The notes under the pieces are model-generated. The model searched no databases, was not told the origin of the DNA, and worked only from the letters and a program-made list of their open reading frames with translations. From NCBI GenBank assembly GCA_025055235.1, contig JANWYN010000023.1, positions 1 to 35,513 on the forward strand: DNA of 35,513 bases, given 5' to 3'. This DNA is from Candidatus Roseilinea sp. Its GTDB lineage: Bacteria; Chloroflexota; Anaerolineae; J036; Brachytrichaceae. The position numbers were made by a program, and so were the translations under genes. This document shows positions 1 through 35,513 of this stretch, piece by piece (position 1 is the stretch's first letter; each line of letters starts with the position of its first letter).

Positions 1-84
1 AATGTATTTAATCGGTGCGTGGCCCGCACATCTCTCTCGAAGACTCATCTCATTCATTGCACGAACAGGAGGTTGAAACGAATC

Positions 85-1434
85 ATGAAGCGGCTACTTG
101 GATTGATCGCAGCAGGCGTGTTGATGCTGGCTGCTGTCGTGTTGATGGCGGCGCTGCCGGCCCAGGCGAAGGACGATCCGCCGACGCAGATTCATCGCGG
201 CATCATCAACAGCCGGCCTGCAGGCAACATCGGCACGTGGGTGATCGGCGGCCGCGCCTTCGTGGCCAACGCGAACACGGAGTTCGACACGGATGAAGGG
301 CCGCTGGTCGTCGGCGCGTGCGCCAAGGTGCGCTATTTCGTCACCGGCGGCGGCGACATCGCCGATGAGATTGACAGCGAACCGCCGCAGGACTGTGGAC
401 TGAGCGGCTCTCCGTCGCCGACGCCCTCTGTGACTCCCACACCCTCGGCTACGCCGGTCATGGCGCTGCACCGCGGTCTGGTAGAGAGCCGGCCCGTCGG
501 CCTGTTGGGCGAATGGACGATCGGCGGCCTGGTCTTCCTTGCGAACAACGATACCGAGTTCGACTTCGACGAAGGGCCGCTGACGGTCGGCTCGTGCGCC
601 AAAGTGCGCTACTTCACCAGCAACGGCGTGCGAATCGCCGACGAGATTGATTCAGAGCCGCAGCGCGATTGCGCTGGTGGCACGCCGGCACCGCCGCCGA
701 CCATCACGCCGAACCCGCGCGAAGACAGCAAGGTGTTCGCGCGCATAGATGCCTTCCCACCTGCGCCCTACATCGGCGTCTGGCGCATCGGCGGCGTCGA
801 ATACCAGGCCAACAGCCGCACCGAGTTCGAGCAGGAGGACGGCCCGTTCGCAGTGGGCGCATGCGTCAAGGCCGAGTTCATGCCGATGAACGGTGTAAAC
901 GTGCTCGAGGAAGTGGAGACCGAGGATGACCGTAAGTGCCAGGGGGCGGCGGGTGAGCCGGTCAATACGTTCAAGGCCTACGGCGTGATTGATCGCTTCA
1001 CCATGACTGTGCCCAGCACCTGGGTGATCAGCGGCATCAGCTACACCGTGAGTGCATCCACCAAGCTCGAAGCGGAGCATGGGCCGTTCCGGGTCGGCGC
1101 GTTCGTCGAGGTGAGGTATGGGCTGGCCAATGGAGAGCGCGTCGCGACGAAGATCGAGACGCGCGTCGCGCCGGGCACGGGCAGTAACAACACGCTCGGG
1201 ACGTTAGATTCGCGGCCAAGCGACGACTGGGGCGTGTGGGTGATCAGCGGTGTGTCCTACCAGGGCGATCCGGCCATCCGCGTCGAGCTGCCACGCGCAG
1301 CGCTATCCGCTGCGTCGCCCAATGCGGCCGGCCAGAAGGTGTTCATCAACTCCTATGTGGCCAACGGCGTCAACATGCTCACTCTGATCCGCGCGATGCC
1401 ACACTCAGTGTATATGCCCGCAGTTGTGCGCTGA
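85..1434 (+). CDS. Secreted protein with five DUF5666-like repeats
   Basis: Predicted 449-residue exported protein of unknown function. The ATG at 85 is chosen because it follows AGGAGG (67-72) and opens a signal peptide: MKRLL, a hydrophobic stretch at residues 5-24 and an AQA cleavage site near residue 28. Five repeats of about 65-75 residues follow (from about residues 37, 127, 216, 295 and 368). Each has a W-x-I-(G/S)-G core, then an acidic TEF/TKL turn, a GP-x-x-VG step and an (A/N)-x-x-I/E strand, as in DUF5666-type beta domains. Repeats 1-3 carry a matched pair of Cys, one after the VG step and one at the repeat end. A Pro/Thr/Ser-rich linker separates repeats 1 and 2. The chain ends in YMPAVVR, resembling the short hydrophobic tail common in secreted Chloroflexota proteins (recalled, not searched). 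The repeat fold is inferred; substrate and partner are unknown. Confidence 0.8.
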   Translation: MKRLLGLIAAGVLMLAAVVLMAALPAQAKDDPPTQIHRGIINSRPAGNIGTWVIGGRAFVANANTEFDTDEGPLVVGACAKVRYFVTGGGDIADEIDSEPPQDCGLSGSPSPTPSVTPTPSATPVMALHRGLVESRPVGLLGEWTIGGLVFLANNDTEFDFDEGPLTVGSCAKVRYFTSNGVRIADEIDSEPQRDCAGGTPAPPPTITPNPREDSKVFARIDAFPPAPYIGVWRIGGVEYQANSRTEFEQEDGPFAVGACVKAEFMPMNGVNVLEEVETEDDRKCQGAAGEPVNTFKAYGVIDRFTMTVPSTWVISGISYTVSASTKLEAEHGPFRVGAFVEVRYGLANGERVATKIETRVAPGTGSNNTLGTLDSRPSDDWGVWVISGVSYQGDPAIRVELPRAALSAASPNAAGQKVFINSYVANGVNMLTLIRAMPHSVYMPAVVR

Positions 1435-1459
1435 CGCCTGATGCCGGGATTGGCTTATC

Positions 1460-1535
1460 CCGGTTGCTCAGCCAGAGCGTGTTTAGTCCTGGAAATGCAG
1501 CGACGTCATGCCCGCGTGTTCGCGGGCGTGACATG
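1460..1535. repeat. Dispersed hairpin repeat, copy 1
   Basis: This stretch contains TTGCTCA, AGCGTGTTTAGT and CTGGAA, followed by a hairpin in which CATGCCCGCG pairs with CGCGGGCGTG around a TGTT loop. The same ordered blocks recur at 16464-16566, so it is a dispersed repeat rather than a simple terminator. A weaker hairpin just before it (CCGGGAT/ATCCCGG, about 1444-1462) could still terminate the upstream gene. Together with the next repeat it fills the 325-nt gap between the first gene and the MOSC gene; I see no coding sequence there. Confidence 0.65.
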
Positions 1536-1539
1536 CTTC

Positions 1540-1698
1540 GGGTGCATTCGCCAACAGGGGCAAACGCACATGTTTGGTAGGGTGCGCTCTGAATGGCCCG
1601 AATGGGCTACCGCAGCGCGCCACTGCCGATGCATCATCGGCGCGGAACGGCGTCCGTGCCCTACCGCGCACGTTTTTGCACTTATACGCGAATGCCCC
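1540..1698. repeat. GGGTGCATTCGC-bounded intergenic repeat, copy A
   Basis: The left end GGGTGCATTCGC (1540-1551) followed by GGGGCAAACG is mirrored at the right end by GCGAATGCCCC (1688-1698). The core holds GGGTGCGCTCTGAATGGCC and GGGCTACCGCAGCGCGCC, blocks shared with the copies at 3603 (in inverted order) and 27025. Small ORFs can be read through it but they only translate the repeat. Confidence 0.7.
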
Positions 1699-1759
1699 AT
1701 GCTCCTTGTTCTAGTCTGTGCAACGAACCGACAAAGTAGTCCGAGGTTCTCCGAGAACT

Positions 1760-2575
1760 TCAGGGACTGCCGACCTTGGCGATGATCTCAACTGCGTCGC
1801 CCACGCGCAGCACGCCGGTGTTGGCGGCCACCAGATTCTGGCCGAACAGCACCTTTCGTCCGAACGTGCGGTAGGTCGCCAGCGTCTTGATCGGCTCGCG
1901 GCCGGCGATGGCGGTGTCCTGGTCAATCGCCGGCACGCTGCAGCGGGCGCAGGGCTTGACGGCGCTGAAGACGATGTCACCGATGCGAAACTCGCGCCAC
2001 TCGTCTTCGGCGAAAGCATTGCAGCCGCTGACCACAATGTTCGGCCGGAAGCGGTTCATCGGGACGGGCGAATCGAGCCGAGCGTTCAAGTCGTCCAGCG
2101 ATGCTTGCGAGATGAGCAGGAACGGGTAGCCGTCGGCGAAGCCGGTCTGGTCGGATGGCCGGCGGGCATAGCGGGCATCCACGCGGCGCACGAAGTCGTC
2201 GGCCATGCGCACCAGCCGCACAGGTGCGGCCAGGAAGTCCTGCAGCCATCCGGCGACGTCGTTGCCCTGGTCAATCGCGTCGCAAACGTCGTTCCACACG
2301 CGCGCCTTGAGGCGCCGGCCTTCGTTCGATGGCGTGAAAGACAGCGGCGGCATGCCCGGCGCGCGCAGCGTCATCGAGCCGTCATCGTTCATCACCGGTT
2401 CGATCAGCGCGAGGCGAGGCAGGTCGCGCTGAGTAATGAACTCGCCGAGTGCATCCACGATCATCATGCGGCGGTCGCCGGCGATGCCACGCGCATCGGT
2501 GACGGCTGTTTGCAGCGCGTGGCCTTTGCATGACTTGATCGGGTAGCGGTAAAGCGCCGAGACACAAATCGTCAT
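1760..2575 (-). CDS. MOSC domain protein
   Basis: Predicted 271-residue cytosolic protein of the MOSC (molybdenum cofactor sulfurase C-terminal) superfamily. The N-terminal beta-barrel domain (MOSC_N) starts with LYRYPIKSCKG near residue 6. The MOSC domain proper occupies about residues 130-265. It contains CARC (209-212), matching the conserved cysteine used by mARC/YcbX-type proteins to ligate molybdenum, and a C-terminal GDAVEI strand. Members bind Moco or carry sulfur and reduce N-hydroxylated compounds; the substrate here cannot be read. The start is set by the 4-nt ATGA overlap with the stop of ctaA, implying translational coupling. The molybdenum hydroxylase operon about 15 kb away shows that this genome uses Mo cofactor, but no direct link is visible. 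Confidence 0.88.
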   Translation of the reverse strand: MTICVSALYRYPIKSCKGHALQTAVTDARGIAGDRRMMIVDALGEFITQRDLPRLALIEPVMNDDGSMTLRAPGMPPLSFTPSNEGRRLKARVWNDVCDAIDQGNDVAGWLQDFLAAPVRLVRMADDFVRRVDARYARRPSDQTGFADGYPFLLISQASLDDLNARLDSPVPMNRFRPNIVVSGCNAFAEDEWREFRIGDIVFSAVKPCARCSVPAIDQDTAIAGREPIKTLATYRTFGRKVLFGQNLVAANTGVLRVGDAVEIIAKVGSP

Positions 2576-3543
2576 TTCGCGGTGAGGGCAGGCGAAGCGA
2601 TTGGGACGGCCTGTTGTGTAGTCGCTCGATCGGGTCGCGGTGACAGGATGCTGGCTGTGAGCAGCACGAAGATGATCCAGACAGCGTCGGCCAGCAGCAG
2701 ATGCACGATCTGCATCCAAACCGGCGCCAGCAGGATGACGTTGAGCACGCCCACGCCGCACTGGGCGAAGAACAACGCGGTCAACGCGCCGGCCAGCCGC
2801 CGGCTGAGGTCGTCGCTTGCGTATTGGTAGGCGCGCCACGCCGTCGCGATGACGTATAAGCCCATCAACATAGCGATCGCGGGGTGCACAACTCGCAGCC
2901 GGATGAGGAAGTGCGCCGTCGGCGAGAACTTGGCCTGCCAGCCGGCTTCGAACGTGCCCGGCCGGAACAGCGTGTCGCCCAGCGCCGTGATCGCGCCCGT
3001 TGCGCCGAGCGAGATGAGTCCGGCGACGCCAAGCGCCAGCAACAAGCGCAGGGCGCGCGGCGGCGCTGCGTGCGCGTCTGCATCATCTGCGGCGCGACCG
3101 GCGAACCACGCCGTCAGCGTGATCGCGCCAAGCAGGAACAGCGTGTTTGCCTGATGCACGGCGATCACCACAGCACGCAGTGCCGAGTCGTCCATGCCGG
3201 TGAGCGATTGCAGCACGATGAACGCGCCGATCAGCGACTCTACGACGATGAGGATGAGCGAGATGCTCGCAAATCGCCGTGCGCGATGGCCGGGCGCGAA
3301 CACGCGCCGCGCCGCGATCCACATCACTGCGACGAGGATCAGCGCCAGGCCGCTAGTTAGCCGGTGGAAGAGTTCGATGAACGTCGCCAGGGCAGGGGCG
3401 GGTGGGATGACGTGGCCGTCGCACAACGGCCAGTGATCGCCGCAGCCAGCGCCGGAGCCGGTGGCGCGCACGACGGCGCCCCACAAGATCACCAGCACGT
3501 TGAAGGCCAGAACCGCCCAGGCATATTGCCGGAAGCGGGTCAT
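2572..3543 (-). CDS. ctaA: Heme A synthase (COX15/CtaA family)
   Basis: Predicted 323-residue polytopic membrane protein that oxidises the C8 methyl of heme O to formyl, giving heme A for aa3-type cytochrome oxidases. After TM1 it has the family signature ATGSGAGCGDHWPLCDG (about residues 28-44), including the paired cysteines of the first extracellular loop. Heme-binding histidines appear in FHRLTSG, VHQANTLF, VVHPAIAM and QIVHLLLAD on successive helices. About eight TM segments and the length fit the Bacillus/Chloroflexota type. The ATG at 3543 (MTRFRQYAW) is preferred: reading further upstream only translates an intergenic repeat. On the minus strand, TAGAAT lies about 20 nt before the start and may be a -10. 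It is coupled to the downstream MOSC gene. Confidence 0.93.
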   Translation of the reverse strand: MTRFRQYAWAVLAFNVLVILWGAVVRATGSGAGCGDHWPLCDGHVIPPAPALATFIELFHRLTSGLALILVAVMWIAARRVFAPGHRARRFASISLILIVVESLIGAFIVLQSLTGMDDSALRAVVIAVHQANTLFLLGAITLTAWFAGRAADDADAHAAPPRALRLLLALGVAGLISLGATGAITALGDTLFRPGTFEAGWQAKFSPTAHFLIRLRVVHPAIAMLMGLYVIATAWRAYQYASDDLSRRLAGALTALFFAQCGVGVLNVILLAPVWMQIVHLLLADAVWIIFVLLTASILSPRPDRATTQQAVPIASPALTAK

Positions 3544-3602
3544 GTTCGGTACGTTGCTCAACGGTGTAGATTCTATTCCAAGGCTGGCGCGTGCCCAGTG
3601 AC

Positions 3603-3712
3603 GGGTGCATTCGCGGATAGGGGCAAACCATCGCACAGCCAACGGCGCGCTGCGGTGGCCCATGCGGGCCATTCAGAGCGCGCCCTACAGCCCCCGCCGG
3701 CGAATGCACCCC
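3603..3712. repeat. GGGTGCATTCGC-bounded intergenic repeat, copy B
   Basis: The ends are a perfect inverted repeat: GGGTGCATTCGC at 3603-3614 and GCGAATGCACCCC at 3700-3712. GGATAGGGGCAAACCATCGCAC follows the left end in two overlapping blocks. The core block shared with copies A and E is present in the opposite orientation (GGCGCGCTGCGG then GGCCATTCAGAGCGCGCCC). It sits between divergent ctaA and the membrane gene at 3753. Confidence 0.75.
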
Positions 3713-3738
3713 ACTGACCTTCGTCACCTCCGGTCGGA

Positions 3739-3744
3739 TACAAT
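3739..3744 (+). promoter_or_regulatory. -10 box, probable leaderless start
   Basis: TACAAT ends 8 nt before the ATG at 3753. CTGACC at 3714-3719 is a weak -35 candidate with a long 19-nt spacer. There is no Shine-Dalgarno sequence between box and start, so transcription would begin at or within a few bases of the ATG. Confidence 0.5.
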
Positions 3745-3752
3745 CCCGCCGG

Positions 3753-4427
3753 ATGTCTCAGCTCATCGAACTGCTCGACCGGCTGGCGCAGGCGACGGTG
3801 ACGCCGCTGCTCATCCTGTTGGCCGTTTCGGCCGGCGTTGTCGCCGTCGTGCGCAACTGGCGGCTCGCCCTGCCGATGATGGTGTTGCAATACGTGGCGG
3901 TCGGTGTTTTGCTTGCGCGCGTCATCGAACCGAACGTCGCGCTCATCAAGCTACTGGCAGGTGCAATCGTCTGCCTCGCGCTCAGCCTCGCAGCCCAGCG
4001 AAGCGACATCGTGCGTGCCGAACGTGGCGAGTCCATCGCGCGCGAGCGCTTGGCACAGCCGGACTGGCACCGGCTCCCGGCGCAGTTGCTGCTGCGCGCG
4101 ATCGTCGCCATCCTGGTGTTGACGGCGGCTTTCGGCGCGACCATCCGCTTCCCGCTGCCCGGCACCGCGCGCGAGCTGGGCCTGGGCGCATACATGCTGA
4201 TCGGTTTCGGCCTGCTCATCGTGGCGACGGCGTATGAATCGCTCAACGTTGGCCTGGGTTTGTTGATGCTGCTGTCCGGGTTCGAGCTGGCCTACACACC
4301 GCTCGAGCCGAGCATCGGCGTGAGCGTATTGTTGGGTCTAACGACGCTGCTGGTCGGTGCAGCGATCGCCTATTTGACACTCGCAGATGCCGGCGCCACC
4401 GCCGCTGAATTGAAAATTGAAAATTGA
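3753..4427 (+). CDS. Multi-TM protein, possible HyfE/MrpC/NuoK-like subunit
   Basis: Predicted 224-residue integral membrane protein with about seven hydrophobic segments and few polar loops; the only sizeable hydrophilic stretch is about residues 82-108 (RSDIVRAERGESIARERL). The C-terminal third is a run of glycine-rich helices (GLGLLMLLSGFELAYTPLEP) that resembles the NuoK/HyfE group of small antiporter-associated subunits. The next gene encodes a large antiporter-like subunit of the same superfamily, which supports a role in a proton- or sodium-translocating complex. No other complex-I genes are in the window. The last residues (ELKIEN) and the TGA stop are encoded by the AATTGAA heptamer array, so the native C-terminus may have been altered. 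The family call is tentative; membrane location is clear. Confidence 0.6.
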   Translation: MSQLIELLDRLAQATVTPLLILLAVSAGVVAVVRNWRLALPMMVLQYVAVGVLLARVIEPNVALIKLLAGAIVCLALSLAAQRSDIVRAERGESIARERLAQPDWHRLPAQLLLRAIVAILVLTAAFGATIRFPLPGTARELGLGAYMLIGFGLLIVATAYESLNVGLGLLMLLSGFELAYTPLEPSIGVSVLLGLTTLLVGAAIAYLTLADAGATAAELKIEN

Positions 4428-4495
4428 AAAGGAAATGGAAAGTCAGCCCGCTCCCATTCTCAATTCTCAATTTTCAATTCTCAATTTCCAATTCG
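4407..4495. repeat. Heptamer array, two inverted arms
   Basis: The left arm (4407-4431) is a tandem run of AATTGAA-type units; the right arm (4457-4495) is a run of TCAATTC/TCAATTT units in the opposite sense. Both keep a 7-nt period. A spacer of about 25 nt separates them, so the transcript could fold into a long hairpin. The left arm supplies the stop codon of the upstream gene and the right arm ends one base before the next ATG. Confidence 0.85.
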
Positions 4496-4496
4496 C

Positions 4497-6104
4497 ATGA
4501 TTCCTGCCGCGTTGCTCGTGGTGAGCATCCCGCTGGTTGGCGCAGTGCTGGCCTACCTGCTGCGCCGCTGGCAGGGGATCGAGATCGCGGTGGCTGTGCT
4601 CATGTGCGCCGGCGTCGTCGCGCTGTTGGCGCAGCCGCCGGATAGCAAGATTGCGCTGCCAGGCATAGCGGTTGGCATCGAGCTAAGCGCGCCGTTCGAA
4701 GTGTTGGGCCGGGTGTTGCGCGTGCGCGCCGCCGAACGCATTCCGATCCTGCTGCTGTTCGTCTGCGCCGCAGTGTTGTTCGTGTTGTCGTGGCGCGCGC
4801 CGCAGGGGTGGCCGTTCGTCCCCATCGGCCTCGTCGTGTTGGCGGCCGTGAGCCTGGCGTTGATGATTCGCCCGTTTGTCTATGCCGCGCTGGCGTTTGA
4901 AGGTGCAGCGGCGCTGGCAGCGCTGATGATCCAGGCCGAGCGCGGCGGCGAGCGATCCACGCTGGGCGCGCTGCGTTACCTGAGCGCGACCACGCTGGCG
5001 CTGCCGATGTTCCTGTTCGCCGGCTGGTCCATAGACCGCGCCGGCACGGTCAACCTCAACGATGCAGCGGCGCTGGCAGCGGCGTATGGCCCGGCCACTG
5101 TGCTGCTCATCGGCGGCTTCGGGCTGATGATCGGCGCGATCCCGCTCTACACCTGGGTGCACCCTGTGGCGCGCGATGCCTCGCCGCTGGTCACGGCGTT
5201 CATCGCCACGGTGGGCGTGGGGGCGTTGAGCTTCCTGCTCCTCGAGTTCTGGCAAGCCTATGAGTGGTTGCGCGCCGGCGGCCTGGCTGCCGATGCTCTC
5301 GCCATCGGCGGCATCGTGTTGCTCATCTTCGGCGGCGCGCTGGCATGGGCGCAGAAATCGTTCGCGCGCGTGATGGCGTGCGCCATCCTGGTGGAGATCG
5401 GCTGCATCCTGCTCGTCATGAGCCGTGGATCTCAACTCTCCGTGGAAGCGCTGACGTTTGCCACCTTGGCGCGCACGCTTTCGTTGGGCGTCTTCGGCTT
5501 GGGGGTCTGGCGCTTGCGCGTGTTGCGGTCGAGCGATGCATTCGCCGATGTGCGCGGTGCACATGATCTCTGGACAGTGATGGCCCTCGGCGTTGGTGGG
5601 TTGTCATTGGCCGGCCTCCCCGGCACGCTTGGCTTCGTCTCGCGTTGGTCGGCGGCGCGCGCCTATGGCGTCGCCGACGCCGAAGGATTGGCGCTGCTCT
5701 TGGTCGCAAGCGCCAGCGTAGGCGTTGGCGTCATGCGCGGCTTGATCGCCATGTTCGATGCGCCGTGCGTCAAGGTGGTCGAAGAAACGCCGGCCCGTGC
5801 ACAGCAGATGTCCTTGTTTCCGGAGCGCGTTCTGGCCGTCGGCGAGGAAGCCGAAGCAGCAGATGACCCGACAGGCTTCGCGCCGGGTTCAGATGAACCT
5901 CCGTTGCTCGAAGGCGAGACCCTCATCGAGGGCGAGGTGTTGCAGGAGGATGTGCAGCGACCGGTGGCCGCAAAGCTAGATTCGCTCGGCACCCGGTTGA
6001 TGATCGGCGCAGGCATTGCTGCGATCATCATCATCGGCATCTGGCCGGGGATCATCGCGCCGTTGGCCAAAGCTGCCGCTGCGCAATACACCTTTTATCC
6101 ATAG
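4497..6104 (+). CDS. Complex-I/Mrp antiporter-like membrane subunit (NuoN/HyfF type)
   Basis: Predicted 535-residue polytopic membrane protein. The middle (about residues 170-330) follows the proton-conducting transporter domain shared by NuoL/M/N, MrpA/D and HyfF. It includes GFGLMIGAIPLYTWVHPVARDASPLVT in the place of the usual P-x-W-L-P-x-A-H segment, followed by helices with FIATVGVGALSFLLLEFW. LAGLPGTLGFVSRW near residue 370 matches the late NuoN-type helix. Unusual is an acidic, Glu/Pro-rich hydrophilic insert at about residues 420-500, followed by one last TM helix and a short tail. It probably works with the 224-residue protein encoded just upstream; the partner enzyme (dehydrogenase or hydrogenase) is not visible. 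The start is the ATG directly after the heptamer array and has no Shine-Dalgarno sequence. Confidence 0.78.
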   Translation: MIPAALLVVSIPLVGAVLAYLLRRWQGIEIAVAVLMCAGVVALLAQPPDSKIALPGIAVGIELSAPFEVLGRVLRVRAAERIPILLLFVCAAVLFVLSWRAPQGWPFVPIGLVVLAAVSLALMIRPFVYAALAFEGAAALAALMIQAERGGERSTLGALRYLSATTLALPMFLFAGWSIDRAGTVNLNDAAALAAAYGPATVLLIGGFGLMIGAIPLYTWVHPVARDASPLVTAFIATVGVGALSFLLLEFWQAYEWLRAGGLAADALAIGGIVLLIFGGALAWAQKSFARVMACAILVEIGCILLVMSRGSQLSVEALTFATLARTLSLGVFGLGVWRLRVLRSSDAFADVRGAHDLWTVMALGVGGLSLAGLPGTLGFVSRWSAARAYGVADAEGLALLLVASASVGVGVMRGLIAMFDAPCVKVVEETPARAQQMSLFPERVLAVGEEAEAADDPTGFAPGSDEPPLLEGETLIEGEVLQEDVQRPVAAKLDSLGTRLMIGAGIAAIIIIGIWPGIIAPLAKAAAAQYTFYP

Positions 6105-6168
6105 GCGCGTCATCGTCTCCGCGCATGGGCTTGGGATTGCGCTGGACGCTGAGTCACCGGATGCCAAC

Positions 6169-6174
6169 TATAAT
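6169..6174 (+). promoter_or_regulatory. -10 box of alaS, probable short or absent leader
   Basis: A perfect TATAAT ends 10 nt before the ATG at 6185. I see no convincing -35 at 16-18 nt and no Shine-Dalgarno sequence. The box also argues against the longer reading frame that begins at 6125. Confidence 0.55.
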
Positions 6175-6184
6175 CTCCGCTCCG

Positions 6185-8896
<2,712 letters not shown>

Positions 8897-8932
8897 CTGG
8901 CGATTGCCTGCGCCGCGCGAAGCCTTGCCAAG

Positions 8933-10438
8933 ATGATCGGACGCATCGTCACGCTCGATCCCGCCGACGACGCCCCCGGCGCGTGCGATCGCCTCGAATG
9001 GGCCGACGCAGATCGCGTCGTCCTGGTCATGCCCGAAGGCATGCGCTGGCGCGAGCTGGACTTCGTGCACGTGCGCCGCGCCGCGCGGGATTACGGCGTC
9101 GAAGTCGCGATCGTCAACCGCGACCTCAAGCAGCGCATGGCTGCGCGCGAGGCCGGCTTGGTCGCCTTCGCCAACGTCAACGACGCGATCAACCGGCCGT
9201 GGCTACCCAGCCCGGAAATCGAGCCGATCCGCCGGTTGACGCCGCCGCGCCGGTTCGTGCCGAACTCGCTGCGGCGCTTCTTCCCGCGACGCAACTGGTT
9301 CCTGCTGGCCGGCCGCGCCTTGGTATCGCTCATCGCGCTTGCCATCATGGCATCGGCCGTCCTCGCCCTGTTGCCCCGCGCCAAAATCACGCTTACGGCA
9401 TCCAGCCAGCCCATCCGCACCATCGTGCCGGTCACGCTGGACACGCGCGCCGACCGCGTCAACCTGGAGGCGCGCACCATTCCGGCGACGCGCATTGACG
9501 TGATCGTCGAGGGCCGGATGAGCACGAACGCCACCGGCAAGAAGAGCATCCCGCGCTCGAAGGCGCGCGGTCGGGTGACGTTCACCAACGTGCTTGCCAC
9601 GCCCTTCGTCGTGCCGCGCAACACGGTGGTGCGCACCACGGCGACGAGCACGCCGGCGCGCTTCGTCACGCTGGCCGACGTGGAAGTGCCGCCCGGCGGC
9701 CGGGCCGATGTCGCCATCGAGGCGATCGAGGAGGGACCGAACGGCAACGTCGCCGCCGGCCAGATCAACCGGGTGGAGGGCGTGCCGGCGCTGGCGGTGA
9801 CCGTATTTAACGCTGCGCCGACGGGTGGTGGTGGCAACGTCATCCTGCCCGCGGTAGCCGAGGAGGACTACCGGCGGCTGCGCATCGCGCTGCGCGACAA
9901 GCTGCTCCAGGAGGCCGCCGAGAAGATGCAGCAGCAGCGCGAGGTCATCAACGACGGCCTCATCGTCCTGCCGGAGACGCTGTTCATCGCCGAGCGGCAG
10001 GACGAGACGTTCGACCGATTTGTGACGGAGCAAGCCGACAGCGTCACCCTGAACATGCGCCTGCAGGTCGCCGGCCTGGCCGTGTCGCCGCGCGACCTGG
10101 AGACGGTGGCGCGCGAGGCGCTCAAGCTGAAAGTGCCGGAGGGCTTCGAGTTGCTCTCCGCCGAAGCGCTGCGCGGCGAGGCCGCCGAGGAAGGCACGGG
10201 CAACGAGACGCTGTTGTTCGTGGAGGCGCGTGGGCTGGCCGGCGCGGCAATTGACAAGAACGCCGTCCGGCGGCTGGTGCGCGGCAAGACGCCGGCGGAT
10301 GCGCAGGCGGCGTTGTTGCAGAACTTCGCGCTCAAGCGCAACCCGCGCATCGAGGCCGGCCCGGACTGGCTGATGCAGTACGTCAACCGCCTGCCGCTCG
10401 TCACGCTGCGCATTGAGACGCAGGTAGAGCGTGAGTAG
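8933..10438 (+). CDS. Baseplate-J/gp47-like single-pass membrane protein
   Basis: Predicted 501-residue protein. Residues 1-120 form a soluble N-terminal region with an LVMPEG-x-RWRELDFVHVRRAAR segment, suggesting a Rossmann-like or PHP-like fold. One TM helix (about residues 126-147) follows a basic stretch, and the rest is probably extracytoplasmic. The outer part has beta-rich repeats such as ARGRVTFTNVLATPFVVPRNTVV, PPGGRADVAIEAIEEGPNGNV and AGQINRVEG. This is the pattern annotated as baseplate J/gp47-like in Chloroflexota and Actinobacteria. No phage genes are nearby, and its place between alaS and ruvX/mltG points to an envelope role rather than a phage baseplate. The true function is unknown. 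The start is the first ATG after alaS (36-nt gap). Confidence 0.7.
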   Translation: MIGRIVTLDPADDAPGACDRLEWADADRVVLVMPEGMRWRELDFVHVRRAARDYGVEVAIVNRDLKQRMAAREAGLVAFANVNDAINRPWLPSPEIEPIRRLTPPRRFVPNSLRRFFPRRNWFLLAGRALVSLIALAIMASAVLALLPRAKITLTASSQPIRTIVPVTLDTRADRVNLEARTIPATRIDVIVEGRMSTNATGKKSIPRSKARGRVTFTNVLATPFVVPRNTVVRTTATSTPARFVTLADVEVPPGGRADVAIEAIEEGPNGNVAAGQINRVEGVPALAVTVFNAAPTGGGGNVILPAVAEEDYRRLRIALRDKLLQEAAEKMQQQREVINDGLIVLPETLFIAERQDETFDRFVTEQADSVTLNMRLQVAGLAVSPRDLETVAREALKLKVPEGFELLSAEALRGEAAEEGTGNETLLFVEARGLAGAAIDKNAVRRLVRGKTPADAQAALLQNFALKRNPRIEAGPDWLMQYVNRLPLVTLRIETQVERE

Positions 10439-10442
10439 GCAC

Positions 10443-10526
10443 AATCCCGACTCTCTGCTACCTACTGGGAAGTCGGGAGTGGGGAGTCGGCAATCATCAA
10501 TCATCAATCATCAATCATTAGTCATC
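10443..10526. repeat. Heptamer array between baseplate-J-like gene and ruvX
   Basis: Twelve consecutive 7-nt units can be laid end to end, including AGTCGGG, AGTGGGG, AGTCGGC and then AATCATC three times, AATCATT and AGTCATC. The unit drifts along the array but the phase holds. CCCGACT near the left end pairs with AGTCGGG inside the array. It ends just before the ruvX ATG, leaving no room for a normal Shine-Dalgarno sequence. Confidence 0.85.
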
Positions 10527-10531
10527 AAGCG

Positions 10532-10948
10532 ATGGCGCGCACCCTGGCACTGGACGTAGGCGACCGCCGCATCGGCGTGGCGGTGAGCGACGTAACGAAG
10601 TTGATCGCCCGGCCGCTGTGCGTGATAGACCGCAAGCACGAGGACGCAATCGCGCGCGTCGTCGCGTTGATCGTCGAGCACGGCGCCGACGAGGTGGTGG
10701 TCGGCCTGCCGTTGCACGCCAACGGCAGCGCCGGTGAGCAGGCCCGGCAGGTGCAAGCCTTCGTCGAAGCCTTGCGCGTGCATCTCGAAGTGCCCATCCG
10801 ATGGGTGGACGAGCGCTACACTACCCAGGACGCGAAGCACATCCTCGCCGAGGTGCGTCGGCGCAAACAACCCGATTACGACGACGCGATCGCCGCCGCC
10901 GTCATTTTGCAGCGGTATCTGGATGAGTGGGTAAGGGGTGAGGGGTGA
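10532..10948 (+). CDS. ruvX: Putative pre-16S rRNA nuclease / Holliday junction resolvase-like (YqgF)
   Basis: Predicted 138-residue RNase H-fold protein of the YqgF/RuvX family, which processes the 5' end of 16S rRNA and was earlier proposed as a Holliday junction resolvase. The three acidic catalytic positions are visible: D8 in LALDVGDRRIG, E94 in WVDERYTT and D118 in DYDDAIAAAVILQ. VVVGLPLHANGSAGEQA is the usual substrate-binding loop. The length matches the family. The final codons (VRGEG) and the TGA lie inside the following heptamer array. The baseplate-J-like gene ends 93 nt upstream and mltG starts 92 nt downstream; both gaps are almost wholly array. Confidence 0.95.
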   Translation: MARTLALDVGDRRIGVAVSDVTKLIARPLCVIDRKHEDAIARVVALIVEHGADEVVVGLPLHANGSAGEQARQVQAFVEALRVHLEVPIRWVDERYTTQDAKHILAEVRRRKQPDYDDAIAAAVILQRYLDEWVRGEG

Positions 10949-11039
10949 GTGGTGAGGGACGAGAGGTGAGGGTTGGGGTCGAGTGTTAAGAGGCTATCAT
11001 CAATCATCAATTACCACTTACCACTTACTAACAACGCGA
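10921..11039. repeat. Long heptamer array between ruvX and mltG
   Basis: Seventeen 7-nt units run without losing phase from inside the ruvX 3' end to the base before the mltG start. The left half is GGGGTGA, GGGGTGA, GTGGTGA, GGGACGA, GAGGTGA; the right half is CATCAAT twice, then TACCACT twice and TACTAAC. The sense switches from G/A-rich to C/T-rich, as in the inverted-arm arrays. It provides the ruvX stop codon. Confidence 0.88.
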
Positions 11040-11040
11040 C

Positions 11041-12180
11041 ATGAGCAGACCACGATTCTCGATCTTCAAGCTGGGGCTATTCGCCGTGACCTTGGCGGCG
11101 CTGGTCTTCGCCGGCGCGACCTGGGCGCAGCGCGTCCGCGGCGCCGGCATCCCTGACGCCCAGCGCATGACCGGCCTGGATCGCTGGCTGATCGGCACCT
11201 ACCTCGACCTGCTGCGCAGCAACGACTTGACCCGCCCGGCCAGCAACGACCCAACGCCGCAAACATTCGTGGTCGAGCCCGGCGAGTCTGTGGCCGAGAT
11301 CGGGCGCAAGCTGCAAGCGCAGGGCTTGATTGACGATCCCGACCTATTTCGGCTCTATGTGCGGCTGAAAGGGCTGGATGCCACCATCAACGCCGGTGTG
11401 TTCACGCTGCGGCCGAACATGAACATCGAGCAGATCGCGTTGGCCTTACAACGCAGCTCAGCCCGCGAAGTGCAGGTGACCATCCCCGAAGGCAAGCGCC
11501 GCGAGGAGATCGCGCAACTGCTGGAGCAACAGCTCGGCGTGAGCGCCGACGAGTTCATCCGGCTGACCAGCCGCGCCCGCGCTTACAACTATCCCTTCCT
11601 GCGCGGGTTGCCGGCCGACGCCACGCTTGAAGGCTATCTCTTCCCGGACACCTACCGCTTGCCGGAGAACCCCACCGCACAGGACGTGATCCTGCGCATG
11701 CTGGACAACTTCGGCGTCAAGGCCGCGCCGCTGTTGGAGCAGGCGCGCGCCGAAGGGCGCAACCCGCACGAGCTGCTCACCCTAGCGTCCATCGTCGAAC
11801 GCGAGGCGGTCATCCCGGCCGAACGGCCGACCATCGCCAGCGTGTTCTTCAACCGCCTGCGCGTGGGGCAACCGTTGCAGGCCGACCCGACCACGCAATA
11901 CGCGTTAGGCTATCAACCCGACCAGGGCACGTGGTGGAAGAAGGGGCTGACGCTGGACGACTTGAAGTTCGTGGATCCGGCTGGCTACAACACCTACACC
12001 AACCCCGGCCTGCCGCCCGGGCCAATCGCCAACCCCGGCTTGTCGTCCATCCAAGCGGTGCTGCAGCCGGCGCAGACCAACTTTTACTACTTCGTCGCGT
12101 CGTGCAACGGCGACGGCTCGCACCAGTTCTCGGTCACCTTCCAGGAGCACCAAACCAAGCTGTGCCCGCAGCAGCCGTAG
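11041..12180 (+). CDS. mltG: Endolytic murein transglycosylase MltG
   Basis: Predicted 379-residue inner-membrane enzyme that cuts nascent peptidoglycan glycan strands. The N-terminal TM helix spans about residues 9-28. A LysM-like subdomain follows (FVVEPGESVAEIGRKLQAQGL, about residues 76-96), then the YceG catalytic domain. LASIVEREAV contains E253, the position of the catalytic glutamate in E. coli MltG (ASIVEKE). Downstream, PLQADPTTQYALGY and NTYTNPGLPPGPIANPG are the conserved active-site segments, and the chain ends soon after FVASCNGDGSHQFS. The length and the neighbourhood (ruvX, alaS) are typical. The ATG follows the heptamer array directly, so translation may rely on coupling or leaderless initiation. 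Confidence 0.95.
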   Translation: MSRPRFSIFKLGLFAVTLAALVFAGATWAQRVRGAGIPDAQRMTGLDRWLIGTYLDLLRSNDLTRPASNDPTPQTFVVEPGESVAEIGRKLQAQGLIDDPDLFRLYVRLKGLDATINAGVFTLRPNMNIEQIALALQRSSAREVQVTIPEGKRREEIAQLLEQQLGVSADEFIRLTSRARAYNYPFLRGLPADATLEGYLFPDTYRLPENPTAQDVILRMLDNFGVKAAPLLEQARAEGRNPHELLTLASIVEREAVIPAERPTIASVFFNRLRVGQPLQADPTTQYALGYQPDQGTWWKKGLTLDDLKFVDPAGYNTYTNPGLPPGPIANPGLSSIQAVLQPAQTNFYYFVASCNGDGSHQFSVTFQEHQTKLCPQQP

Positions 12181-12186
12181 TCGCAA

Positions 12187-12265
12187 GCGCATTCGCGTAT
12201 AGGGGCAAACGTCGCAAGGTGGGGCGCGGGCGCCGTCGCGCCCGCGGTGGCCATAGCGCGCCACG
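12187..12265. repeat. Partial copy (C) of the GGGTGCATTCGC repeat
   Basis: GCGCATTCGCG followed by TATAGGGGCAAACGTCGCA matches the left part of copies B and E. The right part is a GC-rich hairpin (GGGCGCGGGCG against CGCCCGCGG) and the GGCCATAGCGCGCC block. No right-hand GCGAATGCACC end is visible. It lies between the convergent mltG and yjbQ genes. Confidence 0.5.
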
Positions 12266-12317
12266 TTAGCCTTGACTGGCGGAAGCATCCGCAGCCGCCC
12301 GGCGTCCGGCATGCGGG

Positions 12318-12740
12318 CTACTCGCCGATGATCTTAACCAGCACGCGCTTGCGGCGCATGCCGTCGAACTCGCCGTAAAAGATCTGCTCCCACGGGCCGA
12401 AGTCTAGCCGGCCGTCAGTCACGGCCACCACCACTTCGCGGCCCATGATCTGGCGCTTGAGGTGTGCATCGGCGTTGTCCTCGCCGGTCAAGTTGTGCCG
12501 GTAGCGCGACGGGCCGGGGACTTCCGGCGCCAGCTCCTCCAGCCAACGCTCGAAGTCGTGGTGCAGGCCGCTCTCGTCGTCGTTGATGAACACCGAGGCG
12601 GTGATGTGCATGCTGTTCACCAGGCACAATCCATCGCGGATGCCGCTCTCGCGCAGCGCCTGTTCCACCTGCGGCGTGATGTTGATAAAAGCGCGTCGCT
12701 TGGGCACGTTCATCCAGATTTCTTTGCGATAGGATTTCAT
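12318..12740 (-). CDS. YjbQ family protein (UPF0047)
   Basis: Predicted 140-residue cytosolic protein of the YjbQ/UPF0047 family, small beta-sandwich trimers. Some members show weak thiamine-phosphate synthase activity in vitro; the physiological reaction is uncertain. Visible signatures are [22 protein letters not shown] (read as two blocks), [21 protein letters not shown] and [13 protein letters not shown]. Together they contain the conserved histidines and acidic residues of the putative metal site. The full length matches the family. The start MKSYRKEIW is the first Met of the conserved region. It is followed on the minus strand by nothing closer than mltG (convergent) and preceded by the mazG-like gene with a 24-nt gap, probably one operon. 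Confidence 0.92.
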
Positions 12741-12764
12741 ACGTCGTTGGATGATACGTCTGGC

Positions 12765-13094
12765 TCAGCGTACGTCGCCCTCCCCGCCGATGGCGCCGCG
12801 CGCCTGGCGTGAGGCGAGCTTGTCCAGGTTGTGCTGCGCCACGTCGTCCAGCGATAGGTCGAGTTCGGTGCACACTTGGGCCAGATACCACAGCACGTCG
12901 CCCAGCTCGGCCTTGAGCGCCTCGCGGTCGGCCTCGCCGATGGCGCCGGCTTTATCGCGGAAGATCTTCTTGATCTTGCCGGCCACTTCGCCGGCCTCGT
13001 TGGTTAGGCCGAGTGCCGGGTAGATCACCGGGTGGCCGATGGGCGGATATTGCGCCGTGCGGCGCGAGAGGCGCTGATAGTCGGAGAAGTCCAT
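12765..13094 (-). CDS. MazG-like nucleotide pyrophosphohydrolase
   Basis: Predicted 109-residue single-domain MazG-like protein of the all-alpha NTP pyrophosphatase superfamily, which hydrolyses NTP or dNTP to the monophosphate and PPi. The metal-binding pattern is clear: LTNEAGEVAGKIKK supplies the first E-x-x-E/K helix, and ALKAELGDVLWYLAQVCTELD supplies the second E-x-x-D helix. The protein is short but complete for the stand-alone class. It probably shares a transcript with the downstream yjbQ-like gene. Its role could be house-cleaning of non-canonical nucleotides or (p)ppGpp-related control; the sequence cannot decide. Confidence 0.9.
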   Translation of the reverse strand: MDFSDYQRLSRRTAQYPPIGHPVIYPALGLTNEAGEVAGKIKKIFRDKAGAIGEADREALKAELGDVLWYLAQVCTELDLSLDDVAQHNLDKLASRQARGAIGGEGDVR

Positions 13095-13110
13095 GTGCGC
13101 GGATTGTAAC

Positions 13111-13145
13111 GAGCGCCTAACGTGCTCCGGGCGCGCTAGGCGCCG
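13111..13145. repeat. Palindromic repeat GAGCGCCTAACG..., copy 1
   Basis: GAGCGCCTAACGTGCT is followed by GGGCGCGCTAGGCGCCG, giving an imperfect palindrome. A near-identical palindrome stands at 14014-14048, so the two bracket the broken nucleotidyltransferase gene. There is no T run, so a role as terminator is uncertain. Confidence 0.65.
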
Positions 13146-13733
13146 GACGAATCGCGTTTCTGCCCGCCGGCGCCGCGCTCGAAGCGTGCGATGCGCGCCT
13201 GGATGTCGGAGACAATGCTGCGCACCTCTCGCAGATCCGACTCGCTCAAGTGCTTCGACAGCGCGCTGAATAGCGGCGGCATCTCGGGCCGGTAGGCCTG
13301 CATCAGCGCAGCGATGTCGGCCTCATACAGGTTGACGCGCGTGAAGTCGCCCTGCCGGTATAGCAACGGCAGCGCATAGAGCTTGAGCAGCAGCAAGCCT
13401 TCAACCGTCGTGCACGGCACGTCGCTCGATAAAGCGCCTGACCGTCGTGTGCCTCTGGCGCACGCGGTCGAACAGCTTATCGCGCGTGAACCGGAAGTCA
13501 ATCGGCAGGCTGCCGAACGTCCCGTGTGCGAAGTACTCGCCGCGCTCGCCAATGCGTACTCGGGCAGTTTAGCCAGGTCGCTCACGGCGACGATCAGGTC
13601 GAGGTCCTCGGTGCTGCGCCCTTCCACATACTGCAGCAGTGCGATCCCACCCACGAGCACGTAATCCAACTTTGCGCGTCTCGAGCAGCGCGAAGAATTC
13701 GGCTACGGTGGTGGCCAGATCGTTTGCGTCCAT
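13136..13733 (-). pseudogene. Nucleotidyltransferase-like protein with three frameshifts
   Basis: Remnant of a roughly 195-residue nucleotidyltransferase-fold protein. Three reading frames must be joined. MDANDLATTVAEFFALLETRK comes first (from the ATG at 13733). LDYVLVGGIALLQYVEGRST plus EDLDLIV follows after a +1 shift near 13670. Then EYFAHGTFGSLPIDFRFTRD plus KLFDRVRQRHTTVRRFIERR follows after a shift near 13575. A return shift near 13425 gives TVEGLLLLKLYALPLLYRQG and the helical C-terminus with LSESDLREVRSIVSDIQ. The GG-x(9)-T-E-D-L-D-L pattern is the nucleotidyltransferase metal motif; such proteins often act as toxin or antitoxin partners, but no partner gene is visible. Either the gene is decaying or the assembly has three indels. 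Upstream, 13734-14069 has no gene, only repeats and hairpins. Confidence 0.75.
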
Positions 13734-13865
13734 CGTATGGGTCGGGCGGAACTTGAAGATCGTTGCATTGCGCACGATTCGTCCAATCGCGCGCGTGCTG
13801 GTGACCTCTGTCGGATGCGTCATGTGCACCGATTGTATGTCGGAGCGATAATTCCAGCGCCATCG

Positions 13866-13940
13866 CGTGCATTTTCTGACAGGGGCATTCCGATTTGCGC
13901 AGCGGACGAATCCGCGCGCAACACATGGCAAAGCCGGCGC
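13866..13940. repeat. Diverged intergenic repeat, copy G (GTGCATTTTCTGAC subtype)
   Basis: GTGCATTTTCTGACAGGGGC, then GATTTGCGCAGCGGA, GAATCC and CGCGCAAC, then CATGGCAAA and CCGGCGCA, matches 32180-32262 block for block. It is a subtype of the GGGTGCATTCGC family in which CGC after GCATT is replaced by TTC. Two more GC hairpins follow up to 14010 (GCCGGC/GCCGGC and TGCCCGCGACT against AGTCGCCGGGCA). Confidence 0.65.
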
Positions 13941-14013
13941 ACGGCCGGCTTCGCCGCAAATTGCCCGCGACTTCAGTCGCCGGGCATTTTGCGGAAAATA
14001 CACCCGTGCCATT

Positions 14014-14048
14014 GAGCGCCTAACGCGCTTAAAGCGCGTTAGGCGCCG
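14014..14048. repeat. Palindromic repeat GAGCGCCTAACG..., copy 2
   Basis: GCGCCTAACGCGC and GCGCGTTAGGCGC form a perfect 13-bp stem around TTAAA. It stands just upstream of a purine-rich AGGAGGCGGAGGGA stretch and the ATG at 14070, so the hairpin would sit in the leader of the NACHT/FGE relic. Confidence 0.75.
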
Positions 14049-15485
14049 CAAGGAGGCGGAGGGAGCGATATGCCGTTCGACCTGGAGACGTGGAAGCGCG
14101 AGGCGGCGGCGAAGCTGGCCCAGTTCAGGCGCACGGCCGCGCAGGCGTCGTCGCACATGACCTACACGACGCTCGCCACGATGACGCTGTGGCCGGTCGT
14201 GGAGGCGATCGGCCGCGGCGACGTATCCGGCGCGATTGGGGCGCTGATGGGCGCGGCAGCCGGCGCGGGCATCATCACCCAGAAGGCGCTCGAGTGGAAA
14301 GGCAAGACCGACGCCGAGATCGCGCGCGAGGCGGCGCAGTGGATCGAACAGGATGCCGTGAATGACTCCGCCCTTCGCCGTGACCTGGACAAGATCATGA
14401 CCGAGCTGCGCGCCGTGGCCCATGCTCAGGCGGGCATGAGTGACGCCGACCGCGCCTAGCTGGTCGAGACCCTGCGCCAAGAGACGGCGCGCATCGGCAG
14501 CAAGCTCGTGATCGAGACGCAGGGCGGCGCGGCGCTGATGAACAGCACCGTCACCGTTGGCCGCGATTTCGTCGGGCGCGACAAGACCACGATCATCAAC
14601 AACTACTGGAGCGCGGGCGGCGCCGAGCGCGACGCCGAATCGCTGCAGGCGCAAATTGACCGCTACCTGAACTGGGTGGTGAACACCTACGGCAAGATCG
14701 CGCTGCGCGGCGTGCAGCGCGCCGGCAGCTCGGTCATCGTGCTCGACCTCGACACGGCCTACGTCCCGCTCGAGGCGACGATCACGCGACCTGCCGAAGA
14801 AAGAAGAAGCCTTGCCACTCACGAAGCGAATCCTGCGCGTCCCGTCGAAGAACGCAAAGGCTTCATCGCCCATGTGATTGACGTGTTGAGACGGATCGGG
14901 TGGCAAAGCCCGGATTGGGACAAGGAAGGGTGCCAAACGACGCCAAGGTGTTTACCGGCGCTGCCGAGACGCTCATCGAAGAGAATCGGGCACATGCGAC
15001 CCCGAGGTGCGCCGCCGGTTGCAATCGCGCTTGCACGCGCTCGTGCGATATGACTTCAAGACCACGACCACGCGCGCCGCGTCGCGCGTCGCGGTCGCCG
15101 AGGCGCTCGCCTGTCTGGGCGACCCGCGCTTCGACCCCAACTACTGGCACCTGCCCGCCGAGCCGGACTTCGGCTTCGTGCGCGTCCCCGCCGGCCCGTT
15201 CCTGATGGGCACGCGGAAGGAAGATATCGGACGCATGAAGCGTGTCTTAGGCTATGAACCTAGAGAGGACAAAATTAACCCGCGCCCTGAGACCTATGTG
15301 GACGAGTTCTGCATCGCCCGTTACCCGGTCACGGTCGCCCAGTTCCGCGCCTTCGTTGCGGATCGCCGCGTTGCTGATCCGGATTTCCGGCTGGCCAACG
15401 AGAATGCCCTGAATGGCCTGCCCACGCATCCTGTAAGTTGGGTCACCTGGCACCAGGCGATGGCGTATTGCAAATGGCTGGAAGA

Positions 15486-15570
15486 GAAGCTGAGAGAACT
15501 GAGAACCAAGAACCAAGATTCAGCTGTCGAACCGCCTTTTCTCAATTCTCAATTCTCAATTTTCAATTTC
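15486..15570. repeat. Heptamer array inside the FGE domain relic
   Basis: Units AGAGAAC, TGAGAAC, CAAGAAC, CAAGATT, CAGCTGT, CGAACCG, CCTTTTC and then TCAATTC twice and TCAATTT twice run in one 7-nt phase. The array separates WLEEKL from LPSEAEWEKA, which are almost adjacent in intact FGE domains, and the downstream part is in the +1 frame. That fits an insertion of 7n bases with n of the form 3k+1. Confidence 0.85.
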
Positions 15571-15621
15571 CTTGCCGAGCGAGGCCGAGTGGGAGAAAGC
15601 CGCGCGCGGCGGCCTACTTCT

Positions 15622-15644
15622 CCCCTCTCCCACTGGGAGAGGGG
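15622..15644. repeat. REP-like hairpin inserted in the FGE relic
   Basis: CCCCTCTCCC and GGGAGAGGGG form a perfect 10-bp stem around ACT, followed by CCGGGGGTGAGGGC. In translation this is the PSPTGRGAGGEG type of peptide that such dispersed palindromes produce. It splits AARGG from the next native segment (ARIFTWEDD) without breaking the frame. Confidence 0.75.
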
Positions 15645-16051
15645 CCGGGGGTGAGGGCGCAAACCCCAACCCCGCCCGCATTTTCACCTGGGAAGACGAC
15701 CAACCCGACCCAGAGAAGGCCAACTGTGCGGATACCGGCATCGGCACGGTCAGCCCGGTCGGTTGCTTCCCGCATGGAGCCAGCCCTTATGGCTGCCAGG
15801 ACATGATTGGCAATATTCAAGAGTGGACGCACAGTCTTTATCGCCGTTATCCTTATAGACGCGATGATGGACGCGAAGAGAGTGAAGCCCGTGTTCTGCG
15901 CGGTGGTGCTTTCAACAATGCCCGATCTGCACGTGTTGCCTTTCGCCATTGGTTACGACCACTTAGCAGACGCGATTACATCGGATTCCGAGTTGCAGTG
16001 CGTTCCTATCTTCTCCGCCCTTCGACATTGGACTCTGGACTCCGGGAATAG

Positions 16052-16335
16052 CGACGAAAAGACCCTAAGAGAGCGTACTAAAATCACGCTGTCACGCCGA
16101 GCACCAGCAAAACATCTCGCTTTCCGACCCGCTTTTCTAGCCTATAGAACGAGATGAGAGACTTAGAGGCTCAAAATACCAGTCAAAAAGCCGTCTTTGA
16201 AAGTCGTTTCTGACTCTTAGTACACCTCTAAGGGCGCTCTGCGTGGCTGCCTCTACACATCAAGCTAAGCATAGCCATGGCGACGCCAGCCGTCAGTAAA
16301 CCCAGCGAGAGCGTCAAGGACGCCGGACTGTAAGC
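16052..16335. other. Gap after FGE relic, lower GC, no gene seen
   Basis: No supported coding sequence. The base composition is clearly more AT-rich than the surroundings, continuing the trend of the last 200 nt of the FGE relic. A weak inverted repeat (CTTAGAGG near 16160 and CCTCTAAG near 16225) is present. It looks like the residual flank of the acquired FGE locus. Confidence 0.5.
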
Positions 16336-16401
16336 ACGTCATGCCCGCGCAAGCGGGCATCCAGCGCCTGCGCATGGCTGGATTCCCGCTTTCGCGAATC
16401 C
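16336..16401. repeat. Compound palindromic repeat (ATGCCCGC...GCGGGCAT type)
   Basis: Three short hairpins follow one another: TGCCCGC/GCGGGCA around GCAA, CCAGC/GCTGG, and GGATTC/GAATCC around CCGCTTTCGC. This is the widespread intergenic GTCATGCCCGCG type of element. No gene overlaps it. Confidence 0.65.
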
Positions 16402-16463
16402 TGCTCTCCACGCCTTTTGGTGGGCGGGCATGAACGCCTGCGCGCAAGAGCGCCCGGCGCTAA

Positions 16464-16614
16464 TACCGATTGCTCAATCAAAGCGTGTTTAGTTCTGGAA
16501 CCGCAGATCCGTCGTGCCCGCGCACTCCCCGCCTTCGCGGGGACAAGCTTCGCGGGAATGACATGCGTACGTCGTTGAAGGCGAATTAGCCCACATTGGC
16601 CACGCAATTGGTAT
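16464..16614. repeat. Dispersed hairpin repeat, copy 2, with terminal inverted repeats
   Basis: ATACCGATTG at 16464-16473 is matched by CAATTGGTAT at 16605-16614 (9 of 10 when reversed and complemented). Inside are TTGCTCA, AGCGTGTTTAGT, CTGGAA and the CGTGCCCGCG hairpin also found at 1460-1535, plus an extra CCCCGC/GCGGGG hairpin. The size of about 150 nt and paired ends suggest a non-autonomous mobile element. The rest of the gap to 16837 holds no gene that I can support. Confidence 0.55.
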
Positions 16615-16837
16615 AAACCACCGGGCTAAGGGGACGGGCGAAGCGTGCACAGGCCGCGGGCGTGAAGCCTGGGCTACCGCACGGATTGCGCATTGCCCGC
16701 CTCCTTCAGCGCGGATCATTCTTGGTCGCGCTGCCTGATTCGTCCGTTAGCGTGATGCGTGTGGGCGACCACCTCAGGCCGCCCATATTCATGTCCCTGT
16801 CGGCGAATGCATCTGGGCCGCTGGAGGTGACGACGCA

Positions 16838-16872
16838 AAGACCCTCAAGTTCTCGAAGAACCCGAGGGTCTT
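16838..16872 (-). terminator. Hairpin downstream of the DUF1269 gene
   Basis: AAGACCCTC (16838-16846) pairs with GAGGGTCTT (16864-16872), with an inner TTC/GAA pairing. It begins 37 nt beyond the stop of the minus-strand DUF1269 reading frame and could end the cox-type transcript. No long T run follows, so it may instead be a dispersed hairpin. Confidence 0.4.
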
Positions 16873-16908
16873 CGCGAGCGGTCTGACCGGTAGGGGATCG
16901 AGGGGCGA

Positions 16909-17486
16909 CTATGCGAGGGGCGGCTCCTCGGCCTCGCGCAGCGCATCGCGCAGTTGCTTCTCCAGCGCTTCCGGCAGGGTGGTGTGTAACACGCGTCCCT
17001 GGAAGGGCTTCAGCTCGGCCAGCACCTGCTCCGGGTCGCGCTTTCGACCAGCAGGAAGACGGCCGACGCGTCGGGCTTCAGCCGCTGTGCCACGTCGTTG
17101 ATGAAGCCGTTGTCAATGCCCTTGTCGCGCAGGCCGCCGAGCAGCCCGCCGACCAGCAGGCCACCGACCGGCCCGCCCAGCACCGTGCCGACCAGCAGGC
17201 CGATGCCGCCACCGGCGAGCACGGCCCGCCCGCGCTTGTCGGTCGTCTGTTTGACTTCTGCCTCCGGCGCAGCCATACCGCCCGGGGGCAGGGCGACGCC
17301 ATGGCCGCCGGCGTCGCCGGACGAAGTCGGGGCGACGACGATGCGCTCGCTCGCCGGCGGGCGCGAGGCGAGTGCGGCGTCTTTCAACTTCAGCGCGCCG
17401 CGCGCCTCCAGGTCGCGCAGTGTGGACAGCGCTGCTTCGGCAGTGTGCTCGCCCTCGAACAAGATCGCTACCAGGTAATTTGCCAT
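16909..17486 (-). pseudogene. DUF1269-type glycine-zipper protein, single frameshift near the C-terminus
   Basis: Predicted protein of about 190 residues beginning MANYLVAILFEGEHTAEAAL, with GGAG five bases before the ATG at 17486. It has a ferredoxin-like N-terminal half, a glycine-zipper segment (GGGIGLLVGTVLGGPVGGLL) suggesting membrane insertion, and a second alpha/beta unit ending in SAVFLLVE. After LLVES one base appears to be missing. Moving to the next frame restores a family-like tail, RDPEQVLAELKPFQGRVLHT and TLPEALEKQLRDAL, ending at a stop at 16909-16911. Without the shift the chain stops early at 17010. It may be a sequencing indel or recent inactivation. It lies just downstream of the coxM-like gene on the same strand, separated by a hairpin. 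Function unknown. Confidence 0.65.
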
Positions 17487-17503
17487 CGAGACTCCCATGG
17501 ATT

Positions 17504-17538
17504 GAGAAACCCGGCTTCTGGAAGAAACCGGGTTTCTC
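17504..17538. repeat. GAGAAACCCGG hairpin
   Basis: GAGAAACCCGG (17504-17514) and CCGGGTTTCTC (17528-17538) form a perfect 11-bp stem with a 13-nt loop. It lies between the coxM-like stop (17542) and the DUF1269 start. It may attenuate or end the operon transcript; there is no T run on the minus strand. Confidence 0.6.
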
Positions 17539-17541
17539 GCG

Positions 17542-18405
17542 TTACTGCGCGCGCGCAGCGGCTTGGGTCAGGGCGCGCTTGGCCAGCACTTTGGCCAGAT
17601 GCACGCGGTAGTCGCCGCTGGCGAAGCTGTCGCCGATCGGGTTGCTGATGCCGTTGGCAGCCAGCGCAGCCGCGGCGGCGATGTTCTCCGCCGTCGGCGC
17701 CTTGCCGGTCAGCGCGGCTTCAGCGGCCGAGGCGCGCACCGGGTTCGGCGTGGCCCCGCCGATCACCAGGCTGACTTTGCTGCACACGCCGTTGGCGACC
17801 GTGACGACGGCCGACGCGCCGACCACGATGTAGCCGGAGGCGGGGTGCTGCAAATCGGCGTAGGCGCCGCCGGTGCCTTTGCCGTAACCGTTCACCGTCA
17901 CTTCGGTCACGATCTCGTTGGGGGCCAGGGCGGTGGTGAATAGGTCGGTCCAGAAGCCGGCGAAGTCAATCGTGCGCGAGCCGTTGGGGCCGACGGCCGT
18001 AACGCTGCCGCCCAGAGCGAGCAGGTTGGGCGGGTAGTCGGCGGCCGGGTCGGCGTGGACGATGGCGCCGCCGATGGTGCCGCGGTTGCGCACCATCTGG
18101 TCGCCGATCTTGTCGGCAGCCTCGGCCAGCAGCGGGCAGTGCGCCTTCACGTCGGCAGAGGCGGCGATGGCAGCGTGGGTGGTCATCGCGCCGATGCGCA
18201 GCTTGCCGCCCTCGACGCGGATGCCGCTCAGCTCCGGGATGCGGCCGATATCAATCAGCGCGCTGGGCTGCGCCAGGCGGTACTTCATGGCCGGGATGAG
18301 CGAGTGACCGCCGGCCAGGATTTTGGCGTTCTCCTTCGTGCTCAGCAGTTGCACGGCCTCGGCGACCGTCGCCGGCCGGTAGTAGTCGAAGTTCGCTGCA
18401 AACAT
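17542..18405 (-). CDS. FAD-binding medium subunit of a xanthine-dehydrogenase-family enzyme (CoxM-like)
   Basis: Predicted 287-residue flavoprotein subunit that passes electrons from the FeS subunit to an acceptor. FAD-binding signatures are AGGHSLIPAMK (about residues 31-41) and RNRGTIGGAIVHADPAADYP (about 107-126). The C-terminal CO_deh_flav_C domain covers about 175-280. The length is standard. A clear Shine-Dalgarno (GGAGAGACGT before the ATG at 18405) fixes the start. It is the third subunit gene in the order small-large-medium, typical of form II (BMS-type) operons. The four-helix-bundle gene and its heptamer arrays separate it from coxL by about 435 nt. Confidence 0.93.
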   Translation of the reverse strand: MFAANFDYYRPATVAEAVQLLSTKENAKILAGGHSLIPAMKYRLAQPSALIDIGRIPELSGIRVEGGKLRIGAMTTHAAIAASADVKAHCPLLAEAADKIGDQMVRNRGTIGGAIVHADPAADYPPNLLALGGSVTAVGPNGSRTIDFAGFWTDLFTTALAPNEIVTEVTVNGYGKGTGGAYADLQHPASGYIVVGASAVVTVANGVCSKVSLVIGGATPNPVRASAAEAALTGKAPTAENIAAAAALAANGISNPIGDSFASGDYRVHLAKVLAKRALTQAAARAQ

Positions 18406-18421
18406 ACGTCTCTCCTGTGGA

Positions 18422-18456
18422 GAAATTGAAAATTGAAAATTGAGAATTGAAAAGAG
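18422..18456. repeat. Heptamer array, left flank of the four-helix-bundle gene
   Basis: GAAATTG, AAAATTG twice, AGAATTG and AAAAGAG run in 7-nt phase. It is the inverted counterpart of the array at 18825-18848 on the other side of the small gene and ends a few bases before that gene's stop codon. Confidence 0.85.
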
Positions 18457-18463
18457 GGCAGAC

Positions 18464-18820
18464 TCACTCCTTGCGCGATTTGCGGACGATGGTTGTCAGG
18501 ATCGCGATGATCTCTGAAATCTCCTTCGTCAACGGGGCGAGCAGTTCCGGCTTGACCTGATTCGTCTCGGCCAACAGCCGCAGCCAGAACTTCGTCTCGC
18601 GTGCCTCCTTCAGTGCGATGTTGCATTTCGAGATGAAGTCGGGGCGACTCTGCCCTGCATCTGCTTCTTCGAGGTTGGCACTGATGGATGTTCCGGAATC
18701 CAGCAATTGGTCGCCGAGCCTGCTCGCCGTTGCGCTACCCTTGTTGCACAGATGTTCGTGTAGTTTGACGATGCGGCAGGCAAACTCGAACGTTCGCTGC
18801 TGGATCGGAACCGGCGTCAT
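18464..18820 (-). CDS. Four-helix-bundle protein (S23/IVP family)
   Basis: Predicted 118-residue all-alpha protein of the four-helix-bundle group that includes proteins encoded in 23S rRNA intervening sequences and is related in fold to the Avd accessory protein of diversity-generating retroelements. Family marks are RTFEFACRIVKLHEHL, the helix 2 segment LLDSGTSISANLEEADAG, DFISKCNIALKEARETKFWL and a C-terminal helix with a basic end (RKSRKE). The length is typical. No catalytic residues are known in the family; nucleic-acid binding has been shown for Avd. The gene lies between coxL and coxM on the same strand, flanked on both sides by heptamer arrays in inverted orientation. It therefore looks like a passenger of a roughly 430-nt inserted unit rather than an enzyme subunit. 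Its effect on the operon is unknown. Confidence 0.85.
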   Translation of the reverse strand: MTPVPIQQRTFEFACRIVKLHEHLCNKGSATASRLGDQLLDSGTSISANLEEADAGQSRPDFISKCNIALKEARETKFWLRLLAETNQVKPELLAPLTKEISEIIAILTTIVRKSRKE

Positions 18821-18824
18821 CCTT

Positions 18825-18848
18825 TCTCAATTTTCAATTCTCAATTTC
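18825..18848. repeat. Heptamer array, right flank of the four-helix-bundle gene
   Basis: TCTCAAT, TTTCAAT and TCTCAAT run in 7-nt phase into the end of coxL. On the minus strand the array reads AATTGA, which supplies the coxL TGA stop codon. The purine run GAGAAAGG at its other edge touches the small gene's ATG. Confidence 0.82.
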
Positions 18849-21201
18849 GTTGCATGGCGGCCCACACCCGCTGCGGCGTGAGCGGCATGTCAATGTGCTT
18901 CACTCCCAGGTGCGACAAGGCGTCCACGACGGCGTTGACGACGGCAGGCGTCGCGGCGATCGTGCCGGCTTCGCCCGCGCCCTTGATGCCGAGCGGGTTC
19001 ACCGGCGTCGGCGTCACCGTGCGATCCTGGATGATCTTCGGCATCAGGCTGGCCTTGGGGATGGCGTACTCGGTCATCGTGCCGGTCAGCAACTGGCCGT
19101 TCTCGTCATAGATCGCGCCCTCGGTGAGCGCCTGGCCGACGCCCTGGACGATGCCGCCGTGAATCTGGCCGTCCACGATCATCGGGTTGATCACGTTGCC
19201 CACGTCGTCCACGGCGACATACTTGAGGATCTGCACCGCGCCGGTCTCGGGGTCAACCTCCACCATGCACACATGTGTGCCGAAGGGGAAGGTGCAGTTC
19301 GGCGGGTCGTAGTAGGCCGTGTCGTCCAGGAACGGCTCCATGCCCTTCGGCAGGCTGTAGCCGATGGCAGCGGCGGCGGCGATCTCCTGGATGGTCTTGG
19401 CCTTGTCCGGCGAGCCCTTGACGAACAGCTTGCCGTCCTCGTACACGATGTCCTCTTCGGCGGCCTCCAGCAGGTGCGCGGCCAGCTTGCGCGCCTTCTC
19501 CTTGATGCGCTGGAGCGAGTTGTAGACCGCGACGGTGCCGACGGCGGCGCTGCGGCTGCCGTAGGTGCCGTAGCCGAATGGTGTGCCGAGCGTGTCGCTG
19601 TGCTGCACGATCACGTCGTCCACGCTCACGCCCAGCTCTTCGGCGACGACCTGGGCGATGGTGGTCTCGTGGCCCTGGCCGTGGTTCTGCGAGCCGGTGG
19701 TGACGACGACCTTGCCGGTGAGGTGCACGCGCACGTTGGCGCTCTCCCACAGGCCGGCGCCCCAGCCCTGGTTCGGCAGGCCGATCCATGCCGACGGCGC
19801 GATGCCGCAGATCTCGATGTATGACGACAAGCCGACGCCGAGCAGCCGGCCCTGCTTGCGCGCCTCGGCCTGCTGCTTGCGGAACTCGTCGTAGCCGGCC
19901 AGCTCGAGCGCGCGGTTGAGCGCCGGTTCGTAGTTGCCGCTGTCGTACTTCAGGCCGGCCAGGATGTTGTCGGCGGGCGCGTAGGGGAATTCCTCCGGGC
20001 GGATGAAGTTGCGCCGGCGCACCTCGGCCGGGTCGAGGCCGGTCTCCCGCGCGACGAGGTCCATCGCTCGCTCGACGACATAGGTCGCCTCGGGGCGGCC
20101 TGCGCCGCGATAGGCGTCCACCATGCCGGTGTTGGTATACACGCCCCATACCTTGCAGTAGATGTGCGGAATGTGGTACGCACCGCTGAGCAGCCGGCCG
20201 TAGAGCGTGGTGGGGATGCCGGGCGCGACGGTGCTGAGCACGCCGCCCAGGTTAGCGTAGGTGTGCACACGCAGCGCGGTCACCGTGCCGTCCTTCTTGG
20301 CGGCGACTTCGAGTTCGGTGATGTGGTCGCGGCCGTGCGTGGTGGCGCGATAGTTCTCGCTGCGGGTCTCCTGCCACTTGACCGGCCGGCCGACCTTCTT
20401 GGCCAGCGCCGCCACCAGCGGATATTCCGGATACATGAAGATCTTCGCGCCGAAGCCGCCGCCCACCTGCGGCGAGATCACGCGCATCTTGGTCTCGGGG
20501 ATGCCGAACACGAAGGCGGTCATCAGCAGCCGGTGCACGTGCGGCGCTTGCGACGTGATCCACACCGTGTATTCGTCGGTGTAGGGCAGGTACATGGCAG
20601 CGCAGCCGCGCGTCTCCATCGGCGTGGGGATCAGCCGCTGGTTGATGAGCGGCTGCTTGATCACGATTTCCGCCTCGGCGAAGGCTTTCTCAACTGCGGC
20701 AGCGTCACCGCACTCCCATTCCATCACGATGTTGTTCGGGGCGTTCTCGTGGATCTGCGGCGCGCCGGGCTCGGTGGCCTTCTTGGCGTCCACGACGACC
20801 GGCAGCGGCTCCCAGTCCACCTCGATCAACGCCAGCGCGTCCTCGGCGATGTAGCGGCTCTCGGCCACCACGCACGCGACGCCTGCACCGGTGAAGGTGA
20901 CCTTCTCCGGCTCTAGCACGCGCGGGGTGTTGACGTTGTTCTTCACGCCGCCGGCTTGCCACGCGCACGGCAGCGGGTTGATGTCCATGAAGTCCTTGCC
21001 GGTGAATACGCCGATCACGCCGGGCAGCGCTGCGGCCTTCGATGTGTCTATGCTTTTGATGCGCGCGTGGGCGTAGGGGCTGCGCAGGATTGCCACGTAG
21101 GCCATGTTGGGCAACTGAATGTCATCTAGAAACTTGGCCTCGCCGGTGATCAATCGCGGGTCTTCCTTTCTCTTGATCGCTTGTCCAATTACCTTTGCCA
21201 T
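18841..21201 (-). CDS. Molybdopterin large subunit, form II CoxL-like
   Basis: Predicted 786-residue catalytic subunit of a molybdenum hydroxylase (xanthine dehydrogenase/aerobic CO dehydrogenase family). The N-terminal Ald_Xan_dh domain starts MAKVIGQAIKRKEDPRLITG. QVGGGFGAKI (about residue 244) and GSQNHGQGHETT are cofactor-binding segments. The active-site loop reads AYRGAGR (363-369), the form II signature; form I CO dehydrogenase has AYRCSFR, with a cysteine. The catalytic glutamate is E744 in GIKGAGEAGT. CO oxidation is therefore not assured, and an aldehyde, purine or aromatic substrate is equally possible. GGAGG lies 5 nt before the ATG at 21201. The last residues and stop (MQRN, TGA) fall in the heptamer array. 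It lies downstream of the coxS-like gene. Confidence 0.94.
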   Translation of the reverse strand: MAKVIGQAIKRKEDPRLITGEAKFLDDIQLPNMAYVAILRSPYAHARIKSIDTSKAAALPGVIGVFTGKDFMDINPLPCAWQAGGVKNNVNTPRVLEPEKVTFTGAGVACVVAESRYIAEDALALIEVDWEPLPVVVDAKKATEPGAPQIHENAPNNIVMEWECGDAAAVEKAFAEAEIVIKQPLINQRLIPTPMETRGCAAMYLPYTDEYTVWITSQAPHVHRLLMTAFVFGIPETKMRVISPQVGGGFGAKIFMYPEYPLVAALAKKVGRPVKWQETRSENYRATTHGRDHITELEVAAKKDGTVTALRVHTYANLGGVLSTVAPGIPTTLYGRLLSGAYHIPHIYCKVWGVYTNTGMVDAYRGAGRPEATYVVERAMDLVARETGLDPAEVRRRNFIRPEEFPYAPADNILAGLKYDSGNYEPALNRALELAGYDEFRKQQAEARKQGRLLGVGLSSYIEICGIAPSAWIGLPNQGWGAGLWESANVRVHLTGKVVVTTGSQNHGQGHETTIAQVVAEELGVSVDDVIVQHSDTLGTPFGYGTYGSRSAAVGTVAVYNSLQRIKEKARKLAAHLLEAAEEDIVYEDGKLFVKGSPDKAKTIQEIAAAAAIGYSLPKGMEPFLDDTAYYDPPNCTFPFGTHVCMVEVDPETGAVQILKYVAVDDVGNVINPMIVDGQIHGGIVQGVGQALTEGAIYDENGQLLTGTMTEYAIPKASLMPKIIQDRTVTPTPVNPLGIKGAGEAGTIAATPAVVNAVVDALSHLGVKHIDMPLTPQRVWAAMQRN

Positions 21202-21216
21202 CTCAACCTCCTAATT

Positions 21217-21293
21217 TGCAGACATCAGAAGTCAGAACCCAGACGTCAGACCTGAACCGGCCTGGATGCTGGTATCTAGACTCTGGTATCTCA
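21217..21293. repeat. Heptamer array between coxS-like and coxL-like genes
   Basis: Eleven 7-nt units can be read: TGCAGAC, ATCAGAA, GTCAGAA, CCCAGAC, GTCAGAC, CTGAACC, GGCCTGG, ATGCTGG, TATCTAG, ACTCTGG, TATCTCA. CAGA-bearing units on the left face CTGG/TCTG-bearing units on the right, again as inverted arms. It fills the whole spacer between the coxS-like stop and the Shine-Dalgarno sequence of the coxL-like gene. Confidence 0.82.
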
Positions 21294-21761
21294 TCACTTC
21301 TTCATCATCTCCGCTGCTGCCTGCACCGCCGCAACGATATTCTGGTAGCCGGTGCAGCGGCACAGGTTGCCTTCCAGGCCACGGCGGATCTCCTCCTCGG
21401 TGGGGTTGGGGTTGCGACTGAGCAGGTCTGCGCTGGCCATGATCATGCCGGGCGTGCAGAAGCCACACTGCAGGCCGTGCTTCTCCCAGAACGCTTGCTG
21501 CAGCGGGTGCAGCTTGCCGTTGGCCAGCCCTTCGATCGTGGTGACGCGGCAGCCATCGGCTTGCACGGCCAGCACGGTGCAGCTCTTGACGGCCTGGCCG
21601 TCCAGGTGCACGGTGCAGGCGCCGCACTGGCTGCTGTCGCACCCGATATTCGTGCCGGTCAGGCCCAGCTCGTCGCGCAGGAAATGCACGAGCAGCAGGC
21701 GCGGCTCGACGGTGCGCGTGTGCGTCACACCGTTAACGGTAATCGTGACTTCTCGCTTCAT
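21294..21761 (-). CDS. [2Fe-2S] small subunit of a xanthine-dehydrogenase-family enzyme (CoxS-like)
   Basis: Predicted 155-residue iron-sulfur subunit that carries electrons from the molybdenum site to FAD. The plant-type ferredoxin cluster uses C41, C46, C49 and C61 (CDSSQCGAC and KSC). The second, all-helical cluster uses C99, C102, C134 and C136 (CGFC and CRC). All eight ligands are present. [11 protein letters not shown] at the start and GGAGG four bases before the ATG at 21761 fix the N-terminus; a longer in-frame extension upstream is not needed. It is the first gene of the operon, with a good promoter about 180 nt upstream. The 5' leader of about 170 nt contains a GAAACCC/GGGTTTC hairpin near 21800-21835. 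Confidence 0.95.
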
Positions 21762-21937
21762 ACAACCTCCCTTAAACGAAAGTAGACTGAAATCAGGGAA
21801 ACCCAGGCGCAGAGCATCAGCCAGGGTTTCGTGCAACCTGCAATAGAGGCGGATGGCGATATGCGTCGAGCGCAGCGAGCGCGCTGCGCACATTCGGATA
21901 AATACAGCCGCCGTGCATCATCGCGATTCCAACCGAG

Positions 21938-21966
21938 AATGTATGCCAGGCGCGGACAGTTGTCAA
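21938..21966 (-). promoter_or_regulatory. Sigma70-type promoter of the molybdenum hydroxylase operon
   Basis: On the minus strand TTGACA (21966-21961) and TACATT (21943-21938) are separated by exactly 17 nt. It would start a transcript near 21931 with a leader of about 170 nt before the coxS-like ATG. The leader contains a GCGC-rich hairpin and the GAAACCC/GGGTTTC hairpin; I do not recognise a known riboswitch. The remaining sequence between the two divergent genes shows nothing else. Confidence 0.65.
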
Positions 21967-22037
21967 ATCCGCTAGCGGCCGGCGACCGCATCGCTTGCAG
22001 GATTCGCGTGCTGAATGACGCGCGGCGCGCGTGCTGC

Positions 22038-22043
22038 TATATT
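22038..22043 (+). promoter_or_regulatory. -10 box, probable leaderless start of the DUF456 gene
   Basis: TATATT ends 6 nt before the GTG at 22050. No Shine-Dalgarno sequence is present. Confidence 0.45.
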
Positions 22044-22049
22044 CGCCGA

Positions 22050-22577
22050 GTGCTTCCGCTCATCCTGGATCCACAGAACGCGACGCAGGCGCTGGGTATC
22101 CTGCTGATGGCCATCGGCATCGTCGGCGTGTTCATCCCGGTGCTCCCCGGCCCGCTGATGATCTGGCTCGGGGCGCTGGTGTGGGCCTCCGGCGACGGCT
22201 TCCAGCGCGTGGGCTGGCCGGTGCTGATCGTGATGGGACTGATCTTGATCGCTGCCTGGGGCAGCAATCTGGCGATGACGGCCTACTTCACGCGGCGCAG
22301 CAGCGCATCGTGGAAGACGGTCGCCGGCGCGATCATCGGCGGTGTAGCCGGCGGCGCGCTGCTGACGTTCGGTGTGCCGGTCGTCGGCTCGGTCATCGGC
22401 GCGGTGGCCGGCGGTGTGCTCGGCGTGTTGGTGGTCGAGCTGCTGCGCCAGCGCCGGTTGCGCCCGGCCCTGCGTTCCGGTAGCCAGTATTTGATCGGCT
22501 GCGTCTTCGGCCAAATGGTCGAACTCCTGTTTGCCTTGCTGATGCTGCTGCTGTTCGTTTGGCAGGCCACCCGGTAG
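22050..22577 (+). CDS. DUF456 family membrane protein
   Basis: Predicted 175-residue integral membrane protein of the DUF456 family, function unknown. The start is taken as GTG at 22050 because the family begins with a short leader and then ALGILLMAIGIVGVFIPVLPG, the conserved first helix and turn. Glycine-rich helices AGAIIGGVAGGALLTFGVP and VIGAVAGGVLGVLVVELL follow in the middle, then a basic cytoplasmic loop (LRQRRLRPALRSGSQ) and a final helix pair. Four to five TM segments fit the family. Some relatives occur near cell-envelope genes, but the context here gives no help. The reading frame continues upstream to 21831 without a plausible start. Confidence 0.82.
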   Translation: MLPLILDPQNATQALGILLMAIGIVGVFIPVLPGPLMIWLGALVWASGDGFQRVGWPVLIVMGLILIAAWGSNLAMTAYFTRRSSASWKTVAGAIIGGVAGGALLTFGVPVVGSVIGAVAGGVLGVLVVELLRQRRLRPALRSGSQYLIGCVFGQMVELLFALLMLLLFVWQATR

Positions 22578-22762
22578 AGGTGGCTTCTCCAGAACTCCCG
22601 CAACAGCCGGCCCGCGCCCCACACTTTGTCCTCGATGCCGTTTTGTAGCCACCCTTCAGCCACCGGCGCGTTCGCTCACCCGCTGGTTGAAAGCGCGGTT
22701 GCCTTCCACATATGGCGACGTGGTGAGCAAGCGGGAAGTGCTGGACTATCTGGCCGGCCCAG

Positions 22763-22825
22763 CGTAAAACGCAAGACGTATCACGCAGGACGTGACACGT
22801 GCCACTTACCCCTTGCCACTACAAT
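22763..22825. repeat. Heptamer array upstream of the PsuG-like gene
   Basis: Nine 7-nt units: CGTAAAA, CGCAAGA, CGTATCA, CGCAGGA, CGTGACA, CGTGCCA, CTTACCC, CTTGCCA, CTACAAT. The first two bases of the unit are conserved across six units. The last unit contains the TACAAT -10 box of the next gene, so the array has become part of its promoter. From 22578 to 22762 I see only a short frame remnant (GDVVSKREVLDYLAGPA then stop). Confidence 0.85.
22820..22825 (+). promoter_or_regulatory. -10 box of the PsuG-like gene
   Basis: TACAAT ends 10 nt before the GTG at 22836 and forms the last unit of the heptamer array. No Shine-Dalgarno sequence follows. Confidence 0.5.
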
Positions 22826-22835
22826 TCGTCTCGCA

Positions 22836-23693
22836 GTGACGCAGCCTATTGTCGCCCTCGAATCCACGCTGATCACACACGGCTTTGCCTATCCGCGCAA
22901 CTTGCAGGTCGCGCGGGAGATCGAGCAGGCAGTGCGCGACGCCGGGGCGCAGCCGGCGACGATCGCCGTTATCAAAGGCGAAGTGCGCATCGGCCTGCGT
23001 GACGACGAGATCGCGCATTTAGCCCGATCGCGCGATGCGCGCAAATGCAGCGTGCGCGACCTGGGCATCGCCGTGGGCATGGGGTTGGATGGCTCGACTA
23101 CCGTCGCGGCGACGATGTTTTTGGCGGCCAAGCACGGCATCGGCGTGTTCGCGACCGGTGGCATCGGTGGCGTGCACCGTGGCCACCCTTTCGACGTGAG
23201 CGCCGACCTAACCGAGCTGGGCCGCACGCCGGTGACCGTGGTGTGTGCCGGCGCGAAAGCGCTGCTCGATCTGCCGCTCACCTTCGAGCACCTGGAGACG
23301 TTGGGCGTGCCGGTGATCGGCTATCAGACCGATGAGATTCCGGCTTTCTACTCGCGCCGCAGCGGGCTGCGCGCCGACATCTGCGCCGAGACGCCTCGGG
23401 ACGTAGTGCGCATCATCCGGGCCCGCCGCGCGCTCGGCCTGCCGGGCGGCGAGCTGGTGTGCGTGCCCGTGCCGCGCGAGGCCGAGTTGCCGTCGGACGT
23501 TGCCGAGGCGGCCATTGCGGAGGCACAGCGCCGCGCCGACGAAGCCGGCATCCACGGTCCGGCGGCTACGCCGTTCATGCTCGATCAGATCGCCAAGCTG
23601 ACCGATGGCGCCAGCGTGCGCGCCAATGTCGCGCTGCTGATCAACAACGCACGCGTTGCGGCGCACATCGCCAGAGCGATGATCGAGGATTGA
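22836..23693 (+). CDS. psuG: Pseudouridine-5'-phosphate glycosidase
   Basis: Predicted 285-residue cytosolic enzyme that splits pseudouridine 5'-phosphate into uracil and ribose 5-phosphate. The family N-terminus IVALESTLITHGFAYPRNLQ is complete. AVIKGEVRIGL, KCSVRDLGIAVGMGLDGSTT, FATGGIGGVHRG and VVCAGAKALLDLP follow in the usual order; the lysines in the second and last are candidates for the Schiff-base lysine of the family. YQTDEIPAFYSRRSG and the C-terminal LTDGASVRANVALLINNARV are also conserved. GTG at 22836 is preferred because the family motif starts four codons later and a -10 box stands just upstream. No pseudouridine kinase gene (psuK) is adjacent, so the partner must be elsewhere. 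Confidence 0.95.
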   Translation: MTQPIVALESTLITHGFAYPRNLQVAREIEQAVRDAGAQPATIAVIKGEVRIGLRDDEIAHLARSRDARKCSVRDLGIAVGMGLDGSTTVAATMFLAAKHGIGVFATGGIGGVHRGHPFDVSADLTELGRTPVTVVCAGAKALLDLPLTFEHLETLGVPVIGYQTDEIPAFYSRRSGLRADICAETPRDVVRIIRARRALGLPGGELVCVPVPREAELPSDVAEAAIAEAQRRADEAGIHGPAATPFMLDQIAKLTDGASVRANVALLINNARVAAHIARAMIED

Positions 23694-23694
23694 C

Positions 23695-23802
23695 GGTGCA
23701 TTCGCCGCAGGGGCAGATGTGCAAGCGCCACAGGCGCGGTGTTTTGCCTTCATACACCTGAATCGTTTGCTCGCTCCCTCGCGACCATATGCGAATGCGC
23801 CC
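23695..23802. repeat. GGGTGCATTCGC-bounded repeat, copy D
   Basis: GGTGCATTCGCCGCAGGGGC begins one base after the psuG stop; GCGAATGCGCCC (23791-23802) forms the right end. The core differs from the other copies and is short (GCGCCACAGGCGC hairpin and an AT-richer part). Confidence 0.62.
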
Positions 23803-23823
23803 AATACGCGCCGTTGCTCATCC

Positions 23824-23829
23824 TATAAT
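23824..23829 (+). promoter_or_regulatory. -10 box, probable leaderless start of the SDR gene
   Basis: A perfect TATAAT ends 9 nt before the ATG at 23839. There is no Shine-Dalgarno sequence and no clear -35 at the usual distance. Confidence 0.55.
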
Positions 23830-23838
23830 CCTTTCGTC

Positions 23839-24555
23839 ATGAACATCTCCCTAGACGGCAAAGTCGTTGCCATTGCCGGCGCAACCGGCGGCCTTGGCCC
23901 AACGGTTGCCCAGGTCTTCGCACGCGCCGGCGCAGCGCTGTCGCTCGTGGATCGCGATGCCGCTAAACTCGACGCGCTTGTCGCGTCGCTCGGTGCGCCG
24001 CCGGAAAGGCATCACCGGGCAACGGTAGACCTGCTCGACCCGGAGCAGACGCGCGCGTGGGCAGGACAGATCCAACAGCGCTATGGACGCGTGGACGTCG
24101 TGCTCCACCTCGTCGGCGGCTACCGCGGCGGGCAGAAGATCGCTGAATTTCCCGGTGAAGACTGGGCGCTGTTGAAGCAGCTCTTGATCGAGACCACATG
24201 GAACGTGATGCGCGCCTTCGTCGAGCCGCTCAAGGCCAGCCGCGGCCGCTTCATCCTGGTGTCCTCACCGCAGAGCCAAAAGCCCGCGCATGTGAACGCC
24301 GCCTACGCTGCTTGCAAAGCGGCCAGCGAGACGCTCACCCTGGCCCTGGCCGACGAGTTCAAGGGCAGCGGCGCAACCGCCAACATCATCCTCGTCAATG
24401 CTATCCTCACGCCGCAAATGCGCGCCGAAAAGCCCGACGCCGACTACTCGAAATTCACCAGCGCCGAGGATATTGCCGGCGCGATGTTGTATCTGTGCTC
24501 CGACGCTGCAGCCAACATGAACGGCCAGCGGCTGTCGCTCTTCGGCGCGCGATGA
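23839..24555 (+). CDS. Short-chain dehydrogenase/reductase
   Basis: Predicted 238-residue classical SDR. The nucleotide-binding GATGGLG motif is at residues 14-20. An acidic VDRD after the second strand suggests preference for NAD(H). The NAG-like position reads HLVGGYRG. The catalytic serine is in ILVSSPQS, and Y156/K160 form the Y-x-x-x-K pair in AYAACKAAS. The C-terminus (NGQRLSLFGAR) is typical of the reductase subgroup. The substrate cannot be read. The ATG at 23839 starts right at the Rossmann fold. The stop overlaps the next start (ATGA), so the two genes are translationally coupled. Confidence 0.92.
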   Translation: MNISLDGKVVAIAGATGGLGPTVAQVFARAGAALSLVDRDAAKLDALVASLGAPPERHHRATVDLLDPEQTRAWAGQIQQRYGRVDVVLHLVGGYRGGQKIAEFPGEDWALLKQLLIETTWNVMRAFVEPLKASRGRFILVSSPQSQKPAHVNAAYAACKAASETLTLALADEFKGSGATANIILVNAILTPQMRAEKPDADYSKFTSAEDIAGAMLYLCSDAAANMNGQRLSLFGAR

Positions 24556-24974
24556 GGTTCTTCGATCGGGTGAAGCTGCTCATTCGCTCGACCGTAGGCG
24601 GTGTCTTCCGCGGAGATCCGTTGCGCGCTTCATCCAGCCGGCGCCGCGACCGGCTGCTGGACGAAGCGCGAGCACAACTGAAGATCTTGCAACAGGATCT
24701 GGCCGGGGCAGAACAGCGCGGGGACGAAGCGCTGGCCGGCCGGCTGAGGCAGGAGATCGCCGAGCTGCAACGCCTGCTGGATGAAGTCGAGGCCCGCCGG
24801 CAGGCCACGCGGCCCGAGCCGCGCTCGTCCGGAGCGCCTGAGCCGGCTTCGGCGCAGGACGTCGCCGAGGCTAAGGAAGGCGAGACCACGCCGGACGCGC
24901 AACGCGCGCCCGATGCAAAGCTCGACGAAACGCGGATCGCCGATCAGATCCGCAAGCTGCGCGAGAGTCGGTGA
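24552..24974 (+). CDS. Small coiled-coil protein, unknown function
   Basis: Predicted 140-residue soluble protein that I do not recognise. A basic, weakly hydrophobic N-terminus (MRFFDRVKLLIRSTVGGVF) is followed by a heptad-patterned helix at about residues 34-78 (LLDEARAQLKILQQDLAGAE, then LAGRLRQEIAELQRLLDEVE). A Pro/Ala/Glu-rich disordered stretch follows, and the end is a short amphipathic helix (IADQIRKLRESR). The layout recalls small PspA- or scaffold-like proteins, but no signature is present. ATG at 24552 overlaps the SDR stop, which fixes the start. It ends 4 nt before the convergent response regulator stop. Confidence 0.7.
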   Translation: MRFFDRVKLLIRSTVGGVFRGDPLRASSSRRRDRLLDEARAQLKILQQDLAGAEQRGDEALAGRLRQEIAELQRLLDEVEARRQATRPEPRSSGAPEPASAQDVAEAKEGETTPDAQRAPDAKLDETRIADQIRKLRESR

Positions 24975-24978
24975 GCGC

Positions 24979-25647
24979 TTAGTCTATCCGGTAGCCCACC
25001 CCGCGCACGGTCTGCAAATGTTCAGGGCGAGACGGATCCTTCTCGATCTTCTCGCGCAGCCAGCGCACGTGCACGTCCACCGTGCGCACGTCGCCGTCGA
25101 AGTCATAGCCCCACACTTGCGTGATGAGGAACTCGCGCGAAAGCACGGCGCCTTTGTTGCGCATGAGCGTGGCGAGCAGCTCGAATTCCTTGTGGCTGAG
25201 CTTGATTTCTTTGTCGCCCAGGAACACCCGCCGAGAGACCAGGTCGAGCTGCACGTCGCCGGCCCGCAACAAACTCTCCATGCGCTTGGGCGTGCGCCGC
25301 AAGGCGGCCCGGATGCGCGCGGTCAACTCGGGCAAGCTAAAGGGCTTCACGACGTAGTCGTCGGCGCCGTTGTCTAGCCCGATGACGCGATCTATTTCGC
25401 CGGCGCGCGCGGTCAGCAGGATGATGGCCATGTCCGACTCGCGGCGCAGGATGCGACACAGCGATAGGCCGTCCAAGCCGGGCAGCATCACGTCCAACAC
25501 ACAGATGTCGGGCTGCTCGCGTCGCGCGATCTCCAGCCCTTCATCGCCGCTTGTAGCCGTGATGACCGTGTAGCCTTCGCTTTCTAGATGCTTGGCGAGC
25601 AGATCGAGCAGAATCGTTTCGTCTTCGACAATCAGAACCTTGGGCAT
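24979..25647 (-). CDS. OmpR/PhoB-family response regulator
   Basis: Predicted 222-residue two-component regulator. The receiver domain (1-120) has the acidic pair E8/D9, phosphoacceptor D52 in VLDVMLPG, the switch threonine in LLTARAG and the lysine in VVKPFSLPEL. The DNA-binding winged helix (about 130-222) shows ELLATLMRNKGAVLSREFL, VDVHVRWLREKIE and the terminal TVRGVGYRID. A phoU gene lies 78 nt upstream on the same strand, so control of phosphate uptake (PhoB/RegX3/PhoP type) is the most likely role. No sensor kinase follows, which is unusual since phoR normally sits next to it. The start at 25647 is the only sensible Met. Confidence 0.93.
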   Translation of the reverse strand: MPKVLIVEDETILLDLLAKHLESEGYTVITATSGDEGLEIARREQPDICVLDVMLPGLDGLSLCRILRRESDMAIILLTARAGEIDRVIGLDNGADDYVVKPFSLPELTARIRAALRRTPKRMESLLRAGDVQLDLVSRRVFLGDKEIKLSHKEFELLATLMRNKGAVLSREFLITQVWGYDFDGDVRTVDVHVRWLREKIEKDPSRPEHLQTVRGVGYRID

Positions 25648-25725
25648 ATCACGTCACTGTTTACATTCACCGAGCGCCAGCCGGCCACCCGCTCGGCTGC
25701 GCGCAACGACGACACACCATCGGGT

Positions 25726-26400
25726 TCAACCTGGCTTGTAATCCCCCAATTCTGCAGTTACGGCGAAGATCACGCGTTCGCACAAGTTGGTCGCTCTGTC
25801 GGCGATGCGCTCGAGATTGTGCGCGACCCACAACAGATACGTTGATTTAGTGATCGTCTTCGGATCCTGCATCATGAACGTCAACAACTCGCGCAAGACC
25901 TGCACGTATAGCTCGTCCACTTCCTGATCGCGCGCCGCCACGACCTTTGCGGCCTCCGCATCCATCTGCACAAATGCATCCAGCGCGTCCCGGACCATGT
26001 CGCAGGCGATTTCCTGCATGCGCGGGATGTCAATCAGTGGCTTGATCAGCGGCTCATCTCCAATCCGAATTGCGATGGTGGCGATGCCGCTGGCATGATC
26101 GGCGATGCGCTCTAGCTCGCCGGCCATGTGAATGGCGGCGATGATGTAGCGCAAGTCCTTCGCCGCCGGCTGCTGTGTTGCAATCGCGCGCACGCACTCC
26201 GACTCGACTCTGTAGCGCAGCTCGTTGATGCGCTGGTCGGATTCGACGACCTGGTGCGCGAGCGAAAGGTTGCGGTCTTTGAGCGCACGAACGGCATTGG
26301 CGATCTGTTCTCCGATGAAGCTCCCCATGCGGAGAATATCGTTGCGAATCTCATCTATGCTGTGATCCAGCACGGAGCGAACCCGTGGAGAGCTGGCCAT
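25726..26400 (-). CDS. phoU: Phosphate transport regulator PhoU
   Basis: Predicted 224-residue cytosolic all-alpha protein with two three-helix PhoU repeats that restrains PstSCAB transport and the PhoR/PhoB system. The two metal-binding helices are visible: AGELERIADHASGIA in the first repeat and AHNLERIADRATNLCERV in the second, both of the E-x-x-x-D type. The length is normal. The ATG at 26400 has AGAGG about eight bases upstream. Upstream lies the most AT-rich intergenic stretch of the window, with TACAAT 22 nt before the start. It probably shares a transcript with the downstream response regulator; pst genes are not in the window. Confidence 0.94.
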   Translation of the reverse strand: MASSPRVRSVLDHSIDEIRNDILRMGSFIGEQIANAVRALKDRNLSLAHQVVESDQRINELRYRVESECVRAIATQQPAAKDLRYIIAAIHMAGELERIADHASGIATIAIRIGDEPLIKPLIDIPRMQEIACDMVRDALDAFVQMDAEAAKVVAARDQEVDELYVQVLRELLTFMMQDPKTITKSTYLLWVAHNLERIADRATNLCERVIFAVTAELGDYKPG

Positions 26401-26544
26401 GTTAAGTAACCTCTATAAATGCATTGTATTAAGTAAAGTTTAATTTATTGAGAAGAAAAGGTGAAGCAACAGGTAAAGGGGCGCTTAAAGCAGCGTTTAC
26501 TCGAACTTCACATACTCACAGTAACCTCCTAATTGAACTCACAG
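26401..26544 (-). promoter_or_regulatory. AT-rich phoU control region with direct repeats
   Basis: On the minus strand TACAAT (26428-26423) is a -10 candidate. Farther upstream CTGTGAGT occurs twice with a period of 23 nt (plus-strand ACTCACAG at 26514-26521 and 26537-26544), each next to GTTC- or GAAGTTC-like bases. Such spaced direct repeats could bind the response regulator encoded downstream. I cannot match them to a defined Pho box by eye. The remaining bases up to 26620 show nothing else. Confidence 0.4.
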
Positions 26545-26620
26545 CGAAATCATGCCGAGGACAGCGTGCGCCGCTGCAAGCGCTGAAGCTCGGGTCTTGC
26601 CGGGCCACTCCAAGATTGCC

Positions 26621-26860
26621 ATGAACAAGCAATTACTCGATGAAACGATCGCCTACCTCAGAAAAGAGTTGACGAGCATTCATCATGACCTCACTTGGGC
26701 AGATGGGGTGCAAGCTGAGTCCTTCCGCGTGCGTCAAATTCGCCTTCTGGCGGAGTTGGATCGTCTGGAGGCGCTGCGCCGGACTGTAGCGACGCCGATG
26801 GCTGTGCTCACCCCTACATCCACTGCCCAACCGTCCGGCGGCGTTGCCATTGAGCGATAA
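26621..26860 (+). CDS. Small hypothetical protein
   Basis: Predicted 79-residue soluble protein starting MNKQLLDETIAYLRKELTSI. Two amphipathic helices (about residues 2-20 and 26-52, the latter with RVRQIRLLAELDRLEALRR) are followed by a Thr/Pro-rich tail. I do not recognise the family. Codon use resembles the neighbours, and the ATG at 26621 is the first that starts a helix-forming stretch, but there is no Shine-Dalgarno sequence. Its stop codon overlaps the A run of the tRNA-Arg terminator on the other strand. It may be a real small gene; a chance ORF cannot be excluded. Confidence 0.45.
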   Translation: MNKQLLDETIAYLRKELTSIHHDLTWADGVQAESFRVRQIRLLAELDRLEALRRTVATPMAVLTPTSTAQPSGGVAIER

Positions 26861-26903
26861 AAAGACGAAGGGCGAACTTCGATCTGCCAGGAAGTTCGCC
26901 CTT
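26859..26903 (-). terminator. Rho-independent terminator of tRNA-Arg
   Basis: On the minus strand AAGGGCGAACTTC (26903-26891) and GAAGTTCGCCCTT (26880-26868) form a perfect 13-bp stem with a 10-nt loop, followed by CGTC and five T. It begins four bases after the tRNA 3' end. Confidence 0.9.
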
Positions 26904-26907
26904 GTTT

Positions 26908-26978
26908 GCCCCTACGCAGATTCGAACTGCGATCTACGGCTCCGGAGGCCGGCGCTCTATCCATTGAGCTATAGGGGC
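26908..26978 (-). tRNA. tRNA-Arg (CCG)
   Basis: The 71-nt cloverleaf folds completely: acceptor GCCCCTA/TAGGGGC, D-stem GCTC/GAGC, anticodon loop CTCCGGA with anticodon CCG, T-arm CGCAG-TTCGAAT-CTGCG. The outermost anticodon-stem pair is a C-T mismatch. CCA is not encoded. A strong terminator follows directly, so it is transcribed alone. Confidence 0.95.
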
Positions 26979-27024
26979 GAGTCCCCATCCCCGATTGTAG
27001 CAGCGGTCGGGTGCGTGTTCAATA

Positions 27025-27218
27025 GGGTGCATTCGCCAATTCGCCATGCGTGTTCAATAGCCTTCGCCAGCGAGGGCTGTAGGGCGCGCTCTGAATGGCC
27101 TGCATGGGCTACCGCAGCGCGCCGTTGGCAGCGCACACGGGCACGGAAGGAGTCCGGGCACGGAACGGAGTCCGTGCCCTACCGTGCGATGGTTTGCTCT
27201 TATCCGCGAATGCACCCC
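27025..27218. repeat. GGGTGCATTCGC-bounded repeat, copy E (longest)
   Basis: GGGTGCATTCGC (27025-27036) and GCGAATGCACCCC (27206-27218) are perfect inverted ends. The right flank GTGCGATGGTTTGC-TCTTATCC is the inverse of the left flank of copy B. The core has GGGCGCGCTCTGAATGGCC, GGGCTACCGCAGCGCGCC and two CACGG-type hairpins. It lies just upstream of the aspartokinase promoter. Confidence 0.78.
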
Positions 27219-27233
27219 TTCAATAGCGCTGGC

Positions 27234-27239
27234 TATAAT
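27234..27239 (+). promoter_or_regulatory. -10 box of aspartokinase gene
   Basis: A perfect TATAAT lies 26 nt before the ATG at 27266, right after the repeat. The expected leader is about 19 nt. No clear -35. Confidence 0.5.
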
Positions 27240-27265
27240 CTGCGGCGCTTTTTCAACAACGCACC

Positions 27266-28702
27266 ATGTCACTGGCAGTCCTCAAATTCGGCGGCACGTC
27301 CGTCGGCGACGGTGCCGCCATACGCCAAACCGCACAAATCGTCCGCGATGCGACCATGCGCTGGGATCACGTCGTGGTCGTGACATCTGCAATGGGCAAA
27401 TCGGCGGATCCGCGCGACACAATCAAAGTGACCGATGTGCTGCTGAATGCAGCGCGGTCGGCCGCTGCCGGCGACGGCGAGAGTTACCCGCGCGCCCGTC
27501 GCATGCTCGCCGATAAACACCACGCCGCGATCGAAGCAACCATCAGCAACGCCGACGAGCGCCAGCGCATCGGCGAAGAGATTGACCATCTGCTCAGCGG
27601 CTTCGAGATGTTATGCGCCAGCGTGCGCGTGTTGGGCGAAGTCACCCCGCGCGCGCTCGACGCCATCGCCGGCCTCGGCGAGCGCATGGCTGCCCGCATT
27701 CTGGCCGGCGCGATCCGCAGCGTCGGCGTGATGGCCGAGCCGCTCGACGCGACCGACTTCATCGTCACCACCGACCGGTATCAATCGGCGACGCCGCTGA
27801 TGGGGCCAACGCGCGAGCGGACGATCGCCCGGCTGATGCCGCTGTTGAAAGCAGGGGTGACGCCGGTGGTGACCGGCTTCATCGGCGCTACGCCGGCCGG
27901 CGTGCCCACGACGCTCGGGCGCGGCGGCAGCGACTATAGCGCCAGCATCATCGCTGCGGCGCTCGACGCCGATGAGGTCTACAACTACACCGACGTGGAT
28001 GGCGTCTTGACCAGTGACCCGCGCATCGTGCCCGACGCGCGCACCATCGAAGTGTTGACCGCACAAGAGATGAGCGAGATGGCCTATTTCGGCGCATCGG
28101 TGCTGCACCCGATGACGATCGCGCCGCTGGCGGAGAAGAACATCCCCTTGCGGGTGAAGAACACCTTCAACCCGTCGCACCCCGGCACGCTGATCGTGCA
28201 TCGCAGCGACTTGGCGCCGAGCAGCAGCGTGATCAAGGCAGTGACGGCGATCAAAGATGTGAGCATGATGACAGTATCGGGCGGCGGGTTGAAGGGTGTG
28301 CCGGGCATCGCCGGGCGGACGTTCATGGCCGTGGCGCGCACGAACACCAGCGTGCTGATGATCTCGCAGGCGTCGGCCGAGCAGAATATCTGCTTCGTCA
28401 TCCCGAGGACGGCCGCGCCGAGCGTTGCCGCCGAGTTGAGCGCCGAGTTCCGCCGCGAGATGGAGCATGGCGAGATCAACCCGATCGAGACGTTCGACAA
28501 CGCATCCATCATCACCGCCGTCGGCATGGGCATCAGCGAGACGCCCGGCGTCAGCGGTCGGGTGTTCAGCGCATTGGGCGCGCAAAACATCAACGTGTTT
28601 GCCATCGCGCAGGGGTCGTCCGAATGTGCGATCAGCATGATCGTGGCTGCTGACCGCTGCGACGAGGCGGTGCGCGCGGTGCACGCGCTGACCAAGGGCT
28701 GA
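27266..28702 (+). CDS. Aspartate kinase
   Basis: Predicted 478-residue enzyme catalysing the first step from aspartate to lysine, threonine and methionine (aspartyl-4-phosphate formation). The amino-acid kinase domain starts at VLKFGGTSVGDG (about residues 5-16) and includes GFIGATPAGVPTTLGRGGSD, the nucleotide and aspartate site, and YTDVDGVLTSDPR. Two ACT domains follow from about residue 320 (VSMMTVSGGGLKGVPGIAGR; SIITAVGMGISETPGVSGRV), so feedback inhibition by lysine and/or threonine is expected. The length fits the monofunctional class with an extended first domain (lysC/thrA type); a homoserine dehydrogenase part is absent. It is transcribed alone or with the aquaporin gene 95 nt downstream. 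Confidence 0.95.
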   Translation: MSLAVLKFGGTSVGDGAAIRQTAQIVRDATMRWDHVVVVTSAMGKSADPRDTIKVTDVLLNAARSAAAGDGESYPRARRMLADKHHAAIEATISNADERQRIGEEIDHLLSGFEMLCASVRVLGEVTPRALDAIAGLGERMAARILAGAIRSVGVMAEPLDATDFIVTTDRYQSATPLMGPTRERTIARLMPLLKAGVTPVVTGFIGATPAGVPTTLGRGGSDYSASIIAAALDADEVYNYTDVDGVLTSDPRIVPDARTIEVLTAQEMSEMAYFGASVLHPMTIAPLAEKNIPLRVKNTFNPSHPGTLIVHRSDLAPSSSVIKAVTAIKDVSMMTVSGGGLKGVPGIAGRTFMAVARTNTSVLMISQASAEQNICFVIPRTAAPSVAAELSAEFRREMEHGEINPIETFDNASIITAVGMGISETPGVSGRVFSALGAQNINVFAIAQGSSECAISMIVAADRCDEAVRAVHALTKG

Positions 28703-28797
28703 GAGGTCGCCGCCGAGCGCGACACGTCAAAACGCAGGCGGTGTTATCTCTGTCGTCGCAAATCAAAGCAACCAAAGCAGAAGGAGTTTAAGAGCAC

Positions 28798-29532
28798 ATG
28801 ATCAACTGGAAGGCACTTGTCGCCGAGTTCATCGGCACGTTTACACTGGTCTTCATCGGCTCGGCGGCGGTGTGGTTCGCCAAGACTGCGCCGGGCTATG
28901 GGGGCGGTACGCTCGCTCCCGCATTCGCCCACGGCCTCGCCGTTATCTTTGCCGCCTACTCAGTCGGTAAGATCAGCGGCGCACATCTAAACCCGGCTGT
29001 GACGACCGCCATCGCCATCGCCGGCGGCATTGATTGGGCCAAAGCGGGCATGTATATCATCACGCAGATCGTTGCTGCGCTGGTCGCTGCCCTCGTGCTG
29101 AACGGCATGCTGCTGCCGGTGACGCAAAACGGCGTCACCAGCCCCGCTGCGAACTTCTTCGGCGCGTTCAGCTACAACACCGCCGTGACCTCATCCATCG
29201 GCGCACTGTTCACCGAGGCGATCCTGACGTTCTTCCTGGCATTCGTGGTCGTGATGGGCGCGGTCTACGGCAAGGCAGGTGACTTCGCCGGCTTGGCCAT
29301 CGGCCTGACGCTCGTGATGGCCATCATCGGCGGCGGCGGCATCAGCGAGGCCTCGCTCAACCCGGCGCGCTCGATCGGCCCGGCGATCGTGGCCGGCAAT
29401 CTGAGCAACATCTGGATCTACATCATCGGTCCGATCCTCGGCGCAGCCGCTGCTGCTGCCATCGCGCGCTACGTGCTCAATCCGAATGCACCGGAGCGCA
29501 CGCCACCCGCCCGCAACACCGGCCGGCGCTAA
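28798..29532 (+). CDS. Aquaporin (MIP family)
   Basis: Predicted 244-residue channel with six TM helices and two half-helices. The two NPA boxes are intact: SGAHLNPAVT (N near residue 65) and ASLNPARSIGPAI (near 188). RSIG after the second NPA, rather than the RDFG of glycerol facilitators, suggests a water-selective AqpZ-like pore. A slightly longer first extracellular loop (AKTAPGYGGGT) is seen. AAGGAG at 28781-28786 stands 11 nt before the ATG. The basic, Pro-rich C-terminus (PNAPERTPPARNTGRR) is cytoplasmic. A strong hairpin follows the stop. Confidence 0.94.
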   Translation: MINWKALVAEFIGTFTLVFIGSAAVWFAKTAPGYGGGTLAPAFAHGLAVIFAAYSVGKISGAHLNPAVTTAIAIAGGIDWAKAGMYIITQIVAALVAALVLNGMLLPVTQNGVTSPAANFFGAFSYNTAVTSSIGALFTEAILTFFLAFVVVMGAVYGKAGDFAGLAIGLTLVMAIIGGGGISEASLNPARSIGPAIVAGNLSNIWIYIIGPILGAAAAAAIARYVLNPNAPERTPPARNTGRR

Positions 29533-29557
29533 ATCGCATCGCACCCGGTAAACCTCG

Positions 29558-29608
29558 GCCGCGAGGGCGCGCAGACCTGCGATACACTTGGTCGCGCGCC
29601 CTCGCGGC
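29558..29608. terminator. 15-bp perfect hairpin between aquaporin gene and der
   Basis: GCCGCGAGGGCGCGC (29558-29572) pairs perfectly with GCGCGCCCTCGCGGC (29594-29608); TGCTTTT follows. It fits a terminator for the aquaporin transcript. The 21-nt loop contains TACACT (29583-29588), a -10 candidate for der 31 nt before its ATG, so the right arm would be the start of the der leader. Confidence 0.75.
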
Positions 29609-29619
29609 TGCTTTTCCGT

Positions 29620-31152
29620 ATGAAGAAGTCATTCGTTGCGCTCGTCGGTCGCCCCAACGTCGGCAAGAGCACCCTGTTCAACCGGATGATCGGCGAACGC
29701 CTGTCGGTCGTGGACGACCGCCCCGGCACCACGCGCGACCGCATCCAGGCGCCGGTGACGTGGCGCGGCGTCGAGTTCACGCTGGTGGACACCGGCGGCA
29801 TCGAGCCGCTGGAGCCGCTGCGCGGCAAAGACAAGCCGGCGCTCGCCGAAGCGTCGGTGGACTTCGTGCGCGAGATTCGCGAGCAAGCGGAGATCGCCAT
29901 TGCCGAAGCCGATGTGATCGTGTTCACCGTGGACGCGCAAGCCGGTCTGACGGCTGCCGACGAAGCCGTGGCCGAAATCCTGCGCAAGCTGGTCGGCCAA
30001 CGCCAGCGCCAGGGTAAATCCACGCCACCCATCATCGTTGCGGCGAGCAAGGCCGAGGCTCGGGCGCCGCGCGAGGCCAGCGTGGAGTTCTACAAGCTCG
30101 GCCTGGGTGAGGTCTATCCGGTCAGCGGCATCCACGGCAGCGGCGTCGGCGATTTACTCGACGCCATCGTCGCGTCCATCCCGCCCCGGCCGGCCGAAGA
30201 GGAGGCACCGGACGAATCGGTGAAGATCGCGCTCGTCGGTCGCCCCAACGTCGGCAAGTCCTCGCTGTTCAATCGCCTGATCGGCGAGGAGCGGGTGATC
30301 GTGAGCGACGTGCCGGGCACCACGCGCGACGCGATTGACACGCGCATCGAGTTTGTGGAAGGTGAACCGTCGAGCGTGGATCGTGCAGCCCTCGCCGACT
30401 CACGACTTACGACTCACGATCTGCAATTCACGCTCCATGTTCCACGATCTACCCCCGTCACTCTGATAGACACTGCCGGCATTCGTAAACGCGGCAGCAT
30501 CACTCCCGGCGTGGAGAAATGGAGCGTGCTGCGTGCGTTCAAGGCGGTCGAGCGCAGCGACGTGGCCCTGCTGCTGCTCGACGCGACCGAGGGCATCGTC
30601 GCGCAGGACGAACACATCGCCGGCTACATCCTCGATGAGAACAAGGGCGTCGTCGTCGTGGTTAACAAGTGGGACTTGATCGAGAGCGCGGAGAAGGTGG
30701 CGCGCACGGCGAAGCCGGTGGAAGGGCTGGGCTTGCTGACGGCGAAGATGCAAGACTTCTTGAAGCTGGTGCAGGAGCGGCTGAACTTCATGGCCTACGT
30801 GCCGGTGTTGTTCGTCAGCGCCAAGACCGGCTTTCGCACCGACCACATCCTGCCGACCGCCCTGCGTGTGAACGAGGCACGCGCGATGCGCATCTCGACC
30901 AGCGACCTGATGCGCATCGTGCGCGAGGCCAGCGAACGGCACGCTCCGCCAACCCGCGCCGGCAAACGCCTGAAGATCTACATGGCGACGCAAGTCGGCG
31001 TGAATCCGCCCACGTTCGTCTTCCACGTCAACGACGCAGAACTCGTGCATTTCACCTACCAGCGCTTTTTGGAGAACCGGCTGCGCGAAGAGTTCACCTT
31101 CCTCGGCACGCCGATCCGCCTGATCTTCCGCGGGCGGAGGGACGAGCGCTAA
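29620..31152 (+). CDS. der: Ribosome-assembly GTPase Der (EngA)
   Basis: Predicted 510-residue protein with two tandem GTPase domains and a C-terminal KH-like domain; it is essential for 50S subunit maturation in most bacteria. Domain 1: GRPNVGKST (10-18), PGTTRD, DTGG. Its G4 motif reads SKAE (143-146) instead of N-K-x-D. Domain 2: GRPNVGKSS (from about 207), PGTTRD, DTAG and an intact NKWD (349-352). The KH-like end runs to about 505 (KIYMATQVGVNPPTFVFHVN, TPIRLIFRGRRDER). The protein is about 60-70 residues longer than usual. One cause is an insert between the second PGTTRD and DTAG, encoded by a heptamer array, which replaces a short hairpin. Its stop overlaps that of the convergent DUF554 gene. 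Confidence 0.96.
   Translation: MKKSFVALVGRPNVGKSTLFNRMIGERLSVVDDRPGTTRDRIQAPVTWRGVEFTLVDTGGIEPLEPLRGKDKPALAEASVDFVREIREQAEIAIAEADVIVFTVDAQAGLTAADEAVAEILRKLVGQRQRQGKSTPPIIVAASKAEARAPREASVEFYKLGLGEVYPVSGIHGSGVGDLLDAIVASIPPRPAEEEAPDESVKIALVGRPNVGKSSLFNRLIGEERVIVSDVPGTTRDAIDTRIEFVEGEPSSVDRAALADSRLTTHDLQFTLHVPRSTPVTLIDTAGIRKRGSITPGVEKWSVLRAFKAVERSDVALLLLDATEGIVAQDEHIAGYILDENKGVVVVVNKWDLIESAEKVARTAKPVEGLGLLTAKMQDFLKLVQERLNFMAYVPVLFVSAKTGFRTDHILPTALRVNEARAMRISTSDLMRIVREASERHAPPTRAGKRLKIYMATQVGVNPPTFVFHVNDAELVHFTYQRFLENRLREEFTFLGTPIRLIFRGRRDER
30397..30452. repeat. Heptamer array inside der
   Basis: Eight units in phase: GACTCAC, GACTTAC, GACTCAC, GATCTGC, AATTCAC, GCTCCAT, GTTCCAC, GATCTAC. It is translated as residues 260-277 (DSRLTTHDLQFTLHVPRS), within the beta hairpin between the G2 and G3 motifs of the second GTPase domain. 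The reading frame is kept, consistent with a net insertion of a multiple of 21 nt. Confidence 0.82.
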
Positions 31153-31889
31153 GCGAAGCCCGGCAGCCCCAGTGCGCCGAGCACGGCCACGATGGCTGGC
31201 CCGATCGCCAGCGCGGGCAGATAGTTCGCCAGCCGAATCTTCTTCAGGTCGAGCAGGGTGAGACCGATACCGATAATGAGCAGCGCGCCCGTAGCCGACA
31301 ACACGGCCAGCATCGGCGAGGTGAACCAGCCCTGCAACTGGCCGGCCAAGAGCGCGATGCCGCCCTGCACCACGACGATGGTGATGATGGAGAAGCCCAC
31401 GCCGACACCCAGCGAAGCGGCGAAGGCCAGCGCGGCGAAGCCATCGAGTGTGCTCTTGATGGCCAGCAGCGAGTAGTCCCCCTTGAGGCCGTCCTGGATC
31501 GAGCCCAGGATGGTCATCGGCCCGACGCAGAACACCAGGCTGGCGGCGACGTAGCCGCGGATGAAGCGAGCGGTGCTTTCGGCGTCGTCGCTCTTGGCAA
31601 AGCGCCGCTCCAGCGCTGCGCCGAAGCGATGCAACGCGCCGTCAATATCCAGCAGCTCGCCGACGATGCCGCCGAACAAGATGCTGAGCAAGATGACGAT
31701 GAACTTGAACGGCACGTTCTGCTGGTCGGCCATCGCATCCACCACGTTGAGGACGGCGTAGCCAATGGTGCTCAGGCCGAGGCCGGTGAGCACCGTCTCG
31801 CGCATCCGCTCCGGCAGGCGATTGCCCAGCATCACGCCCAACGCCGTGCCGATCAGCACCGTGATGACGTTGAGGATCGTGCCGACCAT
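31149..31889 (-). CDS. DUF554 family membrane protein
   Basis: Predicted 246-residue integral membrane protein of the DUF554 (YdfK-like) family, possibly a transporter; the substrate is unknown. Family marks are MVGTILNVITVLIGTALGVMLG at the start (read as two blocks), ILFGGIVGELLDID, FCVGPMTILGSIQDGL and LTLLDLKKIRLANYLPAL near the end. Six to seven TM segments, glycine-rich. A hydrophilic loop at about residues 85-108 carries FGAALERRFAKSDDAEST. The start at 31889 is followed upstream by the heptamer array, which leaves no normal Shine-Dalgarno. It may be cotranscribed with xseB. Its stop shares bases with the stop of der. Confidence 0.9.
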   Translation of the reverse strand: MVGTILNVITVLIGTALGVMLGNRLPERMRETVLTGLGLSTIGYAVLNVVDAMADQQNVPFKFIVILLSILFGGIVGELLDIDGALHRFGAALERRFAKSDDAESTARFIRGYVAASLVFCVGPMTILGSIQDGLKGDYSLLAIKSTLDGFAALAFAASLGVGVGFSIITIVVVQGGIALLAGQLQGWFTSPMLAVLSATGALLIIGIGLTLLDLKKIRLANYLPALAIGPAIVAVLGALGLPGFA

Positions 31890-31895
31890 CGTCGA

Positions 31896-31957
31896 GTTGG
31901 AGATTGGAGATTAGAGATTGCAATCCCCAATCGCTAATCTCTAATCTCTGATCTCCC
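31896..31957. repeat. Heptamer array folding as a hairpin between xseB and DUF554 gene
   Basis: GATTGGA, GATTAGA, GATTGCA, ATCCCCA, ATCGCTA, ATCTCTA, ATCTCTG and ATCTCCC are in one phase. The left arm (31899-31919) and the right arm (31936-31956) are complementary at about 19 of 21 positions. The right arm encodes the last residues (REIRD) and the TAG stop of xseB on the minus strand. Confidence 0.88.
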
Positions 31958-32153
31958 GCACACGCAACTCTGCCTGGTCGAGGAGCTGGGCGCAATGTGC
32001 GACGAGCCGTTGGCCCCGCGCGTAGAGTTCCAGCGATTGGTCGAGGGGCAATTCGCCGCGCTCGAGTTGAGCGACGATGGCTTCGAGTTGTTGAAAGGCC
32101 TGCTCGAACGAAAGTTGTTCGACGGATGCCTCGGCGGTTTCTTTCTTGGCCAT
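31941..32153 (-). CDS. xseB: Exonuclease VII small subunit
   Basis: Predicted 70-residue helical subunit of exonuclease VII, which degrades single-stranded DNA together with XseA. The characteristic FEQAFQQLEAIVAQLERGEL and LPLDQSLELYARGQRLV segments are intact, and two long helices make up the whole protein. The length is typical. The C-terminal REIRD and the stop lie in the heptamer array, so the native tail may have been replaced. No xseA is in the window. The start MAKKETAEAS at 32153 fits the family; there is no strong Shine-Dalgarno. Confidence 0.92.
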   Translation of the reverse strand: MAKKETAEASVEQLSFEQAFQQLEAIVAQLERGELPLDQSLELYARGQRLVAHCAQLLDQAELRVREIRD

Positions 32154-32179
32154 GCGCGAATGTTACTGCATGCGCGATG

Positions 32180-32306
32180 GGGTGCATTTTCTAACCGAGG
32201 CAATGTGCAGATTTGCGCAGCGGATGAATCCACGCGCAACGCATGGCAAATCCGGCGCACAGGTGCATTCGCGGATGGAGGGCAAACCATCGCACAGTGG
32301 CGCGAA
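32180..32306. repeat. Two adjacent intergenic repeat pieces, copy F
   Basis: 32180-32262 is the GTGCATTTTCTAAC subtype, matching 13866-13940 in order (GATTTGCGCAGCGGA, GAATCC, CGCGCAAC, CATGGCAAA, CCGGCGCA). It is followed by GGTGCATTCGCGGAT-GG and GGCAAACCATCGCAC, the left end of the main type, and a short GCGAATGCA right end near 32302. It looks like one copy nested in or next to another. Confidence 0.65.
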
Positions 32307-32341
32307 TGCAGCCATCGCCGGTATGTGCCCGCACATCACGT

Positions 32342-32347
32342 TACAAT
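32342..32347 (+). promoter_or_regulatory. -10 box of tRNA-Sec
   Basis: TACAAT ends 14 nt before the first base of the tRNA. No clear -35. Confidence 0.45.
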
Positions 32348-32361
32348 GCATTTGCACCCGA

Positions 32362-32455
32362 GAGGGTGGATGCGCCCCGGTGGGCGTCCTGGTCTTCAAA
32401 ACCAGTGGCAGGTTGCTCGGCAAGCTGCGGTGAGTTCGACTCTCATCCGCCCTCG
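32362..32455 (+). tRNA. selC: tRNA-Sec (UCA)
   Basis: The 94-nt RNA has the bacterial 8/5 form of selenocysteine tRNA. The acceptor stem is 8 bp (GAGGGTGG 32362-32369 with CCGCCCTC 32447-32454). The D-stem is 6 bp with a 4-nt loop (GCGCCC-CGGT-GGGCGT). The anticodon stem is CTGGT/ACCAG with loop CTTCAAA, anticodon TCA at 32396-32398. The variable arm is long (GCAGGTTGC/GCAAGCTGC with one mismatch, loop TCG). The T-stem is 5 bp with loop TTCGACT. The discriminator is G, as SerRS requires; CCA is not encoded. It predicts that SelA, SelB and SelD and at least one selenoprotein exist elsewhere in this genome; none is in the window. Confidence 0.93.
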
Positions 32456-32488
32456 TGTGCACGCTTTCGACCATCACCCTACTGGCTC

Positions 32489-32494
32489 TACAAT
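32489..32494 (+). promoter_or_regulatory. -10 box, probable leaderless start of the TPR gene
   Basis: TACAAT ends 9 nt before the GTG at 32504; no Shine-Dalgarno sequence. It lies 33 nt after the tRNA-Sec 3' end. Confidence 0.5.
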
Positions 32495-32503
32495 TAGAGC
32501 ACT

Positions 32504-34405
32504 GTGTTCAAAATTCACCCGAAAGCCCTCGAGCGTCCTCAGGTGGACGAAACGTGGGGCGTGGCTGCACGACGCATGCGCACGTGGATCACGCCCGATG
32601 ACCAGCCGCCCTACCGGCCATACATCATCCTTGTGCTCGATGTGACCGGCCGGCGCATTGTAGGACAAGCGCTGGAGAAGAGCGCGCCGGACGCCGAGGC
32701 GATCTTCAAAGTGCTGCAACAAGCCATCCGCAAGCCCAGCCCCGGCGGTGGCAAGGGACGCCGCCCGAGAGCGCTGCTGGTTGAGACGCCCGAACTAGCA
32801 GAGGCGCTGGCGCCGACGCTGGCGCAGATGGGCATCGCCTGCGACGCGCAGGAGCTACCGGTCGCGGACGAATTGCTGCGCATGATGAGCACTCTCATGA
32901 ACGAAGGTCGCGCAGAGCCGCCCGGTCTGTTGGCCGTCGCGGGCGTCACACCTGAATACGTTGCCCACCTGTTCTCGGTCGCAGCGGCGTTCTACCGCGC
33001 CGAGCCCTGGCTGCACTTCAACAGCGATGCGCCGCTCGCGATTCGCTTCCCTTCGAATGCCCCCGATGAACACTTCGTCTCGGTCCTGGGCATGGGCGGC
33101 ACGGAGTACGGCATCGCCATCTATTACGATTGGCAAGACTTTCTGCGGCTTTATCTGCAAGACGGCAACACGCCGGAAGATTTGCTCAGCGAGCGCGGCC
33201 ACTTGACCGTGATGTTCGGCGATCCTTCCTTCTTGCCGATTGACGACTCCGAAGCTGCGGAGCGATATGGCTGGGAGATCGCCGGCGACGACGCCTGGCC
33301 GCTGTTCATGCAGTTTCACCGTGGCGGAGATCATGTGCGCCGGCCAACGCGCGAGGAACTCGAGCTGATCGAGGCGGCGCTGCTGGCCATCACGCGCCTG
33401 ACCGGAGACCTCGCCGGAGACGCGCGCGACGAGGATCAGCCGTTCACAGCTCAGTTGACGCTCGACACCTTCGCCGGCGAGCAGAGCGCAACGATGCGCT
33501 ATCCGGCGGGAGAACTGCCGCTGGAACTACGCTCCGCGGTGAAGCTCGACTGGGACGATGGCGAGGAGGACGAGGAAGAAGACAACTTGCCCCTGCCGGA
33601 CGTGCGGACGCGCGATAGCTTCATGGCGCAGTTCATGAAGGATATGGGCATCGAGCCCTACATCGCGGACTCAAAGCTGGCCCGCGCCCAGGAGCTGATG
33701 TACGAAGCCTTCGAGACACCCAGCGCTGTGCAACGGATCAAGCTGGCGCACAAAGCGCTGTCCATTTCACCGAACTGTGCTGACGCGTGGGTACTACTGG
33801 CCGAAGAAGAAGCCGACACGCTGGGCCGCAGGCTGGAGTACTATCGCAAGGGCGTCGAAGCGGGCGAGCGCGCCCTGGGCCATCAGTGCTTCGAGGAGGA
33901 CAAGGGCCACTTCTGGGACATCCTGGAGACGCGCCCGTATATGCGTGCCCGGCTTGGCGTTGTCACCACGCTGCTGGAGCTGGGTCGCACCGATGAGGCC
34001 ATCGCCGAATGCCAGGCGATGTTGGAGCTGAATCCGAACGACAACCAAGGCGTGCGCTACATCTTGCTTGGGGCGCTGATGGACACAGGGCGCGACGACG
34101 AAGCGCGCCAGCTCATCAAGCAGTATGAGGGCGACCCCTCACCCAACTGGCTGTACACGCGCGCATTGCTCGCCTTTCGCAAGAGCGGCAGAAGCAAGCA
34201 AGTGGACAAGCTGCTCCGCGAGGCGTTGAAATATAACAAGCATGTGCCGGATTTCCTCACCGGGCGCAAGCGCATTCCGGTGCAGTCACCTGACTACGTC
34301 ACGTTCGGCGGAGCAGACGAAGCCGCCGAATACGCCCGCGCCCATCTCAACGATTGGCGCCGCACGCCGGGCGCGCTGGACTGGCTGAAGGAGATCGCGA
34401 GCTGA
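32504..34405 (+). CDS. DUF6930-like / tetratricopeptide repeat protein
   Basis: Predicted 633-residue soluble protein starting with GTG (VFKIHPKALERPQ). The N-terminal part (about residues 20-130) has an alpha/beta domain with RPYIILVLDVTGRRIVGQAL and PRALLVETPELAEALAPTL, matching the DUF6930 pattern. A second domain (about 150-300) contains FSVAAAFYRAEPW and YGIAIYYDWQDFLRLY. An acidic linker (DDGEEDEEEDN) near residue 350 separates it from a helical TPR/ST7-like half. That half shows RIKLAHKALSISPNCADAWV, YYRKGVEAGERALG, HFWDILETRPYMRARLG, DEAIAECQAMLELNPNDNQG and NWLYTRALLAFRK. It is probably a protein-interaction scaffold; its partner is unknown. It has its own -10 box and ends 9 nt before the convergent recA stop. 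Confidence 0.82.
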   Translation: MFKIHPKALERPQVDETWGVAARRMRTWITPDDQPPYRPYIILVLDVTGRRIVGQALEKSAPDAEAIFKVLQQAIRKPSPGGGKGRRPRALLVETPELAEALAPTLAQMGIACDAQELPVADELLRMMSTLMNEGRAEPPGLLAVAGVTPEYVAHLFSVAAAFYRAEPWLHFNSDAPLAIRFPSNAPDEHFVSVLGMGGTEYGIAIYYDWQDFLRLYLQDGNTPEDLLSERGHLTVMFGDPSFLPIDDSEAAERYGWEIAGDDAWPLFMQFHRGGDHVRRPTREELELIEAALLAITRLTGDLAGDARDEDQPFTAQLTLDTFAGEQSATMRYPAGELPLELRSAVKLDWDDGEEDEEEDNLPLPDVRTRDSFMAQFMKDMGIEPYIADSKLARAQELMYEAFETPSAVQRIKLAHKALSISPNCADAWVLLAEEEADTLGRRLEYYRKGVEAGERALGHQCFEEDKGHFWDILETRPYMRARLGVVTTLLELGRTDEAIAECQAMLELNPNDNQGVRYILLGALMDTGRDDEARQLIKQYEGDPSPNWLYTRALLAFRKSGRSKQVDKLLREALKYNKHVPDFLTGRKRIPVQSPDYVTFGGADEAAEYARAHLNDWRRTPGALDWLKEIAS

Positions 34406-34414
34406 CCGCAGCGC

Positions 34415-35482
34415 TCAATCGTCAAACTCGTCTACGCCCTCGTCTTCTTCGCCGGCCTCCGGCTTGGTCGCCGGCGCGAACTGGGCCGCCTGTCCCTTGG
34501 CGATGGACTCGCGCACCTGCGCCTCGATCTTAGCGGCGACCTCCGGGTGCTCGGCCAAGTAGGCTTTGGCGTTCTCGCGCCCCTGGCCGATGCGCGCACC
34601 GTCGTACATGAAGAATGTGCCACGCTTCTCGATGATGTTCATGCTCGTGGCCACGTCCAGCATATCGCCGAGCGTGCTGATACCCTCGTTGTACATGATG
34701 TCGAACTCGGCTTCCTTAAAGGGCGGCGCCACCTTGTTCTTAGTCACGCGCACGCGGGTGCGGCTGCCGGCCACTTCCCCACCTGCTTTGATCGCCTGCA
34801 CCCGGCGCACGTCTAAGCGCACCGAGGCATAGAAGCGCAGCGCCATGCCGCCGGTCGTGGTCTCCGGGTTACCGAACATGACGCCGATCTTCTGGCGGAG
34901 CTGGTTGGTGAAGATGACGGCAGTGTTGGTCTGTTTGATCACGCCGGATAGGCGGCGAAGCGCCTTGCTCATCAGCCGCGCCTGGACGCCGGGCTGCAGG
35001 TCGGTAATCTCGCCCTCGATCTCGGCCTTCGGCACCAGCGCCGCCACGGAGTCAATCACCACCACGTCAATCGCGTTCGAGCGAATGAGCTGCTCGGCGA
35101 TGTCGAATGCCTGCTCGCCGGTATCGGGTTGCGAGATGAGCAAGTCGTTCACGTTGACGCCGCAGCGCGCCGCATAGGCCGGATCAAGCGCGTGCTCCAT
35201 GTCAATGTAGGCAGCGATGCCGCCGCGCTTCTGCGCCTGGGCGACTACATGCTGGCAAATCGTGGTCTTGCCGGACGACTCGGGGCCGTAGATCTCGGTG
35301 ATCCGCCCACGCGGGATGCCGCCGACGCCCAGCGCAATATCCAGCGCCAGGCTGCCGGTCGGGATGACATCTACGTTCATCTGGGATGCTTCCCCCAAGC
35401 GCATCACCGCGCCGTCGCCGTGGGCCTTGAGGATCGAGGCGAGCGCGATATCGAGCGCCTTCTTCTTTGCATCTACTGCCAT
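34415..35482 (-). CDS. recA: Recombinase RecA
   Basis: Predicted 355-residue DNA-dependent ATPase for homologous recombination and LexA cleavage. Walker [10 protein letters not shown] is at 66-74, Walker B is [15 protein letters not shown], and the MAW region and DNA-binding loops appear as [16 protein letters not shown] and [29 protein letters not shown] has Met where most homologues have Ala. The acidic C-terminus ([14 protein letters not shown]) is typical. AAGGAG ends 8 nt before the ATG at 35482. No LexA box is visible in the 31 nt of upstream sequence available. No recX follows; the convergent neighbour is the TPR gene. Confidence 0.98.
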
Positions 35483-35513
35483 TTCTCTTTCTCCTTGGGA
35501 ACGCCGCCGAACA

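What the first reader, a model, noticed from the sequence alone, without database searches (positions are those of the whole stretch)
4407..31957. A family of intergenic arrays with strict 7-nt period but a different unit at each locus
At about ten loci (4407-4495, 10443-10526, 10921-11039, 15486-15570, 16021-16048, 18422-18456 with 18825-18848, 21217-21293, 22763-22825, 30397-30452, 31896-31957) consecutive heptamers can be read without loss of phase for up to about 119 nt. Units differ between loci (AATTGAA, AATCATC, GGGGTGA, CAGAxxx, CGTGACA, GACTCAC, GATTAGA). Usually two bases per unit stay fixed while the rest drifts. Heptameric short tandem repeats (STRRs) are known from cyanobacteria. 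A family that keeps only the period and freely changes the word, often switching to its complement in mid-array, does not look like simple slippage of one unit. It suggests a dedicated process that copies or templates 7-nt steps.
Basis: partly seen in the sequence, partly recalled or inferred. Interest (0 to 1): 0.82.

Follow-up and report, generated by a model that had tools for sequence, protein, structure and literature searches.

The report
Seven-base repeat arrays across one genome
This uncultured bacterium carries many short arrays built of seven-base units, some arranged as hairpins and some read in frame inside essential genes; they look like an unusually rich case of a known kind of bacterial simple repeat, and they offer a good system for asking why the step is seven.

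Summary
All 11 stretches named hold lag-7 runs (scores 16.9-46.5); the window has 14 runs at score 16 or more against a mean of 0.25 in 100 shuffles. The excess is genome-wide (66 runs in 336 kb of G000, 102 in 660 kb of sister G006) and peaks at period 7. The genus is Candidatus Roseilinea (Chloroflexota).

Words are not free: 141 loci share words 28 times more often than chance, in about seven families (AATTGAG, GGAGATT, AAGACGC, AGAAGTC, GGGAGTC, GATGATT, CAGGTTA). The complement switch is a hairpin-type inversion: 39 of 43 neighbouring pairs of runs. 45 of 168 runs lie in called genes. Between G000 and G006, 14 of 28 orthologous loci keep the word, 5 have a near one, 4 differ, 5 have none; unit drift looks like ordinary mutation.

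Best reading: heptanucleotide simple repeats growing by slippage, partly on inherited palindromic seeds. Nothing requires a dedicated 7-nt copying machine, but shared words and in-place word swaps are not fully explained.

The parts
4408..4430 (.). left arm, (AATTGAA)3; overlaps the 3' end of ORF 3753-4427 and supplies its last codons and stop
   Evidence: lag-7 score 22.0; peptide ELKIEN*
4454..4497 (.). right arm, TTCTCAA/TTTTCAA units, complementary to the left arm; reaches the start of ORF 4497-6104 (Pfam Proton_antipo_M)
   Evidence: score 32.3; single-strand fold z -3.55
10445..10490 (.). GGGAGTC-family hairpin (CCCGACT...AGTCGGGAGTGGGGAGTCGG) between the baseplate-J-like ORF and ruvX
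   Evidence: fold z -3.36 for 10440-10531; related hairpins at the same site in G006, G001, G008 (by eye)
10491..10527 (.). ATCATCA array of about 5 units just before ruvX; single-copy sequence in G006
   Evidence: run 10464-10527 score 46.5
10929..11030 (.). GGGGTGA-type arm (overlapping the end of ruvX) and CATCAAT/TACCACT arm before mltG
   Evidence: scores 29.9 and 27.9; fold z -1.62 only
15494..15571 (.). GAGAACC/AAGAACC arm and TTCTCAA arm inside an FGE-sulfatase-like gene; open through in G006, the G000 gene is split between frames at this point
   Evidence: scores 19.6 and 30.4; (net 7 nt difference); fold z -0.35
16013..16045 (.). weak heptad run at the 3' end of the FGE-like ORF 15572-16051
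   Evidence: score 17.1
18423..18453 (.). AAATTGA array upstream of the minus-strand FAD_binding_5 gene (17542-18405); array also present in G006
   Evidence: score 27.7
18820..18846 (.). CTCAATT array between the 23S rRNA IVP-like gene and the molybdopterin dehydrogenase gene; array also present in G006
   Evidence: score 16.9
21219..21293 (.). CAGAxxx array and a possible inverted counterpart (by eye) between two minus-strand genes; G006 has only 10 nt (TTCTCAATTC) there
   Evidence: run 21219-21255 score 17.3; (81 nt against 10 nt); fold z +0.23
22761..22820 (.). CGTAAAA/CGCAAGA then CGTGCCA-type array upstream of the indigoidine-synthase-A-like gene
   Evidence: score 22.4; fold z -2.69
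30396..30452 (.). CGACTCA array inside der, in frame; a 21-nt gap (3 units) stands at this place in G006, G005, G002, G003, G001 and G004, a longer one in G007
   Evidence: score 20.9; no fold (z +1.53)
31897..31955 (.). GGAGATT hairpin upstream of the minus-strand DUF554 gene; arrays of this word also in G006
   Evidence: score 39.6; fold z -7.50

Best explanation
These are heptanucleotide long simple-sequence repeats, the 7-nt class of the LSSR/STRR phenomenon, present at very high density in some Candidatus Roseilinea species. A locus starts from a short seed, in a good part of the cases a palindrome. Units are gained and lost by replication slippage in a 7-nt register, helped by hairpin formation on single-stranded template (inferred), and then decay by ordinary point mutation. 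The words fall into about seven families that are largely inherited; in the best-sampled families the inverted pairs have one fixed orientation, so those families probably descend from dispersed palindromes (inferred). Arrays persist where they do no harm: between genes and in variable loops of proteins, where 7-nt steps survive only as in-frame combinations without stops. Shown: period peak, shared vocabulary, inversion of neighbours, arm complementarity, coding copies, retention of words in orthologs, whole-unit length differences at some loci. Inferred: slippage as the motor, hairpin assistance, seed dispersal.
For: Lag 7 stands out. Vocabulary: 75 necklaces in 141 loci, pair sharing 0.0356 against 0.0012 expected; GAGAATT class 22 of 141. 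Neighbouring runs within 40 nt: 39 pairs of opposite, 4 of the same purine orientation, among 289 runs >=11; 24 of 43 pairs of arms are >=75% complementary against mean 5.6 (maximum 11 in 50 re-pairings) when arms are re-paired between loci. Orientation: AATTGAG 11:0 and GGAGATT 11:0 purine-rich arm first; GGGAGTC mostly the reverse, 2:6, AAGACGC 2:4. Orthologs: 14 of 28 same word (null mean 2.8). Whole-unit differences: 42 nt in the amidohydrolase gene, 21 nt in der, ATCATCA before ruvX. Drift: Ts/Tv 1.41 in arrays against 2.28 genome divergence.
Against: Inverted pairs of separate runs take in at most 78 of 289 runs (hairpins inside one run are not counted there), so a palindrome is not general. 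Arm lengths of pairs are not correlated (Spearman -0.11, n = 43). Only 2 of 16 intergenic length differences between orthologous loci are multiples of 7. Some arrays occupy the same length as unrelated or non-repeat sequence in relatives (purL site 2; L018 2559, 124 against 126 nt; MurD-like gene against G003), which slippage alone does not give. In the purL loop G000 and G006 carry hairpins of different words. Shared words, and the variants AATGAAG/AATGCAG in 8 of 10 two-substitution units, are not explained by local slippage. Four of ten loci folded show no or weak fold.
Confidence: 0.55

Rival explanations
1. Mobile palindromic elements (REP- or Rickettsia-palindromic-element-like) whose arms happen to be heptad arrays; a transposase in trans spreads the hairpins, including in frame into genes.
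For: Shared words and shared double variants, fixed orientation in two families, coding copies, different hairpins in the same purL loop, partial AAAGG...CCTTT apex in AATTGAG hairpins. Array-rich G000, G004, G006 have 2, 3, 4 Y1_Tnp matches; the six other congeners 0-1.
Against: Apart from the weak AAAGG no shared flank is seen beyond the arrays; no target-site duplication was noticed by eye, though none was searched for systematically; of 12 Y1 matches 4 were looked at, and 2 of these have runs >=14 within the 1.5-kb flanks, more than 1 kb away; of three Y1 ORFs read, two look like ordinary IS200-type TnpA and one (G004) like a REP-associated transposase (recalled likeness, not scanned); half of the compared loci keep their word; genome size may explain the Y1 trend (n = 9).
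Confidence: 0.2
2. A dedicated process copies or templates 7-nt steps and installs words from a genome-wide vocabulary, overwriting loci without changing length (extension of the first reader's reading).
For: Equal-length replacements, word swaps in place (purL, carB-like gene, 21219 intergenic region), vocabulary sharing.
Against: Half of the orthologous loci keep their word and 5 more a near one; unit drift has an ordinary spectrum; no RVT_1 in G006; equal length can also be decay of an old array in the other species, as several G006 intervals still show degenerate heptads.
Confidence: 0.09
3. The heptads are binding-site arrays for a multimeric DNA- or RNA-binding protein and are kept by selection, as proposed for TAACTGA repeats in Beggiatoaceae.
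For: Few words, strict spacing, RRRRRYY pattern in 80 of 168 runs against 10% expected; many arrays abut gene ends.
Against: No preference for start codons beyond chance (31% within 20 nt against 36% in random placement); copies lie inside housekeeping genes; arrays are lost or changed between sister species at 9 of 28 loci; low density in several congeners.
Confidence: 0.08
4. Purely local slippage from random seeds, no shared ancestry between loci.
For: Seed-like copies visible in some orthologs (ATCATCA, CTGCGTC, GATGATT).
Against: 28-fold word sharing; 22:0 orientation in the two best-sampled families.
Confidence: 0.07

Closest known systems
Heptanucleotide long simple-sequence repeats (LSSR; Mrazek et al. 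2007, not seen, known here only as cited in PMC4679880 and PMC4692102)
   Same: Period 7 is the commonest long unit in most genomes of that study; scattered between taxa; slippage with a 7-nt polymerase contact was proposed (passages of PMC4679880; PMC4692102 discussion).
   Different: Here several words coexist in one genome at roughly 15-20 runs per 100 kb, many in inverted pairs, with copies inside housekeeping genes.
GGGAATC repeats of Xanthomonas and GGGGA(C/T)T repeats of Nostoc (PMC4692102: passages, section 10 and discussion read)
   Same: Heptads, about 90% intergenic in Xanthomonas; 70 cases of two convergent inverted sites among 186 patterns in X. campestris; mostly between co-directional genes and closer to the upstream gene; both words have the RRRRRYY pattern (my reading).
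   Different: One word per organism, able to form G-quadruplexes; here about seven families, mostly without G-tracts.
TAACTGA direct repeats of Beggiatoaceae (PMC4679880: abstract and passages read)
   Same: Heptads next to genes, 36 of 169 sets split by related 7-mers, some inside ORFs.
   Different: One word, mostly just upstream of start codons, one 'indirect' repeat in the genome; here inversion is the rule among neighbouring runs and start codons are not preferred.
Cyanobacterial STRR heptamers (recalled; Calothrix case mentioned in a passage of PMC4692102)
   Same: Several heptamer words in one genome.
   Different: Hairpin arrangement and coding copies not compared here.
REPs, GTAG- and CGTC-tagged palindromes (PMC3733652: abstract read)
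   Same: Dispersed palindromes, mostly between co-directional or convergent genes, sometimes in genes.
   Different: REPs are 20-40 bp; heptad arms are not described in the abstract; tags and a transposase link are not shown here.
Rickettsia palindromic elements (recalled)
   Same: Palindromes read in frame inside protein genes.
   Different: No heptad period known to me; not tested here.
Borg tandem repeats (PMC9879509: passages read)
   Same: Rapidly evolving repeats that add peptide repeats to proteins.
   Different: Units inside Borg ORFs are divisible by three; here the unit is 7 nt, so peptides repeat every 7 residues (21 nt).

Membership tests
Heptanucleotide LSSR | Tandem 5-11-nt units beyond chance, 7 nt the dominant period | tested here: met
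Heptanucleotide LSSR | Mainly intergenic | tested here: met
   of 168 runs 115 intergenic, 45 inside called genes, 8 at stretch edges; own simple gene caller
Heptanucleotide LSSR | Unit-number change by slippage of the resident unit | tested here: inconclusive
   whole-unit differences at amidohydrolase (42 nt) and der (21 nt); 2 of 16 intergenic length differences are multiples of 7
Heptanucleotide LSSR | Patchy distribution between relatives | tested here: met
   0 to about 20 runs per 100 kb among congeners, small samples for most; AATTGAG-N7-AATTGAG 0 to 101 per genome
REP / RAYT system | Short palindrome with GTAG or CGTC tag | not tested
   no tag search was made; the AAGACGC family contains CGTC on one strand (seen by eye)
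REP / RAYT system | Cognate Y1 transposase flanked by the palindrome | tested here: inconclusive
   Y1_Tnp in 6 of 9 genomes, 12 matches; 4 of 12 looked at, runs >=14 near 2 of the 4, more than 1 kb away
Diversity-generating or other reverse-transcriptase system | Reverse transcriptase present in array-rich genomes | tested here: not met
   RVT_1: 2 matches in G000, 1 in G004, none in array-rich G006
Known structured RNA families | Rfam match at the arrays | tested here: not met
   only two tRNAs in the window at gathering scores
TAACTGA-type translational elements | Start-codon proximity | tested here: not met
   37 of 118 (31%) within 20 nt of a start, 36% in random placement

The most novel reading that the evidence does not exclude
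Array-rich Roseilinea carry a trans-acting copying activity that draws on a genome-wide vocabulary of 7-nt words: it writes word arrays and their inverted arms into intergenic regions and protein loops, sometimes at unchanged length, and can exchange one word for another at the same site (purL loop: GGAGATT in G000, AAGACGC in G006, ATGGCGG in G004).
Probability: 0.12. Interest if true: 0.88.

Novelty: new variant of a known kind. Interest (0 to 1): 0.55.

Why it matters
Why seven is the favoured unit of long bacterial repeats is unexplained in the papers I saw; they cite a polymerase-contact idea from 2007. One genus holds sister species with 0 to 101 matches of the same word pattern, so genes and mutation patterns of rich and poor species can be compared. 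The coding copies show a repeat whose unit breaks the reading frame being kept in housekeeping genes (purL, der, MurD-like, FtsW-like, photolyase), with peptides such as GDWRLEI and NSQFSIL. Annotators and assemblers should expect such arrays at gene ends and as in-frame inserts.

Tried and rejected
Transition-tolerant (wobble) copying: suggested by the RRRRRYY excess and an array Ts/Tv of 1.41 against 0.47 for background pairs; rejected because orthologous divergence is 2.28 (1.59 intergenic).

Start-codon element: the window suggested it; not borne out in the larger sample.

Concerted growth of both arms: not supported, Spearman -0.11, although single loci (ruvX upstream, G002 against G005 and G006 against G008, by eye) suggest copying between arms.

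Reverse-transcriptase origin: not supported. Transcription terminators: 12 runs in 30.8 kb of convergent, 15 in 35.0 kb of divergent, 88 in 89.2 kb of co-directional intergenic sequence. Assembly artefact: rejected, G006 is one contig and several assemblies agree.

Sharing of words with other phyla: tblastn of two typed heptapeptide repeats against plasmids gave 3 records for one and none for the other; the one region read holds (TGGCGAT)17, a different word without inverted arm, and the record has no GGAGATT trimer. The other two records were not looked at. (AATTGAG)3 occurs in 12 of 298 genomes of the class.

In print: searches, of which I saw the listed rows only, showed no report of heptad arrays in Roseilinea or Chloroflexota; most subscription papers are not held. 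PMC8446752 (a Roseilinea genome) has no occurrence of 'repeat' in its main text.


Full report
What was checked. The window (64% G+C) is contig C91 of a 3.99-Mb, 151-contig genome. Its mltG protein finds as nearest named records Candidatus Roseilinea sp. NK_OTU-006 and other Anaerolineae/Thermoflexales assemblies at 92-94% identity; the NK_OTU-006 contig has the length of contig C2 of G001 (161,118 bases), a genome labelled same genus. So the genus is Roseilinea (Chloroflexota). I scored runs of identity at lag 7 with a log-odds segment method (written).

Extent. In 335,520 bases of the own genome there are 66 runs >=16, in 660,000 bases of the single-contig sister G006 102. Extrapolated, that is roughly 700-800 runs per genome. 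Among intergenic runs, lag 7 gives 45 and 77; lags 5, 8, 10, 11 and 13 give 0-4; lags 6, 9, 12, 15, 18, which carry codon rhythm from gene remnants and missed genes, 3-13; lags 14 and 21 follow lag 7. Other genomes, many from one stretch of 20 kb or less, range from 0 to 25 per 100 kb, with one small sample (G021, 8.6 kb) at 69. The pattern AATTGAG-N7-AATTGAG counts 101 in G000, 93 in G004, 80 in G006, 20 in G002, 9 in G008, 8 in G001, 4 in G005, 1 in G003 and 0 in G007, reversed control 0. The exact word three times over is in 12 of 298 genomes of the class.

Words. The merged 141 loci of G000 and G006 use 75 consensus necklaces, but two random loci share one 28 times more often than expected from intergenic heptamers; GAGAATT (=AATTGAG) alone has 22 loci. 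Nearly half of the runs (80 of 168) have the purine/pyrimidine pattern RRRRRYY, expected in 10%; this partly reflects the few dominant families. In AATTGAG arrays 8 of 10 two-substitution units are AATGAAG or AATGCAG. Both remove the TGA that an array of this word meets once per three units; in several coding copies such a variant stands where the frame would meet the stop (by eye: ELRIEN-EALRK, ELKIEN-AKLK, KLKIEN-EKLK). This is an observation, not a test. Genera further away show other words, e.g. AAGTGCT, AACGAGT, AATTACG.

Hairpins. Of 43 pairs of runs within 40 nt (among 289 runs >=11), 39 have opposite purine orientation (32 purine-rich arm first, 7 the reverse) and 4 the same. So separate inverted runs take in at most 78 of 289 runs; hairpins inside one run, such as 31897-31955, are not in that count. 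By exact families, AATTGAG 11:0 and GGAGATT 11:0 are purine-rich first, GGGAGTC 2:6, AAGACGC 2:4. Arms complement each other within a locus in 24 of 43 pairs against 5.6 when re-paired; with a stricter 11-mer test 21 of 129 runs have a partner within 100 nt against 3.0. Ten loci were folded as single strands, eight of the window and two picked elsewhere because they looked like hairpins; six have z of -2.69 or lower, the best -7.5 and -8.7; 10921-11039, 15486-15571, 21217-21293 and 30396-30452 do not stand out. Arm lengths are not correlated.

Position. By my own simple codon-based gene caller (727 genes; starts uncertain), 88 runs lie between co-directional genes, 15 divergent, 12 convergent, 45 inside genes and 8 at stretch edges. 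Runs lie near stop codons (69 of 112, 62%, within 20 nt; 47% in random placement), not specially near starts (37 of 118, 31%, against 36%).

Coding copies. Of the 45 runs in called genes, 3 supply the gene's own end and 42 lie in frames that stay open past them; that they are open follows from the way genes were called, and a few are G+C-rich stretches that may be ordinary coding sequence. Clear cases give peptides of period seven: NSQFSIL, GDWRLEI/SPISNLQ, RSQRSEV, TQDARRR. Genes identified by Pfam: Der, a Mur ligase like MurD, an FtsW/penicillin-binding fusion, PurL, an amidohydrolase, a photolyase, FGE-sulfatase; the CarB-like gene is my recognition of the sequence and was not scanned. Alignments to congeners place the arrays in variable stretches. 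Der: a 21-nt gap at the array in six congeners, a longer one in G007. PurL: different hairpins at the same loop in G000, G006 and G004, none in G002 and G005; a second PurL site has equal length with and without the array. MurD-like gene: arrays in G000, G006, G004 at the same total length as the non-repeat G003 sequence, with a 12-nt gap in G005, G001, G008. In the FGE-like gene G006 is open through the array while the window gene changes frame there.

Orthologous turnover. Of 54 G000 loci, 28 had both flanks in the G006 stretches held; some stretches were fetched because genes with arrays had been placed there, so coding loci (12 of 28) are over-represented. 17 of 28 have a run >=14 in G006, 11 do not. 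With a lower threshold in G006, the word is the same (<=1 difference) in 14, near in 5, different in 4, absent in 5; re-paired null for 'same' 2.8, maximum 8 in 500. One of the 4 'different' (10464) comes from a mixed locus where the GGGAGTC hairpin is in fact present in both (by eye). Upstream of ruvX the gap is 2 nt in G007, 19 in G003 and 50-98 in G000, G001, G002, G005, G006, G008 (no data for G004), with AATTGAG hairpins in G005 and G002 and GGGAGTC-type hairpins in G000, G006, G001, G008.

Reading. Period, vocabulary, inversion and inheritance together fit heptanucleotide simple repeats grown partly on inherited palindromic seeds. Slippage is seen only through its result (whole-unit differences at some loci). 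What remains unexplained is the sharing of words and variants across loci, occasional word swaps and equal-length replacement; dispersal of palindromes or copying in trans could account for it. Y1 transposase counts follow array density loosely, but genome size does too and n is 9.

Relation to the literature. Heptads as the commonest long repeat and the polymerase-contact idea are in print (passages). The Xanthomonas GGGAATC case is the nearest: mostly intergenic heptads with 70 convergent inverted pairs among 186 patterns in X. campestris (section read). In the listed rows of six searches of a library that lacks most subscription journals I saw no report of a many-word, partly hairpin, partly coding heptad population, nor of heptads in this genus.

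Noticed in passing
window 32362-32454 (+): Rfam selenocysteine tRNA (73 bits, gathering 47), just before a DUF6930/ST7-like ORF.
   Followed up: no
window 15043-16051: FGE-sulfatase-like gene split between two frames at a heptad array; in G006 one ORF covers both parts and also has a NACHT match.
   Followed up: partly
window 18464-18820 (-): 23S rRNA intervening-sequence-protein-like gene lying between molybdopterin dehydrogenase subunit genes, with heptad arrays on both sides.
   Followed up: no
L192 (G008) against L187 (G006), FtsW-like gene: G008 carries a tract around the GGAGATT array that resembles G006 including near flanks, whereas G001, otherwise like G008, does not: possible homologous recombination between species (by eye).
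   Followed up: no
G008:C1:746406-747951: der matches in several pieces and frames with stops in G008, perhaps sequencing indels of that assembly.
   Followed up: no
L018 about 880-1173: About 215 nt extra in G000 against G006 beside an array, with GGGGCA...TGCCCC near its ends; could be a miniature insertion element (by eye).
   Followed up: no
L206 19989-20106 (Photobacterium sp. DA100 plasmid): (TGGCGAT)17, a long pure heptad array.
   Followed up: partly
L062 7700-7782, L063 8384-8466: Heptad runs, one with an inverted TTAGGAATT partner, in Patescibacteria contigs.
   Followed up: no
G121, G181 (other families of the class): (AATTGAG)3 also matches 13 and 17 times there; the 13 places listed for G181 lie in one array (capped list).
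   Followed up: no
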